Assembly (NCBI RefSeq): GCF_029714365.1
Contig: NZ_CP121660.1
Location: 1,922,001 to 1,986,000 of the forward strand
Source: Sinorhizobium terangae
GTDB taxonomy: Bacteria > Pseudomonadota > Alphaproteobacteria > Rhizobiales > Rhizobiaceae
DNA length: 64,000 bases
Direction of reading: 5' to 3'
Shown: one piece after another, positions 1 through 64,000 of the stretch
How the letters are laid out: every line of letters starts with the position of its first letter
Position numbering within the stretch: the stretch's first letter is position 1
The notes under the pieces: model-generated
What the model saw: only the letters and a program-made list of their open reading frames with translations
Told to the model about the DNA's origin: nothing
Databases searched by the model: none
Position numbers and translations under genes: made by a program

Positions 1-181
1 TCTTGCCGGTACGCAACTGCACGCCGTGAAGGTTGAGCTCGTAGCCGATCCGTTCGGCGGCATCGAAGACGATCGCGCGCGTTTCCGGGCGAACCTGCGG
101 CGAATGTTTCAGCGCCTTGGATACGGTGGCGATCGACAGTCCCGTTTCCTGCGCAATGGTCTTGATCGTCGGTCGCGACAT
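1..181 (-). CDS. LacI-family transcriptional regulator, N-terminal part (runs off the window)
   Basis: Only the first 60 residues are inside the window. They form the LacI-family DNA-binding head: a helix-turn-helix with recognition segment GLSIATVSKAL followed by the hinge region (GYELNLHGVQLRTGK). The ATG is 4 bp past the stop of the glycoside hydrolase gene, so this is the last visible gene of the sugar ABC operon and probably its repressor. Its likely target is the twin operator at 6133-6165, in front of the first gene. The recognition helix is nearly identical to that of the second LacI regulator at 56572-57642. The effector is unknown because the ligand domain lies outside the window. 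Confidence 0.9.
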   Translation of the reverse strand, partial: MSRPTIKTIAQETGLSIATVSKALKHSPQVRPETRAIVFDAAERIGYELNLHGVQLRTGK

Positions 182-185
182 GCGT

Positions 186-1898
186 TCAGCTCTTGATCCG
201 ATTTTCGTCGTGGAGGGATTGCGCCAGCAGCAAATAGACCGCCGACGTCCAGGCAAACGCCCGGTCGCGCAAGCCCCTCCCCGACCGTGCGTCGAAGTTT
301 TCGGCCATACCGCTTTTGTTGGCAAGTGCACAGAACTTTTGCGCGATTTCCCGCGCCAATGCACGCTCGCCCTGCCGGCGCAAACCGTCCCACAGGAGAT
401 AAGTCGTCGGCGCCCAGATCGGCCCGCGCCAATAGCCATCATCCTCGTAGAAGCGGCTTTGCGGGCTCTCCGTCGCCGGCCCCCATTCCGTAATGAACCC
501 GCCCTTCCTGAGCCTCGCGACAAGCTTGTCGCGTATCGCAGCCGGAAGACGCTTGCCGAGTAGCAGCGGCATGAACTGGATCAGGCTTTCCCCGCCAAGA
601 ATGCGTCCCGGCTCGCGGGCAAGCCGCGCGCCGAATGTCTCACCGGTCCAAAGCTTCTCGATCAGCAATGCCTGCAGCCTGTCCGCCGTCTCGGACCAAA
701 TGGCGGCTCGGCTGGGATTGCCCTCGAGAAGCGTGGCGAGAGCCTCGCAAGCAAGAATCAGGAATACCGGCAGGTCGGGAGAAAGAACCGGACCGCCTTC
801 GGCGAAGAAACTGGCATTGTCCCAGCCGCTGTCGTTGCCATGGAAATAGCTCGGCAGTTCGTGCTGTGCGGCTCGAGCATAGGTGAGCCAATAGGCGACC
901 TGCCGGCCGATCGCATTTGAGAGATAGACTTTGCGCTCGGGCGTCAGGAAATTCGGCTGCGTCGCGGCAATACAGGACACGGCCCAACCGTGCACCGGCG
1001 GTTTGGTAAAGGCGAAGAGCACGTCGCGGTCGTTCACATAGTCGGGCAGCAGGCCGGAGGGATGCTGGTGATCGAAGATCGCGGCGAACTGGTCGAAAGC
1101 AAGATTTTCGTCGAAGGCTGCAACGCCCAACGCCGAGAAGGCGTTGTCCCAGCTCCAGATGTTGATCATGTGGTTCTTCGACATGTAAATCGCCGGGCGC
1201 GTCAGCGCACCGCCGACGGGCACGCCGTTCGTCCAGAGCAGATAGGCGGCAAGCCGATGCGCCTCCTCCCCGCCCGGCACACCGGCGGGAACGGACCGAT
1301 GCCACGCGACAAACTCCGCCATCGCACCCGCATGCGCCTCGTCGAAGCTGCCTGGCGTTTCCGCCGGCGGCAAGGCGCGGAAGAAATCCACATTACCCTC
1401 GAACCCGCCATCACCAGAGAAAGTGAAGGAGACTTCGCTCGAATGATCGCGTTGCCATTCACCGGAGATCGCGAGGTCTCCCGAGACTGCCCGGGGGATG
1501 AATTTTACGTTCTCAGCGGCCGCCACGAGGCAATCCTCGCCGGCGGGCGTGCGATAGACGTAGTCGTAGCGCGAACCCTCGAGACGGAAGCGAACGCCCG
1601 CGCGCCCGCCTTGGAGATGCAGTCGCTCCCCCTCGCCGATGACGAAGCGAACGCAACCACCGCCGATCCGCGCGACGAGCTGGTCCGGCGAGAGATCGAA
1701 CCGCGCTTCGGCGATCTCGCCTGCCAAGTCCAGGAATTCGACGCGGCAGAGCCGGCCGAGCGAGGCACGCTCGTCGCCACCGCTGACATGCCTCAGATAG
1801 AGCGCCCGGTCACCCTCGCGGCCCGGCACCCGCATCATCGAAAGCGTCAGGAAGCATCCCCTCCGGCTGAAGGGAACATGCTCGATGTCGAAAAGCAT
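186..1898 (-). CDS. GH63/MGH1-like glycoside hydrolase (intracellular glucosidase)
   Basis: 570 residues without a signal peptide. The middle carries the (alpha/alpha)6-barrel hallmarks of the GH63-like mannosyl/glucosylglycerate hydrolase group: SKNHMINIWSWDNAF, then DHQHPSGLLPDYVND and KPPVHGWAVS. A tryptophan-rich C-terminal segment follows (YEDDGYWRGPIWAPTTYLL). The N-terminal 200 residues are a beta-rich domain typical of these enzymes. It starts 3 bp after the MalG-type permease stop and ends 4 bp before the LacI gene, so it is translated with the transporter. It probably hydrolyses the imported glycoside in the cytoplasm. The exact substrate (alpha-glucoside, glucosylglycerate or similar) cannot be told from sequence alone. 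Confidence 0.75.
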   Translation of the reverse strand: MLFDIEHVPFSRRGCFLTLSMMRVPGREGDRALYLRHVSGGDERASLGRLCRVEFLDLAGEIAEARFDLSPDQLVARIGGGCVRFVIGEGERLHLQGGRAGVRFRLEGSRYDYVYRTPAGEDCLVAAAENVKFIPRAVSGDLAISGEWQRDHSSEVSFTFSGDGGFEGNVDFFRALPPAETPGSFDEAHAGAMAEFVAWHRSVPAGVPGGEEAHRLAAYLLWTNGVPVGGALTRPAIYMSKNHMINIWSWDNAFSALGVAAFDENLAFDQFAAIFDHQHPSGLLPDYVNDRDVLFAFTKPPVHGWAVSCIAATQPNFLTPERKVYLSNAIGRQVAYWLTYARAAQHELPSYFHGNDSGWDNASFFAEGGPVLSPDLPVFLILACEALATLLEGNPSRAAIWSETADRLQALLIEKLWTGETFGARLAREPGRILGGESLIQFMPLLLGKRLPAAIRDKLVARLRKGGFITEWGPATESPQSRFYEDDGYWRGPIWAPTTYLLWDGLRRQGERALAREIAQKFCALANKSGMAENFDARSGRGLRDRAFAWTSAVYLLLAQSLHDENRIKS

Positions 1899-1901
1899 GG
1901 C

Positions 1902-2714
1902 TTATCCCTTCACCGACGAACCGACTGCGCCATCCATGATGTAGCGCTGCGCCAGGAAGAAGAGCACGAGCGGCGGCAGGCAGAGGATCACGGTGATCGC
2001 GGCGATCGAGGTCACGTCCACCTCGTGCAGGCCCTTGAACATCGAAAGCCCGAGCGTCAGCGTGTATTTCGATTGGTCGTTGAGGTAAATCAGCGGGCCG
2101 AGATAGTCGTTCCAGGCATTCATGAAGTGGAAGGTCCCGACCAGCACCAGCGCCGGCATCATGAGCGGCAGATGGATGCGCCAATAGATGTCGAAACTGT
2201 TCGCCCCGTCCATGCGTGCCGCCTCGTCGATCTCCATCGGCACCGTCATGATGTATTGCCGGAGCAGGAAGACGAAGAAGGCGTCGGCAAAATAGGCGGG
2301 CACGATCAAGGGTTTGAGGGTGTTGATCCAGCCCAGCATGTTGAACTCCATGTAGAGCGGGATCATCTTCACGTCCCACGGGATCATCATCGTCGCGAGC
2401 AGCAGGATGAAGAGCGCATCGCGCCCGGGAAAGCGGAAGCGGGCAAAGCCGAAGGCGACGAGCGAGCTCGATAAGAGTTGCCCGACCGTCGAGAGGACGA
2501 CGACGATTACCGAATTCGAGAGATAGGTACCGAAAGGCTGCTTATTCCAGGCGGCGGCAAAATTCTCGAAGTGCCACTCGGACGGCCAGAAGACCGGCGG
2601 AAACTGGTAGAGTTCAGCCGAACTTTTGATCGCCGTCATGAAGGTCCAGTAGAACGGCGCGATGAAGAGCGCCGAGGCAAGGATCAGCGCCGAATAGAGG
2701 AAGGTCTTACGCAT
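1902..2714 (-). CDS. Carbohydrate ABC transporter permease, MalG type
   Basis: 270 residues, inner-membrane permease of a CUT1 sugar importer. It starts MRKTFLYSALILASALFIAPFYW, which includes the first membrane helix. The cytoplasmic EAA loop that docks on the ATPase is clear (EAARMDGANSFDIYWRIHLP). The C-terminus GAVGSSVKG is typical of MalG-type subunits. The start codon overlaps the end of the MalF-type gene by 8 bp, indicating translational coupling. It partners the gene at 2707-3663. Confidence 0.93.
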   Translation of the reverse strand: MRKTFLYSALILASALFIAPFYWTFMTAIKSSAELYQFPPVFWPSEWHFENFAAAWNKQPFGTYLSNSVIVVVLSTVGQLLSSSLVAFGFARFRFPGRDALFILLLATMMIPWDVKMIPLYMEFNMLGWINTLKPLIVPAYFADAFFVFLLRQYIMTVPMEIDEAARMDGANSFDIYWRIHLPLMMPALVLVGTFHFMNAWNDYLGPLIYLNDQSKYTLTLGLSMFKGLHEVDVTSIAAITVILCLPPLVLFFLAQRYIMDGAVGSSVKG

Positions 2715-3663
2715 TGCGCTCTCCGTCGGTCTGGCGGATCTCGCCTTCGTAGTAGACCCAGGCGGCCGACCAGCGCATGACCAGGAGGCTCAAGGCAAGC
2801 ACGATGACGAACATCACCCAGGAGCCGGCCGCGGCATAACCCATGTCGAAATACTTGAAGGCGTTGTCGTAGATGTACATGGCGAAGAAATAAGTGGAGC
2901 CGAGCGGGCCGCCCTTCGTCAGAAGCAGCGCGATCGTCAGTTGCTGGAATGCGGAGATGATCGACGTGATGAAGGTGAAGATGAGCATCGGCCCGAGCAT
3001 CGGCAGGGTGATGAACAGCATCTGCGCCCAGCCGGGAACACCCGAAACGGTCGCCGCCTCATAAAGCTCCTTCGGGATCGCCTTGAGGCCGGTCAGGAGG
3101 ATAAGCATCGTGCCGCCGAGGCCCCAGAGGCTGGCGATGATGATCGCGACGATCGCAAGGTTTGGATCGCCGAGCCAGTTCGGGCCGTCGATGCCGACGA
3201 GCGACAGCATGAAGTTCAAGAGACCGTATTCCTTGCTGTAGATCCAGCTCCAGATCGTCACCAGTGCGACACCGGATATGACGCTCGGCAGGTAGAAGGC
3301 GGTGCGGAAGAAGCCGCTGGCAAAGGTCACGTGGTGCAACATCAACGCCAGCAGGAACGACATCACGATATTGAACGGCACGTAGATCGCCGCGAACTTC
3401 ACCGTGATCCAGAGGCTTTCCCAGAACTGCGGATCCTCCGTAAACATCGAACGGTAGTTGTCGAGGCCGACAAAAGTGCGCTCGCCGACCACCGGCCAGT
3501 CGTAGAAGCTCATCGTCAGCGAAAACATGAGCGGCCCGAGCGTGAAGAACAGAAAGCCGAGGATCCACGGGGAAATGAACAGATAAGGCGCCATATGACG
3601 CCCGGCGGTCACTCGCTTACGACGCGCAACTCCTGCCTTCGTTCCGGCATAGGCCATGTCCAT
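2707..3663 (-). CDS. Carbohydrate ABC transporter permease, MalF type
   Basis: 318 residues. A basic N-terminal tail (AGVARRKRVTAGRHMAPYLF) precedes about six membrane helices. The EAA loop is EAATVSGVPGWAQMLFITLP. Length and layout fit the MalF/UgpA-like half of a CUT1 importer. It follows the binding-protein gene by 18 bp and overlaps the MalG-type gene by 8 bp. It should form a heterodimer channel with that subunit in the inner membrane. Confidence 0.93.
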   Translation of the reverse strand: MDMAYAGTKAGVARRKRVTAGRHMAPYLFISPWILGFLFFTLGPLMFSLTMSFYDWPVVGERTFVGLDNYRSMFTEDPQFWESLWITVKFAAIYVPFNIVMSFLLALMLHHVTFASGFFRTAFYLPSVISGVALVTIWSWIYSKEYGLLNFMLSLVGIDGPNWLGDPNLAIVAIIIASLWGLGGTMLILLTGLKAIPKELYEAATVSGVPGWAQMLFITLPMLGPMLIFTFITSIISAFQQLTIALLLTKGGPLGSTYFFAMYIYDNAFKYFDMGYAAAGSWVMFVIVLALSLLVMRWSAAWVYYEGEIRQTDGERNA

Positions 3664-3681
3664 TTCCCCGCGCTCCTCAGC

Positions 3682-4914
3682 TTATTTCAACAGACGCTTC
3701 GAGCGAGCCACGGCATCGTCCAGATGCGCCTTGGCGTTGCCCTGGTCGATCATCGTCGCCTCGATGGCGCGCGCCAAATTGTCCTGGATCTTGCCCCAAT
3801 TGGCGTTCTTCAAATAGGCATGGGTCTCCGTGTTCGACGTCGCGAGGATGTCGAAGAACGGCTTGTAGATCGGATCCTTGGTCATGCCCTTCTCTTCGGC
3901 AACGCTGGTGCGCACCGGCAGGTCGTTGGTGCGCATGGCGACCGCTTCCGGAGACGAGAAGAACTTTACGAATTCCCAGGCGAGATCCGGATGGGCGGCG
4001 TCCTTGGCGATCGAGATCGCCGATACCCCAAGCGCCGAATGAGCGACACGAGCGCCGAACTTCGGCAGCGGCGCCACGCCATAGCTGAAGCCGGCCGCAT
4101 CGATGCCCGCTTTCGACCACATGGCGCTCTGGAACATGGCGATCTTGCCGCCCTTGAAGAGTGTCGCGCCCGAAGTATCGTCGCCGAGATTGAGCGTCAC
4201 CGCCTCCTGCGTCCTGGCCATATCGGCAAACATGTCGAGCACTTGCGCGGCCGCGTCGCTGTTCATGTAGCCGTCGATTTCCTTGCCGTCGTCGGAGATG
4301 TATTTGGTGCCGTTCGACCACAGGAACTGCTCGAAGTCGTAGGGATCGGGCTTGGCGTCGACGGCAAAGCCGTAAACCTTGTTCGCCTCATCGCGGAATT
4401 TTGCCGCCTTGGCGCGCAGATCGTCCCAGGTCCAGCCGTCCTTCGGCTCCTCGACGCCTGCCTTCGCGAACATCTCCTTGTTGTAGAAAACGACCTGCGT
4501 GGTAAAGCCCGAGGGCATGCCATAGGTCTTGCCCTCGACGCGCGTCGTGTTCATCAAGCCTTGAGGAAAATCGTCCGGCTTGATCTCGGCGGCGTCGCGC
4601 GCGATCAGGTCGTCGAGCGGCATCAACGACGTGTAATATTGCGGGAAATTCCACATGTACATGACGTCCGGCGGGTTGCCGGCACCGAAGGCGGCGGCGA
4701 GTTTCTGGTCGTAGCCGTCAGCATAGGGCTCGACCTGGACCTTCACGCCCGGATGCATCTCCTCGAATTTCTTGGCGATCGCCTGCTGGATGGCAAGGCT
4801 CTCGTCCGTGTCCCAGGTCGCGAACCGCAGGGTCTCCTCCGCCTGCGCGGCCGCAGCACCGGTCAGCGACAGCGCCAAAAGCGAGCCGATCATCGACTTC
4901 GTCACGTTATGCAT
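3682..4914 (-). CDS. Sugar ABC transporter periplasmic substrate-binding protein
   Basis: 410 residues from the ATG at 4914. The start is chosen because it gives a classic signal peptide (MHNVTKSMIGSLLALSLTG, then AAAAQA before the mature EETLRF). Longer in-frame readings only cover the ATPase gene in another frame. The mature part fits the MalE/UgpB class of extracellular solute-binding proteins (e.g. PDVMYMWNFPQYY, KDAAHPDLAWEFVKFFSSPEA). The start overlaps the ATPase stop by 8 bp. It delivers an unidentified sugar to the two permeases downstream. Confidence 0.92.
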   Translation of the reverse strand: MHNVTKSMIGSLLALSLTGAAAAQAEETLRFATWDTDESLAIQQAIAKKFEEMHPGVKVQVEPYADGYDQKLAAAFGAGNPPDVMYMWNFPQYYTSLMPLDDLIARDAAEIKPDDFPQGLMNTTRVEGKTYGMPSGFTTQVVFYNKEMFAKAGVEEPKDGWTWDDLRAKAAKFRDEANKVYGFAVDAKPDPYDFEQFLWSNGTKYISDDGKEIDGYMNSDAAAQVLDMFADMARTQEAVTLNLGDDTSGATLFKGGKIAMFQSAMWSKAGIDAAGFSYGVAPLPKFGARVAHSALGVSAISIAKDAAHPDLAWEFVKFFSSPEAVAMRTNDLPVRTSVAEEKGMTKDPIYKPFFDILATSNTETHAYLKNANWGKIQDNLARAIEATMIDQGNAKAHLDDAVARSKRLLK

Positions 4915-6082
4915 GTCTCTCCTCCAAAACCGGGCCACGCGGGGCCCTTCCCTTTTCTTGATTGATGAGCGCCTGAGTCTCGGCATCGAGCCGCCGCGCG
5001 ACCGCATTCCCGTCGGCATCGAACAGATGGCAATGCTCGGAAGGAATGCGGGTATGGACCCGCTCGCGGGTCGAAACCGGATGTGTGCCGCGCACGACTG
5101 CGGTGAGTTCGCCGCCGCCGTCGAGGCTGATGTGCACGTGGCTTTCGCTGCCGAGCCGCTCCACGAGGCGGACGTTGCCGGCAAGGTGCGCCTCCTCGGG
5201 TGAAGTCAGCTCCAGCTTGTCCGGACGGATTCCGAGCGTCACGGGGCGATCGCGGCGGATCGACCGGGGTGAAAGCGTATCGAGCGAAAGCTCGCGCGCG
5301 AGCCCGCCACCGGCAAGCCTGATGGCCGCCGCGCTTTCGCCCACGACATTGGCGGCAATGAAATTCATCCGGGGGGACCCGATGAAGCCGGCGACGAAGA
5401 GATTTGCCGGCTGGTAGAACAGTTCCAGCGGCGTGCCGAACTGGCTGACCTTGCCCTTGTCGAGCACGACGACGCGGTCGGAGAGCGTCATCGCCTCGAC
5501 CTGGTCATGCGTCACATAGATCATCGTCACGCCGAGGCGCTCGTGCAGCGCTGAGAGCTCGACGCGCATCGTCACGCGCAGCCCCGCATCGAGATTGGAG
5601 AGCGGTTCATCGAGCAGAAAAAGCTTCGGCTCGCGTACGATGGCGCGCCCGATCGCGACCCGCTGGCGCTGACCGCCGGAGAGCTGACGGGGCTTGCGGT
5701 TGAGGAGCTCAGCGATCCGGAGAATCTCGGCCGCGTTATTGACGCGCCGATCGATCTCCTCGCGCCTCATGCCGTTCAGCGCCAAGCCGAAGGAGAGGTT
5801 CTTTCGGACATTCATGTGCGGGTAGAGCGCGTAGTTCTGAAACACCATCGCGATGTCGCGCTTGGCCGACGGCAGGTCGGTGATGTCGCGTTCGCCGAGA
5901 CGGATCGAGCCGCCATCGAGATTTTCGAGCCCGGCGATCGAGCGCAACAGCGTGCTCTTGCCGCAGCCCGACGGCCCGAGGAAGCAGACAAACTGCCCAT
6001 CGGCAATGTCGAGGTCGATGCCTTTCAACACTTCCAGCGAGCCGAAGCCCTTGCGAAGATTTTCGATGCGGATTGCTGCCAA
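4907..6082 (-). CDS. Sugar ABC transporter ATPase, MalK/UgpC type
   Basis: 391 residues. Walker A GPSGCGKST (about residues 37-45), Q-loop VFQNYALYPH, signature LSGGQRQRVAIGRA, Walker B LFLLDEPLSNLD and switch histidine THDQ are all present. A C-terminal TOBE-type regulatory domain follows (LGIRPDKLEL). It is the first gene of the operon, in the unusual order ATPase, binding protein, MalF, MalG, glycosidase, LacI. The upstream region holds two LacI-type operators, so expression is probably sugar-inducible. An 8-bp overlap couples it to the binding protein gene. Confidence 0.95.
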   Translation of the reverse strand: MAAIRIENLRKGFGSLEVLKGIDLDIADGQFVCFLGPSGCGKSTLLRSIAGLENLDGGSIRLGERDITDLPSAKRDIAMVFQNYALYPHMNVRKNLSFGLALNGMRREEIDRRVNNAAEILRIAELLNRKPRQLSGGQRQRVAIGRAIVREPKLFLLDEPLSNLDAGLRVTMRVELSALHERLGVTMIYVTHDQVEAMTLSDRVVVLDKGKVSQFGTPLELFYQPANLFVAGFIGSPRMNFIAANVVGESAAAIRLAGGGLARELSLDTLSPRSIRRDRPVTLGIRPDKLELTSPEEAHLAGNVRLVERLGSESHVHISLDGGGELTAVVRGTHPVSTRERVHTRIPSEHCHLFDADGNAVARRLDAETQALINQEKGRAPRGPVLEERHA

Positions 6083-6132
6083 ATAAGTCTCTCCCCGAAC
6101 GCATGAGGCAAATCGACGCCACCAGTGTTTTG

Positions 6133-6165
6133 TTAAACGTTTTTATTCACGATAAAAACGTTTAA
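6133..6165. promoter_or_regulatory. Twin LacI-family operator upstream of the sugar ABC operon
   Basis: TTAAACGTTTTTA at 6133-6145 and its exact reverse complement TAAAAACGTTTAA at 6153-6165 are both centred on ACGT, with centres 21 bp (two helical turns) apart. They lie 51-83 bp upstream of the ATPase start. The sequence class fits a LacI-family repressor. The same arrangement recurs at 57684-57725 in front of the other LacI gene. Confidence 0.8.
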
Positions 6166-6266
6166 TTTCCTTGTAAAGCGAAAACTAAGCCATCTTAGAA
6201 ATCACTGTGAACGGCCGGTGAAGTCGCAGCCAAGGCCCGGCACCCCCACTGCCCTGCCTTCCCGCT

Positions 6267-6501
6267 TTGGCACCACTGATCGACGTCGAGAGATACGCGC
6301 TCGAAAACTTCGAGGCGATGCTCGTCTGGAATCCCGAGACTCTTTTCCGCCTGCGCAATGAGGTCGGGCCGACGGTCGGGATGAACCTCGACCCGTCGCA
6401 TCTGATGTGGATGGGGCGGGTCCGATCGCCTCCGCCCGCGCGCTGGTTCGGCAATACACCATTGCCACGGCAAGGACACCCGCATCGAACGCGGCCTGCC
6501 G
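6267..6501 (+). pseudogene. Remnant of a sugar phosphate isomerase/epimerase (TIM-barrel)
   Basis: Three short blocks in three frames read as one xylose-isomerase-like TIM-barrel protein. Block one is NPETLFRLRNEVGPTVGMNL followed by DPSHLMWMG (to about 6417). Block two is GPIASARAL (about 6421-6447). Block three is HHCHGKDTRIERGLP (to 6501). One base appears lost near 6415-6420 and another near 6442-6447. The 5' and 3' ends of the gene are missing. It lies divergent from the sugar ABC operon and may once have belonged to the same catabolic pathway. Confidence 0.75.
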
Positions 6502-6649
6502 TCTTGGCATCACGGATTCCTTTCTCGATCGCGACAAAGGAAGCCCAGATCCGGCGCCACGCGGCCACCCGATTTCCGAGGCTTGGACAGGCCCGGTCCC
6601 TCCGGGTATTCGAGGTGAGGAGCGCAGCTCCGCGACAAACTGCCCGCCC

Positions 6650-6674
6650 GGAACAAACACCGTTCGACGGTGTT
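6650..6674 (+). promoter_or_regulatory. RpoE2/EcfG-type promoter for the DUF892 gene
   Basis: GGAAC at 6650-6654, a 16-bp spacer, then TGTT at 6671-6674, 45 bp upstream of the ATG. The spacer and -10 are also a 21-bp perfect inverted repeat (6655-6675: AAACACCGT, TCG, ACGGTGTTT), so a second regulator may act here. Confidence 0.65.
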
Positions 6675-6718
6675 TCCTTGGCGCTACCGCAAATCACGAC
6701 CCGAAAGGACGCCGAAAA

Positions 6719-7210
6719 ATGGCCAAGGAAAAAACGCTGAACGACCTCTTCCACGATACCCTGAAAGACATCTATTACGCCGAACGAAAGATCCTAAGGG
6801 CCTTGCCGAAGATGGCACGCGGCGCACAGACACCGGAACTCAAGGCCGCTTTCGAGAAGCACCGGGAACAGACGGAAACCCATGTCGAGCGGCTGCAGCA
6901 GGTCTTCGACATGATCGGCAAACGCGCACAGGGTAAAACCTGCGAGGCGATCGAAGGCATTATTGCCGAAGGTGAGGAGATCATGGAGGAGTTCAAGGGC
7001 ACTCCTGCACTCGACGCCGGCCTGATCTCCGCCGCGCAATCCGTCGAGCATTACGAAATCGCTCGCTACGGCACCTTGAAGACCTGGGCACAAACGATCG
7101 GTCTGAAGGACGCCGTATCGCTTCTCGACAAGACGCTGAAGGAAGAATTCGCGACCGACGAGAACCTGACGAAACTCGCCATGGCGCAAGCGAACAAGAA
7201 GGCCGCATGA
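6719..7210 (+). CDS. DUF892 (YciE/YciF-like) ferritin-like stress protein
   Basis: 163 residues, all-helical. The start MAKEKTLNDLFHDTLKDIYY and the spaced Glu/His pairs (YYAERKIL, KHREQTETHVERL, SVEHYEIARYGTL, EEFATDENL) are the DUF892 ferritin-like diiron signature. Homologues such as E. coli YciE/YciF are osmotic and general-stress proteins. The ATG is preceded by AAAGGA. It is monocistronic, under an RpoE2-type promoter at 6650-6674. A palindromic repeat element follows at once and could end transcription. Confidence 0.9.
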   Translation: MAKEKTLNDLFHDTLKDIYYAERKILRALPKMARGAQTPELKAAFEKHREQTETHVERLQQVFDMIGKRAQGKTCEAIEGIIAEGEEIMEEFKGTPALDAGLISAAQSVEHYEIARYGTLKTWAQTIGLKDAVSLLDKTLKEEFATDENLTKLAMAQANKKAA

Positions 7211-7233
7211 TCGTTCGCGGCGGCCGGCGCTAT

Positions 7234-7306
7234 TGCATGTTTCCGTAAATCGTAGCCGATTTAAGGATAAAAACATGCAGCGGTTCAAAGTGCTACAGCG
7301 TCATTT
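7234..7306 (+). repeat. Dispersed palindromic intergenic repeat, copy 1
   Basis: TGCATGTTT (7234-7242) pairs with AAACATGCA (7271-7279), and AAATCG pairs with CGATTT inside the arm. The tail TTCAAAGTGCTACAGCGTC completes the unit. The inverted copy at 58871-58926 shares the arm and tail (CGCTCTAGCGCTTTGAA reversed). It probably works as a stem-loop after the DUF892 gene. Confidence 0.6.
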
Positions 7307-7349
7307 GTGCGTCTGACAAGACGCGCGGCGCTGTAGACGCCGGTCGCCG

Positions 7350-7489
7350 TCACTCCACCTCCCGGAAGAAATCGATGAAGGCCTGGCGCGCGGCACGCGT
7401 CTGGCGACGGCGCGGATAATGGAGGCAGGGGCGTACCAATTCTCGAGCGCACGCTCAAGTCTGCCCGCGGCGACGTATTCGGCCACCCC
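7350..7489 (-). pseudogene. C-terminal fragment of a LysR-family regulator
   Basis: Read on the minus strand, the segment gives VAEYVAAGRLERALENWYAP. After a frame change near 7425 it gives LHYPRRRQTRAARQAFIDFF and REVE-stop. That is the usual end of LysR-family effector domains (LxYPSRRQxxxAxRAFIDFxR). Everything upstream of about 7489 (DNA-binding domain and most of the effector domain) is missing. Confidence 0.75.
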
Positions 7490-7686
7490 TCCGCCCCGTC
7501 CGCAGCTTCCCCGGCGTATCGGTCCTGATCGCGTCGTTCCCTTCTGCACGTCCATGTCGAACGCTAGCGTTCTTTGAACGGGTCGACCGGCGTTGGCCCG
7601 AGAGCCGGTCTCCGAGCGAAAAAAGTTTCCGAAGGCATGCCGGGCGGCCGGATTGAGCACTTTGGACGCCGGCTTAAGAGCTATGG

Positions 7687-7711
7687 AGAACAAAATCGTC
7701 TGTTGCTGGTT
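7687..7711 (+). promoter_or_regulatory. Near-consensus RpoE2-type promoter for csbD copy 1
   Basis: AGAAC (one mismatch to GGAAC), a 16-bp spacer and GGTT at 7708-7711, 37 bp before the csbD start. The second csbD copy has a perfect -35 element at the same relative place. Confidence 0.45.
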
Positions 7712-7747
7712 GGGCTCTACGGTTTAGTGAGTTCAGGAGGATCCACG

Positions 7748-7951
7748 ATGGATTGGAACCGCGTAGAAGGCAACTGGAAGCAGGCCAAAGGCAAGCTCAA
7801 GGAGCAGTGGGGCAAGCTCACTGATGACGATCTGGATCAAATCGCTGGCAACCGCGATCAGCTCGAAGGCAAGATCCAGGAACGCTACGGCATCGAACGC
7901 GACCGGGTGCGCCAGGACGTCAATGATTGGTGCAACCGCCAGTCCTGGTAA
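7748..7951 (+). CDS. CsbD-family stress protein, copy 1
   Basis: 67 residues beginning MDWNRVEGNWKQAKGKLKEQ, the CsbD signature, and ending VNDWCNRQSW. CsbD proteins are small, hydrophilic, general-stress-induced proteins of unknown mechanism. A strong ribosome site (CAGGAGG) sits 7 bp before the ATG. About four in five residues match copy 2 at 14638-14844, so this is a paralogous pair within 7 kb. Confidence 0.93.
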   Translation: MDWNRVEGNWKQAKGKLKEQWGKLTDDDLDQIAGNRDQLEGKIQERYGIERDRVRQDVNDWCNRQSW

Positions 7952-8109
7952 ATGCCGTTCGCTTGCAAGAGTATCCTCGCTTCGTAGTGCTGGTGAGAGT
8001 CACAAGACCCTCCACTGACATTAGCGCAGCGATCAAAGCAGTTGTCGTCGCCACGACCTCTGGCGCGATTACGGTCAACGTCGCCAGCCGTGGGCACACA
8101 CAAACTCCC

Positions 8110-8499
8110 CTATGGAGTTGTTGTCTCTCGATCGGCCTCTGCACGGTTTTCAGCTTCCCCTTCGAGCCGCGCGATTGTCGCCTCGATGTACTCTGGATGT
8201 TCGTGCTCGAGGCCGACCGCCTCGTTCCGGGTCTCACGCATCGATACGATGATTTCGTCAAGCTTGGCGTGGATTGCCGCCGCGTCACGGTAGCCTTGGA
8301 TTAAAACGACGCTGGTGATCACTATTGCTGCGACTGACAATGCATAGGTGACGACGTTAGTGAAGCCGAAGGGCACCAAAGCGGTGCTGACAACCATTGC
8401 GGCAATTACGAAATAGAAGCCGGGGGGCGAGAAAGAAAATCGGCCGTTCGGAAAAGGAAGCGATCCACTATCAATTCTCCCATACATAGGTGCTCTCAT
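8110..8499 (-). CDS. Small two-helix membrane protein, low-affinity iron permease-like
   Basis: 129 residues (the internal ATG at residue 5 would give 125). Two hydrophobic helices (FYFVIAAMVVSTALVPFGF and NVVTYALSVAAIVITSVVLI) are followed by a charged tail: AAIHAKLDEIIVSMRETRNE, then AVGLEH. That tail is like the end of low-affinity iron permease family proteins (KALQLKLDELIRAV-type). It lacks the rest of that family's usual membrane helices, so transport activity is doubtful. No RpoE2-like promoter was seen upstream. The spacer 8500-8703 holds no recognised gene. Confidence 0.6.
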   Translation of the reverse strand: MRAPMYGRIDSGSLPFPNGRFSFSPPGFYFVIAAMVVSTALVPFGFTNVVTYALSVAAIVITSVVLIQGYRDAAAIHAKLDEIIVSMRETRNEAVGLEHEHPEYIEATIARLEGEAENRAEADRETTTP

Positions 8500-8778
8500 T
8501 AACGCGCGAAGGCAGATCTAGTTCGGGCTAAGTATTCTTCTGACGCATGCTCGCACCATCAGCCGCCTCCCCTATCCCCTCGAACGAGGGGTGACGCAGT
8601 TTTCCGTCATTCGTCCAGGACTCGACTTCCCAGTTGCTTCTGAAGCCCCGCCACATCGCTCCGATAACATCTTGCGACGTTTGGCTTTGCTATTGAGCGC
8701 CCCTTGTTCCGCCGCCGCAGGAACAAATCGCGGTTGAAATCAATTCCTTTGCAGGCGCAACCGACGGGATGCAAAATC

Positions 8779-10362
8779 TTGGTTTGGAAAAGCGTATTTA
8801 GCGGAAGGAAAACTGACCGAGAGGGTCGGGCGGGCGAACCAATTGTCAAGGAGGCGGAAAATGCCTGGCGCAGCGTGCCGGCAAGACGCATATCCTTTCT
8901 CATCGATGCCGCTGCCTACTACGCTTGTCTCGAGCGCACATTCGAGGACGCGGAAGAGCAAATCTGGATTACCGGGTGGGATTTTGATCCACGCATCAAG
9001 TTGCGCCCAGACGATCCGCATGCGGAATCGCTCGGCAATCTGCTGGAGCGCTTGGCCGCTCAAAAGCCGAACCTCAAGATTCGCATTCTCGTCTGGGCGA
9101 TGGGGCCGATCTATTCTGGAAAGTCGCTGCGGCTGTTTCGCAAGCAGAAATGGGCCGACCATTCCCAGATCGAACTTCGCTTCGCGAGCCATCGTGCGCT
9201 CCGCGGTTCGCATCACCAGAAGCTCATCTCCATCGACGACGGCATCGCCTTCGTCGGGGGCATCGACCTGACTGCGCGGCGCTGGGATACACCAGCTCAC
9301 CTGGCGGATAATGAGATCCGCCGCGATCCCGACGGTCAATCCTACGATCCCGTACATGACATCGAAGTGGTGCTGGATGGGGACGCCAGCCGCGCGATTG
9401 GAGACCTCTGCCGCTCCCGCTGGAAGGCGTCAACCGGCGCTGAAATTGAAGCGCCACGCGCAGCGAGAGGTGCGTGGCCCGCCGGCGAAATCCCGATGCT
9501 GAAGAACTGTCCGGTTGCGATTGCACGCACCGAGCCTGCGATCAGAAAGGGAAAAGGTCGGCGAGAAGCGCTGCGCCTCACACTCGACGCTCTACGCAGC
9601 GCGCGACGCCACATTTACATCGAGAACCAATATTTTGCCTCGCGGAAGATCGGCGCATTGCTGTGCCGACGACTGAAGGAGCCGGATGGTCCTGAAATCG
9701 TCATTGTCACCACCCGCAATTCGCATGGCTTCCTCGAGAAGATTTTCATGGGGGGAAATCGCGACCGCCTCATTCGACGGCTGAAGCAGGCTGACCGTTA
9801 TGGCAGGCTGCGGGTCGGCTACCCGGTCGTGCCTGCGGGCGATGGTTCGGAACAGGAGGTCTTGATCCATTCCAAGGTGGTCGCGATCGACGACCGGTTT
9901 CTCCGCGTCGGTTCATCGAATTTCAATCATCGCTCCGAAAGCCTCGACACGGAATGCGACGTCGCGGTGGAAGCCACGAACGAAGAGCACAGTGCCGCAA
10001 TCGTCAGTGTTCGCAACGGGCTTTTGGCGGAACATCTCGGCGTTGACACGAGCGACATCGAGAGCACGTTAAGGGACACTGGCTCTCTGGTCGCGGCTGT
10101 CGATAGATTAAACACGCGCCGTCGTGGCATACGGGCGTTCGATGGCGTCGACAACGGTGGAGCGACCAACCTTGTCTGGGGTACAGACCTTGTCGATCCG
10201 CGCAGGCCGATACGACCGTTTTACCGCATGCATAAATTGATAAGACGCTGGGGAGGTCAGGTCTTCGCCTTGCTCGCCAGGTTTCTCCCGTCGTCCCGAC
10301 GAACGACGAGCTCGGCAATCGAAAGCGAAAGCAACCCGAGCGGCAGCGGCAGGAAGAAATAG
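8779..10362 (+). CDS. Phospholipase D-family protein, ClsB (cardiolipin synthase B)-like
   Basis: About 527 residues with two HKD motifs, HHQKLISIDDG (near 9209) and HSKVVAIDD (near 9871), and the linking WDFDPRIKL and FVGGIDLTARRWDTP blocks. This is the two-HKD architecture of PLD-type phosphatidyltransferases. The start is uncertain: the open frame has no ATG, TTG at 8704 or 8779 is possible, and conserved sequence begins near NAWRSVPARRISFLID. Neighbours are YbhN- and YbhP-like genes, the same trio as E. coli clsB-ybhN-ybhP, which points to membrane phospholipid remodelling. The 3' end overlaps the convergent YbhN-like gene by 106 bp. Confidence 0.8.
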   Translation: MVWKSVFSGRKTDREGRAGEPIVKEAENAWRSVPARRISFLIDAAAYYACLERTFEDAEEQIWITGWDFDPRIKLRPDDPHAESLGNLLERLAAQKPNLKIRILVWAMGPIYSGKSLRLFRKQKWADHSQIELRFASHRALRGSHHQKLISIDDGIAFVGGIDLTARRWDTPAHLADNEIRRDPDGQSYDPVHDIEVVLDGDASRAIGDLCRSRWKASTGAEIEAPRAARGAWPAGEIPMLKNCPVAIARTEPAIRKGKGRREALRLTLDALRSARRHIYIENQYFASRKIGALLCRRLKEPDGPEIVIVTTRNSHGFLEKIFMGGNRDRLIRRLKQADRYGRLRVGYPVVPAGDGSEQEVLIHSKVVAIDDRFLRVGSSNFNHRSESLDTECDVAVEATNEEHSAAIVSVRNGLLAEHLGVDTSDIESTLRDTGSLVAAVDRLNTRRRGIRAFDGVDNGGATNLVWGTDLVDPRRPIRPFYRMHKLIRRWGGQVFALLARFLPSSRRTTSSAIESESNPSGSGRKK

Positions 10363-11198
10363 ATTGCCCGAAAGGCGATCAAAGCACCGATGCTCGCCGA
10401 ACCGCCGAGCAGGAATGCCACCGTTGCCTCGATCACACCAATGCCTCCCGGAACATGGCTGACGAGTGCAGCCGCATTGGCGCTTACATACGCTGTCGCC
10501 GTATCGAAGAAGCTTGGATCTCCGAAAGCGAGCAACAACTGATGCAGGCACGCACTGACAAAAAGGAAATTGACTGTGCCAACGATTAGCTGGCAGACCG
10601 CGATCGGCACCGACGGCATTTCGAAGCTCCAGCGAAATACCCGAACCGACCCTTTGAGAAAGCATGCAAGAAGCAAGTAACCGCTCGAGGCGGCAATGCA
10701 GGTCGCGCCGAGGATGAGGACGCCGGTTTGGGACAATCCGATGATCCGCGCGGGACCCGCCGGCATGACCAGACAACAAAGACCAGCCAATGTGATAAGA
10801 CCCAGACCCACGGTGACTCCGCAGAAGAGAATGATTTTTGCGACTTCTTCGGCATTCAGCCCCCAGCGCGAATAGAAGCGATATCGGACCGCTCCACTGC
10901 TTAAAGCCGCGCCTCCGACATTGTGGCCGATCGCAAGGCTGGTGAACGAGGCGACGGCGACTTGTGTGTAGGCAAGCTCTCGCCCGACATAACGCACGGC
11001 AAGCGCATCGAAAAACGTCAGACAAAAATAAGACAGAAAGACAAAGCCGACAGCGGTGAGCAGATGTCCCGAAGGAATTTGCATGATCGAGGTCGTGATC
11101 TCGTCAACGCTATACCTGCTGAGGGTGCGATAGATCAACCAGCCCGCAAGCATGATGGCGGCAACGACAATCAATCTTGCAAAAAGCTTCATGGTCAT
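10257..11198 (-). CDS. YbhN/UPF0104 family membrane protein (LPG-synthase flippase-like)
   Basis: 313 residues from the ATG at 11198 (MTMKLFARLIVVAAIMLAGW). About eight membrane helices and the family blocks GHNVGGAALSSGAVRYRFYS and SHVPGGIGVIEATVAFLLG are typical of the lysylphosphatidylglycerol-synthase transmembrane/UPF0104 family. In E. coli, ybhN is linked to clsB. Here it is convergent with the ClsB-like gene (106 bp tail overlap) and divergent from the YbhP-like gene. Two RpoE2-type promoters share the 80-bp divergent spacer. Confidence 0.85.
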   Translation of the reverse strand: MTMKLFARLIVVAAIMLAGWLIYRTLSRYSVDEITTSIMQIPSGHLLTAVGFVFLSYFCLTFFDALAVRYVGRELAYTQVAVASFTSLAIGHNVGGAALSSGAVRYRFYSRWGLNAEEVAKIILFCGVTVGLGLITLAGLCCLVMPAGPARIIGLSQTGVLILGATCIAASSGYLLLACFLKGSVRVFRWSFEMPSVPIAVCQLIVGTVNFLFVSACLHQLLLAFGDPSFFDTATAYVSANAAALVSHVPGGIGVIEATVAFLLGGSASIGALIAFRAIYFFLPLPLGLLSLSIAELVVRRDDGRNLASKAKT

Positions 11199-11222
11199 CC
11201 GTGCTGTTCCTACACCTCCACC

Positions 11223-11248
11223 GGAACGAAAAGCAGCTCCCGCGTGTT
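11223..11248 (+). promoter_or_regulatory. RpoE2-type promoter for the YbhP-like gene
   Basis: GGAAC at 11223-11227, a 17-bp spacer, TGTT at 11245-11248, 29 bp before the ATG at 11278. It is interleaved with a promoter on the other strand. Confidence 0.6.
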
Positions 11249-11250
11249 CC
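11225..11250 (-). promoter_or_regulatory. RpoE2-type promoter for the YbhN-like gene
   Basis: On the minus strand GGAAC (11246-11250), a 17-bp spacer and CGTT (11225-11228), 26 bp before the ATG at 11198. Its -35 and -10 elements overlap those of the plus-strand promoter, so one short stretch serves both directions. Confidence 0.65.
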
Positions 11251-11277
11251 AAAACGCGAGACCACCGAAGTGAGATC

Positions 11278-12021
11278 ATGCGACGGCGGATACGTTTCCT
11301 CACCTACAACGTGCACAGTTGCTTCGGCACCGACCGCAAGCTCGACCCCGCCCGTATCGCTGCAGTCATCAACGAATGCCGGCCGGATATTATCGCCCTG
11401 CAGGAAGTGGATGTCGGCCGTGCACGCAGCGGCGGAATTGACCAGGCACACATGATTTCCGCGCATCTGCAGATGCAGGCGGAATTTCATCCGGCTCTCC
11501 ACCTGAAGGACGAAAAGTACGGAGATGCGGTGTTGACTGCCTTGCCCATGCGCCTGGTCAAAGCCGCCGCCCTGCCGTCCGTCGGCGAGCCACGAGGGGC
11601 GCTCTGGGTGGAAGTCGATCTGGCTGACGTCAAGCTTCAAGTCTTCGTCACGCACCTCGGACTGCGTGGTTCCGAGCGCGTGCGCCAGGCAACGACGCTT
11701 TTGGGACCAGGTTGGCTCGGCGGAATAAATCAGCGGGAGGCGCCCGTGGTCCTGGCCGGCGATCTCAACGCCACGGCGAGGTCGGCGTCCTACAGGCTCG
11801 TGGCTCGACAGCTTAGGGACGTGCAACTCCAGGTCAATGCAAGGCCGCGACCGACCTTTCCCTCGAGATTGCCGCTCTTGCGGATAGACCACGTCTTCGT
11901 CGGTGAAGAAATAGACGTGACGCATTGCAAGGTGCACAATACCGCCTTGGCGCGCGTCGCCTCCGATCATCTACCTCTCGTCGCAGAACTGGAGATCGAT
12001 CTCTCCAAGAAACACGACTGA
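11278..12021 (+). CDS. YbhP-like endonuclease/exonuclease/phosphatase family protein
   Basis: 247 residues. EEP-fold motifs in order are LTYNVHSC, IIALQEVDVGR (metal-binding Glu), GDLNATARS (Asp-x-Asn), RIDHVFV and SDHLPLVAEL (catalytic Asp-His). The fold includes nucleases and phosphodiesterases acting on nucleic acids or phospholipids. Linkage to ClsB-like and YbhN-like genes favours a role in phospholipid metabolism. No signal peptide is seen. The ATG at 11278 is chosen because it begins the family N-terminus and follows the promoter at a short distance. Confidence 0.88.
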   Translation: MRRRIRFLTYNVHSCFGTDRKLDPARIAAVINECRPDIIALQEVDVGRARSGGIDQAHMISAHLQMQAEFHPALHLKDEKYGDAVLTALPMRLVKAAALPSVGEPRGALWVEVDLADVKLQVFVTHLGLRGSERVRQATTLLGPGWLGGINQREAPVVLAGDLNATARSASYRLVARQLRDVQLQVNARPRPTFPSRLPLLRIDHVFVGEEIDVTHCKVHNTALARVASDHLPLVAELEIDLSKKHD

Positions 12022-12039
12022 TGCACAAAGGTATAAAGT

Positions 12040-12180
12040 ATGGGCTTCGGGTCATCAAAGCGGGCCAGCGGCTATAACAAGGGCAAGGTCCCGACCGTCC
12101 CGAAGGCGCGGTTCATGAGGCGGTCAAGAGCGTCCCGTGCTCAGCTATGCTCGATCGTGCAGGTGCAATCGGAACGCTGA
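12040..12180 (+). CDS. Possible 46-residue basic protein
   Basis: An ATG with AAAGG 8 bp upstream opens a 46-codon frame (MGFGSSKRASGYNKGKVPTV and on) rich in Lys/Arg/Ser. It overlaps the first 34 bp of the AI-2E-type gene in another frame. No family was recognised. It may be a leader peptide or chance. Confidence 0.25.
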   Translation: MGFGSSKRASGYNKGKVPTVPKARFMRRSRASRAQLCSIVQVQSER

Positions 12181-13262
12181 TCGTGCGGCAAGTCGAATAC
12201 AAGACCTTTATCTTGCTGACCGCCGCGGTATCGTTGGCCTTCGTGTCGGTGCTGTGGACATTTTCGGGCGCCATCCTCTGGGCGATCGTACTCGCCGTGC
12301 TGTTCGCGCCCCTGAACCGCGGCATCCTTCGGCAAATTCCTGACCGGCGCAACATCGCTGCGCTCATCACTTTGGTGATCATTCTGGTGATGGTGATCCT
12401 GCCCTTTCTGCTCATCGCGAACCTCATCTTCCGCGAGGCGGCCTCCGTTTATCAGAGCATCGCAGCGGGTCAGATCGTTATCGACATCGACGTCCAAGCG
12501 CTACGCGACATGTTGCCAGACTGGCTGGACGGCCTCCTCAACCGCATAGAGCTGCCTGACGCTGCCGCGCTGCGCGCGCGGCTGCTGAATGCGCTTGTGG
12601 AGAGCGGTCAATTCGTGGCGGGTAAGGCGATCAACATCGGACAGTCAACGTTCCACCTCATCGCGAGTTTCTTCGTGATGCTCTACCTGCTCTTTTTCCT
12701 GCTGCGTGATGGGCGCGAACTGTTGCGGCTGGTCGGCGAAGCGATGCCGCTCAGTGGCGGAGTCCGCCAAGCGCTGTTCAGCCGCTTCGCGTTGACAATC
12801 AACGCCATCGTCAAAGGCAGCATCGTGGTGGCGCTCGTGCAGGGGACGCTCGGCGCACTGATCCTTTGGATGCTCGATATCAGAGCCCCCGTTCTTTGGG
12901 GCACGGTGATGGTCATTTTCGCACTTCTGCCGGTGGTGGGGACCAGTCTTGTATGGGGACCCATTGCGATCTACCTGCTGGCCGCGGGGGCGATATGGCA
13001 GGGCGTTGTTCTGCTCGTCTACGGAATGCTGGTTATTGGGCTTGTGGACAACCTGTTACGGCCGACGCTCATCGGCAAGGAGACCAGGATCCCCGACTAC
13101 CTGGTGCTGATCTCGACGCTCGGAGGCATCGCCACGTTTGGTCCCAACGGCTTTGTCGTCGGTCCGGTGATCGCCGCGCTGTTCCTGGCGGCGTGGTCGG
13201 TGTTTCCCACGCTTGCGGGCGAACAAGCGGCCGAGGACAACGGCGACAGACATCAAGAGTGA
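12147..13262 (+). CDS. AI-2E family transporter (UPF0118/PerM-like)
   Basis: 371 residues with about eight membrane helices. The family blocks are ALLPVVGTSLVWGPIAIYLL, DNLLRPTLIGKE and STLGGIATFGPNGFVVGPVI. Members export small molecules (autoinducer-2 in E. coli TqsA, Na+/H+ antiport in others), so the substrate is open. The ATG follows the YbhP-like gene by 125 bp, and no RpoE2-type promoter is evident in between, so it may be read through from that gene. Confidence 0.9.
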   Translation: MLDRAGAIGTLIVRQVEYKTFILLTAAVSLAFVSVLWTFSGAILWAIVLAVLFAPLNRGILRQIPDRRNIAALITLVIILVMVILPFLLIANLIFREAASVYQSIAAGQIVIDIDVQALRDMLPDWLDGLLNRIELPDAAALRARLLNALVESGQFVAGKAINIGQSTFHLIASFFVMLYLLFFLLRDGRELLRLVGEAMPLSGGVRQALFSRFALTINAIVKGSIVVALVQGTLGALILWMLDIRAPVLWGTVMVIFALLPVVGTSLVWGPIAIYLLAAGAIWQGVVLLVYGMLVIGLVDNLLRPTLIGKETRIPDYLVLISTLGGIATFGPNGFVVGPVIAALFLAAWSVFPTLAGEQAAEDNGDRHQE

Positions 13263-13560
13263 CAACCCGCGCTTTAGCAAGCGGGCGGCTCCGTTATGAG
13301 CGCCGCTCCCCAGCAGGCCGACAACTCGACCTCAACAGTAGGACCATCCGGCATGGTTGGAAAAGGTTGCTTGTGAGATGCCGGTTCACACGCTACCTCT
13401 CTTGACAGGGCAGTTTACGGCAATGCTGGCGAGCATTGCTCACTTTCGGGGATAGTGACCGCTTCGTGCGACGTCAGGAGGCAAGATCGTGGCCGCATCC
13501 ATCGCTAACGGATCTCAGCCGATCGTCGGCATACAGTGGCGGCGGCAATCAAGCCGCGCA
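13263..13560. other. Intergenic stretch without a recognised gene
   Basis: About 300 bp between convergent genes. It has a weak GC hairpin near 13267-13286 with no T-run. No convincing reading frame or promoter was seen. Confidence 0.5.
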
Positions 13561-14163
13561 TTAGCTCGCCTCGGCGAGAAACGTCTCGGTTGTCATGAGT
13601 TGCAGTTGCACCGAAAAGCGCTCGCCCAATAGCTCCAACGAGGCGTCATGTGTGTCATCCGCGCTGCTGCAAACGGCGTCCTTTAGGAGAATTACCTGGT
13701 AGCCGAGGTCGATTGCGCCGAGGGTAGCGGCGAGAACGCAGACGTCGGTTTCACCGCCACTGATAACGAGCGTCGAGACCCGATTGCGTTGAAGCCTCAA
13801 GTGGAGAGTGCCGTCAACCCACGGTGAATAGGTGCGCTTGTCGTGTATTTCGGCTGGCGGAACAAGCGCCGCGAGCGGTTCAATCAACTCGACCATGCCG
13901 GCGGGCAGATGCTCGCCGGTCATCATCCACCATTTCGTGTAATATGCCCCCCACGTTCCAGGCATTCCAGCGGCGTTCACGGGGGGAATAAAACGGGTGA
14001 AGATTGTTTGCTGGGAATGACGCCCGGCCACCTCAACAACCTCCGGAGATACCCTTTCCATCCACGGAACGTGCCAGGGCGTGTCTTCAGCGAACATCTT
14101 CTGCATATCAACACAGAGATGTCGCCAGTTGCCAAGAGAACCCGTTTGGAACCGCTTTTCCAT
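13561..14163 (-). CDS. Isochorismatase-family cysteine hydrolase
   Basis: 200 residues. The cysteine-hydrolase triad is visible as Asp in CVDMQKMF (near residue 19), Lys in IHDKRTYSPW and Cys in GGETDVCVLAATLGAIDLGY. This superfamily covers nicotinamidases, isochorismatases and ureido/biuret hydrolases, and the substrate is not resolved here. It starts 13 bp after the 86-residue gene, so both are probably read from the RpoE2-type promoter at 14463-14487. The cap segment KWWMMTGEHLPAGMVELIEP is usual for this subgroup. Confidence 0.85.
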   Translation of the reverse strand: MEKRFQTGSLGNWRHLCVDMQKMFAEDTPWHVPWMERVSPEVVEVAGRHSQQTIFTRFIPPVNAAGMPGTWGAYYTKWWMMTGEHLPAGMVELIEPLAALVPPAEIHDKRTYSPWVDGTLHLRLQRNRVSTLVISGGETDVCVLAATLGAIDLGYQVILLKDAVCSSADDTHDASLELLGERFSVQLQLMTTETFLAEAS

Positions 14164-14176
14164 GTGTTGTGCGCGC

Positions 14177-14437
14177 TCAGGATGGATCGAATGATTGCGC
14201 GCCGATAGCTGACGAGCCGTCGTCTCTCCGGAGCCTGCGAAGCTGGTCGATAAGCTGAAAGTGGTTAGACGCGCGAGCGGCCGAGGCGTCGCAGCTCTTC
14301 GCTATCACCTTCAGCATCCCTTCAGCCTCGTCTGCGCTGACCACGCCGCGCAAAGCCAACCGTTCGATGAGAATTAGCAATGCTTCCTCAATCCCAGGCG
14401 AACGCCGGGCCACTTCTGTCTCGGATGCATTTTCCAT
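14177..14437 (-). CDS. Small hypothetical helical protein (86 aa)
   Basis: 86 residues, starting MENASETEVARRSPGIEEAL, mostly helical, no membrane segment. A strong ribosome site (GGAGG, 7 bp from the ATG) and an RpoE2-type promoter support a real gene. No family was recognised. It is the first gene of a two-gene unit with the cysteine hydrolase. Confidence 0.75.
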   Translation of the reverse strand: MENASETEVARRSPGIEEALLILIERLALRGVVSADEAEGMLKVIAKSCDASAARASNHFQLIDQLRRLRRDDGSSAIGAQSFDPS

Positions 14438-14462
14438 CAGTTGCCTCCAGCATTTTCTGGCT

Positions 14463-14487
14463 AACCACCGACCAAAATGATTGTTCC
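14463..14487 (-). promoter_or_regulatory. RpoE2-type promoter for the 86-aa gene and cysteine hydrolase
   Basis: Minus-strand GGAAC (14483-14487), a 16-bp spacer, GGTT (14463-14466), 25 bp before the ATG. It is divergent from the csbD copy 2 promoter, about 90 bp away. Confidence 0.7.
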
Positions 14488-14575
14488 GGGATCAGGTGCA
14501 GGCAGGATCGCAACACGCGGCCTGTCGCAGGCGACCGTCCCCTCTCCAGCAGGAAGGCAGCTCTCACTGGCCGCA

Positions 14576-14601
14576 GGAACCCAAATGCGCCGTAGCGAGT
14601 T
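14576..14601 (+). promoter_or_regulatory. RpoE2-type promoter for csbD copy 2
   Basis: GGAAC at 14576-14580, a 17-bp spacer, AGTT at 14598-14601, 36 bp before the ATG at 14638. Confidence 0.6.
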
Positions 14602-14637
14602 CCAGCATTGGGCAAACAAAACGACTAGGAGATAGTC

Positions 14638-14844
14638 ATGGATTGGAATCGTGTTGAAGGTAACTGGAAGCAAGTCAAGGGGAAAATCAAGGAACAATGG
14701 GGACGGCTTAGTGATGACGATCTCGATGAGATCGCGGGCAAGCGCGAGCAACTGGAGGGCAAGATCCAGGAACGTTACGGCATCGAAAAGGACCTTGTAA
14801 GACGAGATATTGACGATTGGTATCGCCGCCAGACATGGAATTGA
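14638..14844 (+). CDS. CsbD-family stress protein, copy 2
   Basis: 68 residues (MDWNRVEGNWKQVKGKIKEQ and on, ending DIDDWYRRQTWN), a full-length CsbD protein. AGGAG precedes the ATG by 8 bp. The gene is monocistronic: an RpoE2-type promoter lies just upstream and a perfect intrinsic terminator starts 24 bp downstream. It is a paralogue of 7748-7951. Confidence 0.94.
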   Translation: MDWNRVEGNWKQVKGKIKEQWGRLSDDDLDEIAGKREQLEGKIQERYGIEKDLVRRDIDDWYRRQTWN

Positions 14845-14867
14845 CGATGCCCTCAATGGAGATCGTC

Positions 14868-14898
14868 GGAAACCCCGCCTCGGCGGGGTTTCCTTTTT
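14868..14898 (+). terminator. Intrinsic terminator after csbD copy 2
   Basis: A perfect 12-bp stem (GGAAACCCCGCC with GGCGGGGTTTCC) with a two-base loop is followed by TTTTT. It is the clearest rho-independent terminator in the window. Confidence 0.92.
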
Positions 14899-15199
14899 AT
14901 GGTTGGCGTTTGGCCGGTCGCAGCGGCGCATTCAGTTGCGACGATTGCCGCCGAATGCCGCAATCACATTGTGCGATTCCGTCGGCGCAAGTTCGATCTG
15001 TCTGCTGTGTATGGCATCGCGGCGTCGCCAAAGTACATCCACTCCTCCTTGTGGAGGCGCGTCGCAGCATAGCGGGACCGATCCAATCTGATTTCGGCAG
15101 GATTACAAGAAGCCCAGGCTCAGCAACGGCCCCGGCCGCGGCCCATGCCGGAAGGCAGGCTGCCGTTTGTCGGACACCGAAGGACGACGCGGTCCGAAC
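14899..15199. other. Intergenic stretch without a recognised gene
   Basis: 300 bp between the csbD terminator and the convergent DUF4142 gene. Reading frames here have no recognisable product or ribosome site. Confidence 0.5.
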
Positions 15200-15727
15200 T
15201 TACTTGGCCAAGTCACGCGCCATCTGAAGATGATGCTCGAGGGCCGGAAGCGTCTTCCCCGCCCACGCCTTTAGGTCGGGGTTATCCCCCTCCTCGGCGT
15301 AGCGTTTGAAGACATCCACAGCATCCTCATGCGCTTCAACCTGGTCATCACGGTATTGCTCGTTGAACTCGTCCCCTTGCAGGCCTTTAAGCTCATTGAG
15401 CGTCTCCTGCTGATCTTCAGACATAGCTGTGGCCGGCGCAGCTTTGACCTTTCCGCCATCGATGAGCTGCTTAAGCTCCGTCGTCGTTTTCTGGTGATCC
15501 TGCACCATCTGCTCAGCGAATGTCTTTGTCGGACCGGCGGCTCGCTCAGCGGCGATCTTGCTGGACTCGACTTCGAACATGTCACTCATGGAGACTTCCT
15601 TTACGAAGTCCTCCGTTTTGGGGGGCACTCCAACCAAGGTGTTTACGCCCGACTTCTCGGCCGCAGACTGCGCTAGGGCAGATGTCGCCACCATCATAAC
15701 GGCGGCCATTAGAGCAATCTCTCGCAT
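15200..15727 (-). CDS. DUF4142 exported protein
   Basis: 175 residues from the ATG at 15727. The start is chosen for its signal peptide (MREIALMAAVMMVATSALAQ) and the AAAGGAG ribosome site. The helical mature part has the DUF4142 pattern: FVKEVSMSDMFEVESSKIAA, then EQMVQDHQKTTTELKQL, and HEDAVDVFKRYAEEGDNPDL near the end. DUF4142 proteins are ferritin-like periplasmic proteins of unknown function, common in stress regulons. An RpoE2-type promoter lies 29 bp upstream. Confidence 0.9.
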   Translation of the reverse strand: MREIALMAAVMMVATSALAQSAAEKSGVNTLVGVPPKTEDFVKEVSMSDMFEVESSKIAAERAAGPTKTFAEQMVQDHQKTTTELKQLIDGGKVKAAPATAMSEDQQETLNELKGLQGDEFNEQYRDDQVEAHEDAVDVFKRYAEEGDNPDLKAWAGKTLPALEHHLQMARDLAK

Positions 15728-15755
15728 TGGTTTTTCTCCTTTATGCGACCATTCG

Positions 15756-15780
15756 AACAAAGGAGGATCGAAGTTGTTCC
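15756..15780 (-). promoter_or_regulatory. RpoE2-type promoter for the DUF4142 gene
   Basis: Minus-strand GGAAC (15776-15780), a 16-bp spacer, TGTT (15756-15759), 28 bp before the ATG. Confidence 0.65.
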
Positions 15781-15914
15781 CTGATGCCAATCCGGCTCTG
15801 CGCGGCCGCAGCAGCAGCCGAGGCTGCTGTAACGGCGTGGTAGGACGGTACGGTCTGACGCCGGTAAGCCGCTGCCGAAAATACTATGCCCGGAACGCCA
15901 CCGATGGCTGATGC

Positions 15915-16238
15915 TCAGAGCTGCGTCGAAATGATGTTGTCGACTCGTACCTTACCGCCGATCACTCCGCGCCTCGCCTCCGCAGGTGCCGGCCCCTCCT
16001 CGACAACCGTATAGAGCTTGTCGTTTCGGAAGGCGCTTGCCATGTCGGTCGTAACACCTTCTGCGGGCTTCGCGTCGATTTCGCGGAAATCGAGTTCTGC
16101 TTCAGCGGCAACAATTCGGGCATCCCCACTCGACCTTGCAACTACGATTAATTCGCCTTGATACGTGGCGTTCTGCCAGTTCGGATCGTCGGGTTTCGCC
16201 AGGGGCGACAGGCGATATATTTTCAGTTCTTCCTTCAT
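15915..16238 (-). CDS. Small hypothetical protein (107 aa)
   Basis: 107 residues from the ATG at 16238 (MKEELKIYRLSPLAKPDDPN), preceded by GGAGG. It appears to be a soluble alpha/beta protein with a strand-rich core (YQGELIVVARSSGDARIVAA). No family was recognised. An RpoE2-type promoter lies upstream, and it sits among other stress genes. Confidence 0.75.
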   Translation of the reverse strand: MKEELKIYRLSPLAKPDDPNWQNATYQGELIVVARSSGDARIVAAEAELDFREIDAKPAEGVTTDMASAFRNDKLYTVVEEGPAPAEARRGVIGGKVRVDNIISTQL

Positions 16239-16297
16239 GAGCTGCCTCCGCACCACGCGGTGCCAATTCAGATAACCTGCAAAGCCGCGGTTTGGCT

Positions 16298-16322
16298 AAT
16301 CGCCAAGCGTCGGAATTGTTCC
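16298..16322 (-). promoter_or_regulatory. Possible RpoE2-type promoter for the 107-aa gene
   Basis: Minus-strand GGAAC (16318-16322), a 16-bp spacer, GATT (16298-16301). The -10 deviates from NGTT. Confidence 0.45.
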
Positions 16323-16391
16323 GGTTTCAGGCGATCGGTATTCACGATCCCCCACGCGCGAACACCGCGCAGATGAAATGCGGTCTGCGCT

Positions 16392-16416
16392 GGAACCTTC
16401 GGTGGTCACATCGGTT
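16392..16416 (+). promoter_or_regulatory. RpoE2-type promoter for the 57-aa membrane protein
   Basis: GGAAC at 16392-16396, a 16-bp spacer, GGTT at 16413-16416, 22 bp before the ATG at 16439. Confidence 0.7.
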
Positions 16417-16438
16417 CGCCTATTGAGGAGGCGTAGCA

Positions 16439-16612
16439 ATGGTGATGGACTATCTTTGGCTAGTGGTAACAGCGGGCGGGGCTTTTGCTCTTGGGGCCGC
16501 TCTCGTCTACGTGGTCATGCGGCAGAGGCCGCTTCCACCGGCTGTTAAGGAAGCACAGGATCGGAAGGTCCGTAAGCTCTACGAGGAATCGCAGGAAGAT
16601 CGGTCCCAATGA
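16439..16612 (+). CDS. Small single-helix membrane protein (57 aa)
   Basis: 57 residues. MVMDYLWLVVTAGGAFALGA starts one N-terminal membrane helix (residues 4-27). A charged cytoplasmic tail ends KLYEESQEDRSQ. GAGGAGG lies 8 bp before the ATG and an RpoE2-type promoter lies just upstream. No family was recognised. It fits the pattern of small stress-induced membrane proteins. Confidence 0.75.
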   Translation: MVMDYLWLVVTAGGAFALGAALVYVVMRQRPLPPAVKEAQDRKVRKLYEESQEDRSQ

Positions 16613-16638
16613 GCCCTCTCTCGATTGGCTGTCTCGTC

Positions 16639-16725
16639 GCAGCGGTTCGAGATGAACGCGTAACCTTCGCGAAGCAGCGCCAGCGTGCTGTCGAGCGATG
16701 ATGTCTGCGGGATGGGCTTCACTTT
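16639..16725 (-). pseudogene. N-terminal remnant of a CYP152-like P450 fatty-acid peroxygenase
   Basis: The minus strand reads KPIPQTSSLDSTLALLREGY then AFISNRC. This closely follows the N-terminus of CYP152 enzymes (B. subtilis YbdT: IPHDKSLDNSLTLLKEGY, then LFIKNR). After ISNRCDE the match stops, and no haem-ligand region is present nearby. Only about 30 residues survive. Confidence 0.65.
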
Positions 16726-16819
16726 CTGCCAGCCGCCTTCTGTGGCCGAACTTTTCGGCGTTGCCGATGTTCCCTGCCTGAGATTGGCTACTGTTGCAGA
16801 GTGCGCCGGCGACACTGTC

Positions 16820-16844
16820 GGAACAAACGAAGTGCAAGCCGGTT
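16820..16844 (+). promoter_or_regulatory. RpoE2-type promoter for the 111-aa membrane-anchored protein
   Basis: GGAAC at 16820-16824, a 16-bp spacer, GGTT at 16841-16844, 27 bp before the ATG at 16872. Confidence 0.7.
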
Positions 16845-16871
16845 GTTCTGCTGCGGTAGAAAGGAGCGATC

Positions 16872-17207
16872 ATGTCCAAACTGCCTGAGAGCAATCCTGC
16901 GCAGGTGCGCGGCGATATCCAGCACGGGCGGACAGGAGACAAGAAGCGCGGCTTCGATCCTTCGGCGGCACCGTTGGAAACGGACGACGAGGCAGCCGGC
17001 ATGCCCCTGACGCCGGACGCGGCGGGAACAGCGAGAACCGGACAGCGGCCGAACGGGCGGCCTGACACTTCCACGGATTACGGAGACGCCATGCGTCCCC
17101 TGTCCGCTGCCGAGCGAGGCCAATTGCCGAACTATCGTCTGGTCCTCCTGATAGCAGGCATTGTCGTCATAGCCGGTGTGCTTGCTCTCGCGATCGGCGC
17201 CGGGTGA
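16872..17207 (+). CDS. C-tail-anchored small protein (111 aa), unknown function
   Basis: 111 residues. The first 80 are polar and probably disordered (NPAQVRGDIQHGRTGDKKRG; many Pro, Asp, Gly). A single C-terminal membrane helix follows (LVLLIAGIVVIAGVLALAIG). AAAGGAGC precedes the ATG. No family was recognised. An RpoE2-type promoter lies directly upstream, and the 63-residue gene follows 79 bp downstream. Confidence 0.78.
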   Translation: MSKLPESNPAQVRGDIQHGRTGDKKRGFDPSAAPLETDDEAAGMPLTPDAAGTARTGQRPNGRPDTSTDYGDAMRPLSAAERGQLPNYRLVLLIAGIVVIAGVLALAIGAG

Positions 17208-17286
17208 CGGCAAGGTCGAACGGCCGCGCGGAGAAAATGCTCCCGTTGCCGCACAACCAACTCAAGGCAAGCGGAGGAGTTTTCGA

Positions 17287-17478
17287 ATGCCTGATCGCCA
17301 CAACGACAGAAGCAATCCGCTATCGAGGCTGGCAGCCCAGGAAGAAGCCCTCTATCTGCGCCGTTCGTCGACCCGTTTTCTCGAGTGCGCCATTCACCTC
17401 TGCGTGACCCACATGACGCTCAGCGAAGTGGCCGAACTGCTTGAGCAGGAGGCCAAACAGCTTCGGCAGCACGGGTGA
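17287..17478 (+). CDS. Small hypothetical helical protein (63 aa)
   Basis: 63 residues starting MPDRHNDRSNPLSRLAAQEE and ending EVAELLEQEAKQLRQHG, with two predicted helices. A strong ribosome site (GCGGAGGAG) precedes the ATG. There is no promoter of its own that I can see, so it is probably co-transcribed with the gene at 16872. No family was recognised. Confidence 0.65.
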   Translation: MPDRHNDRSNPLSRLAAQEEALYLRRSSTRFLECAIHLCVTHMTLSEVAELLEQEAKQLRQHG

Positions 17479-17588
17479 GTTCGCTTCGAAGAATCCGCCA
17501 GCCGGGAGTAATTCAGCATAAGTATGCAGGTTTCCCGTCCGCCTTGCGCTATGTCCCGGATCTTCGCTGTTCCAGCGTGTGAAACAAT

Positions 17589-18353
17589 CTAAAGAGCGCC
17601 GACGCGTGGAACGGTTTCGTTCATGTACGGACGCTGCCCTCGCCGCACGAGATAGACCTCCCGTTCGGGATTGGCTTCGATGAGGAAGCCGGAACTGCGA
17701 AGCATCGCTTCCACACCAGCCCTGTTCGGAATGAACCAATTTGTAGGATCGTTCGAGAAACGGTGTTCGACAAAGAACAGCTTGGGATAGTCGGGGCGAT
17801 TGAAGACCTGCCACTCCTGAAAATTGTAGTCTTCCTCCACCGGCCCCACAGCATCCGCGCCGCGCTGCATGCACTGGAAGAGCATCTCCTCGCCGACGAC
17901 GTGCTCGTAGAGAAGGTCGAGAGCCAGCAGCGGATAGCGGAGATGGTAGAGAACACCCATAAAGAGAACCAGATCGAATTTCTCGCGCAATTGAGCAACG
18001 TCGTAGACTGACATCAGCCTGTATTCGATGTCGATCCCGTTCTGTGTGGCCGCGAATTTCGCTTGCCGCAAATAGTGAGGATCCGAATCGATGCCGACCA
18101 CGCGGCCGGCATTGCGGCGCTTCATTTCCTGCGCGTAGAACCCCGCATTGCAACCGATGTCGAGGACACTCCTGCCTTCGAGATCATCCGGAACGATATG
18201 TTTGAAAGCCTTCCATTTGATCGCGGGATAATCTCCGAGAAAGTGGTCGGGCGATGTCTCGACGCCACTGATCCGCATGTTGTGAAACCAGGGCCCCAAC
18301 GCTGCGATCTGATCCTCGATGGTCATGCAGTCTTGCATCTGGGCCATGATCAA
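17589..18353 (-). CDS. SAM-dependent methyltransferase of the glycan operon (TIGR04290-like)
   Basis: 254 residues. A class I methyltransferase core is visible: motif I VLDIGCNAGFYAQEMKRR, then VVGIDSDPHYLRQAKFA and FDLVLFMGVLYHLRYPL. N- and C-terminal blocks (WFHNMRISGVETSPDHFLGD, NFQEWQVFNRPDYPKLFFVE) recall the TIGR04290 family and, more distantly, CmoB. It is the last gene of the eight-gene operon and overlaps the UXS-like gene by 4 bp. Its acceptor is probably a sugar or lipid-linked glycan made by that operon, though this is inferred only from linkage. Confidence 0.85.
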   Translation of the reverse strand: MIMAQMQDCMTIEDQIAALGPWFHNMRISGVETSPDHFLGDYPAIKWKAFKHIVPDDLEGRSVLDIGCNAGFYAQEMKRRNAGRVVGIDSDPHYLRQAKFAATQNGIDIEYRLMSVYDVAQLREKFDLVLFMGVLYHLRYPLLALDLLYEHVVGEEMLFQCMQRGADAVGPVEEDYNFQEWQVFNRPDYPKLFFVEHRFSNDPTNWFIPNRAGVEAMLRSSGFLIEANPEREVYLVRRGQRPYMNETVPRVGAL

Positions 18354-19390
18354 AGATCCTGTGAGAGGACAGGTTGTTGCGGACGGCGGCGAGTGCGACC
18401 TGGCCCGCGCACGGCGCGCTGCTTCGCGAGCGTCCTCTGGAACCAGGCAATCGTATGTGACAGCCCGTCGTGCAGCGCCACTTTCGGTTGCCAGCCAAGC
18501 AGCGTTCTGGCCCTCGCGATATCCGGTCGGCGGCGCTGCGGGTCGTCCGGAGGCAAGGGCGCATGGACGATTGTCGAGGCGCTCGCGACCTTAGACAACA
18601 CCAGTTCGGCCAGCTCGCTGACCGTAAACTCCCCTGGATTTCCAAGGTTTATCGGAACACCCGGATTAGGCTGGCAATTCATCAGCTTGATCAATCCTTC
18701 GACGAGGTCGGATACATAGCAGAACGAACGCGTCTGCTCACCGCTGCCATATACCGTGAGCGGCTCGTTTTTCAGCGCCTGGACTATGAAGTTCGAGACG
18801 ATCCGGCCGTCATTGGGCTGCATATACGGACCGTAGGTATTGAAGATCCGAGCAACACGCACGTCCACGCTTCCGACCCTCAGATTGTCGAAGCACAAAG
18901 CCTCCGCCGCGCGCTTGCCTTCGTCATAGCATGCCCGCGGCCCGGTGCAGTTGACGTGCCCCCAGTAGTCCTCCTGCTGCGGGTGCTCCTCGGGATCGCC
19001 GTAGATCTCGCTCGTGGACGCCTGAAGGAAGACGGCTGCATGCCGCTCGGCGAGCCGTAGGAGGTTGCCCGTTCCCGTCACGCTGGTCATCATCGTGTGG
19101 ATCGGATCAGCCTGATATGACGGCGGCGAGGCGGGGCATGCCAGGTTATAGATTTGGTCGAGCGGCTCATCGACCGCGATATCGTCGCAGATATCCTGCT
19201 CGATTACCGTGAAATAGGGATTTCCGTTGAGACTGCGCACATTGGCAGGGGAACCAGTGAGATAGTTGTCGAGGCAGATCACCCGATTGCCGGCGTCCAG
19301 AAGCGCTGAACAGAGATGGGATCCGACAAAACCGGCCCCGCCGGCGACGAGGATGACCTTTCCTCGACGTGCTCGGTTTCTTCTTGCCAT
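18350..19390 (-). CDS. UDP-glucuronate decarboxylase (UXS)-like SDR
   Basis: 346 residues from the ATG at 19390. Extended-SDR motifs are GGAGFVGSHLCSALLDAGN, ASTSEIYGDP and YDEGKRAAE (catalytic Tyr-Lys). The blocks YNLACPASPPSYQADPIHT and RIFNTYGPYMQPNDGRIVSN are typical of UDP-xylose synthases, which turn UDP-glucuronate into UDP-xylose. The C-terminal 25 residues are unusually basic (GPGRTRRRPQQP). It lies 20 bp after a glycosyltransferase gene and overlaps the methyltransferase by 4 bp. It probably supplies UDP-xylose or a related sugar nucleotide to the operon. Confidence 0.85.
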   Translation of the reverse strand: MARRNRARRGKVILVAGGAGFVGSHLCSALLDAGNRVICLDNYLTGSPANVRSLNGNPYFTVIEQDICDDIAVDEPLDQIYNLACPASPPSYQADPIHTMMTSVTGTGNLLRLAERHAAVFLQASTSEIYGDPEEHPQQEDYWGHVNCTGPRACYDEGKRAAEALCFDNLRVGSVDVRVARIFNTYGPYMQPNDGRIVSNFIVQALKNEPLTVYGSGEQTRSFCYVSDLVEGLIKLMNCQPNPGVPINLGNPGEFTVSELAELVLSKVASASTIVHAPLPPDDPQRRRPDIARARTLLGWQPKVALHDGLSHTIAWFQRTLAKQRAVRGPGRTRRRPQQPVLSQDL

Positions 19391-19410
19391 GGGCCGTTCT
19401 CCTTTCGGTG

Positions 19411-20529
19411 TTAGACAGGAAATCTCCGTTCGGAGTGTCTCGTGGCGAGATTGGTTTTGGGTGCGACGGTTTCTATTGCTTCCACAAAGGTCGTGGCGCG
19501 AGCCGCTGCGCTGTGCGCCTGCACGACGCGCTGATGAGCACAATCGACATACGCCTGGCGCTGTTGTTCTGTGAGGTGCGTCAGTGCCACGACGACATCG
19601 CGGCTGTCCTGTGCGATGACGACAGCCTCTCCTGGCGGATAGAAGCTGTCGATGCCTTCCCACCAATCGCTGATCAAGGGCGTCCGGCACGCGGCCGCCT
19701 CGAAGAGCCGGACGCTCGGGGACCAACCGGCCGCCACCATGTCGGCACGTGTTATGTTCAGGGTGAATCGCTGGCGGCTGTAGAATTCAGCGTGCTCGGA
19801 AGGCGCCAGGTGCTCGATACGCACCACATTCTCCGGCCAGCGGATGTCAGCGGGATAGCTTGGTCCTGCAACGACAAAGCGCATCTCCGGCAATTGCCGC
19901 GCGGGTTCGAACAACAGACGTTCGAGAGTCGGCTGCCTATCACGGCTGAACGTGCCGAGGTAGCCAAGGTCCCATTCCCTTGGCGCGCCAGTGTTGCGAT
20001 AGAGGTCGAGATCGACGGCGCAGTAGAGTGCCACCGGGCGTCTCGCGGCAAACTCGCCTCGCAGCCGATCGAGCGTCCTGCCACCGGAAAAGGAAAAGTA
20101 GAGATCGAAGAGCGGAACCTGCCGACGGGCGAGATATTCCTCGTCGCCGCCGGCGAGCTTGGAGAGCGTCACGGGCGTGTCGATGTCGTAGAAACACAAT
20201 CGCTTGGGGGCGAGATCGACAACGGCGTCGATGAGTTTCACCCCTTCCGGCACATAAGACCCGATGACGACGGCATCAGCCCCGGCCAGCGTGCCAGCAT
20301 GCCGCGCGAGCAGTTCGTCGATGCTCCTATAGAGGACGAGGTCGCAAAAGTCCGGCGCAACCAGGTCGCGATGGCGGGCGTACCACGGTACGTCCCGTTC
20401 CAGGAAGGTCACTTTGTGCCCGGCTGCGTGGACACCGCGAAGCAATGCCCGATAGGTGGTCGCATGACCGTTGCCCCAGGACGAGGACAGCGAGAGGCCG
20501 AGGACGACGATATCGAGCGGACGGTTCAT
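19411..20529 (-). CDS. Glycosyltransferase, CgeB-like (third of three)
   Basis: 372 residues from the ATG at 20529. N-terminal LDIVVLGLSLSSSWGNGHAT and C-terminal GWSPSVRLFEAAACRTPLIS then DWWEGIDSFYPPGEA match the CgeB/spore-maturation-type GT-B family. The C-terminal E-x7-E-like donor site is represented by the RLFEAAAC segment. The start overlaps the preceding glycosyltransferase stop by 4 bp. It shares layout with 20526-21614 (Y/F-N-x-A start, W-E-G-I-(D/E) block), so the two are likely duplicates acting on successive sugars. Confidence 0.85.
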   Translation of the reverse strand: MNRPLDIVVLGLSLSSSWGNGHATTYRALLRGVHAAGHKVTFLERDVPWYARHRDLVAPDFCDLVLYRSIDELLARHAGTLAGADAVVIGSYVPEGVKLIDAVVDLAPKRLCFYDIDTPVTLSKLAGGDEEYLARRQVPLFDLYFSFSGGRTLDRLRGEFAARRPVALYCAVDLDLYRNTGAPREWDLGYLGTFSRDRQPTLERLLFEPARQLPEMRFVVAGPSYPADIRWPENVVRIEHLAPSEHAEFYSRQRFTLNITRADMVAAGWSPSVRLFEAAACRTPLISDWWEGIDSFYPPGEAVVIAQDSRDVVVALTHLTEQQRQAYVDCAHQRVVQAHSAAARATTFVEAIETVAPKTNLATRHSERRFPV

Positions 20530-21614
20530 TCGGCTGCCTCCATCTGGCGTGCCCGATTCCGCAAAACACGGTCCACTTCCTCGGCGCGATGCGCATAGGT
20601 GTGCTCGGCGAGCACGCGACCAAGCGCCCGCTTGCCGATCTCTTTGGCGCCGGCGGGCGTAAGCATGCGCATCAGTTCGGCGACGTCCTGTCCGTCTCTG
20701 GCGACCAGCACTTCCTCTCCGGGTGTAAGGAAGAGTTCGATGCCTTCCCATGCGTCGGTGATCAGGCAGGCGCCCGCCCCTGCCGCCTCGAAGACGCGGG
20801 TCGCCGGCGAGAAGCCATTCTCTGCCATGCTTGCGCGCGAAATGTTCAGGACGGCAGTCGGCGTCGCGTTGAACGCGTTGTGATCGGCGGTAGGAACGTG
20901 GCCTATGTGCCTGACATTCTGAGGCAAGGGCTTGTCGTCCCAGCCGGCTCCGCCTAGCAGGAACCGCCGATCTCCGACCTTGCCAGCGGGATCGAGGAAG
21001 AAGGCTTCCACCCGCGTCTCCCGATCCGGCAAGCGGTTGCCGAGGAAGGCAAGATCAGCAGCAAAACGCGGATCCGCGGGTACGGGGTGATGAGTCTCGG
21101 GATCGACGGCATTGTAGATGGGGACGCAGTCCCTGGCACCGATGGCACGATAGGACTCGACCACAGGATCGCCGCCGCCATAGGTCAGCACGAGATCCAG
21201 CGACGAAAGCGCGCGCCGGAGAGGATGATCGGGCGCGACCCTCAACTCCGCAAGTGTGGCGGGTGCATCGACGTCCCAGAAAATCTTCAGCGCAGCCGAA
21301 TTTGCCGACCCCATAATCTCCGCGAGCAGCAGGTCGTCCTCGAAGCCGACACCGCTTGCCTTGACAACGACATCGGCATCGACGGCTTCCGCCGCGACAC
21401 GCTTCAATGCCGCGACGGTTCCCTGATAAACCACAACCCTGCACCAGTCCGGCACCTCGATATCGCGGTATTTCTGCCTGTCGTAGACGTCCGGCTCATA
21501 AAAAGTGATTTCATACCCGCGCGCCGCAAGCGCACGAAGCAACCCGCGATAGTAAGTTGCCGCACCGTTCCAATAGGCCGAAAGGAGGCTCGATCCATAA
21601 AAAGCGACCCTCAT
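20526..21614 (-). CDS. Glycosyltransferase, CgeB-like (second of three)
   Basis: 362 residues from the ATG at 21614 (MRVAFYGSSLLSAYWNGAAT). GT-B fold: N-terminal acceptor domain, then a donor domain with NGFSPATRVFEAAGAGACLI then TDAWEGIELFLTPGEEVLV. It has 4-bp overlaps with both neighbours. Donor and acceptor are unknown. Similarity to 19411-20529 suggests gene duplication inside the operon. Confidence 0.85.
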   Translation of the reverse strand: MRVAFYGSSLLSAYWNGAATYYRGLLRALAARGYEITFYEPDVYDRQKYRDIEVPDWCRVVVYQGTVAALKRVAAEAVDADVVVKASGVGFEDDLLLAEIMGSANSAALKIFWDVDAPATLAELRVAPDHPLRRALSSLDLVLTYGGGDPVVESYRAIGARDCVPIYNAVDPETHHPVPADPRFAADLAFLGNRLPDRETRVEAFFLDPAGKVGDRRFLLGGAGWDDKPLPQNVRHIGHVPTADHNAFNATPTAVLNISRASMAENGFSPATRVFEAAGAGACLITDAWEGIELFLTPGEEVLVARDGQDVAELMRMLTPAGAKEIGKRALGRVLAEHTYAHRAEEVDRVLRNRARQMEAAE

Positions 21615-22744
21615 ATCGCGACCTCCCTTGATGTGATGCGATCGTCCTCGGCCTTTTTCGGCCGGTACAAAGCAACGATGTCGAGAAGTTCGTCGACGCG
21701 ATGGCCGCAGGTATGGCGTGCCCGGATCGTTGCCAAGCCGGAGGCGGCCAGTTCCTGTGCGAAGGCTGGCTCTGAGAGCACCTGGCGCAGCAGGCGGGTC
21801 ATTTCCTTGCCGTTGCCGGCAAAAAGGAAATCGGTGCCGGGGCGGAAGAGACCTTCGACATCGTTCCATGGCGCCGAGATCAGCGGAATGCCGCAGGCAA
21901 GCGCTTCGAAGACCCGGATGGTCGGTATGCCCGGCAAGGCTTCGACATAGGGCCGCCGGGGAATATGCACTGTCGCCCGATGCTGTGCGAAAGCCCAGGG
22001 AACGGCAGCGTTCGCGAGCCAGCCGCCATAGTCTATTCGGGCCGCACGTAACGCCTTGCGCGCGGCGTCGGGATATCTCACGCCCCGCACGGTTGCCGTA
22101 AGCTTCAGTTGTCGCGCAGGCTCGATGAGGAAGGACGAGAGCTCGGCGCTGCGCTCATCATCGCCCCAATTACCGATCCAGACGAGATCGCCTTTCTTGT
22201 CGGCGTGCGGAATTGGATGGAACAGTGACGTGTCGGCGGCTTCATGCCAGGTGAAGACGTGTCTTCCCCAGCCCGCGCTGAGATACCGTTCGCGGAGCGC
22301 CTCGCCGAAGGCCAGGACAAAGTCGTATCCGGAAAGGTCGAGCCGGGCGACAGCGTGCTTGGCGGTGACCGCGCGATGATGTGTATCGTGAAAGGCGAGC
22401 GTGAAGCTGCCGCCCGCGTGACGGATGCGGCCGAGCCCGGCGATCAGCTCGGGATCTGACCATTCATGCACGACGACCAGATCGGCCTCGCTGACAACAG
22501 ACTCGTGGTCGAAATCGGCGCCATAGATCTCGACGCGCAGATCGGGAAAGTGCTTGCGGAACGCTACAATCGGCCCGACACCCTGATCCGCGATCAGGTT
22601 GAGGCGGCTCCAGGAATCGCGCGGTTCGAGCGCCAGCGCCTCGTGACCCCGTTGCAGCAGTTCCCGCATGACACCACGCAGGAAGTGGGCGTTGCCGTGG
22701 TTCCAATCGGAAACAAGTGAATGGGTGTAGAAGACAAATCGCAT
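21611..22744 (-). CDS. Glycosyltransferase, CgeB-like (first of three)
   Basis: 377 residues (MRFVFYTHSLVSDWNHGNAH). The DHESVVSEADLVVVHEWSDP and PGIPTIRVFEALACGIPLIS then APWNDVEGLFRPGTDFLF blocks are GT-B/CgeB type. It differs more from the other two than they do from each other. It lies 3 bp after the GT4 gene stop and overlaps the next glycosyltransferase by 4 bp. Confidence 0.85.
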   Translation of the reverse strand: MRFVFYTHSLVSDWNHGNAHFLRGVMRELLQRGHEALALEPRDSWSRLNLIADQGVGPIVAFRKHFPDLRVEIYGADFDHESVVSEADLVVVHEWSDPELIAGLGRIRHAGGSFTLAFHDTHHRAVTAKHAVARLDLSGYDFVLAFGEALRERYLSAGWGRHVFTWHEAADTSLFHPIPHADKKGDLVWIGNWGDDERSAELSSFLIEPARQLKLTATVRGVRYPDAARKALRAARIDYGGWLANAAVPWAFAQHRATVHIPRRPYVEALPGIPTIRVFEALACGIPLISAPWNDVEGLFRPGTDFLFAGNGKEMTRLLRQVLSEPAFAQELAASGLATIRARHTCGHRVDELLDIVALYRPKKAEDDRITSREVAI

Positions 22745-22747
22745 CGG

Positions 22748-23899
22748 TCACTCCGCAGCCGTCAATCGAGGAGATCCGCGCATGGCTTGCCGGTAGGCGG
22801 CAAGCACCGCGTCGCGATGGGCTTCGATGGAGAAGTCGCTCGACCGCAGTCGTGCCCGCTGCCCGAGCTCGGCCCTCAGTACCGCATCCTCCGCCAAAGC
22901 GTTTACCGTATTCGCGATGGCAACCGGATCACCAGGATCGGCAAACATGGCAGCGCCGTCCCAAAGCTCGCGATAGGTGTCGATGTCTGCAAGCACCAAG
23001 GCTGCGCCGGCGCACGCCGCCTCCAGCGCAACAAGTCCGAACGGTTCGTAAATCGACGGTGAGACGACGATCGCGGCTTTCGACATCAATGCCAAGGTCT
23101 GATCGTGACTGAGTTCTCCGCGATAATCGGCGTGTTGAATCGCCAAACGCTCGCGGTTTGGGCCATCGCATGCCCCGGCCATCAGTACCGGCCAGCGGAT
23201 ATACGCAGCCGCCTGGTCCAGCACCGCGCCATTTTTGCCCTCGTCCCACCACCGGCCTGCGGCAAAAACAAAATTCTGCTTGGGCATGACAGGATACGAG
23301 TTTCGGCTGCCATTATGGACGACCTTGAGATTGTCGATCTGGCCATAGCAGCGCACGAGGCCCGCAGCATGGCTGGAACTCGGGGCCAGAACCACGTCGG
23401 CGCGGTCGAAGCCCACCCGGTTCAGCCGTTTTTGCCAAAACCACTCCCGCGGCAAACCGGAAGCACGCACGGTATCGAACCAGGTGGCGACGCATGAATG
23501 CGAGACCACAACGACAGGCGTTTGCGCCGGAAGACCGGCCGCCTGCGAAGGCAGATTCAGATGCAGCAGATCGACCGAATGCCGGAGCGAAAGTTCGGTC
23601 AGTAGGTCCGCCACCACATCGAGCTCACTTTCTTCGCCGGCCATCCAATCGAGCGGCGCAGCAAACCATTCGAGCGTGCCGATGCGCGTAGCCTCGCGCC
23701 GCTGATGCGTGGAAGGCTCTGGGCCGAAGCCTATGAAAAGCGTTTCCACCCCAGCAGCTCGAATGGCATCGGAGAGGTCCATGGCGTAGCGCCACACGCC
23801 GCCCACCGCATCGACGCTCATGATGATCCGCCGCGGCAGCCGACCGCCGGTGCCGTCATGACCGAGAGTGCCGAGGGCGGAACCGGCGCGATCGCTCAT
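22748..23899 (-). CDS. GT4-family glycosyltransferase
   Basis: 383 residues from the ATG at 23899, which makes the usual 4-bp overlap with the epimerase stop. Typical GT4 features: DAVGGVWRYAMDLSDAIRAA near the start, FVFAAGRWWDEGKNGAVLDQ in the hinge, and SPSIYEPFGLVALEAACAGA (E-x7-E retaining motif). It probably transfers a hexose from a nucleotide sugar with retention of configuration. Acceptor unknown. Confidence 0.9.
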   Translation of the reverse strand: MSDRAGSALGTLGHDGTGGRLPRRIIMSVDAVGGVWRYAMDLSDAIRAAGVETLFIGFGPEPSTHQRREATRIGTLEWFAAPLDWMAGEESELDVVADLLTELSLRHSVDLLHLNLPSQAAGLPAQTPVVVVSHSCVATWFDTVRASGLPREWFWQKRLNRVGFDRADVVLAPSSSHAAGLVRCYGQIDNLKVVHNGSRNSYPVMPKQNFVFAAGRWWDEGKNGAVLDQAAAYIRWPVLMAGACDGPNRERLAIQHADYRGELSHDQTLALMSKAAIVVSPSIYEPFGLVALEAACAGAALVLADIDTYRELWDGAAMFADPGDPVAIANTVNALAEDAVLRAELGQRARLRSSDFSIEAHRDAVLAAYRQAMRGSPRLTAAE

Positions 23900-25017
23900 G
23901 CGGTGATCCTCTTTGTTTGATCGCGGGCGCTGCGAACCCCGCCCCAATCTTCCAGAAGCCAGTCATGCAGATCGCGCAGTCCCGCGCGCCACGGCGTGCG
24001 AGCCTTCCAGCCGACCGCATCGGCAAGCGCGCGCGTATCGGCGACAAAAAACAGTTGGTCGCCAGCCCGCCAGTCGTGCTTCTCTGTCGAGAGCGGGCGG
24101 CCCACCAGGAGTTCGATCTCGCTGAGGACCTGGGAGATGCTGACGGCATTCTCCGGCCCGCCGCCGAGATTGAAGGGCCGCCCACTGAGACGATCGATCG
24201 AGTTGAGAAGTGCTCGGTAGGCGGCGACCGCATCTCTGACATGGAGGATGTCACGGACCTGCTTTCCGTCGCCATAGATCGATATCGACTCACCCGCGAG
24301 CGCGCGAATGAGGAAATGCGCGACCCATCCCTGATCCTCGGTGCCGAACTGCCTTGGACCGTAGATGCAACTCATCCGTAGCACGGCCGTCGGAAGCCGG
24401 AACGACCTCGCGTAGTCCAGCACGTATTGGTCCGCCACACCTTTCGAGCAGCCATAGGGAGTGCAGAAATCGAGCGGCTGCGCCTCGCTGACGCCTTGGT
24501 TGCGCAACGCCCGGTCAGTGGGCAGATGTCGTGCCCCGATCTCGTTCAACTGCAGGTGCGCCAGCGCGCCGTATACCTTGTTGCTGCTGGCGAAAATGAC
24601 AGGCGCCCGGCACCCGGCCATACGCGCGGCTTCGAGCACATTGAGCGTGCCGCGCGCATTCGTCTCGAAATCGTCGATCGGCTGCTGCAGGCTGGTCGTC
24701 ACGGCTGTCTGTGCCGCGAGATGAAAGACCGCCTTGGCATCCTTGAAGACCGGCTCTATTGCGGTGAACTCGCGCACATCGGCGAGTACGGGGTGAACGG
24801 CGCCGCGGTAAGTGTCCACCAACCATTCAAGGTTTCGCTCGACGCCGGCGCGACTGAGGTTGTCGAGAACGATCACTTCCTCGCCGTCCCGGAGGAAACT
24901 ATCGGCGAGATTGCAGCCGACAAAGCCGCTGCCGCCCACCACGACGATTACTGTCGTCTTTCTGGAAAGGCTGGGTGTGGCCAGGCGAGCACGCCTGCCC
25001 TGAGAACCGGCGCTCAC
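23896..25017 (-). CDS. NAD-dependent sugar epimerase (CDP-paratose 2-epimerase-like SDR)
   Basis: 373 residues from a GTG at 25017, chosen because it overlaps the previous stop by 4 bp (GTGA) like its neighbours. GGSGFVGCNLADSFLRDGEE is the NAD loop. DNLSRAGVERNLEWL is a block seen in CDP-paratose/tyvelose-type epimerases. The active-site Tyr-Lys is in TPYGCSKGVADQYVLDYAR. It likely interconverts sugar nucleotides for the operon. Confidence 0.85.
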   Translation of the reverse strand: MSAGSQGRRARLATPSLSRKTTVIVVVGGSGFVGCNLADSFLRDGEEVIVLDNLSRAGVERNLEWLVDTYRGAVHPVLADVREFTAIEPVFKDAKAVFHLAAQTAVTTSLQQPIDDFETNARGTLNVLEAARMAGCRAPVIFASSNKVYGALAHLQLNEIGARHLPTDRALRNQGVSEAQPLDFCTPYGCSKGVADQYVLDYARSFRLPTAVLRMSCIYGPRQFGTEDQGWVAHFLIRALAGESISIYGDGKQVRDILHVRDAVAAYRALLNSIDRLSGRPFNLGGGPENAVSISQVLSEIELLVGRPLSTEKHDWRAGDQLFFVADTRALADAVGWKARTPWRAGLRDLHDWLLEDWGGVRSARDQTKRITA

Positions 25018-26120
25018 AGTACCAACCCCCGGGCTTCCAGGTGCCGCTTCATCTCGGGTCCGCGGTCGATCGCGCCGACGCTGGCGACCCATTGCGCGAA
25101 ATCGGTGAGCGAATTTTGGAGTTGATGCGCGGGTTCGAAGCCGAGCAGATCCCGTGCCGCGGTAATGTCGGCGAAACAATTGCGGATATCGCCAGAGCGA
25201 GCCTTATTCATGATCTCCGGCATAAGCTCGGGTACTCCCATTGCATCGGCGAGCAGCAAAGCAACATCGGCGATAGCATAGGCCTGACCGCTGCCGACAT
25301 TGATGACGTGGCCGGCGGCTGCCGGCTGTTCGAGCGCCAGACGGAAGGCTCGCGCCACATCGCGGACGTGAACGAAATCCCGTCTTTGTCTGCCATCTTC
25401 GAACACCATCGGCGATTGTCCGTTGGCAAGCCGCGAGGCAAAGTTGGCAAGCACGCCGGTATAGGGATTGGAAAGCGCCTGACCGGCGCCGTACACGTTG
25501 AACAGGCGCAGGGCCACTGCCTCCACGCCATAGGCTTCCCCGAAAATCAGCACCTGGCGTTCCTGCGCAAACTTCGTGAGCGCGTAGATGGACGCGAGAT
25601 CGACCGACTTCTGCTCATCCGTCGGAACCGGCCTGAGACGCTCCCCGTCGGGTCCGGTTGGGTCCCATGAACCTGCCCTGATAGCGGCCGGGAAACGGCG
25701 GACGTGGGCACAGTGCTCGCCCGTTATCGTTGCGTAGAGCCCTTCGCCATAGACGCTCATCGACGATGCGACGACGATGCGCCGGATCGGCATTCCGATG
25801 ATCGCCTCAAGCAGGACGGCGGTCCCGAAGTCGTTGACGCCCACGTAGCGGGCGATTTCATACATCGACTGACCGACCCCGACCTCAGCTGCAAGATGGA
25901 CGACGCAGTCGACGTCCATAAGCGCGCTTTTTACCGCAACCGCATCGCGAACGTCTGCCCGTCGTACGTCCACGTCCGATGGCAACGTGACCTGTGCATC
26001 CGCGTGAACCTGCTCACTGAGAACGTCCAACACGCGCACGCTGTAGTTCGCTGAGAGGAGTTCCTCGACCACATGCTGGCCTATGAAGCCGCATCCGCCG
26101 GTAACAAGAATCTTTGTCAT
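25014..26120 (-). CDS. NAD-dependent epimerase/dehydratase (UDP-glucose 4-epimerase-like)
   Basis: 368 residues from the ATG at 26120 (MTKILVTGGCGFIGQHVVEE). Catalytic SIYALTKFAQERQV and VEAVALRLFNVYGAGQALSN are extended-SDR motifs of the GalE/UDP-GlcA-epimerase type. It is the first gene of the eight-gene glycan operon. The RpoE2-type promoter at 26164-26188 leaves a 5' leader of roughly 35 bases. Confidence 0.85.
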   Translation of the reverse strand: MTKILVTGGCGFIGQHVVEELLSANYSVRVLDVLSEQVHADAQVTLPSDVDVRRADVRDAVAVKSALMDVDCVVHLAAEVGVGQSMYEIARYVGVNDFGTAVLLEAIIGMPIRRIVVASSMSVYGEGLYATITGEHCAHVRRFPAAIRAGSWDPTGPDGERLRPVPTDEQKSVDLASIYALTKFAQERQVLIFGEAYGVEAVALRLFNVYGAGQALSNPYTGVLANFASRLANGQSPMVFEDGRQRRDFVHVRDVARAFRLALEQPAAAGHVINVGSGQAYAIADVALLLADAMGVPELMPEIMNKARSGDIRNCFADITAARDLLGFEPAHQLQNSLTDFAQWVASVGAIDRGPEMKRHLEARGLVL

Positions 26121-26163
26121 GACGTACCTGACGACGTTCCATGGGAGACAGTGACAAAGCTCC

Positions 26164-26188
26164 AACAAGCCTCGGTAGCAAATGTTCC
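26164..26188 (-). promoter_or_regulatory. RpoE2-type promoter of the glycan operon
   Basis: Minus-strand GGAAC (26184-26188), a 16-bp spacer, TGTT (26164-26167), 43 bp before the first epimerase ATG. It would place eight polysaccharide-type genes under general-stress control. Confidence 0.7.
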
Positions 26189-26307
26189 TTCATCCATGAC
26201 TTCTTCTTCTTTGTTGTTCTTCATTGATCCCTTGCAGCGGGACGTTGTCCGTCCGAAGGTACAAACCTCTCACTTGCGTGAGTGTTCCACGCGAACCGAG
26301 AGCAGCA

Positions 26308-26332
26308 GGAACAAAAGCTGCAACATCAAGTT
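26308..26332 (+). promoter_or_regulatory. RpoE2-type promoter facing the dehydrogenase pair
   Basis: GGAAC at 26308-26312, a 16-bp spacer, AGTT at 26329-26332. It lies 121 bp before the ATG at 26454, further away than the others, in the 333-bp divergent region shared with the glycan operon. Confidence 0.5.
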
Positions 26333-26453
26333 AAGGGCGCGATGGCTGCTGAGCGTGGATCAAGGCTGCTTTGCCGGGGCTTTCGCGGGGTCCGCGGTAT
26401 CTGAAACGCGATGCTCGGCGGCCGGATAGGTCTTCACCACGGGAGGGAACAGA

Positions 26454-27446
26454 ATGAACATCAGCGTATCTGGGGAGACGGACACGATGTCCGCCGCGAT
26501 AATCACGGCACCCGGCGAGGTGCGCATCGAAACTCTTCCGCTGCCACGACCGGGCCGCGGCGAGGTTCGCATCCGCCTTGAAGGCTGCGGTGTTTGCGCC
26601 TCCAACCTCGTTCCCTGGGCGGGGCCGGAATGGATGCGCTTTCCGACAGAACCCGGTGGACTGGGCCATGAAGGGTGGGGAATTATCGATGCGATCGGTG
26701 AGGACGTGCAGGGTTTCGCGCCGGGCGACCGTGTCGCCGCACTTTCCTACCATGCATATGCCACCCACGACATCGCTGACCAGACGGCGATCGCACCCTT
26801 ACCTCCGGCACTTGCGCATCAGCCGTTTCCCGGCGAACCGCTCGGCTGCGCCTTCAACATCTTCCGGCGCAGCGCGATCAAGCCGGGGGAGACAGTGGCG
26901 ATCGTCGGCATCGGCTTTCTCGGAATCCTTCTGACCGAGCTTGCGAGCGCTGCGGGCGCGCAAGTCATCGCCATCTCGCGCAGACCTTCATCGCTTGCTT
27001 CGGCAGAGCGCGCCGGCGCGAGCCATGTGGTTGCCATGGACGATCATTGGCGAATTATCGAAGAAGTGAAGGACCTGACCTCTGGCAGTTTCTGCGACTG
27101 CGTTATCGAAGCCGTCGGCAAGCAATGGCCACTCGACCTTGCAGGCGAACTGGCAAAGGAGCGGGGGCGGCTTATCATTGCAGGCTATCACCAGGACGGC
27201 CCGCGGCAGGTGAACATGCAGCTGTGGAACTGGCGCGGCCTCGATGTGATCAATGCACACGAGCGTGATCCCGCCGTATACATACGCGGCATCCATGAGG
27301 CGATCGCGGCGACCGCCGCGGGGCGGATGTCGCCCTCACCGCTCTACACGCACAGATTTCCGCTCGAGCAGCTCGGCGCGGCGCTGAACATGACCCGCGA
27401 CCGGCCGGAAGGTTTCATCAAAGCGCTGGTGATCTACGATGAGTGA
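26454..27446 (+). CDS. Medium-chain (MDR) dehydrogenase of the cyclitol arm
   Basis: 330 residues. The MDR N-terminal catalytic domain is GCGVCASNLVPWAGPEW, then PGGLGHEGWGIIDAIGEDV. The Rossmann motif is VAIVGIGFLGILLTELASAAG. It lacks the four-cysteine structural zinc loop of classical alcohol dehydrogenases. Strong GGGAGGG before the ATG. Its stop overlaps the Gfo/Idh gene start by 8 bp, so the two dehydrogenases are coupled. It may oxidise a polyol or cyclitol; this is inference from linkage with inositol synthase. Confidence 0.85.
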   Translation: MNISVSGETDTMSAAIITAPGEVRIETLPLPRPGRGEVRIRLEGCGVCASNLVPWAGPEWMRFPTEPGGLGHEGWGIIDAIGEDVQGFAPGDRVAALSYHAYATHDIADQTAIAPLPPALAHQPFPGEPLGCAFNIFRRSAIKPGETVAIVGIGFLGILLTELASAAGAQVIAISRRPSSLASAERAGASHVVAMDDHWRIIEEVKDLTSGSFCDCVIEAVGKQWPLDLAGELAKERGRLIIAGYHQDGPRQVNMQLWNWRGLDVINAHERDPAVYIRGIHEAIAATAAGRMSPSPLYTHRFPLEQLGAALNMTRDRPEGFIKALVIYDE

Positions 27447-28464
27447 CGCGACGCCGCTTGCAACGACCCGAAATGCCGTCAGCCGGCCCCGCGTCGGCTT
27501 CCTCGGAGTCGGAAGGATCGGCCTCCATCGCATGAGAGCGATCGTCGACACCGGAGCCGTCGAAACCGCCGCGATCTTCGATCCCTCACCGGAAATGGCC
27601 GCTGCGGCCCGTGAATTGACGCCCGAAGCCTCGGTCGTAAGTTCCTTCGAGACCTTGCTCGACCAGCAGCTGGAAGGCATCGTGATCGCTTCGCCAAGCG
27701 CACTCCACGCTGCCCAATCGATCGTGGCTCTCGAGCAAGGCGTGGCAGTTTTTTGCCAGAAGCCGCTCGGCCGCACGCGAGATGAGGCCGCAGCCGTGGT
27801 CGACGCGGCCCGGCGCGTTGACCGGCTATTGGATGTGGACCTCTCCTACCGTCACACCGATGGGATGCAACAGATCCGCGATCTGATCGCTTCCGGTGAA
27901 CTCGGCACCGTTTTCGCGGCGGACCTCACCTTTCACAACGCCTATGGCCCGAGCAAGCCGTGGTTCTATGACAAGGCGCTTTCAGGTGGCGGCTGCGTGA
28001 TCGACCTGGGCGTGCACCTGGTCGATCTCCTCCTTTGGGTTTTAGACTTCCCGGACGTCGTTTCGGTCAAAAGCCGGTTGATGTGCAAAGGCGCCTCAGT
28101 CCGCCGCGACAGCGACGAGGTCGAGGACTATGCCGTCGTGACCCTCGAATTGGCTAACGGCGTTGTCGCCCGTATCGCGTGCTCGTGGCATTTGCAGGCT
28201 GGCTGCGATGCGGTGATTACCGCTGACTTTCACGGCACCGGAGGCGGCGCCAGCTTCAGGAACGTGAACGGGTCCTTTCTCGATTTTTCGGCCGAACGGT
28301 ATCGCGGGACGCAACGGGAGGTGCTGACGCTTCCTCCTGACGCCTGGGGGGGACGCGCGGCAGCCGCCTGGGCGAAGCGCCTTGCCGCAGGCGAGCGTTT
28401 CGATCCGGACAACGGCCGCCTGGTCGCGGTGGCGGATGTCCTCGACAGGATTTATGGGCGATAG
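27439..28464 (+). CDS. Gfo/Idh/MocA-family oxidoreductase (inositol 2-dehydrogenase-like)
   Basis: 341 residues. NAD-binding start RVGFLGVGRIGLHRMRAI, family block GVAVFCQKPLGRTRDEAAAV (Gln replaces the commoner Glu in EKP), and the central SGGGCVIDLGVHLVDLLLWV with a catalytic His. This is the fold of inositol dehydrogenases and sugar oxidoreductases. It is coupled to the MDR gene by an 8-bp overlap. A role in oxidising or epimerising a cyclitol or sugar would fit the nearby inositol synthase. Confidence 0.88.
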   Translation: MSDATPLATTRNAVSRPRVGFLGVGRIGLHRMRAIVDTGAVETAAIFDPSPEMAAAARELTPEASVVSSFETLLDQQLEGIVIASPSALHAAQSIVALEQGVAVFCQKPLGRTRDEAAAVVDAARRVDRLLDVDLSYRHTDGMQQIRDLIASGELGTVFAADLTFHNAYGPSKPWFYDKALSGGGCVIDLGVHLVDLLLWVLDFPDVVSVKSRLMCKGASVRRDSDEVEDYAVVTLELANGVVARIACSWHLQAGCDAVITADFHGTGGGASFRNVNGSFLDFSAERYRGTQREVLTLPPDAWGGRAAAAWAKRLAAGERFDPDNGRLVAVADVLDRIYGR

Positions 28465-28490
28465 AAGGCACGCGTCCGCGCACGGCCTGA

Positions 28491-30254
28491 TCACGAGTTG
28501 TCGCCTGCTATGCGGCGCAGCAGAAGTTTCGCATAGCGTGCCGCCGTCGCCTCCAGCCGAGGAATTTCCTCCGGCGACGCTGCCGGCTTTGCCGAAATCC
28601 AAAGGCCGAGCTGAAACGCCAGATAGCAAAGTTCGAGAACGGCCTGGAGGTCCGGGTTCAGCGCGCGCTTGCATCCTTCCGACACAACCGCACGCAAATG
28701 GGCCGATTGCCGCGCCGATAGCCTGAACTCGACACCCGCCCCTGCAATGTCCCAGGCGATGTCCTGGCGGCCTATCAAGTCGTGGGCGGCGCTATGATCG
28801 AGCGCGTCAGCCTTGAGAAAGCTCCGTTCGCCTGCCACAAGCCATTCCCAGCGATGCAGACGATTGTCGGTATCGACGGGCTGCAGGAAGCGCTCATAGC
28901 GCTCCGCGTTGCCGATCAGGCACTTCAGCCGCAATGCCGCCGCCATGCCCAGGGCCTCCGCGGTATTCACCATCGCCATCTCGCACAGGTTCGAAAGCGG
29001 CGCTCCAGATGTCGCCGGCGGCGGCAGGCGGCGTACCCGAAAGGCGAGATACCGCCCAAGGTGCTCGATGAATGTCTTCTGACGAAACTCGCCTGGCGCA
29101 ACCGGTCGCCCCCTTACCCACTTCTCGACGAGAAAGCCGTGGCGCAATCCTGCGACGGGAGGCGTGAAGCCGGCCTCCGCCAGGAGACGCGCCTTGAGCA
29201 GCTTGCGCGTGCCCACATCGCCAAGCCCGGCAAATTTGACGAGCCATGTACCATCGGCGGTATGGGCGAGGAATTTTCTGCGCTCGAATCTGCGATCGAC
29301 CGCAGGCCAGGCATGGTGACCGTAAAGAAGCGCCTTCCGCCAGGCGCCCGCGGAAATGTCTTCGAGCGGCCTTTCGAGCGGGCCGATGAGCTCACTGACC
29401 CAGGAGGCAAGACCGTGGCAGCGTTCGAAGAGGAGATGGTCTACGTCGAGCACATGGCGAGGACTTGCGGCCCAACGTTTTCGGTGGCAGCTGCTGGATT
29501 CCGGCCCAAGCCCTCCCTTGTGTCCGGGGAAAAAATGAATGCGCCTATCGCCGACGCCATGGTCTTCAAGCCAGTCCGCTACGCTTCCGAACGAACTGCC
29601 GGAAAGGCCTGGCCCCTCGTCGACGATCGCAAAACACGCCGCCGGATCGCGCAGCAGCCGGTGCGAGAGCCGTGGCGCGACAGCAATGCGCCTCTGGAAA
29701 GGAGGGCCCGCCGGCCGAAGCGTGACCGGCCCGGGGGCTCCGATGGCGGTGGCGACCATTGCGGAGAGGCTCGTTCCGATGCTTCGTATGCCGATCACCG
29801 TCGTGTTTGCCGCAAGCCCGGAGCGCATCGCAGCTTCGGCGTAGCTTTCCGGATAGAGACCGTAGAAGCTGTAGCCTTCCGCCTCCTTGACGCAAAGCGA
29901 ACACGGTGCCCGCAGGTCCGGTAGCAGTGCCGTGACACGCGGGGGCACGGCCAAGGGACCCGCCAGCCCCTGACGCCACGACCGGAGGACGAGCCGTGCC
30001 AGGTCGAGGAGAAGGAGGCTGCCGATGTCGCGCCGCGCGGAGAGGTCATCGGCCGTCATTTTTTCGAACTCGATGTCCGACAGTCCCTGTACGAGTTCGC
30101 CGGCCTTGAGCAGGATCCCGACGAGGGCGGCGTGGCGTTCGACCCCCGGCGGCTGATGTTCGAGCCCTCGCAACTGTGCAGCGATAGCCGCGCACAAAGC
30201 GTCGGCGCGTTCCATACGCGTGACGTCACCGTATACAAGCATGACTCCGCCCAT
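28491..30254 (-). CDS. Phosphoribosyltransferase-like plus kinase-like fusion protein, unknown function
   Basis: About 587 residues (ATG at 30254; ATG at 30242 with GGCGGAG before it is equally possible). The N-terminal half looks like a type I PRTase: TTVIGIRSIGTSLSAMVA, then a PRPP-loop-like FAIVDEGPGLSGSSFGSVAD. The C-terminal half looks like a degenerate aminoglycoside-phosphotransferase/protein-kinase fold: GTWLVKFAGLGDVGTRKLLK, FLVEKWVRGRP, then LHRWEWLV and HDLIGRQDIAWDIAGAGVEF. The canonical HxDxxxxN is not visible. It is convergent with the dehydrogenase pair and divergent from inositol synthase. I know no established function for this pairing. Confidence 0.7.
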   Translation of the reverse strand: MGGVMLVYGDVTRMERADALCAAIAAQLRGLEHQPPGVERHAALVGILLKAGELVQGLSDIEFEKMTADDLSARRDIGSLLLLDLARLVLRSWRQGLAGPLAVPPRVTALLPDLRAPCSLCVKEAEGYSFYGLYPESYAEAAMRSGLAANTTVIGIRSIGTSLSAMVATAIGAPGPVTLRPAGPPFQRRIAVAPRLSHRLLRDPAACFAIVDEGPGLSGSSFGSVADWLEDHGVGDRRIHFFPGHKGGLGPESSSCHRKRWAASPRHVLDVDHLLFERCHGLASWVSELIGPLERPLEDISAGAWRKALLYGHHAWPAVDRRFERRKFLAHTADGTWLVKFAGLGDVGTRKLLKARLLAEAGFTPPVAGLRHGFLVEKWVRGRPVAPGEFRQKTFIEHLGRYLAFRVRRLPPPATSGAPLSNLCEMAMVNTAEALGMAAALRLKCLIGNAERYERFLQPVDTDNRLHRWEWLVAGERSFLKADALDHSAAHDLIGRQDIAWDIAGAGVEFRLSARQSAHLRAVVSEGCKRALNPDLQAVLELCYLAFQLGLWISAKPAASPEEIPRLEATAARYAKLLLRRIAGDNS

Positions 30255-30319
30255 TGCTTCACATTCGCCCTTCAACGCGCCGCAGACCGAATTCGATCCA
30301 CGGCGCGGGAAACAGAGAA

Positions 30320-30344
30320 GGAACCATTCCGTCGCGCGCTGGTT
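30320..30344 (+). promoter_or_regulatory. RpoE2-type promoter for inositol-3-phosphate synthase
   Basis: GGAAC at 30320-30324, a 16-bp spacer, GGTT at 30341-30344, 39 bp before the ATG at 30384. Confidence 0.7.
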
Positions 30345-30383
30345 TGGCCAGCATTGTAGATACTGACCAGGAGTAGCGGACAG

Positions 30384-31487
30384 ATGCGATCGAAATCAAT
30401 TCGGGTCGGGCTGGTGGGGATCGGGAACTGCGCGTCCTCCCTCGTTCAAGGGGTGACGTTTTATCGTGGAGCGAGGGAAGATGAGCCGGTTCCAGGACTG
30501 ATGCATGTCAGTCTTGGCGGCTACCACGTCCATGACATCGAAGTTTCCGCTGCTTTCGATGTTGCCGCCGCAAAGGTCGGACGTGACGTGGCAGAAGCCA
30601 TCTACGCTCCTCCAAACAACACTTTTCGCTTCGCCGATGTCGCCGCCACCGGCATCGTTGTCCAACGCGGCAGAACACTCGACGGCATCGGGAGGTATCT
30701 GCGCGAAGAAATCGCGGAATCCGACGCGCCGGAGGCTGATGTCGCGGAGATTTTGCGGCAGACGGAAACGGACGTCCTGGTCTCCTATCTCCCGGTCGGC
30801 TCGGAAGTTGCGACCCGCTGGTACGCGGAGCAGGCGCTCGCAGCCGGCTGCGGTTTTATCAACTGCATTCCCGTCTTCATCGCCTCAGACAAGTCGTGGC
30901 AGCGCAAATTCGCCGAGCGCGGCCTGCCGCTCATTGGCGACGACATAAAGAGCCAGGTCGGGGCAACCATCGTGCACCGGCTGCTCGCTAATCTCTTTCG
31001 CGACCGGGGAGTGCGCATCGACCGGACCTATCAGCTGAATTTTGGCGGCAATACCGACTTTCTCAACATGCTGGAGCGCGAACGATTGGAATCGAAGAAG
31101 ATTTCGAAGACGCAATCGGTCGTCAGCCAGATGGACGTTCAATTGGCCGCCAACGACATTCATGTAGGTCCCAGCGATCACGTGCCTTGGCTTGCCGACC
31201 GCAAGTTCGCCTACATCCGCGTCGAAGGCACGACATTCGGCAACGTCCCCCTTAACGTCGAACTGAAGCTCGAAGTGTGGGACTCACCCAATTCGGCTGG
31301 CGTGGTCATCGATGCTATCCGCTGCGCGAAACTGGCCATCGACCGCGACATCAGAGGTCCGTTGATTGCGCCGTCGAGCTACTTCATGAAGTCTCCGCCA
31401 CAGCAATTCACCGATGCCGAGGCGCGCAGGCGGCTGGAGGAGTTCATCGACGGAGATAGCGACGCACTCCTGGGGGCGGCAGAGTGA
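30384..31487 (+). CDS. ino1: Inositol-3-phosphate synthase (actinobacterial/archaeal type)
   Basis: 367 residues, the length of the short prokaryotic form. Signature blocks are [37 protein letters not shown] and [18 protein letters not shown], plus the C-terminal [13 protein letters not shown]. The enzyme converts glucose 6-phosphate to 1D-myo-inositol 3-phosphate using NAD. Most rhizobia catabolise inositol rather than make it, so a dedicated synthase beside glycosyltransferases points to an inositol-containing product. The stop overlaps the phosphatase start by 4 bp. Confidence 0.9.
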
Positions 31488-32092
31488 CGACCACGTTTCT
31501 GCTGGTGCGGCACGCCGCGCACGATAGTGTTGGCAGCTTTCTCGCCGGACGATCCGCGGACGTTCCGCTCGGCAGCGCCGGCCGCGAACAGGCCACGCGC
31601 CTGGCAGCGCGTCTCGCGCGCGAGGACATCACCGCGATCTATGCCAGCCCCCGCAAACGCACGCAGGAAACGGCAGCGGCTATCGCTGCCGTTTCGGGGC
31701 TCGGCGAGATTAACACAGTCGATGCGCTGGACGAGGTGGACTTCGGCACTTGGTCAGGCAAGACCTTCGAAGTCCTCAACACAGACCCGCTCTGGCGCCA
31801 ATGGAATCACACAAGGAGCCTGGTGCGCGCCCCTGACGGCGAGACGATGCTGGACGTCCAGCAACGGATCATGGCGCTTGTCGAAACGCTGTGTCCGCAG
31901 AGTGGCGGCGGGAAGGTTGTATTCGTGAGCCACGCCGACGTCATCAAGGCCCTGATCTGCCAAGTGCTCGGCCTATCGACTGACGCCTGGGCGCGCTTCG
32001 ATATCGCACCTGCCTCCATCTCCGCCGTGTCGGCAGGTGGCTGGGGCGCGAAGGTCCTGCAACTGAACGAAACCCAGGACACGGCACGATGA
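31484..32092 (+). CDS. Histidine phosphatase (phosphoglycerate-mutase-like)
   Basis: 202 residues from a GTG that overlaps the inositol synthase stop (GTGA). Histidine-phosphatase motifs are [10 protein letters not shown] (phospho-accepting His), [14 protein letters not shown] (Arg pocket), [16 protein letters not shown] and [10 protein letters not shown] (second His). Because it is coupled to the synthase it may dephosphorylate inositol phosphate to inositol in place of the usual inositol monophosphatase. It could also act on another sugar phosphate. Confidence 0.88.
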
Positions 32093-32120
32093 TGCAACGG
32101 AAGAAGCACGGAGGGCACTG

Positions 32121-33092
32121 ATGATAGAAGCGGCCATGATCTGGAACGAGCCGAACAACAAGTCGCATTGGGATCCGGAGATTGACCCGGACTGGAGTCG
32201 TTTTGCAAATATGGCGAAGCTGGCCGCGGATGCGATCCGAGATATCAATCCCGGCCTCAGGCGGGTGCTTGGCGGAATTTCGCCGATCGATCCAGATTTC
32301 ATGGCTTTAATGAAATCCTATGGCGTCCTCGACCACATCGATGCCGTGGCGGTGCATGGCTTTCCGCTTGACTGGAACCTTTGGCAAATCGGGGAATGGC
32401 CACTGAGGCTCGAGGAAATACGCGCCGTGACCGATCTGCCGATGTGGATCAGTGAGGTTGGTGTTTCGACCTTCGGCGCCGAGGAAGTGCAGCTTTGGGG
32501 ACTACGGAAAACGGCTGAGTTGCTCAAAGGCAAAGTCGAGCGGATCCAGTGGTACAGCCTCTACGACCTGCCGCGCGCTTGGGGCGCGACCACGCGACAT
32601 AAGGAAGCCGAGGGCTCGTCCTATTACCGGCATTTCTATATGGGTCTCCTGCGTGAGGATGGCGCACCAAAACTGGCAGTTGACGAGTTTGCCCGCCACA
32701 CGCCTGAGATCGGACTCGTGCAATGGTTCCATTTCGAGGATCCCCGGCTTGACGACGCCGTTTCATGGATGAAGCGCCTCGGCGTCACGCACCTGCGCAC
32801 CGGCCTGTCCTGGGCCGACCGCTTCCAGCCTAGTGCGTTGGCCTGGTTCGATCGACAAATGGCGGCTCTTGAAGAGTTCGAGGTCACAGTCACGTTCTGC
32901 TTCACCCCCGAGCACCGGGGCATCGCGCCGCACCATACGAGCGCGCCGATCGTGCCGGAGGAATTTGCCGATTTCTGCGCGGAGATGACGGCGCGCTATG
33001 CGCCCGGTCCTTCATCGCTCGAAGGCTTGCCGGAGTCGGTCGTGTCCGGGCAGATGCGGGAGACAAGTTTTCCGATCCAGCCCCGCGAATAG
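32121..33092 (+). CDS. GH39-like (beta-xylosidase-related) TIM-barrel protein
   Basis: 323 residues. AAMIWNEPNNKSHWD carries the acid/base Asn-Glu-Pro motif of clan GH-A, and LPMWISEVGVSTFG carries a candidate nucleophile Glu. VERIQWYSLYDLPRAWG continues the barrel. A second partial repeat (EIGLVQWFHFEDPRLDDAVS) lies in the C-terminal part. No signal peptide, so it is cytoplasmic. The last 30 residues run into the antisense of the FrhB-like gene (97 bp overlap) and are probably not conserved. GGAGGG precedes the ATG. It lies 28 bp after the phosphatase. Confidence 0.75.
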   Translation: MIEAAMIWNEPNNKSHWDPEIDPDWSRFANMAKLAADAIRDINPGLRRVLGGISPIDPDFMALMKSYGVLDHIDAVAVHGFPLDWNLWQIGEWPLRLEEIRAVTDLPMWISEVGVSTFGAEEVQLWGLRKTAELLKGKVERIQWYSLYDLPRAWGATTRHKEAEGSSYYRHFYMGLLREDGAPKLAVDEFARHTPEIGLVQWFHFEDPRLDDAVSWMKRLGVTHLRTGLSWADRFQPSALAWFDRQMAALEEFEVTVTFCFTPEHRGIAPHHTSAPIVPEEFADFCAEMTARYAPGPSSLEGLPESVVSGQMRETSFPIQPRE

Positions 33093-34429
33093 GTCACGCC
33101 CTGATAGAAGGCGAGCATCGCCGAGGCCCAGCGGATATAGACCGCCGGCGAGTGCAATATCCTGGCAAGTCGAAACACGCGGTGGCTTTGCGCACTGACC
33201 AAGCTGCGCAACCAGTAAATCGCCACCCGCCGGGCATCAAGACCGGCTCGTTGCGGGGCTACACGCTTTTTCGGCGTGACGCCCTGGCGAGGCCGGCTCA
33301 GCCGGAAGGCGAGACCTTCGCGTCTCTGCCTGAAGCCCGCAGCCTGTGTTCTGACCACGAATGCGCTGTCGACCTCCTGCAACTCGAGCCTTCCTTCCTC
33401 ACGGGCGCGGTCGACGAGACGTCGTAGCAGCGGAGAGCGAACGACGACGACATTCGTCCCGCGACCGTCGGACGCATAGGGTTCGACCCAGGCGTCACCA
33501 AAGGAGATGTCGGCGGTTTCGGCGACGACGTCGTCGCAGAAATTGCATGCGGCGTTCTGGAAGAAGCCGGCTCCCCAGTCTCCGTCAGCCAGATGCCACC
33601 AGTCCCTGCTCCGGGTGCTCCCGTCCTTAAGGACGAGGTGCGCCGTGTACCAGTTCGCGGGCCTCCGGGTGTCCTTCAGCCTGAAATCGATATCCGCGAC
33701 AGCTTCGATTCTTTCTCCCAGCTGCCAGGCGATGCTCTCGACGAAGCGAGCGCTCTTCATGTGTCCGCAGAAGAGCCCGAGCGTGAAGGCAACACGCTCG
33801 CGCAGCAGCGGATCCTGCAAGCACAGAAGATGCAGCGCTTTGATGAAGCAAGGGATCCCGACGACCGCATAGCGACCGGGACGGCGTCTCATTTCATCGA
33901 TGACCTCGGACAGCTCCACCGGGTAGTAGCGCGATTTCGCGCCCGCGCATATCTCCTCTGCACTACGGGATATGCGATAGTGAAACAGGGGCTTGGCGTC
34001 CTCGCAACGAGGAACGACATGCGCGACACCGTCGACGAGGTTCTCCTTCAGAAGCGCCACCGCCGTCCAGCTTGCCATACCGCCGGAACTGCCGACGTTC
34101 CGAAAGCTGCGTTCACGGACATATCCCACATAGGCGGCTTCGAAGCGACCAATGCGCGGATCGCGATATCTTGCCGACGCAAACCGTTCACGAGCGATAT
34201 CGTCTTCGTTCCAGGCATCGGGCGAGAACGGGCATAGCTGGGCGAAGCCGCGCGGGTATCGGGATGCCTCTGGTCTGAACTGCCCATAACGGTCCAGCCG
34301 CATCGCATCCGGGCCGGCGTCAGATTGCGCCATGCAGGCGCCACAGCCGATGCACAGCCCCGATGCGTGCATCTGTCCCGGTGCGAGCGCGGTGCCACTT
34401 GGTGGCGTTTGGTGTTCAGTCGAGGACAT
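32996..34429 (-). CDS. FrhB-like Fe-S flavoprotein (coenzyme F420 hydrogenase beta-subunit family)
   Basis: 477 residues. N-terminal iron-sulphur motif GLCIGCGACMAQ, then FRNVGSSGGMASWTAVALL and GRYAVVGIPCFIKALHLL of the FrhB N- and C-domains, with ACNFCDDVVAETADISFGDA as a second cysteine cluster. Family members reduce F420 or quinone-like substrates, and bacterial versions often sit beside polysaccharide pyruvyltransferases in glycan loci. That is the case here, where a 14-bp overlap joins the two. Its role may be a reductive step in glycan modification. Confidence 0.85.
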   Translation of the reverse strand: MSSTEHQTPPSGTALAPGQMHASGLCIGCGACMAQSDAGPDAMRLDRYGQFRPEASRYPRGFAQLCPFSPDAWNEDDIARERFASARYRDPRIGRFEAAYVGYVRERSFRNVGSSGGMASWTAVALLKENLVDGVAHVVPRCEDAKPLFHYRISRSAEEICAGAKSRYYPVELSEVIDEMRRRPGRYAVVGIPCFIKALHLLCLQDPLLRERVAFTLGLFCGHMKSARFVESIAWQLGERIEAVADIDFRLKDTRRPANWYTAHLVLKDGSTRSRDWWHLADGDWGAGFFQNAACNFCDDVVAETADISFGDAWVEPYASDGRGTNVVVVRSPLLRRLVDRAREEGRLELQEVDSAFVVRTQAAGFRQRREGLAFRLSRPRQGVTPKKRVAPQRAGLDARRVAIYWLRSLVSAQSHRVFRLARILHSPAVYIRWASAMLAFYQGVTYSRGWIGKLVSRICPDTTDSGKPSSDEGPGA

Positions 34430-35480
34430 CGATCAGATAGTTCCACGATTGGCTGCGAAGCTCGGCAAGTCGGTCAGCGATGGCTGGGTCCGGCACGTCG
34501 CCAAGAATGGTGTCGTAGCGCGCTGAGGGGGTCGTCCGCGACACCACGTGTCGTTGAGCACCGACGAGGCGCGCGAGGTCGCGAACCTTGTTGGAACGGT
34601 AGTCGGACAGGACGCAGGCAAACGGCTTGGCGTTGAGAAGCGCGAATGCGCAGCCGTGGAAGAAGTTGGTTGCGACCGCGTCAGCACCGGCGATAAAACC
34701 AGCGAACTCGTAGGGTCCGCCATCGAGCCACTGTTCGTCCGCCCATTCGTTCCGATAGCCTATGCTGACGAGACGAAGCGAGCGTGATGCTGTCCAGCGG
34801 CGAACCCCCTGTTGAAACCAGGACGGGAACGAGTGACCGTAAACGGCAACGTAGGGACGGCGATGGGTAACGGCTGGCCAAGTCGCGAGCGTCTCTGGGA
34901 ATTGCAGGCATGGATCGAGGACAAGCGTCGCCTCGCGTCCAAGTGCCCTTTCGATGATCGTCTTTGAATTCTCGTCGCGCACCGAAATGGCATGAAATTT
35001 CCGCAGTTTATCTGCCCAGTAGCTCTCCAGCCCGTTCGCGGCGGGATGACTTCCGAACGTCGCTGCGTAGGAAACGATCTTCTTTGCGGATATCCCCTCC
35101 CCATAGAAGAGCGGGACCCCGCCGTACCAGGGATGGCGAAAGTTCCAGACTTCGTCGCTACCGACGACGACCAGGTCGCAATCGTCAAGCGCAACCGGCT
35201 CGTCAAGCGCAAACGCTGCACTGAGCGGAAATGAGGCGAAAGCGTTCACGAATTTCCTGATCTTGGAGGCGTAAAGCGACCTGTCTGGTCGGGTAGTCCT
35301 CGCGGGCAGCAGCGGCTGCAGTGCGCAACGCCACTCGGCACGGCTGACGCGGTCGGAACGATGATCGAGGACGACAGGTTTGGCGCCCAGCGAGCGAAGG
35401 CCCTGCACGAGGCAGTGTGCCTGCCAAAACGACCCGTAGTTGATGCAGCGGTGAAACGTCAGGACACCAAGCTTTGCCAA
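34416..35480 (-). CDS. Polysaccharide pyruvyltransferase-family protein
   Basis: 354 residues. Typical family sequence: GVLTFHRCINYGSFWQAHCL at the start, DLVVVGSDEVWNFRHPW, and near the C-terminus FIAGADAVATNFFHGCAFAL (conserved His). These enzymes add pyruvate ketals from phosphoenolpyruvate to sugars. It is the first gene of a two-gene unit with the FrhB-like gene, under an RpoE2-type promoter. It probably decorates the product of the neighbouring glycan operon. Confidence 0.88.
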   Translation of the reverse strand: MAKLGVLTFHRCINYGSFWQAHCLVQGLRSLGAKPVVLDHRSDRVSRAEWRCALQPLLPARTTRPDRSLYASKIRKFVNAFASFPLSAAFALDEPVALDDCDLVVVGSDEVWNFRHPWYGGVPLFYGEGISAKKIVSYAATFGSHPAANGLESYWADKLRKFHAISVRDENSKTIIERALGREATLVLDPCLQFPETLATWPAVTHRRPYVAVYGHSFPSWFQQGVRRWTASRSLRLVSIGYRNEWADEQWLDGGPYEFAGFIAGADAVATNFFHGCAFALLNAKPFACVLSDYRSNKVRDLARLVGAQRHVVSRTTPSARYDTILGDVPDPAIADRLAELRSQSWNYLIDVLD

Positions 35481-35504
35481 CGGCCTCTACCTCTCGGTTC
35501 GTCT

Positions 35505-35529
35505 AACCAGCCGGGCCAGGGGAGGTTCC
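35505..35529 (-). promoter_or_regulatory. RpoE2-type promoter for the pyruvyltransferase/FrhB pair
   Basis: Minus-strand GGAAC (35525-35529), a 16-bp spacer, GGTT (35505-35508), 24 bp before the ATG at 35480. Confidence 0.7.
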
Positions 35530-35560
35530 ACCGCGCAACCGATCGGGGCCAAACCCCATC

Positions 35561-35848
35561 TCAGTCGAAGATCGTGCCCTTGGCACCCTCATATTCCCGA
35601 GCAAGCGTCTCAATCGCTGCCGATGCCTCATCGAATGTCCAGCCCGCCTCTTCCGCCCTATGGGCGAGCGCGACCAACTCGTCGGTCATCCCTCCGCCGA
35701 GTGCGGCAACAATGCTGTCTTGAGAGGTTGCGGCCAGATCGGATACGGCCGGCCTCAACGCCGCAATGCAGTCTGTCTGGCGGCCCGGATAGTCGGAAGT
35801 TTGCCGGGGACGGGAAATCGCTTGCGAGTCCTCCATCATTCTCTCCAT
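35561..35848 (-). CDS. Small hypothetical protein downstream of catalase (95 aa)
   Basis: Up to 95 residues (MERMMEDSQAISRPRQTSDY; later Met residues at 4 or 5 are alternatives). The C-terminal half is helical and acidic (ALAHRAEEAGWTFDEASAAI). No family was recognised. It begins 68 bp after the catalase stop on the same strand, with no promoter seen between them, so it is probably co-transcribed. Confidence 0.6.
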   Translation of the reverse strand: MERMMEDSQAISRPRQTSDYPGRQTDCIAALRPAVSDLAATSQDSIVAALGGGMTDELVALAHRAEEAGWTFDEASAAIETLAREYEGAKGTIFD

Positions 35849-35916
35849 GCTGTTGGCATCCGAGAGCAGTCACGAGCACCAACCGTCGCCCCTGCTCTCA
35901 TTTCCGGTGGGCGCGG

Positions 35917-38034
35917 CTACTTGAGCTTGACCGATGGCTCTCTCGCCCAAACGCGCAAGCTGCCGAGAGTTTTGACAAAGGCCTCGGCGCTCTTGCCATC
36001 ACCGAGGCTAACGGTTCCCTCGTCGAGAGCGTCGGTGATGCCGACTCTCGCGAGCAGAGGCACGGCTGCCTCGACATAACCGATGTACTTGCAATGCGCG
36101 AAGGCATCGGCAACGAAATCCCGCGCCGCTGCAACGTTAACCAGTTCCGAGACAACGTCAGGCGAAGGCAGTAGGGCCACCGCATCGTACAAGACCGATG
36201 GGCCCCCTTCGATCATTTGGTGCGCCTCGATCCATTTGCCATCCGAGGCAGTAATGCCTCCGACCTTCGGGGCGATGAGCTCGAACACGGCCCCTTCTTG
36301 CGTGATCGCCGTCGTCAGGGCCTTCAAGATCGATGCATCGGTCCCGTCGGTTACCAACACGCCAAGCTTGCGGCCTTCGAAGCGTTTTGGCCCGCGCTCG
36401 ATAATGCTGAGCGCTGGCGAGGGAGCGAGATCCTGGCGCGTCGGAATGGCGGCATCCGCCGGCTTCGGAACCGATTTGAGGCCCAGCGCATGCGCAACTT
36501 TTTTCCCGAGGGTTTCGTCGATGTTGAGGAGATGCGACACCATACGTTCTCGTATCGCCGGGGTCTGGACCTTGCTCAGTTCAAATGTGAGTGCGTCGGC
36601 AATGTGACGTTGCTCAGGCGGCGTCTGGCTGACGAAGAACAGGCGGGCCTGGCTGTAGTGATCGGCAAAGCTCTCGGCGCGAAGCCGAACCTTGGCGCCC
36701 TGTTCGTCGGAAGCGTAATGCCGGAATCCATCCTCGGGCGACTCGCGTGGCCCCTCGCCCCAGGAGTTCGGCTGATAGTTCACGCGCCCGACCGGGTTGC
36801 GCATCGCCATGTGCCCGTCCTGCTGGAAGTGGTGGAAAGGACATTTCGGCGCATTGATCGGAATGTGCGTGAAGTTGGGACTGCCAAGCCGTTTGAGCTG
36901 CGTATCGAGATAGGAGAAGTTTCGCCCCTGCAACAGCGGATCATTGCTGAAATCGATGCCCGGCGGCACATTCTGGGTCATGAAGGCGACCTGCTCGGTC
37001 TCGGCGAAGAAATTGTCCGGCATCCGGTCCAGAACCAGTCTTCCCACCGCCTTCGGCGGCAGGACCTCTTCCGGAATGATCTTGGTGGGGTCCAGGACGT
37101 CGAAGTCGAAGGCGTCGGCAAAATCCTGATCGAAAAGCTGGACCTGCAGTTCCCATTCGGGGAAATTGCCGCCCTGTATCGCCTCCCAAAGATCGTGCCG
37201 GTGAAAATCGGGATCGGCGCCATTGATCTTCACGGCTTCGTTCCAGGCGACGGACTGAAGTCCGAGCTTCGGTTTCCAGTGGAACTTGACGAAGGTCGAT
37301 TCGTCCTTGGCATTGACGAAACGAAAGGTGTGAACACCAAAGCCTTCCATGAACCGGAACGACCGTGGGATTGCGCGATCTGACATGACCCACATGATCA
37401 TGTGCATGCTTTCCGGCGTGAGGCTGATAAAGTCCCAAAAATTATCATGCGCCGACTGCGCCTGCGGAAAACCTCTGTCCGGCTCCGGCTTTACGGAATG
37501 GATGACGTCGGGGAACTTGATAGCGTCTTGGATGAAGAAGACCGGTATATTGTTGCCGACGATGTCCCAGTTCCCCTCCTTTGTGTAGATCTTGACCGCG
37601 AACCCCCGAACGTCGCGCGCGAGATCGAAAGATCCCTTGCTGCCAGCGACGGTCGAAAATCGCACGAAGGCGGGTGTTTGCTCTCCGGCGCGTTGGAAGA
37701 CATCCGCACGTGTAATTGCAGATAGCGATTCATAGGTTTCAAAATAGCCATGCGCGCCATAGCCTCTCGCATGCACGACGCGCTCGGGAATGCGTTCGTG
37801 ATCGAAATGGAAGAGCTTTTCGCGGAAATGAAAATCTTCGATGAGCGTCGGACCCCGCTCGCCCACGCGCAGGCTGTTTTGGTCGTCCGCAACCGGGCCT
37901 CCCTGCGCTGTCGTCAGTATCGCAGTGCCGTCCCCGGCAATTTGGTGAAGCTCCCCTCCGTTGCCACGCGTCAGCTTCTGCTCGTGGATTATGGCCGACT
38001 TGGAGTTTGCCGGGCGCGCATTTCTCTTGGCCAT
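35917..38034 (-). CDS. katE: Large-subunit (HPII-type) monofunctional catalase
   Basis: 705 residues from the ATG at 38034 (CGGAGAA ribosome site). The catalytic His is in [18 protein letters not shown] (His88) and the Asn in [16 protein letters not shown]. The haem-ligand Tyr is in [18 protein letters not shown]. After about residue 530 comes the flavodoxin-like C-terminal domain of HPII catalases ([20 protein letters not shown]). It destroys hydrogen peroxide in the cytoplasm. The S. meliloti enzyme of this type is called KatC. An RpoE2-type promoter lies upstream, as expected for stationary-phase catalases. Confidence 0.95.
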
Positions 38035-38072
38035 GGGAATTCTCCGTAGATCGGGCAATGGGACGAACGACA

Positions 38073-38097
38073 AACCTATGCGACGATGCTTGGTTCC
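38073..38097 (-). promoter_or_regulatory. RpoE2-type promoter for the catalase
   Basis: Minus-strand GGAAC (38093-38097), a 16-bp spacer, GGTT (38073-38076), 38 bp before the ATG. Confidence 0.75.
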
Positions 38098-38214
38098 CAA
38101 GAAAGATCGCGGAGAGCCAAAAACTGCCGCCCGACGCCGGTAACCCCTCTGATGCCGGACCATGTAAGCACCGGCGTGCCGGAGACATTCCCCTTCGGCT
38201 CCGAGGCTAGTAGC

Positions 38215-38239
38215 GGAACTTTGAACGCAATCAGCGGTT
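38215..38239 (+). promoter_or_regulatory. RpoE2-type promoter for the cytochrome oxidase operon
   Basis: GGAAC at 38215-38219, a 16-bp spacer, GGTT at 38236-38239, 41 bp before the GTG start of subunit II. It is divergent from the catalase promoter 117 bp away. Confidence 0.7.
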
Positions 38240-38280
38240 CCTTCGCGGATTGGTTCACGCGTTGAAAGACGGACATCGTC

Positions 38281-39285
38281 GTGATTTTTGGTCGCCATCT
38301 CCAGCAGCGCCAGCGCTCCTCGGCGTTCGCGCGCTTTGCGACGGGCTCGCCGCTTCTTTGCTGCGGATGCGCAGGGCACCAATCTGCGCTCGATGCCGCC
38401 GGATCGGAAGCCGACGCCACTTCGTTCCTGTTCTGGATCCTTGTGGGCACCGGTGCGCTCATATGGCTCGCTGTGGTCGGCCTGCTTGTTTACGCCATAC
38501 GTGATCGCCGGCGCATGTGGAGCGAAGATGCGGCTGGAAAGCTCATCCTGTGGGGAGGACCGGTGTTTTCCTCGACGGTGCTGTTCGGGCTGCTGACTTA
38601 CACGTTCTGGTTGATGCCGGGCTTACGCCCTTCAATTGGCAGCGCCTTGCGCATCGAAATAACCGGTACTCAGTTCTGGTGGCGTGTCGTTTATCACAAG
38701 TCGCCGGGGCCGCCGGCCATCTCGGCCAACGAGGTCAGGCTGCCGGTGGGCGAGCGCGTCGAATTCGTCCTGCGCAGCGACGACGTCATCCACTCGTTCT
38801 GGATACCGTCCCTCGGCGGCAAGATGGACATGATACCAGGGCGCACGAATACACTCCCCCTCCTCGCGAACAGGGCAGGTACCTATGGGGGCGCGTGTAC
38901 GGAGTTTTGCGGCACGTCGCATGCGCTGATGGCCTTTTCAGCCGTGGCGATGATGCCGGACGACTTCGAACGTTGGCTGGCCACCCAGTCAAGCCCCGCC
39001 GCGACTGCGCCAGCCCCCGGCCAGGATCTTTTCATGAGACATGGTTGCGGAAGCTGCCATCGCATCGACGGAACGGAAGCGCGCGGACTGGTGGGACCGG
39101 ATCTGTCTCATCTTGGCGGAAGGGAGACCGTTGGCGCCGGAATCCTCCCCAATACCGAGGAGACGATTGCTCGCTTCATCACCGAGCCGGAGGTCCTCAA
39201 GCCGGGAACCGGAATGCCGTCTTTTGCGATGTTGCCACCAGAAGAGATCCGAGCCATCGCCCGGTATCTGAAGGAGCTCAGATGA
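38281..39285 (+). CDS. coxB: Cytochrome c oxidase subunit II with fused cytochrome c (caa3-type)
   Basis: 334 residues from a GTG. A signal segment ends in a lipobox-like [10 protein letters not shown]. Two membrane helices follow ([20 protein letters not shown] and the next). The CuA site is in [18 protein letters not shown]-terminal cytochrome c domain holds GCGSCHRI and a likely Met ligand (GTGMPSF). It accepts electrons in the periplasm and passes them to subunit I. The stop overlaps the subunit I-III start by 4 bp. Confidence 0.93.
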
Positions 39286-41804
39286 GCGCTCGGCCCGACA
39301 CACACTCGCGTCAGACCCTCAAGGCACAAGAGGAACGATTGCGTGCCGTTTGGGCCAATCCGAGCGGCTGGCGTTACTGGACTTCGGTCAACAACTTTCA
39401 GGTCGGCTTATGGTACACCTCTGCGGCGTTCGCGTTCATGCTCTTCGGCGGCGTTCTGGCACTGTTGGTACGTTTGCAGCTGGCGACGCCGGAGAACGGC
39501 CTGCTTTCGGCGGACTTCTATAACCAGGCCTTCACGCTGCATGGAACCGTGATGATGTTCCTCTTCGCCGTGCCGATCTTCGAGGCTGCGGCGATCTTCC
39601 TGCTGCCGCCGATGCTGGGCGCCAGAGAACTGCCGTTTCCGCGGCTCGGTGCGTTTGGTTTCTGGAGCTTCCTGATCGGCGGCGTCTTTGTGTGTGGCTC
39701 CATTTTTTTTAACGCGGCGCCGTCGTCCGGGTGGTTCATGTATCCGCCGCTCGCCACCGATCCGAAATTATCGGGCATCGGCGCGGATATCTGGTTGCTT
39801 GGCCTCTCGTTCATCGAGATCGCATCGATAGCAGCCGCGGTAGAGCTGATCGTCGGCATCATGAAATGCCGCGCGCCAGGCATGCGCATCAATTTAATGC
39901 CGCTGTTTGCCTGGTACCTGCTGATCGTCGCGGGAATGATCCTGTTCGCCTTTCCGCCGCTGATTGCCGGAGACATCCTGTTCGAGATGCAGCGAATGTT
40001 CGACTGGCCGTTCTTCGATGCAGAGCGCGGAGGCGATCCGCTTCTATGGCAACACCTGTTCTGGATATTCGGTCACCCGGAGGTCTACATCATCTTCCTG
40101 CCGGCGATTGCGTTGATGGCCATGATCGTACCTACGTTTTCGCAGCGCCCGATCGTCGGATACTCCTGGATCGTTCTCGCCGCGGTCGGGACCGGCTTTC
40201 TGTCCTTCGGCTTGTGGGTCCACCACATGTTTACAACGGGGCTGCCGCAGATCTCGCTGGCCTTTTTCTCGGCGGCATCGGAGGCGGTGGCCATTCCGAC
40301 GGGTGTGCAGATTTTCGTCTTCGTCGCGACCATGCTCGCCGGCCGAGTCATCTTCTCGGTCCCGATGTTATTCGGCGCCGGCGGAATCGCCATCTTCGTC
40401 ATCGGCGGCTTCACAGGCGTCATGGTGGCGCTCGCACCATTCGACTGGCAGGCACACGACACATATTTTGTCGTCGCGCATCTCCATTATGTGCTGATCG
40501 GCGGCATGCTGTTTCCGGTCACAGCCGGGATCTACTATTACTATCCTCTCATCGACGCGAAGCACCTTTCCGAGATACTCGGACGCACAGCCTTCTGGTT
40601 GATGTTTTCCGGCTTCAACATCGCATTCTTTCCAATGCACCTGACAGGCCTGCGCGGCATGCCGCGCAGGGTGTTCACCTATCAAGCCGAACTCGGCTGG
40701 GATTGGCTCAATCTAACCTCCACCACAGGCGCCTTCGTCTTTGCCTCCGGCGTGCTGGTTGTCGTCTTCGACGTGCTGCGTCCCAAGCATCGCTATCGTC
40801 GCGGCGAGTTGAACCCGTGGAAGGCTGGCACGCTCGAATGGATTTCGGAACCCGAGGAGAACTGGGGCGTACGCTCCATTCCTACGATCACGAGCCGTTA
40901 TCCGCTGTGGGACCAGAAAACATTGATGCGCGACATCAGCGAAGGCCGCGGCTATCTCCCCGACGCAGAGGAGGGCCGGCGAGAGGGACTGGTCACCTCC
41001 GTCCTCGATGCCAGGCCCCTGCAAGTCCTGCGCGTCGGCGGGACGTCCTATCTCGCGATCATCTCGGCTGCGTCGCTCGGTGCAACCTTCGTCGCCCTCA
41101 CCTTTCATTGGTGGGTCGCTTCCTTTGTGGCTGCGATGGCCGCCTTCACAGCCATCATCTGGTGGCTTTGGACCGGAACGGCCGAGATCCCGGAAAAACC
41201 GGCGAAGGACGTCGGCCTGGGGCTCACATTGCCCATTTATGCCTCAGGCCCGGCCTCCGTCGGCTGGTGGGCAATGTTCATCACCATGGTCGGCGACAGC
41301 ACAGCATTCGCAAGCCTCGTCTTCGGATATTTTTTCTATTGGACGATCCACCCGGATTTCACCGGCAGCACGGCTGGTCCCGGCGTATTCTGGCCGCTGC
41401 TTGCGCTGGCATTCTTCGCGCTTGCATGGGCGCTGATTGTTCTGGCGCGACGATATAACGCCAGGGGCTATGTGCTCATCATGCGGCTTTGCCTTACGGC
41501 CTCCTTCGCGCTGACCTGCATCGCAAGCGTCGCCGCCCTCGAGGGGCCGCGGACGCACGCGATGCAGCCGACGACGCATGTCTATCCTGCGATTGTCTGG
41601 ATCCTGGTCATATGGGTCCTCGCTCATGCCGCGGTCGGTGCAGTCATGCAGGCGTATTGCCTGGCGCGCAGTTCGGCAGGCCGGCTGACGCATCGATACG
41701 ATGCTGATCTCAGCAACGTCGTGCTCTTCTGGCATTTCCTCGTCATCACGGCCGCGGTCACTTTTCCGGTGATTGGGCTCTTTCCGCAAGCAGGGTGGAG
41801 ATAG
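39282..41804 (+). CDS. Cytochrome c oxidase fused subunits I and III
   Basis: 840 residues. Subunit I ligands are all visible: FTLHGTVMMF (haem a His), FGHPEVYIIFLP (CuB His and cross-linked Tyr), GLWVHHMFTTG (two CuB His) and HDTYFVVAHLHYVLIGG (haem His pair). After about residue 600 a subunit III-like block of five helices follows (VGWWAMFITMVGDSTAFASL). Fused I-III chains occur in some caa3-type oxidases. It reduces oxygen at the inner membrane. The ATG overlaps the subunit II stop by 4 bp. Confidence 0.93.
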   Translation: MSARPDTHSRQTLKAQEERLRAVWANPSGWRYWTSVNNFQVGLWYTSAAFAFMLFGGVLALLVRLQLATPENGLLSADFYNQAFTLHGTVMMFLFAVPIFEAAAIFLLPPMLGARELPFPRLGAFGFWSFLIGGVFVCGSIFFNAAPSSGWFMYPPLATDPKLSGIGADIWLLGLSFIEIASIAAAVELIVGIMKCRAPGMRINLMPLFAWYLLIVAGMILFAFPPLIAGDILFEMQRMFDWPFFDAERGGDPLLWQHLFWIFGHPEVYIIFLPAIALMAMIVPTFSQRPIVGYSWIVLAAVGTGFLSFGLWVHHMFTTGLPQISLAFFSAASEAVAIPTGVQIFVFVATMLAGRVIFSVPMLFGAGGIAIFVIGGFTGVMVALAPFDWQAHDTYFVVAHLHYVLIGGMLFPVTAGIYYYYPLIDAKHLSEILGRTAFWLMFSGFNIAFFPMHLTGLRGMPRRVFTYQAELGWDWLNLTSTTGAFVFASGVLVVVFDVLRPKHRYRRGELNPWKAGTLEWISEPEENWGVRSIPTITSRYPLWDQKTLMRDISEGRGYLPDAEEGRREGLVTSVLDARPLQVLRVGGTSYLAIISAASLGATFVALTFHWWVASFVAAMAAFTAIIWWLWTGTAEIPEKPAKDVGLGLTLPIYASGPASVGWWAMFITMVGDSTAFASLVFGYFFYWTIHPDFTGSTAGPGVFWPLLALAFFALAWALIVLARRYNARGYVLIMRLCLTASFALTCIASVAALEGPRTHAMQPTTHVYPAIVWILVIWVLAHAAVGAVMQAYCLARSSAGRLTHRYDADLSNVVLFWHFLVITAAVTFPVIGLFPQAGWR

Positions 41805-41806
41805 CG

Positions 41807-42196
41807 ATGCGCACGATGCTCCCCCGACCGAGCGGTCCGGAATCGCTCTGGACACTCTTCACGGCTCCGGTCGTTTGGGCCGCCCATTTCCTGATCTGTT
41901 ATCTAAGCGTGGCGATCTATTGCGCCAAGCAGGAGCGGTTCTCGATCGGCTTCGATGCCCTTCGCATTGCGATAGGAATTGCGACTGCATTCGCGCTTGT
42001 CGCTATCCTTGCATCCGCCTGGCTTGCCTGGCGTCAGTGGGGCTTCGGCGCCCACGACCCACCGCATGACGAGCCGACGCGCCATGACCGTACCCTCTTC
42101 CAAGGTTTCGCCACGCTGTTGCTCTCGGGCCTGAGTTTCATTGCGGTGATCTTCGTCGCACTGCCTGTCCTCTTCATGACGGAGTGCTCGCGATGA
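41807..42196 (+). CDS. Small membrane protein of the oxidase operon (129 aa)
   Basis: 129 residues from the ATG at 41807 (GGAG 6 bp before; a GTG at 41795 is possible). Three membrane helices are visible (FTAPVVWAAHFLICYLSVAI; IAIGIATAFALVAILASAWL; TLLLSGLSFIAVIFVALPVL). The motif APVVWAAHF and the final ECSR recur in small proteins of such oxidase clusters. It may serve as an accessory or subunit IV-like protein. It overlaps the next microprotein gene by 4 bp. Confidence 0.8.
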   Translation: MRTMLPRPSGPESLWTLFTAPVVWAAHFLICYLSVAIYCAKQERFSIGFDALRIAIGIATAFALVAILASAWLAWRQWGFGAHDPPHDEPTRHDRTLFQGFATLLLSGLSFIAVIFVALPVLFMTECSR

Positions 42197-42309
42197 GGCG
42201 AATTTCGCTCCTCTCACGCGTAACGCTTTTGGTGGCCTATCTCGTTGGGGGATTGACGCTTCTCGCTCGCCATCTGGCGCCAGGCGATCAGAGGGAGGCC
42301 GAGGCCTGA
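42193..42309 (+). CDS. 38-residue single-helix microprotein of the oxidase operon
   Basis: 38 residues starting MRRISLLSRVTLLVAYLVGG. One membrane helix with a positive N-terminus, then a polar tail (RHLAPGDQREAEA). It is joined to both neighbours by overlaps (ATGA upstream at 42193-42196, TGATG at 42307-42311), which argues strongly for translation. Size and position suggest a small oxidase subunit, like the tiny helices found in cbb3 and bd oxidases. The function is inferred. Confidence 0.7.
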   Translation: MRRISLLSRVTLLVAYLVGGLTLLARHLAPGDQREAEA

Positions 42310-43403
42310 TGCACGTCGACTGGAAACATGTGGCCGTCACCCTCGCGATCCTTCCGTTCGCGGTGGTTTTCGCCGCATGGATCGGCTTTTTCAACGTCGG
42401 CGCATCCAGCGGGCATTGGAAGATCACCGACTGGTTCTTGCACTTCGCGATGCAGTCCGCGATCAGAACCTACGCGCTTGCAGTCGACGTCCCGCGGGAA
42501 CTCCCGCACCACGCCGTCCAGACAGCGGCGGGCCATTTCGCGCGCGGTTGTGCCATTTGCCACGGCGCGCCGGGAGAGCCGCGCTCGCCTGCCGTCTTGC
42601 GCATGCTGCCGAAACCACCGGATCTCGCCGAGCGCGTCAGCGGCTGGAGCGACGCCGAACTCTTTCGCATCGTCAAGCATGGGGTGCGGTTTACGGGAAT
42701 GCCGGCCTGGCCCAGCCAAAGGCGCGACGATGAGGTTTGGGCGATGGTCGCGTTCCTGCGCCGGTTGCCGGCGCTCGGCTCCGAGGCCTATCGTGACCTG
42801 GCCTACGGCCCAGCGGGCTCGCTCGTTGACCGGCCCGCGACCTTTCAACAGGCTCTCGCGGAGTGCACGCGATGCCATGGAGTTGACGGCCGGGGCCGCA
42901 GTATGGCGACGCCGGTCATCGCCGGTCAAAGGGAGTCCTATCTTCTCCAAAGTTTCGCAGCGTACGCCGAGGACCGCCGACCGGGTGGCGTCATGAGTGT
43001 TGTCGCGAAGGCCATCGATCGTCGCCATTGGCGAGACCTTGCAGCCCACTTCGCATCATTGCCCGCATCACGAGGGAGAGCAGGCGCCGCGACGGCGCTT
43101 CTCGAACCAGGCAAGAAACTTGCGACCGAAGGGGACGCGTCGAGGCGCATTCCCGCTTGCCTTGTCTGCCATGCAAGCCGAGATCGCAACCCGGCATTCC
43201 CGTCGCTCGCCGGGCAGCCGGCTCCCTATATCGAGCAACAACTCCGCCTTTTCCGCGATGGAAAACGTGGAGACAGCGGATATGGCCACGTGATGCGGGA
43301 GGTAGCGAGACCGCTTTCCGACAACGACATCGCAGCGCTTGCCACATACTTTGCGACCGTCGAGTCGCGGCCGATGCATCCGATGGCATCCGCGAACGAC
43401 TAG
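42309..43403 (+). CDS. Membrane-anchored triheme cytochrome c
   Basis: 364 residues. An N-terminal uncleaved signal-anchor helix (VAVTLAILPFAVVFAAWIGF) precedes three CxxCH haem sites: GCAICHGAPGEP, ECTRCHGVDGRG and ACLVCHASRDRN. It probably feeds electrons to the oxidase from the periplasmic side. It is the last gene of the operon. A palindromic repeat element follows. Confidence 0.9.
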   Translation: MHVDWKHVAVTLAILPFAVVFAAWIGFFNVGASSGHWKITDWFLHFAMQSAIRTYALAVDVPRELPHHAVQTAAGHFARGCAICHGAPGEPRSPAVLRMLPKPPDLAERVSGWSDAELFRIVKHGVRFTGMPAWPSQRRDDEVWAMVAFLRRLPALGSEAYRDLAYGPAGSLVDRPATFQQALAECTRCHGVDGRGRSMATPVIAGQRESYLLQSFAAYAEDRRPGGVMSVVAKAIDRRHWRDLAAHFASLPASRGRAGAATALLEPGKKLATEGDASRRIPACLVCHASRDRNPAFPSLAGQPAPYIEQQLRLFRDGKRGDSGYGHVMREVARPLSDNDIAALATYFATVESRPMHPMASAND

Positions 43404-43515
43404 ATCACGATGATTTTAGATCCGATCGACCTAGTATCATAAACGCGACCGATTCCAATCAGTTAGAGCGGGGATGCGAGCGGAAACCGTACACACTTTT
43501 CCTCATCCCGCGCCG
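43402..43515 (+). repeat. Rhizobial intergenic repeat with terminal stem-loop
   Basis: The stretch begins with GATC-rich imperfect palindromes (ATTTTAGATCCGATCGACC and so on) and ends with a hairpin: GCGGGGATG (43468-43476) pairs with CATCCCGC (43504-43511). From memory this resembles a repeat found in many Rhizobiaceae intergenic regions. It follows the oxidase operon and may help end transcription. Confidence 0.55.
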
Positions 43516-43616
43516 GGTGATCGGCCGCGGCTGCAGCGATCTTCGAATAGATGACCGCCCCTGAGTTCGCTTGCGAGCATTCCGCTTTCGCCAGCGGTCA
43601 CACTCCGATCACTTGT

Positions 43617-44057
43617 TCAATGTCTGGAGCGGGGGTCCGGCCACAAAGCACGTATGTCTTCGGGCAAGCTTTCCCGCACCTTCGCGACCTGACCGGGATC
43701 GAGATAATGCGAGAGGACGGCGAAAACCGTCTGTACCGCATCTTTCGCATCCACTGGCCGCGTGAAGGCGAGTTCTTCCTTCACCTGAGTGAGAAACTCA
43801 TCGAGGGAATGCAACCGCGCGGGCTGCTTGGACGGCTGGTACTGCTCGTAATAGGCACCGCGCACCAGCAGTGGCAATTGGGCGGCAAGATGGGCGGACA
43901 GGTCTGCCGGCAGGCGATCTCGGATCGTGTGCAAGACGGCGCCAAGGATATGCCACGCGGCTTGGCGATCTGGCCCTTGCTGTTTCATGATGTCATCCAA
44001 CCATGTGTTGGTGACCTGAAGTGTCTTGTCAAAGGCGGCGATACCAGAAGCGCTCAT
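43617..44057 (-). CDS. DUF2267 protein
   Basis: 146 residues (MSASGIAAFDKTLQVTNTWL). DUF2267 pattern: a first helical repeat with AAWHILGAVLHTIRDRLPAD and AAQLPLLVRGAYYEQYQPS, then a second with DAVQTVFAVLSHYLDPGQVA. Function unknown; these proteins are frequent in stress regulons. GGAGG precedes the ATG. An RpoE2-type promoter lies 33 bp upstream, divergent from that of the 95-residue gene. Confidence 0.9.
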   Translation of the reverse strand: MSASGIAAFDKTLQVTNTWLDDIMKQQGPDRQAAWHILGAVLHTIRDRLPADLSAHLAAQLPLLVRGAYYEQYQPSKQPARLHSLDEFLTQVKEELAFTRPVDAKDAVQTVFAVLSHYLDPGQVAKVRESLPEDIRALWPDPRSRH

Positions 44058-44090
44058 GATTTTTTTCCTCCTATGTCTTCACGAGGTTCG

Positions 44091-44115
44091 AACCGCCGTT
44101 GCTTTTGATTGTTCC
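44091..44115 (-). promoter_or_regulatory. RpoE2-type promoter for the DUF2267 gene
   Basis: Minus-strand GGAAC (44111-44115), a 16-bp spacer, GGTT (44091-44094), 33 bp before the ATG. Confidence 0.72.
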
Positions 44116-44136
44116 GCAGCGGACTGCGACGAATCG

Positions 44137-44162
44137 GGAACATTATCGGGACGGGAACGGTT
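44137..44162 (+). promoter_or_regulatory. RpoE2-type promoter for the 95-aa gene
   Basis: GGAAC at 44137-44141, a 17-bp spacer, GGTT at 44159-44162, 30 bp before the ATG. The -10 overlaps a second GGAAC. Confidence 0.65.
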
Positions 44163-44192
44163 CCGAGACTCCGCGAGCGAGGACCTCCCGAA

Positions 44193-44480
44193 ATGGACGC
44201 CGGCACGGAATTCAGCAAAAAGACATTCTACGAGGAATGCGCCCGCATCCTTGACGCGGAACATTCCTATACACCATGGCCGTACGGTAGGATCACACGC
44301 TGGAACAACCGCGCGGCCGGCAACGGCCGTTTTCCCGGATATGGCCTGATCCGGATGTTCGGACCTCATCACATCCAGATAGCGTTGCGCCGGCCGACCG
44401 AACTCAACCTGCTGTGCCATTCCGCGGAGGAAGCCTTGGCAGCATTGCGAACCGCACGGCTGACGCAGCAACGGTCATGA
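44193..44480 (+). CDS. Small hypothetical protein (95 aa)
   Basis: 95 residues from the ATG at 44193 (MDAGTEFSKKTFYEECARIL). Composition is globular, with a strand-rich middle (YGLIRMFGPHHIQIALRR) and a C-terminal helix (SAEEALAALRTARL). No family was recognised. GAGGA lies upstream, and the start is placed just after an RpoE2-type promoter. Confidence 0.7.
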   Translation: MDAGTEFSKKTFYEECARILDAEHSYTPWPYGRITRWNNRAAGNGRFPGYGLIRMFGPHHIQIALRRPTELNLLCHSAEEALAALRTARLTQQRS

Positions 44481-44528
44481 GGTCTGCGGCCCGGACCGCG
44501 ACAGCGTCAGCCTGCGTTGCAAATCCTC

Positions 44529-45698
44529 TCACGGCTTCAAAACTACCTTTACGCAACCATCCTTCCTCTCGCCGAAGGTACTGTAGAGCGCCGGCCCCTC
44601 GTCGAGGCCGCCCCTATGGGTGATGACGAAGGACGGGTCGATCTCCCCTTTTCGGATCCGATCGAGAAGCGACGGAAGATACCGTTGGACCGGCGTCTGG
44701 CCCATACGGAAGGTCAGTCCGCGGTTGATTGCCGATCCCATCGGTATTTTGTCGAGATATCCGCCGTAGACACCCACAATGGAGACCGTTCCGAAATTTC
44801 GGCAGCAATGGATCGCTTGCCGCAACACGTGCGGGCGATCAGTACCCATGAATGTGGCCACCTTCACGCGGTCGACAAAGGAATCCAGGCTTGCCCGGCT
44901 ATCGGCCTCGGTGCCGACCGCGTCGATGCAGGCGTCGGCTCCCCGACCATGGGTTATCTCCATGATCCGCTCATAGATATCCTCCTGCATGAAATCGAGG
45001 GTCATCGCGCCGGCTGCTTCGGCGAGCCTTAGCCGCTCCGGAACCGTATCCACGGCAATGACTCTTTCGGCGCCGAGCAGGAACGCCGAGCGGATCGCCA
45101 TCTGGCCGACAGGGCCACATCCCCAGATTGCGATCGTGTCCGCAGGGTTGATGTCGCAGAACTCGGCGGCCATGTAGCCGGTTGGAAAGATGTCGGAAAG
45201 AAACAGCACCTGCTCGTCCGTGAGTTCATCCGGAACCTTGATCGGCCCCGCATCCGCATAGGGCACGCGAAGATATTCAGCCTGTCCACCACTGTAACCG
45301 CCGAGAAGGTGTGAATAGCCGAACAGTCCGGCAGGAGAATTCCCCCACAACTTCGTCGCCTTTTCCCAATCGGGATTGGTGCGTTCGCAGCCCGAATAGA
45401 AGCCGCGCTGACAGAAAAAACATTCGCCGCAGGCGATGGTGAAAGGGACGACGACACGGTCGCCGACGCTCAATCTGGTCGCCCTCCTACCCACCTCGAC
45501 GACCTCCCCCATCGTTTCATGGCCAAGGACGTCGCCGTGCTCCATGGAGGGGATGAGACCGTTGAAAATATGGACGTCCGAGCCGCAGATCGCGCAGGCA
45601 GTCACCTTGATGATGACGTCGCGATCGTTCTCGATTTTCGGATCAGGCACGCTCTCGCATCGGATATCGCCCTTGCCGTGCCACGTCAAAGCCTTCAT
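44529..45698 (-). CDS. Zinc-dependent alcohol dehydrogenase (formaldehyde-dehydrogenase-like MDR)
   Basis: 389 residues. Catalytic zinc region [14 protein letters not shown] and [12 protein letters not shown], structural-zinc cysteines in [20 protein letters not shown], and Rossmann motif [20 protein letters not shown]. This is the glutathione-independent formaldehyde-dehydrogenase-like group common in soil bacteria. The start overlaps the SDR stop by 4 bp, so both follow the RpoE2-type promoter at 46719-46743. The aldehyde or alcohol substrate is unknown. Confidence 0.92.
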
Positions 45699-46684
45699 CT
45701 CAGGACTCCTCTGTATGAAACACGCGATTTGCCGGCGATCAGGGCAGCGATGGCGAACCCGACGACAACGACAGCCGCCATAGTTGCGACGGGAATCCTG
45801 TGGGATGAGCGCAGCCCCCCGTCGATGCCACCGGCCACGGCCGGCGCTCTGAACAGATTGCCGTTGCTGTTCTCCGCCCGCGGCGCTTGCTTCAGGTAAC
45901 GTGACGTAAGCTGCGCCAGCAGCCGCGTCGTGGTGTTGGGGGCGAGAAAATGGACGAAGCGGGCAAGATCAGCGACGAGGCCAACGGTAGTCGAGGCGCG
46001 TGGACGCTCCGCGAGACGGACGATGGCGCGAGCGGCACGACGCGCGTTGTAGACGGGCGGAGGAACGCTGAGCTTCCGACCGGTATAATTCGCCCCATGC
46101 CCCACGCCAGGCGTATCCATAAACGTCGGATAGACATCGCAAATGTGGATGTCGGGTTCATCGGCGAGCTCGGCACGGAGTGCTTCGGAGAAGCCTCTAA
46201 GGCCAAACTTGCTGGCGCTGTAGGCAGTAGCGAAAGGGGTGGAAGCAAAGCCTCCGAGAGAAATCATATTGATGAAGGTGCCGTGGCGCTGCTTGAGAAA
46301 GATCGGAATGGCCGCATGTGCATCATTGATATGGCCGATCAGGTTGGTGCGAATGACCTGCTCATGGGCTGCAATCGGCGTATCGACGAAGCGACCAACC
46401 GCACCGACACCGACATTGCTGAACCAGACGTCGATCTTGCCGAAACTCATCGCCTTCTCTGCCAGCTCCTTGACGGCGTCCGCATCCGTCACGTCGGTCG
46501 GCACGACCAAGACCTCGGCCCCCAATTCGCGACAGGTCTTCGCCACACGCTGAAGCGCGGCGGCATCGCGCGCGGCGAGGACGAGTTTCGAGCCACATCG
46601 CGCGAATGCCTCAGCCGCGGCCTCTCCCACGCCGGACGAGGCACCAGTGATGACCACCACCGCATCTCTCAAAGCTTTCTTCAT
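45695..46684 (-). CDS. SDR oxidoreductase with C-terminal membrane helix
   Basis: 329 residues from the ATG at 46684 (GGGAGGAT ribosome site). Classical SDR motifs are [28 protein letters not shown] (an N-x-G variant) and [19 protein letters not shown] (Tyr-x3-Lys). After residue 280 comes an extension ending in a membrane helix ([20 protein letters not shown]), so it is probably tail-anchored. An RpoE2-type promoter lies upstream. Coupled to the zinc alcohol dehydrogenase. Confidence 0.88.
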
Positions 46685-46718
46685 ATTGGATCCTCCCGCT
46701 CTAACGAGGTCACGAAGG

Positions 46719-46743
46719 AACCGGCAGAAGCTGAACATGTTCC
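46719..46743 (-). promoter_or_regulatory. RpoE2-type promoter for the SDR/alcohol dehydrogenase pair
   Basis: Minus-strand GGAAC (46739-46743), a 16-bp spacer, GGTT (46719-46722), 34 bp before the ATG. Confidence 0.72.
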
Positions 46744-46834
46744 GGCGTCAGCGCACGACGCCTTCACAGGCACTGTAAGGGGTCAGCCGGCGCATCGCGT
46801 ACCTGTTACGGGATGCACCGTCGCGGGGAAGAAG

Positions 46835-46966
46835 CTAGTCGGATTGATCGATCGCGTGAGGCGGCGGTTGGCCGTTTTCCGGCGTCCAGTCAATCGGAAA
46901 AAGCACCCAGATCAAGGCGATCACCACCAGCACGAAAATCACCGTCGCTGTGACTGCTTTGGACAT
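46835..46966 (-). CDS. Small single-helix membrane protein (43 aa)
   Basis: 43 residues from the second of two tandem ATGs (MSKAVTATVIFVLVVIALIW). One membrane helix is followed by a polar tail (PIDWTPENGQPPPHAIDQSD). GGAGG sits 4 bp upstream of this ATG. A candidate RpoE2-type promoter lies about 95 bp upstream. No family was recognised. Confidence 0.6.
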   Translation of the reverse strand: MSKAVTATVIFVLVVIALIWVLFPIDWTPENGQPPPHAIDQSD

Positions 46967-47060
46967 CATACCTCCGACGGTCACCCCCGGTACCGGGGGA
47001 TGAAGCAGGAGACTGACGGAAAAAGAGGGTGTGGCTTCCTGCTTCTTCGAAAGGCACCCC

Positions 47061-47085
47061 AATCGTCGTGGATGACAATTGTTCC
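47061..47085 (-). promoter_or_regulatory. Possible RpoE2-type promoter for the 43-aa membrane protein
   Basis: Minus-strand GGAAC (47081-47085), a 16-bp spacer, GATT (47061-47064). Confidence 0.45.
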
Positions 47086-47229
47086 TCAACCGGAAGATCA
47101 ACGTCGTCTACTTCACGCTATATGCCCGCGCGAGCATTCACTTTGCGCGAAAAGATGACGGCAGACTTGGGAACACGGCGTGGAACAAAACGCCGCTACT
47201 CGCTTTCTCCGGAGACGAAAGGGAAAACC

Positions 47230-47490
47230 ATGATTGCAAGCCCGAAAGAACCTGTCCGCCAAACGGCCGAGACACCCGACGAGGAAAGCGCTGAGACCGG
47301 GCCTAGTTTATCGCGCCCGGAGGATGCGAAGCCGGTGGACCAGGGCCGGATACCACCGGTCCGCAGCACCGATGAGGCGAATATCGATCCTGAAGATGTT
47401 CTTCCGGACGACGAGGAAGAGCAGTCGATTGCCGACAATCCATCGCGCGAAGAGATCCGCTTTGGCAATGTGAAGCCGCCGCGTCCTTAG
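47230..47490 (+). CDS. Small acidic, disordered protein (86 aa)
   Basis: 86 residues (MIASPKEPVRQTAETPDEES), very rich in Glu, Asp and Pro (PEDVLPDDEEEQSIADNPSR), likely disordered. A GGAGACGAAAGGG stretch precedes the ATG. A weak GGAAC-N16-CTTT lies upstream at 47182-47206. No family was recognised. Confidence 0.6.
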   Translation: MIASPKEPVRQTAETPDEESAETGPSLSRPEDAKPVDQGRIPPVRSTDEANIDPEDVLPDDEEEQSIADNPSREEIRFGNVKPPRP

Positions 47491-47628
47491 ATTGACTGCC
47501 GCGCTGTTGGCTGTGCAGGACGTCGCGGGTACCTGCTGGCGGACTTTGACCGGCTTTAAACGTCGCGGTCCATCTGGCACCGCCGTCAATACTCCGTAGC
47601 TTTCCATTTCGAAAACCCTATCCCACCG

Positions 47629-48501
47629 CTACGGAGTTCCAGTTTTTCGTTCCTTCGCCCTCGCCTTCCTCCTGGCCTCACGTAGTTCCTCGATCGTTGG
47701 TTGCCACCAGCCGCGTTCAACCTCGTAGGTTCCGGGCTCGGTTTTCGAAGGCCAGGTTCGAACGAGCTCGTCCAGATTGGGCGCGCGCCATCTTCCCCAG
47801 ATGTGCTCACGGGTGACGTCGCGATAGACATCGGCGACGCGATCTGGATCGACGATTTCGCCGGTGACCTCAGTGATGACAATGATCCGATAGCTGGTCG
47901 TCGAGACCGGCTTGCCGATTGGTGGCAAATCGTCGGCCGGCAGCGGGATACGGCGACGCCGTCTCTCGGCAGATCGGCGTCGTGCCGCCCTCTCCTCCTC
48001 CGTTCCCTTGCGCGCCACGGCGCGCTTGCGCCGTTCCTCAGGTTCGTTGCGCTTTGCCTCTTCCTCGATCACCTGCCAATGCCGGTGAAGGTCGTCGTAG
48101 GAGGCGAACGGCACCCGCCATGTTTTGAGTTCCGGCTGCCATTGGGCAAACGGCACCTGACGGAGTTCATCGACTATCTTCCGTGAATACGGCGTGCGGA
48201 CCCGGAAGCCGTTGTTGTCGACCTTCAGGTAAGGGCTGAGAATGGGTTCGAACGCGTAGGCATCACGGCCCTTCTGATCCGCGTAGGGATCTCTTCTCGA
48301 CGCTTCTCTGGCGAGCCAGCGATTGATCCTGCGCCCCGCTGTGGACCCGGGAACAAACCAGGCCTTACGCTCCTCGCTCCATCGAGCCCGCGGAAACGTT
48401 TCGCGAAAGCGTTGGACGGTCATCCGATCGAATGGAAAGCTGACATTCTCACCGATCTTGCCATCACCATCCTCGTGATGGGTCTCTGCTTCGTCCTCCA
48501 T
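47629..48501 (-). CDS. Protein with two HARP-like modules, unknown function
   Basis: 290 residues. Two tandem segments resemble the HARP (SMARCAL1-type) module: VQRFRETFPRARWSEERKAW (near residues 29-48) and VDELRQVPFAQWQPELKTWR (near 109-128). Each has the core of a helix, then W-x-K/L-x-W. A highly basic linker follows (ERRKRAVARKG and ERRRRRIPLP), then a C-terminal part with RGWWQPTIEELREARRKAR. No helicase or nuclease domain is present. A nucleic-acid-binding role is possible by analogy. No RpoE2-type promoter is clear upstream. Confidence 0.6.
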   Translation of the reverse strand: MEDEAETHHEDGDGKIGENVSFPFDRMTVQRFRETFPRARWSEERKAWFVPGSTAGRRINRWLAREASRRDPYADQKGRDAYAFEPILSPYLKVDNNGFRVRTPYSRKIVDELRQVPFAQWQPELKTWRVPFASYDDLHRHWQVIEEEAKRNEPEERRKRAVARKGTEEERAARRRSAERRRRRIPLPADDLPPIGKPVSTTSYRIIVITEVTGEIVDPDRVADVYRDVTREHIWGRWRAPNLDELVRTWPSKTEPGTYEVERGWWQPTIEELREARRKARAKERKTGTP

Positions 48502-48855
48502 GCCGCAGATGCCTTCAATCGTTCGGCTGTTCTATTCCGAACGCGCGAGCTGAGAAAAGGATGCTCAATTCAACGGGATGTTCCTGGCGCGGAGACAAGG
48601 CCGATCGATGGAATCGGCGGGCTTCAAGTGAAGAACTCAGGCGTGGACAGTGTCAGGAGATGCGGGCTGCAGCATGCACCTGATCGGTGGGCTGGCCTTC
48701 GTGCACTTTTCGCAGCGGCGTGCCAGAACGCGCATTCGGGCCTTCCCCGTTGGCCGCGGCAGTGCCTTTCGGAACTATCTTACCGCATCTTACGCGCCAA
48801 AGGGATGCGACGCTGCCCCGCAACAACGCGGGGCTTCTTCGTTGGTTCGGGCTCC
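48502..48855. other. Intergenic stretch with a GC-rich hairpin
   Basis: About 350 bp without a recognised gene. It contains a 7-bp stem (GCCCCGC 48815-48821, GCGGGGC 48828-48834) just downstream of the minus-strand exported-protein gene. On the minus strand no T-run follows, so termination is uncertain. Confidence 0.45.
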
Positions 48856-49176
48856 TCAGCAGCCCGTTGTATCGCGTCCCTCGCTGGGGTTCATCTTTTT
48901 CTTGGCGAGACCGGGCGGGCAATCTTTGTTCGGGGCGTCATCCTGAGCGTCCCCAGCTGCGCTGTTATCATTGCTCTTCACGCTGCCGGTGGTCTCGCTG
49001 GAATAGGGCTTGTCCCCGCGTTGCCCCGCCTTGCAATTCGGGCTGCCCGGATCGCATTTTTCCATATTCATGGAAGGCTGATCCCCGGTCGCGCTCGTGC
49101 CGGACTGCGCGGAAGCAGTCAGGCTGGCCGCCGAGAACAGCGCTGCCGCTAAGGCAGCCGATATGGCAAGTTTCAT
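48856..49176 (-). CDS. Small exported protein (106 aa)
   Basis: 106 residues from the ATG at 49176. Signal peptide MKLAISAALAAALFSAASLT, then ASAQ and a polar mature part with four cysteines (MEKCDPGSPNCKAG; KDCPPGLAKKK; final GC). The cysteines suggest disulphides in the periplasm. GGAG precedes the ATG. An RpoE2-type promoter lies upstream, and the leader contains an 8-bp hairpin. No family was recognised. Confidence 0.75.
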   Translation of the reverse strand: MKLAISAALAAALFSAASLTASAQSGTSATGDQPSMNMEKCDPGSPNCKAGQRGDKPYSSETTGSVKSNDNSAAGDAQDDAPNKDCPPGLAKKKMNPSEGRDTTGC

Positions 49177-49198
49177 ATCTAAGCTCCATTTGTTGCTT

Positions 49199-49220
49199 CC
49201 AAGCGTTCTCTTACGCTTGG
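49199..49220 (-). other. 5'-leader hairpin of the exported-protein mRNA
   Basis: CCAAGCGT (49199-49206) and ACGCTTGG (49213-49220) form a perfect 8-bp stem with a 6-base loop, placed between the -10 (49232-49235) and the start codon. It would sit at or near the 5' end of the transcript. Confidence 0.5.
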
Positions 49221-49231
49221 CCCGTCCAACG

Positions 49232-49256
49232 AACCTCCCGCTTCCGGAAATGTTCC
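49232..49256 (-). promoter_or_regulatory. RpoE2-type promoter for the 106-aa exported protein
   Basis: Minus-strand GGAAC (49252-49256), a 16-bp spacer, GGTT (49232-49235), 55 bp before the ATG. Confidence 0.7.
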
Positions 49257-49606
49257 GGCCGGAACAACCAGCGATACCGCGCAAGAGCAGGTAAGCCCGC
49301 CACCGCGGCTTGAGCGCCAGGGAGTTGCTCACGCGCCGCCTAAATGATCAGTGCCTGTTCGTGTTCTTGCTTTCGCGTGGCTCTTCACGTCAGGGAGGAC
49401 GCCATCTCCTGCCGAGATATGCTCAGCAAGATGACGAGACTTGATCCGGCTTGATGGCCGCCAAGCGAAGGAGGCCCGCGACTGCTCGAGAGCCTCTTCG
49501 GCATGTCGATAAGCCAGGACTCCGGACGGCCATGGCTGCCGCCCGCGATCCGCTCGCCGTGAGATGGTCCTCCATGTCGAACAGGCTGCCTTCCACGAAG
49601 ACGCTC
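49257..49606. other. Intergenic stretch without a recognised gene
   Basis: About 350 bp downstream of the 133-residue exported-protein gene. Short open frames exist on both strands but lack ribosome sites and recognisable products. Confidence 0.4.
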
Positions 49607-50008
49607 TCACTTTGCTCCAATCAGGTCCTTGATCTCGCCCAGCTTCTTCATGCATCCCTGCTCATCGCCGGCTTCGGCCATTTTCTTGGCTTCTGCCTCG
49701 AGCTGGCTTGGCTTGTCGCCACTTTCACCGGTCCGCTTGCCGGTGACCTGCTCCTGATGAGGCGAAGTCGCTTTCGTCTGGGCGCCGGTTGATCCCGTTA
49801 TTTCCGTTCCGACAGCCTTCTTCTGCTTGCCGGGCATGACTTCTTCCTGGTGCTTCGTAACAGGCGCGCCGGACCCGCTGCCGGCTGCGCCCGTTTCTGC
49901 GGAAACGATAGCTGGCCCGAGTTTCTCGAGTTCTTGACGGCAGTCCGCAAATGCCGGCACAGCCAGCAGAATGGGAAGGGCGGTGGCTGCCATGAGACGT
50001 ATCAACAT
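49607..50008 (-). CDS. Exported Lys/Glu-rich small protein (133 aa)
   Basis: 133 residues from the ATG at 50008, chosen for the signal peptide (MLIRLMAATALPILLAVPAF, cleaved after ALA-like FA). The mature part has one Cys pair (DCRQELEKLG; EQGCMKKLGEIKDLIG) enclosing a low-complexity Gly/Ser/Lys/Gln middle. The N- and C-terminal segments may close with a disulphide. An RpoE2-type promoter lies 47 bp upstream. No family was recognised. Confidence 0.75.
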   Translation of the reverse strand: MLIRLMAATALPILLAVPAFADCRQELEKLGPAIVSAETGAAGSGSGAPVTKHQEEVMPGKQKKAVGTEITGSTGAQTKATSPHQEQVTGKRTGESGDKPSQLEAEAKKMAEAGDEQGCMKKLGEIKDLIGAK

Positions 50009-50055
50009 TGTTCTTCTCGCTCGCTGTTTGACGCAATGCGTCCGTTGCTGAGCCA

Positions 50056-50080
50056 AACAAAGCTCTACGTGAAGAGTTCC
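50056..50080 (-). promoter_or_regulatory. RpoE2-type promoter for the 133-aa exported protein
   Basis: Minus-strand GGAAC (50076-50080), a 16-bp spacer, TGTT (50056-50059), 47 bp before the ATG. It is the right-most of the series. Confidence 0.65.
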
Positions 50081-50242
50081 CGTTAGATGGCTGACTTTTT
50101 TAAACTCAGCGCGATCCGAAAATCCCGTTTCCCGGTCAGGTAGATCGTCACTCCACGCTCCTACTCCAGCTCTCATACCCTAGATCGGAAGACGAAGAAT
50201 CGCGTCGTTTTCAGGTAGGCCGAGGCGTTCACAGGCAGTAGA

Positions 50243-53200
50243 TCACCCCATCGGAACCCTTGCCAGCACCTCGTCGAGTGCATCGAGGAAATAGTCGCAA
50301 TCCTCGGCGCTGAACGGCGCCGGCGGCTTTATCTTCAGCACGTTGTGATGCGGTCCCTCGCTTGAAAGCAGGATCCGGTGCTTCCTCTTCATCTCGGCGA
50401 TGACGAAGTCGAGTTCGCCAGCGGCTGGCTTCAGGGTCTCGTGGTCGCGCACGAGTTCGATGCCGTTGAAGAGGCCGTGGCCGCGCACGTCGCCGATGAT
50501 CGGGTGCCGCTCCGCAAGCCGGCGGGCGCCATTCATCAAACGCTTGCCGACGACTGCGCAATGGTGAACCAGCCGCTCGTCGCGTATGACGTCGAGTACG
50601 GCAAGTCCGATCTCGGCGGAAACCGGATTGCCGCCGAAGGTGTTGAAATATTCCATGCCGTTGGCGAAGGCGGCCGCGATCGCTTCGGTGGTGACGACCG
50701 CCGCCATCGGATGGCCGTTGCCGATCGGCTTGCCCATGGTGACGATGTCGGGAACCACGCCTTGCGTCTCGTGCGCCCACATGTGGCTGCCGACGCGGCC
50801 GAAGCCCACCTGCACCTCGTCCGCCAGGCATAGACCTCCGGCGGCGCGCACATGGGCGTACGCTTCGTTGAGATAGCCCTCCGGCAGGACCAATTGGCCG
50901 CCGGTGCCGAGAATGCCCTCGCTGAAGAAGAGCGCCGGCTTGCGGCCTTCCGCTGCCAGCGCTTCGATCTGGCATTTCACGTCCTGCGCATATTTCGCGC
51001 CCGCATCGGCATCGCCATAGCGGTAGCGGCCGCGGTAAAGATCCGGCATCTCGGCAACGCGCACATGCGCGGGTCTGCCCTCGCCGCCCTTGCCGGCGAA
51101 CTTGTAGGGGCTGACGTCGATCAGGCTCGTGAGGTGCCCGTGATAGGCGTGATCGACGGTGATGATATCGCGGTTGCCGGTATAGGCGCGGGCGAGCCGG
51201 ATCGCGAGATCGTTCGCCTCGCTGCCGGAGTTCACGAAGAAGCAGACGTTCAGGGGATCGGGGAAGAGTGCGGTCAGCCGTCGCGAATATTCGACCAGGC
51301 TGTCGTGCAGATAGCGCGAATTGGTGTTGAGCCGTGCGATCTGCGTCTCGGCCGCCTTGACGACGCGCGGGTGGCAATGGCCGACATGACAGACGTTGTT
51401 GACCATATCGAGCCAGCGCGTGCCCTCCTCGTCGATCAGACAGGCGCCTTCGCCGCCGACGATCTTCAGCGGCGCCGCGCCATAGGCGATGCTCAGCGAC
51501 CGGCCGATCCGGCGATGGCGCTCGCGCACCAGGAATTCCTTGTCGCGCGCAACGATCACCGAGGCCGGCACCGAAAGCCCGAGCACGACACTCGGATCCG
51601 GGCTGACCTCCCGCCAGACCTGCCATTGGTCGCGCACGCCGACGCCATGCATGCGCCCTTCGAGACCGAGATGGTCGGTGACGATCTGGAAGTGCAAATG
51701 CGGCACCCAGCCGCCGTTTTCGTGGCGGGCACCAAGCGTCGCGAAAGCCTCTCCCTTGGCAATCGACCGGCCGATCGCAAGCTTTTCCGTGCTCTCTCGC
51801 GACAGATGGCCGTAGAGCGTGCAGAACACGTCGCCGTCGCCGGTTGCGTGTTCGATCAGCACGGTCGGACCGAAGCCATGCGCGACCGCGTCATCATGGT
51901 AGAAGGCGACCTTGCCTGTGAACGGCGCATGCACCGGCTCGCCGGCGGGCGCGAAAATATCGACACCGAGGTGAACGGTGCGGCGTTGGCTCGCGACCGT
52001 CGTGCTATACGCATCTCCCTTGTAGACCGCCCGGTCCTCACCATAGAGGCCGAGCCCAAAATCCGCGCCCTCGGCGCGGATACGCGCCTCGATCCGCGCT
52101 TCCGCCTCGACCTTGTCGAGCGTCGCCCAGTCGTTGGCAGCGGGCCCCCCTGCGGAGAAATCGAAGACAGCCGCCTTCGGCTTCAGGACAGTCGGTCTTA
52201 TGATCCCCGAGAAACCATGCGCATTGCGTTCCAGCCAGCGCACGATCCTCGCGGCTTTCGGAATGGGCGCAAAGCCGCAGGCATCGCGAAGGCGGGCGAC
52301 GGCGATTGCCCGGTTTTCCCGCTCGATCCGCTGCAGTTCGCTCCAGACATCCTCCTGGCTGACGAGCAGATAGGTGTTTTCAGGATTCTCGCGGATCTGC
52401 TTTGCTGCCATTGACATGCTGACGGCATAGCGGGTGCGCACGAGATCGAAGATCAGTTCGACTTCGGTTTCCGTGAGCGGATTGACGTCGTGATAGGCAC
52501 CGGCAAGGCGAGCCATGGTGCCCACCGCATCCTCTGCGCCGATCAGCGCATAGGCGGAAGCGACCGCAATCTCGATGACGCGAAAAGTCTCGACCATGTC
52601 GCCGAAGTCGAGCAGCCCGCTGACGCGGCCCTCGGCGTCGAGAAGCACGTTATAGTCGTTGGCATCGTTGTGGATTATTTGCCGCGGGCAGGCTGCGAGG
52701 CGCGGCAGAACGGCAGAAACGAAATGATCGAGGATGCCGCGGACCGTATTGCGCTTTTCCTCGTCGTCAATCAGCCCGACATGGTCGAGATGCATATCGG
52801 CCCGGGCAACATCCCAGCCATAAACACGCTTTGCGCCCGGATGATCGAAGCCCGTCAGGGCGCGGTCCAGCGTGCCGAGCAATGCTCCCAAGGTCTCGAC
52901 GCTAACGGCGCTGCGGTTCGAAGCATGCGCCCAGGTCTCGCCCGGCAGCCAGGTAAGAAGTCGGGCGAGACGCTCGCCCTTGAAGTCGACCGGCCTGAGA
53001 AGCGCGCCGGAGCGATCCGGCAGGGCGCGGGAGATGGGCAGGGCCTGCGCTGCCAATGCCAGGTGTTCGAGAACGGCGAGTTGCATGTCGAGCTCTTCCG
53101 GCGCCCCCGCTGCGTGCAGCTTCAGCAGAAAGGCGCTGCCGTCGTTCGTGCGAACACGGAAATTGAGGTCGTGTTCACCCGGCAGCGCGGAGATTTCTCC

Positions 53201-53272
53201 TTCTATCCCATAGGTCTCAGTGAGCAGCTTGTTGATTGCCGCGATCTCCTGTCCGCTCAGTTCTTTCGTCAT
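50243..53272 (-). CDS. Trifunctional APH-type kinase / M23 peptidase-like / class III PLP enzyme
   Basis: 1009 residues from the ATG at 53272. (i) N-terminal aminoglycoside/choline-kinase fold to about residue 330, with catalytic [14 protein letters not shown] near 201 and LLDFGDM. (ii) M23-type domain about 420-560 with HLGVDIFAP and VPHLHFQ metal-site motifs. (iii) C-terminal class III aminotransferase, PLP lysine in [14 protein letters not shown] near 847. A kinase plus PLP phospho-lyase pair matches the hydroxylysine and ethanolamine-phosphate routes, in which the phosphorylated amino-alcohol is split to an aldehyde. It ends the LacI-controlled amino-acid uptake operon, so its substrate is probably the imported compound. 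Confidence 0.88.
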
Positions 53273-53288
53273 GATCCCGCTCGCCTTC

Positions 53289-53972
53289 TCACCATGATAC
53301 CTGTTTGCCGTCGAAAGCTCGGAAGCTGCCGCTGTCGGCGAGCCCGACGCCATCGATGATCGCCTTGAGACCGATCGCGCTCTCGGCAACTCGAATTCTC
53401 GCGCCCTCGCCCCCCATGTCGGTCTTCACCCAGCCGGGATGCAACGACAGAACCGCAATTCCGTGTTTCCGCAGATCCTGGGCGAGCTTCACCGTCGCCA
53501 TGTTCAGCGCCGCCTTGGAGCAACGATAAGCATAGTCGCCGTCGTCATCGTCGAGCGTACCCTCGGCGAGCGAGCCGGCCCGGCTGCTGATATTGGCGAC
53601 GATCGGGCGTTCTCCGGCGAGGAGATTGGGCAGAAGCGCCTGGACGATGAGAAGCGGCGCCAGCGCATTGATCCGCATGACCTCGAGGAAGTCGTCCGGA
53701 TCGATTGTCGCGAGACCGCCCGTATCGCCGCGAATGCCGGCATTGTTGATCAGGAGATCGATCGGCCGTCCGCCGAGACCGGCGGCGAGAGCGGCAATCG
53801 ATCCCATGTCGGCAACATCGAGCTGCCGATGCTCGATCCCCTCGCCATCCGGCGCGGTAGCCGCGCGGGCGCAGGCGATTACCGGCCAGCCGGCCGCCGC
53901 ATATTGCCGCGCCAGCTCGCGGCCAAGGCCGCGCGAGGCGCCGGTGATGAGAACGGTGGGTTGGCCGGTCAT
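53289..53972 (-). CDS. SDR-family oxidoreductase
   Basis: 227 residues from the ATG at 53972. Classical SDR: TVLITGASRGLGRELARQYA, LLINNAGIRGD and YRCSKAALNMATVKLAQDL. It lies 16 bp before the trifunctional enzyme and about 100 bp after the permease, with a strong hairpin (54002-54031) in between. It may reduce or oxidise the aldehyde made by the PLP enzyme. An in-frame ATG 30 bp upstream is a less likely start. Confidence 0.88.
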   Translation of the reverse strand: MTGQPTVLITGASRGLGRELARQYAAAGWPVIACARAATAPDGEGIEHRQLDVADMGSIAALAAGLGGRPIDLLINNAGIRGDTGGLATIDPDDFLEVMRINALAPLLIVQALLPNLLAGERPIVANISSRAGSLAEGTLDDDDGDYAYRCSKAALNMATVKLAQDLRKHGIAVLSLHPGWVKTDMGGEGARIRVAESAIGLKAIIDGVGLADSGSFRAFDGKQVSW

Positions 53973-54001
53973 GGGAGATTCCCTTGCTCGCGCCCGATGC
54001 A

Positions 54002-54031
54002 CCCCCCTCTGCCCTGCCGGGCAGAGGGGGG
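54002..54031. other. Perfect 13-bp GC hairpin inside an operon
   Basis: CCCCCCTCTGCCC (54002-54014) and GGGCAGAGGGGGG (54019-54031) enclose a TGCC loop. No T-run follows on the minus strand. It lies between the permease stop and the SDR start, so it is more likely a partial-attenuation or mRNA-stability element than a full terminator. A REP-like mobile repeat is also possible. Confidence 0.6.
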
Positions 54032-54068
54032 TAACGCCACGCGCCTCCCCGCCGCAATCCGGTCGGCT

Positions 54069-55721
54069 CTATCGGTGCTTGATGTCATATTTCCGCTCGA
54101 TCACGTTGACGAGACTTGCGGCGCCCAGCGTCAGGAAGATGTAAAAGATCGCCGCCGAGTTATAGGGCGCAAACGGCAGAAAGCTCGCTGACTGGAACTC
54201 GCGCATACGTTGGGTGATGTCGCGGATCGACAGAATCGACAGCAGCGACGTGTCCTTCAAAATGGCGATCAATTCGTTGCCGAGGGGCGGGATGATGATC
54301 CGGAAGGCCTGCGGCAGCACGACGAGGCGCGCCGTCTGCCAGCGGTTGAGGCCGATGCTGCGGGCCGCCTCGATCTGGCCGATGGGAATGGCGTTGATGC
54401 CCGAGCGGAAGATTTCAGCAAGATAGGCCGAATAGGCAAGCGCCATCGCGACGATGCCGCGCATCAGGTTGGGCGGATCGAGCACCCCTTGCGTGGCGTC
54501 CTTGAGGGCTCCGCTCAATGGCAGGCCGACATAGAGCACGATCACCAGCATCGGTATGCCGCGAATTGTGTCGACGACGAATTCCGAGCCGATCGCCAGC
54601 GGGTGGCGGCGATGCAGATAGCCGCCGAAGGTGAGCAGGCCGACGATGATCGCGAGCACCGCAAGTGTGATGCCCGCCGATCGATCGCTGTCGTTCAGGG
54701 TTTCGGTCTCCCAGAGAACGGGCCAGCCGGCCGGAACCGTCGCCCGCGGCAGAAGCGCTGCTGTCACTTCTTTGTTTTCCGCCGCCGCGATCGCCTCGGC
54801 GGGCCCAAGGAAAGTCCTGACCGCGCTTTCCTTTTCGGGTGCGCCCGGGTACTGGCCGAAGCGCACGGCGGTGATCAGGCTGGATGGCGTCCTGCTGACG
54901 ATCGCTACCTTGCCGTCAAGCGAGCCAGCAAGCACATAGGCCTGGCGCGGCTGCAGCAGAAACCAGGCGGAGACGAGGGCGAGGGCGAGCGTCGCGAGTG
55001 CGAAAAGCAGGCTGGTGCGCGCGGTATAGTGCAGCTGCAGCAAGCCGACCCAGATGAGCCCTATGATCGCCGCGAGAATATAGGCGGTGATGGCTGCGCG
55101 GATCGTCGTCGCGACGCCGGCGGCAAAGGCGATGTGAGCGAAGAACAGGACGAAGATCAAACCCGCGCCGTTGACGAGACCGAGGATCCAGCCGCCGGCT
55201 CGCCGCAGGCGATTATCGGCAGCGAGGCTCTTGCGCATGCCGGCAAAGAAGAGGGCGAGCCCCAGCAGCGTCACCGCGAAATAGGCGGGAAAAAGCATGG
55301 CTTCGACGCTGCGGACCGCAAGATCGGCCGCCTCCGTCAGTTGGCGCGGCGTGACGCCCTTGACCACGATTGACGACGTAAAGGGATCGACGGCATTAGC
55401 GGCGACGGAGGCAATAAAGGGATGAATGGCGCCGCTCAGGACAAGGACGATGGCGGCAACAAGATTGAGAATGGCGGCTGCCGTCGCCAGCCGCGCATAA
55501 CGCGCCTTCGCCCGCGAAAAGAGCAGGACGGCGACGCCGGACGAAAACGCAATCATCAACGCCAGGAAGCCTGGAACAAAGGCGGAGGAACCATTCTCGA
55601 CGCCGAGTATCGCCCTCAGCGAGCGCTGGTAGTCGCCGGAGGAAGCAAAGAGATAGATGATGAATGGCAGCGCGGTCAGAATGATCAGGTTGCTGGGCCG
55701 CACGCTTCTCAGGAACGACAT
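54069..55721 (-). CDS. Amino-acid ABC transporter permease (HisM type) with long N-terminal membrane extension
   Basis: 550 residues, about twice the usual permease length. The C-terminal 230 residues are a standard polar-amino-acid permease, with an EAA loop QIEAARSIGLNRWQTARLVV and the conserved VDTIRGIPMLVIVLYVGLPL. The first 300 residues hold about six extra hydrophobic segments and a periplasmic stretch (KVAIVSRTPSSLITAVRFGQ). It partners the binding protein upstream. No ATPase gene is present in the operon. Confidence 0.88.
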   Translation of the reverse strand: MSFLRSVRPSNLIILTALPFIIYLFASSGDYQRSLRAILGVENGSSAFVPGFLALMIAFSSGVAVLLFSRAKARYARLATAAAILNLVAAIVLVLSGAIHPFIASVAANAVDPFTSSIVVKGVTPRQLTEAADLAVRSVEAMLFPAYFAVTLLGLALFFAGMRKSLAADNRLRRAGGWILGLVNGAGLIFVLFFAHIAFAAGVATTIRAAITAYILAAIIGLIWVGLLQLHYTARTSLLFALATLALALVSAWFLLQPRQAYVLAGSLDGKVAIVSRTPSSLITAVRFGQYPGAPEKESAVRTFLGPAEAIAAAENKEVTAALLPRATVPAGWPVLWETETLNDSDRSAGITLAVLAIIVGLLTFGGYLHRRHPLAIGSEFVVDTIRGIPMLVIVLYVGLPLSGALKDATQGVLDPPNLMRGIVAMALAYSAYLAEIFRSGINAIPIGQIEAARSIGLNRWQTARLVVLPQAFRIIIPPLGNELIAILKDTSLLSILSIRDITQRMREFQSASFLPFAPYNSAAIFYIFLTLGAASLVNVIERKYDIKHR

Positions 55722-55794
55722 TCATTCCTCCGGGGGATGTTGTGGGTGGTCCCGGAGCGGAAAGGCGCTCCGGGACGGTGTGTCGGCGGCCTGC

Positions 55795-56541
55795 TTACTT
55801 GAGGCCCCAGTACTTATCGACCAGTTGAGCCAACGTGCCGTCGTCCTTGATCATCTTCAGCCCTTCGTTGAAGGCCGCGACATTGGCGTCGCCCTTGCGG
55901 AAGACGAGGCCGAGCGGGTCGGATTCGAGGTCCTTGATGCCGACGACGAGCTCGCCGGCGAATTCACGCTCGTAGGCCGCCGCATTGGCGCCGTTGATGA
56001 CGACGCCGTCCACATCCCTGTTTTTGAGCGCGATGATCGCCGCGCTGAAACTGTCATAGGCAACGACGTTCTCCTTGCCGACGACACCCTCGGCGACCTG
56101 CGCGTCGGTGGTGTTGGCCTGGGCGGAAAGCTTTTTGCCATTGGCCTTGAAATCGTCGAGGGACGCGGCCTGATCCTCGACGCGCACCAGCACGGCCTGG
56201 CTGTTGACGATGTAGGGCTCGGAGAAATCCATAGCCTTCTTGCGCTCGTCCGTGATCGAGACGCCGGAGGCGACGAGGTCGAAATTGCCCTGGTCGAGTG
56301 CCGCGAAGATGCCGTCCCAACCCGTGGTCACGAATTCCGCCTGGCAGTTGATCTTGGCGCAGATCGCGTTGACGACGTCGACATCAAAGCCGACGATCTG
56401 GCCGGTTGCCGGGTCGACGCTTTCCATCGGCGGCGATGTGGTATCCGAGCCGATTTTCAGGAGCTTGCCGCCGAGGTCGGCGGCATGAGCGGCGCCGGTT
56501 GCCAGGGCCGACAGCGCTAGCGCAATCACAAATGTCTTCAC
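55795..56541 (-). CDS. Polar amino-acid ABC transporter substrate-binding protein
   Basis: 248 residues. Signal peptide MKTFVIALALSALATGAAHA. The mature part is family 3: TTSPPMESVDPATGQIVGFD, then VVNAICAKINCQAEFV, VASGVSITDERKKAMDFSEP and VDKYWGLK at the end. It binds an amino acid or amino-alcohol in the periplasm for the permease downstream. It lies 30 bp after the LacI gene stop. Confidence 0.92.
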   Translation of the reverse strand: MKTFVIALALSALATGAAHAADLGGKLLKIGSDTTSPPMESVDPATGQIVGFDVDVVNAICAKINCQAEFVTTGWDGIFAALDQGNFDLVASGVSITDERKKAMDFSEPYIVNSQAVLVRVEDQAASLDDFKANGKKLSAQANTTDAQVAEGVVGKENVVAYDSFSAAIIALKNRDVDGVVINGANAAAYEREFAGELVVGIKDLESDPLGLVFRKGDANVAAFNEGLKMIKDDGTLAQLVDKYWGLK

Positions 56542-56571
56542 GTCTTTCTCCTCCGTTGTGAATTGATTTGC

Positions 56572-57642
56572 CTACCCGACGAGACGCCCGCCGAGATTGT
56601 CCGGCTGGCGCTCGATCAGCGTCGGCCTGAAGACCTGCCTGAGCGCGTTCGGCTCCTCGCCCGCCATGCGCCGCAGCAGGAATTCGCCGAGCGTACGCCC
56701 GAGAACCTCGATCGGCTGGTAGAAGGTGGTGATGGGCGGGGTGAAATAGACGCTGACATTGATGTCGTCATAGGCGATGACGTCGATGTCGGCGCCGACC
56801 TGCCGCCGGAGACTGCCGAGCGCCGAGAGCACGCCAAGCGTTGTCGATTCGTTGATGCAGACGAAAGCCGTCGGCGGCTCCGCCGCCTGCAAAAGACGAA
56901 CGGCGCTTTCCCTGCCGAAATGCGTCGAAAGATCCCCTTCGACAACAAGGTCGCTCGACGCCCGCAGCCCCGCCTCGCAAAAGGCGCGCGCGAATCCGTC
57001 TATCCTGTCAAGGGCATAGGAAAGGCGCCGCTCGGGATTGACGAGGGCGATGCGGCGATGCCCCCCGGCAATCAGTCTCGCAGTCGCGGCGTGCGCGGCC
57101 CATTCGTTGTCGATATCGACAGAGGCATAGTCGAGCGTCTTGCGACAACGTCCGAGCGACACGAAGGGAAAGCCGCGCTCCACCAGAAAATCGATGCGCG
57201 GATCGTCGACGAGGATGCCTGAAAAGATCAGTCCGTCGGCAAGGCCCTGGTCAATAACCCGGCGCGCTACGTCGCAGCCATCGGCCGCGTCCCGGACGAC
57301 ATGGACGGACATGCGATAATCGCTGCCCTCCAGCGCCTGGCTGATGCCGCTCAGGATCTGGGTATATTCGACGCCGTCCCATTCGTAGTTCTGCGCGGCG
57401 GTTACGGGCATCAGCACCGCCGCCTGGCGGGTCCTGCCGGTTCTGAGCGCCATGCCGCGCGCATTGGCCTGGTAACCAACCTCGCGCGCCGCCCTGAAGA
57501 TTGTCTCGCGTGTCGCCGCTGCGACCACGGGCGACCCACGCAGCGCCTTCGAAATGGTGGCGATCGAATAGCCGGTGATGTCGGCGAGCGTCTTGATGGT
57601 CGGCGGCGCGCTACGGCGCGCTGTGCGATTGTCCGCGGCCAT
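56572..57642 (-). CDS. LacI-family transcriptional regulator of the amino-compound operon
   Basis: 356 residues. The N-terminal helix-turn-helix (TIKTLADITGYSIATISKAL) is followed by the hinge GYQANARGMALRTGRTRQ and a periplasmic-binding-protein-like effector domain (VIDQGLADGLIFSGILVDDP; PTAFVCINESTTLGVLSALG; FRPTLIERQPDN). It is the first gene of its operon and has twin operators upstream at 57684-57725, so it is probably autoregulated. Its recognition helix is nearly the same as that of the regulator at 1-181. Confidence 0.92.
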   Translation of the reverse strand: MAADNRTARRSAPPTIKTLADITGYSIATISKALRGSPVVAAATRETIFRAAREVGYQANARGMALRTGRTRQAAVLMPVTAAQNYEWDGVEYTQILSGISQALEGSDYRMSVHVVRDAADGCDVARRVIDQGLADGLIFSGILVDDPRIDFLVERGFPFVSLGRCRKTLDYASVDIDNEWAAHAATARLIAGGHRRIALVNPERRLSYALDRIDGFARAFCEAGLRASSDLVVEGDLSTHFGRESAVRLLQAAEPPTAFVCINESTTLGVLSALGSLRRQVGADIDVIAYDDINVSVYFTPPITTFYQPIEVLGRTLGEFLLRRMAGEEPNALRQVFRPTLIERQPDNLGGRLVG

Positions 57643-57683
57643 GCTCCTCCCCCGACCTTGGCAACTCGATGATCACTAGCAGG

Positions 57684-57725
57684 CAATAAAAACGATTTCA
57701 ACGAAAATATAAACGTTTTTATTGA
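57684..57725. promoter_or_regulatory. Twin LacI-family operator upstream of the second LacI operon
   Basis: ATAAACGTTTTTATT (57709-57723) matches the 6133-6145 site. An imperfect copy AATAAAAACGATTTC lies at about 57685-57699. The ACG centres are 21 bp apart, exactly as at the first operon. They lie 42-81 bp upstream of the LacI ATG. Confidence 0.75.
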
Positions 57726-57925
57726 TGACGAGGCGGCGAGACGACCGCGATGGGCCCACAGTGGCCGCACCGTTCTGGTCGCCGTCGGAGAAAGCAGAAT
57801 GGCAATCGCGGTCAGCACCGTCGCCTCAGGAGCCGGCAATCAAATTGAGGCAAGGTCCGCTTCGCTGCTTCGCGTCGTACGCATCAACTGAGAAGTTGGC
57901 GGAACGGCCGAAACCGCGCCGCCCC

Positions 57926-58681
57926 TCAGTGCGCGGTGTAAGCGCCATCCACCAAATGGATGCTTCCGGTGATGAAGCTCGCCTGTTCGGACAGGAGGAA
58001 ACACACGAGGGACGCCACCTCCTCCGGCTTGCCGCGCCTCCCCATCGGCTGCAGCGACATCATGCGCCGGGTGCTCGCGATGTCGGCATGTTCCGACAGG
58101 AGCGGCGTTTCGATCCAACCGGGACCGACGGCATTGATGCGGATGCCCATCCGCGCATATTCGATCGCTGCGACCTTCGTCAGCCCGACGATCCCGTGCT
58201 TGGCCGCAGTATAGGCGGCTGCGGTCGGCAGGCCGACCGAGCCGAGAATGGAAGACATGTTGACGATCGCGCCGCCGCCTTCAGCCAGCATCGCGGCGAT
58301 CTCGTGCTTCATGCAGTAAAAGACGCCATTCAGGTTGACGTTCATCACCTTGTGCCACTCGTCGAGCGGATAGTCGGCCGTCGCTTTGCGGATGCCATCG
58401 ATGCCGGCGTTGTTGACAGCCAGATGCAGGCCGCCGCATTTCTCGACGGCGAACTTCACCAAGTTTTCCACCGCTTCGGCATCGGCCACGTCGACGACGA
58501 AGTCGTGGGCCTTGCCCCCATGCGAACGAATCTCGGCGGCGGTTCGGCGCGCGGCGTCAGCATCCAGGTCGGCAACGACGACCTCAGCCCCCTCACTACC
58601 GAGTTGCAGGGAAACAGCCGCGCCAATTCCGGAACCCGCACCGGTCACGACCGCAACCTTCCCCTCGAAGCCAAGTTTCAT
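57926..58681 (-). CDS. SDR-family oxidoreductase (3-oxoacyl/glucose-dehydrogenase-like)
   Basis: 251 residues from the ATG at 58681 (AAGGAT ribosome site). Full classical SDR set: VVTGAGSGIGAAVSLQLGSE, AVNNAGIDG, SSILGSVGLPTAAAYTAAKH and the end block ITGSIHLVDGAYTAH. Residues after the Asp in VVADLDADAARR suggest NAD rather than NADP. It lies upstream of the second LacI operon on the same strand but is separated by its operators, so it is a separate unit. Substrate unknown. Confidence 0.9.
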   Translation of the reverse strand: MKLGFEGKVAVVTGAGSGIGAAVSLQLGSEGAEVVVADLDADAARRTAAEIRSHGGKAHDFVVDVADAEAVENLVKFAVEKCGGLHLAVNNAGIDGIRKATADYPLDEWHKVMNVNLNGVFYCMKHEIAAMLAEGGGAIVNMSSILGSVGLPTAAAYTAAKHGIVGLTKVAAIEYARMGIRINAVGPGWIETPLLSEHADIASTRRMMSLQPMGRRGKPEEVASLVCFLLSEQASFITGSIHLVDGAYTAH

Positions 58682-59117
58682 TTCTCTATCCTTGTTGTTT
58701 TGCCCCGACCTAATCGAGTAGGCACAGCGCCGCAAGACGTTTCACTGAAGAGCAGCATCCGCCTCAACGACCCGAAAATCCTGGCAAGCTCCGGAGACAC
58801 GCCTGTTGATCCCGCTCCCGTACATTCGCCCGACCAGCAGTGTGGCGCCTCAAATCAGACGCGCAACGCACGCTCTAGCGCTTTGAATTACTGCATGTTT
58901 TATCCTCAAATCGGCTCGGATTTAAGCAAGCAGCCAGTGGCCCCGTTACAGATATACCACGCTTGCCCCACATATGCTTTCGCCCGCAAGCAAAGATGTA
59001 GTCCTTTCCAACTTTCTATCCTCTCCAGCCGCCTTAATCGATGCGCAAGACTTGGCCGGCGCGCGCCGCGGTGTTAAAGACGAATCCGGGGCGCACCGAA
59101 TTGCTCAGCAGGTAAAG
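58682..59117. other. Intergenic stretch holding a repeat element
   Basis: About 435 bp between divergent genes. Apart from the repeat copy at 58871-58926, no gene, RpoE2-type promoter or known site was recognised. Confidence 0.45.
58871..58926 (-). repeat. Dispersed palindromic intergenic repeat, copy 2
   Basis: Inverted relative to copy 1 (7234-7306). Shared features: the CTCTAGCGCTTTGAA tail, the ACTGCATGTTTTATCCT arm and the AAATCGGCT-CGGATTT inner arm. Some bases differ, so the copies are not recent. Confidence 0.6.
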
Positions 59118-59714
59118 ATGGACAATGACCAAATTACGCGCCGGATGCTCGTTTTGAGCGGTCTGGCTCTGTTGACCTCTGGATGTAGTACAACCTGGCA
59201 AGGAATGGGGGTGCCCGTTCCATCCCTGTTCGGAGACTCCTCCGGCATCGATCCGCGCTATCGAAGGCGGCACGTCCGCTACGAGGGATACGAAGCGCCC
59301 GGAACGCTCGTCGTCGACACGAACGAGCGTTACCTCTATGCGGTCGAAGAGGGCGGTTGGGCTACGCGTTACGGGATCGGCGTCGGAGAACAGGGCCTGA
59401 CGATGAAAGGCAGGGCGGTCGTCGGCCGCAAGGCGGAGTGGCCCTCATGGACACCGACCGCCAGCATGATCAAACGCAAGCCGCACCTGGCGCAATATGC
59501 AGGCGGCGTCTCCGGCGGACCCCACAATCCGCTGGGCGCTTCGGCCCTTTATCTCTACCGCGGCGGGCAGGACACCATGTTCCGCGTGCACGGAACGAAC
59601 GAGCCGTGGACGATTGGCCACGCGGTTTCGAACGGCTGCATCCGCATGACGAACGAGGATATCGTCGATCTTTACAGCCGCACGCCCGTCGGCACGGAGG
59701 TATTGATCATCTGA
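59118..59714 (+). CDS. L,D-transpeptidase (YkuD family), lipoprotein
   Basis: 198 residues from the ATG at 59118. A lipobox (LALLTSGC) gives an envelope lipoprotein. The YkuD catalytic signature is HGTNEPWTIGHAVSNGCIRM (His, then Cys in SNGCIRM). The preceding VVDTNERYLYAVEEGG and GPHNPLGASALYLY are family blocks. It makes 3-3 crosslinks in peptidoglycan or attaches proteins to it. Earlier in-frame starts exist but lack the signal peptide at the N-terminus. Confidence 0.93.
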   Translation: MDNDQITRRMLVLSGLALLTSGCSTTWQGMGVPVPSLFGDSSGIDPRYRRRHVRYEGYEAPGTLVVDTNERYLYAVEEGGWATRYGIGVGEQGLTMKGRAVVGRKAEWPSWTPTASMIKRKPHLAQYAGGVSGGPHNPLGASALYLYRGGQDTMFRVHGTNEPWTIGHAVSNGCIRMTNEDIVDLYSRTPVGTEVLII

Positions 59715-59904
59715 TGGTGTTTCCCCTCAATTTTCGGTATAAATGATGAAGCTGTGTGTTTTTGGGACACCGTTGAAAGTCCGACAACGACAAACCGGAT
59801 GGCAACTGTGTCCTTTCTGCACTAGGCCGAGTCGCAAATCGCCACTATTACTTCAAATGTTGCCTTCGATAACCCATTCCGAGTATTGAGGAAAGGACTT
59901 CTTG

Positions 59905-60039
59905 ATGAGCAGAATTCTAATCGTGATGATTGCGTTGTTTTCGGTCGCCAGCCTGAGCGCTTGCGGGACGATTGGCAAAGGCAAGGGGAAGGCCCCGCCA
60001 CCGGCAGCGCCGGTAGAACAGGCACCAGTCTATAAGTAA
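59905..60039 (+). CDS. Small lipoprotein (44 aa)
   Basis: 44 residues: signal segment MSRILIVMIALFSVASLSAC with a lipobox (SLSAC), then GTIGKGKGKAPPPAAPVEQ and a short Pro-rich tail. AGGAAAGGA precedes the ATG. Similar tiny lipoproteins with a Pro-rich end are common in Rhizobiaceae. A hairpin terminator follows at once. Confidence 0.75.
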   Translation: MSRILIVMIALFSVASLSACGTIGKGKGKAPPPAAPVEQAPVYK

Positions 60040-60054
60040 ATTTGATCTTTGCGC

Positions 60055-60086
60055 GGGGAGGGTCTCGCGACCCTTCCCACGTTTTT
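60055..60086 (+). terminator. Intrinsic terminator after the small lipoprotein
   Basis: GGGGAGGGTC pairs with GACCCTTCCC around a short loop (one bulged base), followed after CACG by a run of Ts (GTTTTTATT). Confidence 0.75.
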
Positions 60087-60191
60087 ATTCATGGCCACAC
60101 CGGCTTAAGATTTACAGCGCGGAAGCCACAGACTCGCAGGAGTTGGCTTTCAACTTTGCGCTCATCAGAGCTCGGGAGATAGAGCGTAGTA

Positions 60192-60782
60192 ATGACGCTT
60201 AAACGAGGTCGTATATCGCTTGTGGTCCTGCTCGCAATGGCCACTGCAGCATGTCAAACCGAAGACAAGGCTCCCCAACCGCGTTTTGTTTCGAGTATCG
60301 ACGCGACCGGGTCGAAATTGGCCCGAAAGTCCCAGCAGAGCGAGCACGGCTACTTCATCGAATTCCGCTCCCGCTACGCGCTCAGTTATGGTCACTCCTA
60401 TGTGATTTTCGGGCGCACGAACAAGGCCGGAGCAATGATCAATCCGGAGGTTGCGGGACTCGCCCCGGCGACGCTCGATACCGCACCGTACGTCATGGGC
60501 CATTTCCTGCCGGTCCCAGCCGAGACCGGAGCGAGCGACGGCGACCTGGAAGAAGAATACCGGTCGGCAAGCTGGCGCGTTCTGCTGACGGAGGACGAGT
60601 ACCAGGAAGTCGTCGCGAACATTCGCAAGCTCAAGGCGAAGTCCCGCTTCTGGCACGCGTCCCTCTATAACTGCAACGCCTTCGTGGCGGAGATTGCGCG
60701 TTCAATGGGGTATAAGACGCCCGGCATCTGGCTCCGGCCGCAAGAATTCATTACAAAGCTACGGCAGATGAACGGCGGGTGA
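60192..60782 (+). CDS. Envelope lipoprotein with permuted papain-like (NlpC/P60-type) motifs
   Basis: 196 residues. The lipobox MATAAC (residues 16-21) makes it a lipoprotein. A His in SYGHSYVIFGRTNKAG precedes a Cys in ASLYNCNAFVAEIARSMGY. This order (His, then NC at the start of a helix) is that of circularly permuted NlpC/P60-like proteins. The family was not identified further. No coupled neighbours. Confidence 0.6.
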   Translation: MTLKRGRISLVVLLAMATAACQTEDKAPQPRFVSSIDATGSKLARKSQQSEHGYFIEFRSRYALSYGHSYVIFGRTNKAGAMINPEVAGLAPATLDTAPYVMGHFLPVPAETGASDGDLEEEYRSASWRVLLTEDEYQEVVANIRKLKAKSRFWHASLYNCNAFVAEIARSMGYKTPGIWLRPQEFITKLRQMNGG

Positions 60783-60925
60783 GTGCTACCGGCACCTTCC
60801 GCCGCTCGTCCGGTGGTTGGAATCATGCCGCCGCAGCACTTTCATCGGTCGGAGCGGAACTGTACGGCCACATGTTTGACAGCCGTTGCGATCGCCGCGA
60901 TCGCAACGAAGCGTGGTGAGCTAGC

Positions 60926-61519
60926 GTGAACATAACGGTCGCTTCTGTCGGCGAAATCATCTGGGTCCTCGGCATCATCGCCTGGTACTTCATTCGGCGT
61001 CCTTATGAGCGTCGGGCAAAGCGCGTGCGGGTCGTCAGCAACCGCCGCTCGCGTTCCGAGACGATCGGCCTTGCAGCGGCGCTGTTCGGCCTTGCGATCG
61101 TGCCCGGCTTTTATGTCGCCACCGGCAAGCCCGAGGCAGCCGACTATCCAGCGCACGCATGGGCGGTCGTCGTCGGCGCCTTGACCTTTGCCTTGGCGAT
61201 GTGGGTCTTCCGCAGGACCCACAAGGAACTCGGCCGCAACTGGTCGATTTCGCTGGAGATTCGCGACAAGCATGAGCTGATTTGCCGCGGACCCTATGCC
61301 CTCGTCCGTCACCCGATGTACACGTCCTTCCTGCTGATGGGCGTCGGCCAGGCCTTTCTGCTGTCGAACTGGGTGGCGGGCCTTGCGGGTCTGGTGGGCT
61401 TTGCCGTCCTCTTTGTCCTCCGAGTGGAAAAGGAGGAGCGCATGATGCTGGAAATTTTCGGCTCTCAGTACCGCGACTACATGGACCGGACCAAGCGAAT
61501 TATCCCCTATCTTTACTAG
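60926..61519 (+). CDS. Isoprenylcysteine carboxyl methyltransferase (ICMT)-family membrane protein
   Basis: 197 residues from a GTG. About five membrane helices. C-terminal ICMT signature: GPYALVRHPMYTSFLLMGVG, then VEKEERMMLEIFGSQYRDYM. In bacteria these membrane enzymes usually methylate lipids or unknown small acceptors rather than proteins. It is first in a three-gene unit with the E2-like and SDR-SEC-C genes (7 bp gap). Confidence 0.85.
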   Translation: MNITVASVGEIIWVLGIIAWYFIRRPYERRAKRVRVVSNRRSRSETIGLAAALFGLAIVPGFYVATGKPEAADYPAHAWAVVVGALTFALAMWVFRRTHKELGRNWSISLEIRDKHELICRGPYALVRHPMYTSFLLMGVGQAFLLSNWVAGLAGLVGFAVLFVLRVEKEERMMLEIFGSQYRDYMDRTKRIIPYLY

Positions 61520-61526
61520 AGGTGGC

Positions 61527-62315
61527 ATGATGCGAGGCCGAGCCCTCAAGCTTTCGGCGGCACGACGCCTTGTCGGGGATCTGATGAGATTTTCGATCGG
61601 CGTGCCAAGGGTCACGGTGCAGCGCCAGATGGACCTTGGCGCTCTGCAAAAAGCCAGATTGGCACAGCCAAGCCGGCCGTCCTGGACAGTGCTTTTCCTG
61701 AAAGGATATGCGCTCCTCTCCCAGGAGACGCCGGAGTTTCGCCGCGCCTACGTCAAATTCCCGAGACCCCAGCTCTACGAATATCCGGGAAGCGTCGCCT
61801 CGATCGCGCACGAGCGCGAATATGAAGGTGAACGGGTCGTGCTCTTGAGCACGATCAAAACCCCCGAGCAGCGTTCGATCACCGAATTGTGCGCGCTGAT
61901 CCAGTCGGCGCGATCACGGCCCGTTCTGGAGATCAAGCAGTTCCGCCGCGCCTTGAAGCTCGCCCGCGCACCGGCGCCGCTCCGGTGGCTGCTCATGTGG
62001 CTCGGCCTCAATATCGGGCGTCAGCGCGGACGCCATTTCGGCACCTTCCAGCTGTCGGTCTATTCCGGGCTTGGCGCGGAGTCCCTCAATCCCCTGACGC
62101 CGCTCACGACGATCTTCAATTACGGCCCGATCAGCGCGGATGGATTGGTGACCGTCCGCATCCACTATGATCACCGGGTCATGGACGGAGCCAATGTCGC
62201 ACGAGCGCTGGAGCGGTTCGAAAAAATCCTGAACGGCGAAGTCGCCGATGAAGTGGCCGGTCTTTCCGAGAGCGGAGCCACCCCCAATGCGGCCGCATCG
62301 GGATCAGCAGCATGA
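61527..62315 (+). CDS. Stand-alone 2-oxoacid dehydrogenase E2-like acyltransferase domain
   Basis: 262 residues, containing only the CoA-dependent acyltransferase fold. The catalytic motif is IHYDHRVMDGANVARALE (the E2 HxxxDG). No lipoyl or E1/E3-binding domain is present, unlike normal E2 chains. It may act as an acyltransferase on a lipid or small molecule. It is coupled to the SDR-SEC-C gene by a 4-bp overlap. Confidence 0.8.
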   Translation: MMRGRALKLSAARRLVGDLMRFSIGVPRVTVQRQMDLGALQKARLAQPSRPSWTVLFLKGYALLSQETPEFRRAYVKFPRPQLYEYPGSVASIAHEREYEGERVVLLSTIKTPEQRSITELCALIQSARSRPVLEIKQFRRALKLARAPAPLRWLLMWLGLNIGRQRGRHFGTFQLSVYSGLGAESLNPLTPLTTIFNYGPISADGLVTVRIHYDHRVMDGANVARALERFEKILNGEVADEVAGLSESGATPNAAASGSAA

Positions 62316-63199
62316 CGTCGAGCAAGGAGCTCCGGCCAGCCGTCGTCGTGGTCGGCGCCTCGCGCGGCATCGGCAAGGCGATCGCAGAGGCTGCGGCAAC
62401 GGACGGCGCGACCGTCGTCCTGGTCGCGCGTTCGGCAGAAGGTCTGCAGGGGACCGCGGCTTCCGTGCGGAAGGCAGGCGGCGAGGCGTTCACGCTCGCT
62501 CTGGATCTCATGGCTGGCGATGCGGCGGTGCATCTGGAAGACTTCCTCTCCGAGGAGGGTCTGATATGCGACGTTCTCGTCAATAGCGCCGGCTATGGTC
62601 TGCGCGGCGGGGCAGCAATGCTGCCGCTCGACGAGCAGATGGGGATGATCGACCTCAATATCCGCGTCTTGACCGAACTCACGCTCCGTTTCCTGCCCGG
62701 AATGGTCGCGCGCGGCAGGGGGGGCGTGATCAATCTCGGCTCCGTCGCAAGCTTCACGCCCGGCCCCTTCATGGCCTTGTACTATGCAAGCAAGGGCTTC
62801 GTCCGTTCCTTTTCGGAGGCGCTGCATCAGGAAGTGCGCCCGGCCGGTGTAACCGTCACCTGCGTCGCCCCGGGGCCGGTATCGACGGAGTTCCTCGAAA
62901 AATCGGGCGCCAACAGGGCGGCGCTGTTCAAGATCCTGCCCAAAGTGGATTCGGAATACGTGGCCGAACGCGCCTGGCGCGGCTTCAAGGCGGGCCGGCG
63001 TCTTGTGATCCCGGGCATCTCCGCCAGGCTGGCGATCCTGGTCGCCGGCCTTTTGCCGTCCGCGGCCCTCCTGCCGCTGATCGGCCGGTTGCAGCTGCGC
63101 GGCAATGACCCCTGCCCGTGCGGTTCGGGCAAGACCTTCAAGAGCTGCTGCCGCGCCGGCCGATCGCAACGGCATGCGGTATCAGGAACAAAGGCCTGA
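62312..63199 (+). CDS. SDR oxidoreductase with C-terminal SEC-C zinc finger
   Basis: 295 residues. SDR domain: VVVGASRGIGKAIAEAAAT, VLVNSAGYGLRG and YYASKGFVRSFSEALHQEV. After residue 260 comes a SEC-C zinc-binding motif (RGNDPCPCGSGKTFKSCC). SEC-C tails occur on SecA and other proteins and bind zinc; on an SDR it is uncommon. Last gene of the ICMT/E2-like unit. Confidence 0.9.
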   Translation: MTSSKELRPAVVVVGASRGIGKAIAEAAATDGATVVLVARSAEGLQGTAASVRKAGGEAFTLALDLMAGDAAVHLEDFLSEEGLICDVLVNSAGYGLRGGAAMLPLDEQMGMIDLNIRVLTELTLRFLPGMVARGRGGVINLGSVASFTPGPFMALYYASKGFVRSFSEALHQEVRPAGVTVTCVAPGPVSTEFLEKSGANRAALFKILPKVDSEYVAERAWRGFKAGRRLVIPGISARLAILVAGLLPSAALLPLIGRLQLRGNDPCPCGSGKTFKSCCRAGRSQRHAVSGTKA

Positions 63200-63244
63200 T
63201 CTTCGACGCTGCGAGAGGCGGTTTCCTGCATGCCTTATTGTCGC

Positions 63245-63649
63245 CTATGCGCGTGGTGTGATCAGCGCGAGCGAAGGGAAGTAGGTTCGGTACCGTGCGG
63301 TATCGCGGGTCAGCAACGGGATCTGGCTGACCGCGGCGTGTGCGCCAATGAAGAAATAGGGCAAGACGCCGGTCCTTGATCCTCCCGCCCGTCGATACTG
63401 CGTAAAGACCTTAGCTGCGAGAAAAAGAGCCGCTCGAGGCATCGGCGTCATCTCGAGTCCAGCTTCGTCGAGAAACGCATCAAGATCCTCAATCCGGTCG
63501 TATCGAACCGACAACTCGGCGTAAATCGTATCGTTGATCAGCAGGGGCCCAGTGAGGCTTGCCGCTTCAAGCTGTGCGATCGACCAATCTGCCCACTTGG
63601 CGTCGTCTGTGACAACGTCCAACAAGACATTGGTGTCGATGAGCGTCAT
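63245..63649 (-). CDS. vapC: VapC-family PIN-domain toxin, possibly inactivated
   Basis: 134 residues. PIN-domain acidic residues Asp5 (LIDTNVLLD), Glu45 (IYAELSVRY) and Asp116 (LLTRDTARYRTYF) are present. The third site usually reads LPDFFIGAHA, but here residue 98 is Tyr (LPYFFIGAHA; codon TAT at 63356-63358). Loss of that Asp would impair metal binding and RNase activity. It overlaps the antitoxin gene by 4 bp. Confidence 0.85.
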   Translation of the reverse strand: MTLIDTNVLLDVVTDDAKWADWSIAQLEAASLTGPLLINDTIYAELSVRYDRIEDLDAFLDEAGLEMTPMPRAALFLAAKVFTQYRRAGGSRTGVLPYFFIGAHAAVSQIPLLTRDTARYRTYFPSLALITPRA

Positions 63650-63879
63650 GCCTCACCGCGCGTCAACGCCATGATGGCGTCCGTATCGAGCCCCTTGCCT
63701 GCGTGACCGCGCAACTTTGCAAAACGGCTCGCCGGTTTTTCCTTGTCGGCACGCATCAGCACGATGCTCCCGTCGGCGGCGCGGCGAAAGTCGACCTTGC
63801 TGCCGGGTCCGATCCCCAACAGATCGCGGACAGGTTTCGGGATCGTCACTTGGCCTTTTGCTGTGACCGTCGTGGTCAT
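63646..63879 (-). CDS. vapB: AbrB/VapB-type antitoxin
   Basis: 77 residues. N-terminal swapped-hairpin AbrB DNA-binding domain (VTAKGQVTIPKPVRDLLGIG, then SKVDF) followed by a toxin-binding tail (EKPASRFAKLRGHAGKGLDT). It is first in the operon and probably represses it through the inverted repeat just upstream. Confidence 0.9.
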   Translation of the reverse strand: MTTTVTAKGQVTIPKPVRDLLGIGPGSKVDFRRAADGSIVLMRADKEKPASRFAKLRGHAGKGLDTDAIMALTRGEA

Positions 63880-63891
63880 CTGGGCACCTCG

Positions 63892-63919
63892 GTAATACTC
63901 TCTGTCAATAAGGTATTAC
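63892..63919. promoter_or_regulatory. Inverted-repeat operator upstream of vapBC
   Basis: GTAATAC (63892-63898) and GTATTAC (63913-63919) are exact reverse complements with centres 21 bp apart, 13-40 bp upstream of the vapB ATG. This fits autoregulation by a VapBC complex. Confidence 0.7.
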
Positions 63920-64000
63920 TCCCGTGGGCAGATTTCAAGCAATGCCCCGCTTCGAGGCTGTGGCCGGCGAGATGTTAATTCGCAAACGACTTCTGATCGC

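What the first reader, a model, noticed from the sequence alone, without database searches (positions are those of the whole stretch)
6650..50080. Twenty-two RpoE2/EcfG-type promoters across 43 kb
GGAAC-N16/17-NGTT (three with a weaker element) lies 22-121 bp before the starts of most transcription units here. Simple counting for GGAAC plus NGTT at two spacings on both strands of 64 kb gives about four by chance, anywhere. Targets include catalase, CsbD, DUF892, DUF4142 and DUF2267, which are usual stress genes, but also an oxidase, inositol synthase and a glycan operon. The match to the alphaproteobacterial general-stress consensus is from established knowledge.
Basis: partly seen in the sequence, partly recalled or inferred. 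Interest (0 to 1): 0.85.

Follow-up and report, generated by a model that had tools for sequence, protein, structure and literature searches.

The report
Stress-promoter island on a rhizobial chromid
A 43-kilobase stretch of a soil bacterium's second chromosome is packed with the start signals of the bacterium's general stress response, and relatives keep that packing, often near a spare stress switch, which suggests what the spare switch may be for.

Summary
GGAAC-N16/17-NGTT occurs 26 times (21 places) in the window against 2.7 expected; 25 of 26 are intergenic and only spacings 16 and 17 are enriched. Thirty-eight regularly spaced 20-kb stretches of the genome (760 kb) hold 13 intergenic sites. 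Nineteen transcription units have an exact site 22-121 nt upstream, most kept in related species. phyR, nepR and ecfG are present. So this is a general-stress regulon island. New: (1) its promoters avoid the canonical CGTT -10 (C in 1 of 25, against 30 of 55 chromosomal sites, p=6e-6); (2) an accessory sigma, EcfG2 (RpoE5 type), lies in another dense site cluster on the same replicon, and in 7 of 10 genomes of other genera that have it lies within 11 kb of this island's 587-aa gene; (3) EcfG2-like neighbourhoods in eight further genomes hold 47 sites, against 4 at eight other spacings. Whether RpoE2, EcfG2 or both read the island is unproven; several results speak against EcfG2 alone.

The parts
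6650..6674 (+). EcfG-type promoter of DUF892 gene 6719-7210
   Evidence: exact motif, 44 nt before start; site in 3 of 3 orthologues
11223..11250 (.). Dyad GGAAC-N18-GTTCC: divergent promoters of 10257-11198 (-, LPG_synthase_TM) and 11278-12021 (+, Exo_endo_phos)
   Evidence: exact on both strands, 26 and 29 nt from starts; dyad kept in G024 at 74-82% protein identity
14463..14487 (-). Promoter of 86-aa ORF 14177-14437 (and, by inference, the downstream isochorismatase 13561-14106)
   Evidence: exact, 25 nt; only the same-species orthologue was found
14576..14603 (.). Dyad; promoter of CsbD gene 14638-14844 (+) and a second, distal site for 14437 (-)
   Evidence: exact both strands, 36 and 140 nt; CsbD site in 3 of 6
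15756..15780 (-). Promoter of DUF4142 gene 15200-15727
   Evidence: exact, 28 nt; site in 4 of 4 matches, one of them only 34% identical
16392..16416 (+). Promoter of 57-aa ORF 16439-16612
   Evidence: exact, 22 nt; site in 7 of 12
16749..16773 (-). Promoter before a cytochrome P450 gene remnant
   Evidence: exact; relative G028 has a full-length 416-aa P450 (PF00067) after its site
16820..16844 (+). Promoter of 111-aa ORF 16872-17207
   Evidence: exact, 27 nt; site in 12 of 12 relatives
26164..26188 (-). Proximal promoter of glycan operon 17589-26120
   Evidence: exact, 43 nt; site in 12 of 12
26264..26288 (-). Distal promoter of glycan operon
   Evidence: exact, 143 nt
26308..26332 (+). Promoter of ADH / GFO_IDH_MocA genes 26454-28464
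   Evidence: exact, 121 nt; site in 12 of 12
30320..30344 (+). Promoter of inositol-phosphate synthase operon 30384-33092 (operon inferred)
   Evidence: exact, 39 nt; site in 12 of 12; sites at the matching place in Rhizobium, Mesorhizobium and Pseudaminobacter loci
35505..35529 (-). Promoter of polysaccharide pyruvyl transferase / FrhB-like genes 32996-35480
   Evidence: exact, 24 nt; site in 7 of 12
38073..38097 (-). Promoter of long catalase 35917-38034
   Evidence: exact, 38 nt; site in 3 of 3 (a partial match in G028 was dropped by coverage)
38215..38241 (.). Dyad; promoter of COX2/COX1 oxidase operon 38281-43403 (+, operon inferred) and distal site for catalase (-)
   Evidence: exact both strands, 41 and 182 nt; COX2 site in 5 of 7, the two misses being 41-43% identical; dyad kept in G032, G028, G016, G029, G018
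44091..44115 (-). Promoter of DUF2267 gene 43617-44057
   Evidence: exact, 33 nt; site in 4 of 4 (a partial match in G026 was dropped by coverage)
44137..44164 (.). Dyad; promoter of 95-aa ORF 44193-44480 (+) and distal site for DUF2267 (-)
   Evidence: exact both strands, 30 and 81 nt; site in 5 of 6
46717..46743 (.). Dyad; promoter of SDR 45695-46684 (-); no recognised gene for the + reading
   Evidence: 34 nt from SDR start; site in 9 of 9 relatives; dyad in all 10 genomes with the SDR, window included
49232..49256 (-). Promoter of 73-aa ORF 48968-49189 (signal-peptide-like start, my reading)
   Evidence: exact, sequence and ORF read
50056..50080 (-). Promoter of 133-aa ORF 49607-50008
   Evidence: exact, 47 nt; site in 4 of 4
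17589..26120 (-). Glycan operon: methyltransferase, three NAD epimerases, four glycosyltransferases
   Evidence: Pfam; present in all 12 fetched relatives
28491..30254 (-). 587-aa conserved protein without Pfam or NCBIfam match; marker used for linkage; no exact site of its own
35355..35380 (+). Exact match inside coding sequence 34416-35480, antisense; probably chance

Best explanation
Window 6.65-50.1 kb is a general-stress regulon island on the chromid of a Sinorhizobium close to S. terangae. About twenty transcription units are each read by RNA polymerase carrying an EcfG-group (ECF15) sigma factor, released from NepR by phosphorylated PhyR under stress. Shown here by sequence: the motif, its position, its conservation, the presence of the regulators, the concentration in clusters, the non-CGTT -10, and closeness of the accessory EcfG2 to such clusters in several genera. 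Inferred: that EcfG1 (RpoE2) is the master and switches on ecfG2 from its own GGAAC-N16-CATT promoter, and that EcfG2 then shares in reading the island's [G/T/A]GTT promoters. The dyads would fire in both directions.
For: Enrichment 26 against 2.7, only at spacings 16/17, 25 of 26 intergenic; distances 22-121 nt. In 12 fetched relatives the pooled counts by spacing are 230 at 16 and 50 at 17, against 10-34 at each other spacing, also where flanking genes differ. Orthologous sites are retained. phyR-ecfG-HWE kinase locus with a NepR match there and a second elsewhere. In S. meliloti the RpoE2 regulon is large and includes rpoE5 (PMC3616915, section 17 read), whose promoter listed in PMC6180224 (section 6 part 1 read) has the same CATT form as ecfG2 here. 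EcfG2 clade support 98/98; linkage; site clusters around EcfG2.
Against: No transcription start or mutant data exist for this genome. CGTT, the published R. etli EcfG1 -10, is nearly absent. Of twelve S. meliloti locus tags that I guessed for this region, only one was found in print, in one paper, for an ABC transporter gene, so no paper seen confirms RpoE2 dependence of these genes. RpoE5 overexpression in S. meliloti gave a single target (PMC6180224, passages), with the authors' caution that anti-sigmas were present. The order-wide pattern count did not visibly separate genomes with and without EcfG2.
Confidence: 0.85

Rival explanations
1. RpoE2 (EcfG1) alone reads the island; the non-C -10 is a weak, tuned version that keeps basal expression low. 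EcfG2 linkage only reflects that both are stress genes on secondary replicons.
For: In Sphingopyxis granuli the GSR -10 is flexible, with TGTT, CATT and GGTT the most frequent boxes after CGTT, and point changes between CGTT and CATT or TGTT showed CGTT to be stronger in vitro (PMC7083833, section 10 read and passages; GGTT was not among the changes seen). The S. melonis motif is GGAAC-N17-20-GTT without the C (PMC6599016, passages). RpoE5 overexpression gave one target (PMC6180224, passages). The M. jarvisii EcfG2 stretch has C at 8 of 11. In A. fabrum the EcfG2 stretch is not enriched for sites.
Against: It does not predict why one island is 1 of 25 C while chromosomal sites are 30 of 55, why relatives' islands keep this (38 of 254 C, against 57 of 141 at control spacings, 11 related genomes, coding matches included), nor why the difference also touches the two bases after GTT (partly due to dyads).
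Confidence: 0.45
2. EcfG2 (RpoE5) is the main sigma of the island and has its own -10 preference, [G/T/A]GTT followed by CC or NG, while EcfG1 prefers CGTT. The cascade is EcfG1 to ecfG2 (CATT/CGTT promoter) to island.
For: for the -10 class; EcfG2 within 11 kb of the 587-aa gene in 7 of 10 genomes of Mesorhizobium, Pseudaminobacter, Rhizobium and Tianweitania that have it, and within 30 kb in 4 Sinorhizobium genomes; a CATT or CGTT promoter before ecfG2 in 9 of 11 loci read. R. etli EcfG2 has a partly separate regulon whose motif the authors could not find, and each sigma prefers its own promoter in E. coli (PMC3892343, sections 17-19 read).
Against: EcfG2-like neighbourhoods in 8 further genomes have mixed first bases, C 17 of 47; the own-genome cluster holding ecfG2 has C at 7 of 20; M. 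jarvisii 8 of 11. In S. meliloti plasmids ecfG2 and INO1 are about 0.5 Mb apart and RpoE5 gave one target; in G009 and G017 (3-4 contigs) they lie on different contigs. R. etli katG, EcfG2-dependent, has no exact site upstream, nor has R. etli ecfG2.
Confidence: 0.35
3. The five dyads GGAAC-N17/18-GTTCC are operators of a dimeric regulator, not paired promoters.
For: Perfect inverted repeats; the SDR dyad is kept in 10 of 10 genomes though the sequence on its gene-less side diverges.
Against: Most halves sit upstream of a gene in the right direction; any GTTCC after the -35 yields a dyad automatically; frequency is only 5 of 21 places against a 9.4% base rate, binomial p=0.04; in the whole genome there are 16 dyads, five of them in the window, against 19 for the control.
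Confidence: 0.05
4. Chance or compositional artefact.
For: None beyond the 2.7 expected matches.
Against: Shuffles, spacing control and conservation.
Confidence: 0.01

Closest known systems
Sinorhizobium meliloti RpoE2 regulon (ECF15)
   Same: Genus, EcfG-group sigma, two rsiA/rsiB pairs; rpoE5 under a promoter of CATT form (PMC3616915 section 17, PMC6180224 section 6 part 1). S. meliloti 1021 pSymB carries the glycan/inositol core with sites before it (11 matches in 47 kb).
   Different: No island of this density was seen described in the passages read; the -10 first base is almost never C here. The published RpoE2 motif tables (supplements) were not available.
Rhizobium etli EcfG1/EcfG2 (RpoE4 / PF00052)
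   Same: Plasmid-borne second EcfG; its p42f stretch holds ferritin-like, DUF4142 and Crp/Fnr genes with 15 sites in 50 kb, C at 3 of 15.
   Different: The published EcfG1 motif is GGAAC-N16-CGTT; an EcfG2 motif was not found by the authors (PMC3892343 section 19).
Sphingopyxis granuli TFA GSR promoters
   Same: Flexible -10 including GGTT and TGTT, two EcfG paralogues (PMC7083833).
   Different: Another order-level lineage (recalled); non-consensus CATT and TGTT boxes proved weaker there.
Agrobacterium fabrum pAt EcfG2-like locus
   Same: EcfG2-like sigma (48% identity) beside catalase, general stress and ferritin-like genes.
   Different: Only 4 sites in 40 kb, not more than at other spacings.

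Membership tests
EcfG (ECF15) general-stress promoters, broad definition | -35 GGAAC | tested here: met
   26 exact matches against 2.7 expected
EcfG (ECF15) general-stress promoters, broad definition | fixed spacing to GTT | tested here: met
   only 16 and 17 enriched among 12-21
EcfG (ECF15) general-stress promoters, broad definition | short distance to gene start, conserved in relatives | tested here: met
   22-121 nt; retention in relatives
EcfG (ECF15) general-stress promoters, broad definition | PhyR, NepR and EcfG in the genome | tested here: met
EcfG (ECF15) general-stress promoters, broad definition | mapped start 5-12 nt after -10, lost in sigma mutant | not testable with these tools
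   needs RNA
R. etli EcfG1 motif GGAAC-N16-CGTT | C before GTT | tested here: not met
   1 of 25 intergenic site-strands
EcfG2 / RpoE5 regulon | sigma of the EcfG2 clade present and linked | tested here: met
   clade 98/98; a match of 81% identity or more in 32 of 33 genus genomes, own included; within 11 kb in 7 of 10 other genomes that have it; not close in S. meliloti plasmids and several other genomes
EcfG2 / RpoE5 regulon | own -10 preference distinct from EcfG1 | tested here: inconclusive
   the island differs, EcfG2-like neighbourhoods elsewhere are mixed, order-wide count uninformative
EcfG2 / RpoE5 regulon | transcription depends on EcfG2 | not testable with these tools
   needs mutants or in vitro transcription

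The most novel reading that the evidence does not exclude
The accessory, secondary-replicon EcfG2 (RpoE5 / R. etli PF00052) has its own -10 recognition, [G/T/A]GTT followed by CC or NG, and commands a stress-glycan island in which nearly every promoter is of that class. Its long-missing regulon is this island, and new stress genes accrete next to it, keeping promoter class rather than gene content.
Probability: 0.3. Interest if true: 0.75.

Novelty: new variant of a known kind. Interest (0 to 1): 0.56.

Why it matters
Half of the completed alphaproteobacterial genomes were said in 2013 to carry two or more EcfG copies, with the extra ones not satisfactorily explained (PMC3892343, abstract). 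A conserved cluster of about twenty uniform promoters, close in several genera to one extra copy and deviating at the -10, makes that question directly testable. It also shows a bacterial regulon concentrated in a replicon territory whose gene content turns over while its promoter class stays.

Tried and rejected
Genome-wide counting with the reversed pattern as control was too blunt: coding sequence swamps it. Order-wide counting of GGAACN{16,17}GGTTC in 199 genomes against EcfG2 presence (21 of 199, own included) showed no separation by eye; no statistic was computed; inconclusive. Dyads as a general selected feature were not supported genome-wide. R. etli katG as a test of the EcfG2 motif failed: no exact site upstream; it lies next to a gene annotated as a hydrogen-peroxide-inducible activator, so its dependence may be indirect. 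The idea that every EcfG2 neighbourhood is non-C was rejected (M. jarvisii 8 of 11 C). The R. etli P450 next to EcfG2 gave no match in the window or the relatives. Sauviac et al. 2007 is not held. Rfam and tRNA scans of the window were empty.

Selection caveats. Of the C1 stretches, two were picked for nepR, and many because one search listed forward matches there; these serve the base composition but not the density figure, which uses only the 38 stretches at regular steps. Gene calls are by my own codon-score script, and starts may be off. G032 in the counts is of the same species as the window. Retention counts leave out orthologue matches covering under half of the query. For linkage I searched 18 of the 33 non-Sinorhizobium loci's genomes; 10 of the 18 have a hit in the EcfG2 clade, and weaker hits without a locus were not placed in the tree. 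Contig identity rests on the genome assignment and equal contig lengths. The four Mesorhizobium cases at 9.2-9.4 kb look like one inherited arrangement. The eight stretches are 8 of the 20 other genomes listed, mostly the best-scoring, skipping two of a genus already taken; their sigma (50-57% identical) was not placed in the tree. The p values are uncorrected for 40 tests. One search includes coding and chance matches.


Full report
What was checked. The pattern GGAACN{16,17}NGTT matches 26 times in the window, at 21 places, with 2.7 expected and at most 7 in 100 shuffles. All lie between 6650 and 50080. Twenty-five are intergenic, and of the spacings 12 to 21 only 16 (19 matches) and 17 (7 matches) stand out. 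Eighteen of 36 starts examined have an exact site, the nearest at 22 to 121 nt; a nineteenth unit is the 73-aa ORF 48968-49189. The first-stage count of 22 with three weaker ones agrees within definition.

Comparison with the rest of the genome. The window is C2:1922001-1986000 of a 6.63-Mb genome in three contigs of 3.97, 2.09 and 0.57 Mb. The whole genome has 412 matches, against 385 for the reversed pattern. Thirty-eight 20-kb stretches at regular steps hold 13 intergenic matches in 760 kb, about one per 64 kb, against 25 in the window. The window is not alone: C2:1820684-1842451 holds 20 intergenic matches in 22 kb.

Who it is. The 587-aa protein of 28491-30254 is 93% identical to one in Sinorhizobium terangae. 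It is found in 26 of 33 genus genomes and in thousands of proteins elsewhere, without Pfam or NCBIfam family.

Conservation. In 12 fetched genus genomes (G032 of the same species) the block 16.4-35.5 kb, with glycan operon, ADH/MocA, inositol-phosphate synthase and pyruvyl transferase, is present in all, while many flanking genes differ. Yet every one of these 54.6-60-kb regions has 14 to 32 matches; pooled, 230 at spacing 16 and 50 at 17, against 10 to 34 at each other spacing. Sites before the 111-aa ORF, the glycan operon, the ADH and INO1 are found in 12 of 12; SDR 9 of 9; DUF2267, DUF4142 and the 133-aa ORF 4 of 4; catalase and DUF892 3 of 3; 95-aa ORF 5 of 6; COX2 5 of 7. Lower: pyruvyl transferase 7 of 12, 57-aa ORF 7 of 12, CsbD 3 of 6. 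So the promoter class stays while neighbours turn over.

Regulators. C1 has PhyR, an EcfG (EcfG1, 184 aa), a NepR match and an HWE kinase together at 2.62 Mb, and a second NepR match with a PhyR-like gene (my reading) near 0.38 Mb. A second EcfG-group sigma, 41% identical, lies at C2:1827714-1828235, inside the second site cluster. It falls in a clade supported 98/98 with proteins of Mesorhizobium, Rhizobium, Pseudaminobacter and Tianweitania, in a tree of 34 rows whose program warned of long branches; the same query finds R. etli CFN 42 p42f, the replicon of the EcfG2 described in PMC3892343. In the genus 32 of 33 genomes have a match of 81% or more; the exception is 70% complete. S. meliloti plasmids carry it at about 85% identity, so I equate it with RpoE5 (SMb21484), whose promoter is listed as GGAAC...CATT (PMC6180224, section 6 part 1 read); here the gene is preceded by GGAAC-N16-CATT.

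A different -10. At intergenic sites the base before GTT is C in 1 of 25 in the island, 30 of 55 on C1, 7 of 20 in the second cluster, and 23 of 82 at control spacings; island against C1 p=6e-6; island against the control rate p=0.003. Of 40 positions compared between island and C1, the base before GTT (p=3e-4), the two bases after it (p=0.008, 0.002) and weakly one more before it (p=0.03) differ, uncorrected. Ten of the 25 site-strands belong to dyads, which inflate the C after GTT; without dyads, 82 site families over 13 genomes show G 0.48, T 0.21, C 0.23, A 0.07 before GTT, and G 0.57 two bases after. In relatives' regions C is 38 of 254, against 57 of 141 at control spacings.

Linkage. 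Among 18 genomes from other genera, 10 have a hit in the EcfG2 clade; in 7 it lies on the same contig within 11 kb of the 587-aa gene, in one of them 0.2 kb away; in the two Rhizobium LC145/LCM4573-type genomes and Tianweitania it does not. In Sinorhizobium, 12 genomes have both on one contig: 4 within 30 kb, 5 within 125 kb, 3 much further; in the rest they lie on different contigs, which in G009 and G017 (3-4 contigs) means different replicons or nearly so. In two S. meliloti plasmids listed in both searches they are about 0.5 Mb apart. Ten-kb stretches around EcfG2-like genes in 8 order-level genomes hold 47 matches at spacings 16/17 and 4 at eight other spacings together. There the first base is mixed: C 17, G 17, T 10, A 3. 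The A. fabrum stretch is not enriched (4 matches in 40 kb), and the M. jarvisii one has C at 8 of 11.

Reading. EcfG-type promoters are secure; a regulon island is secure in sequence terms. Which sigma reads it is open. The S. granuli work shows that GGTT and TGTT boxes belong to GSR promoters elsewhere and that CGTT beats CATT and TGTT in point-change tests (PMC7083833, section 10 and passages), which favours weak RpoE2 promoters. R. etli work shows that EcfG2 has a partly separate regulon without known motif (PMC3892343, sections 3, 17, 18, 19, 23 read), which favours a second specificity. RpoE5 overexpression in S. meliloti gave one target, with the stated caution about anti-sigmas (PMC6180224). 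I give the RpoE2-only reading 0.45 and the EcfG2-led reading 0.35.

Literature scope. Ten searches of open-licence PMC papers gave listings in which I saw no description of this island or of an EcfG2 -10; of those papers I read sections or passages of PMC3892343, PMC6599016, PMC7083833, PMC6180224, PMC3616915, and passages only of PMC8877191, PMC12542648, PMC8857273, PMC10880074 and PMC3188799. Subscription papers and supplements were not available.

Noticed in passing
window 16582-16773 (-): A cytochrome P450 gene is reduced to a short remnant of its two ends in this species, while its EcfG-type promoter remains; a relative (G028) has a full-length 416-aa P450.
   Followed up: partly
window 28491-30254 (-): 587-aa protein family with 4173 matches among 8000 scored candidates, no Pfam or NCBIfam family and no credible solved relative (best E 0.084).
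   Followed up: partly
window 30384-31487 (+): Inositol-3-phosphate synthase whose best NCBIfam model is the mycothiol INO1 one, 546 bits, under its 638 cut-off; plasmid relatives include 22 Streptomyces records.
   Followed up: no
L008 / C2:1820684-1842451: Second dense cluster of EcfG-type sites around ecfG2, beside predicted small proteins, CBS-domain-like and carbohydrate-enzyme-like genes (names are my reading).
   Followed up: partly
L140 2004-2348 (-): Opposite strand downstream of ecfG2 encodes a 114-aa ORF with a NepR-like end by my reading; it resembles what PMC6180224 reports opposite SMb21687, but it was not among the NepR family matches.
   Followed up: no
window 46717-46743: GGAAC-N17-GTTCC dyad before the SDR kept in all 10 genomes with that gene, though the sequence beyond its other side diverges and no gene is recognised there.
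   Followed up: partly
window 50243-53353 (-): 1036-aa fusion of an APH-type phosphotransferase, an M23 peptidase and a class-III aminotransferase domain.
   Followed up: no
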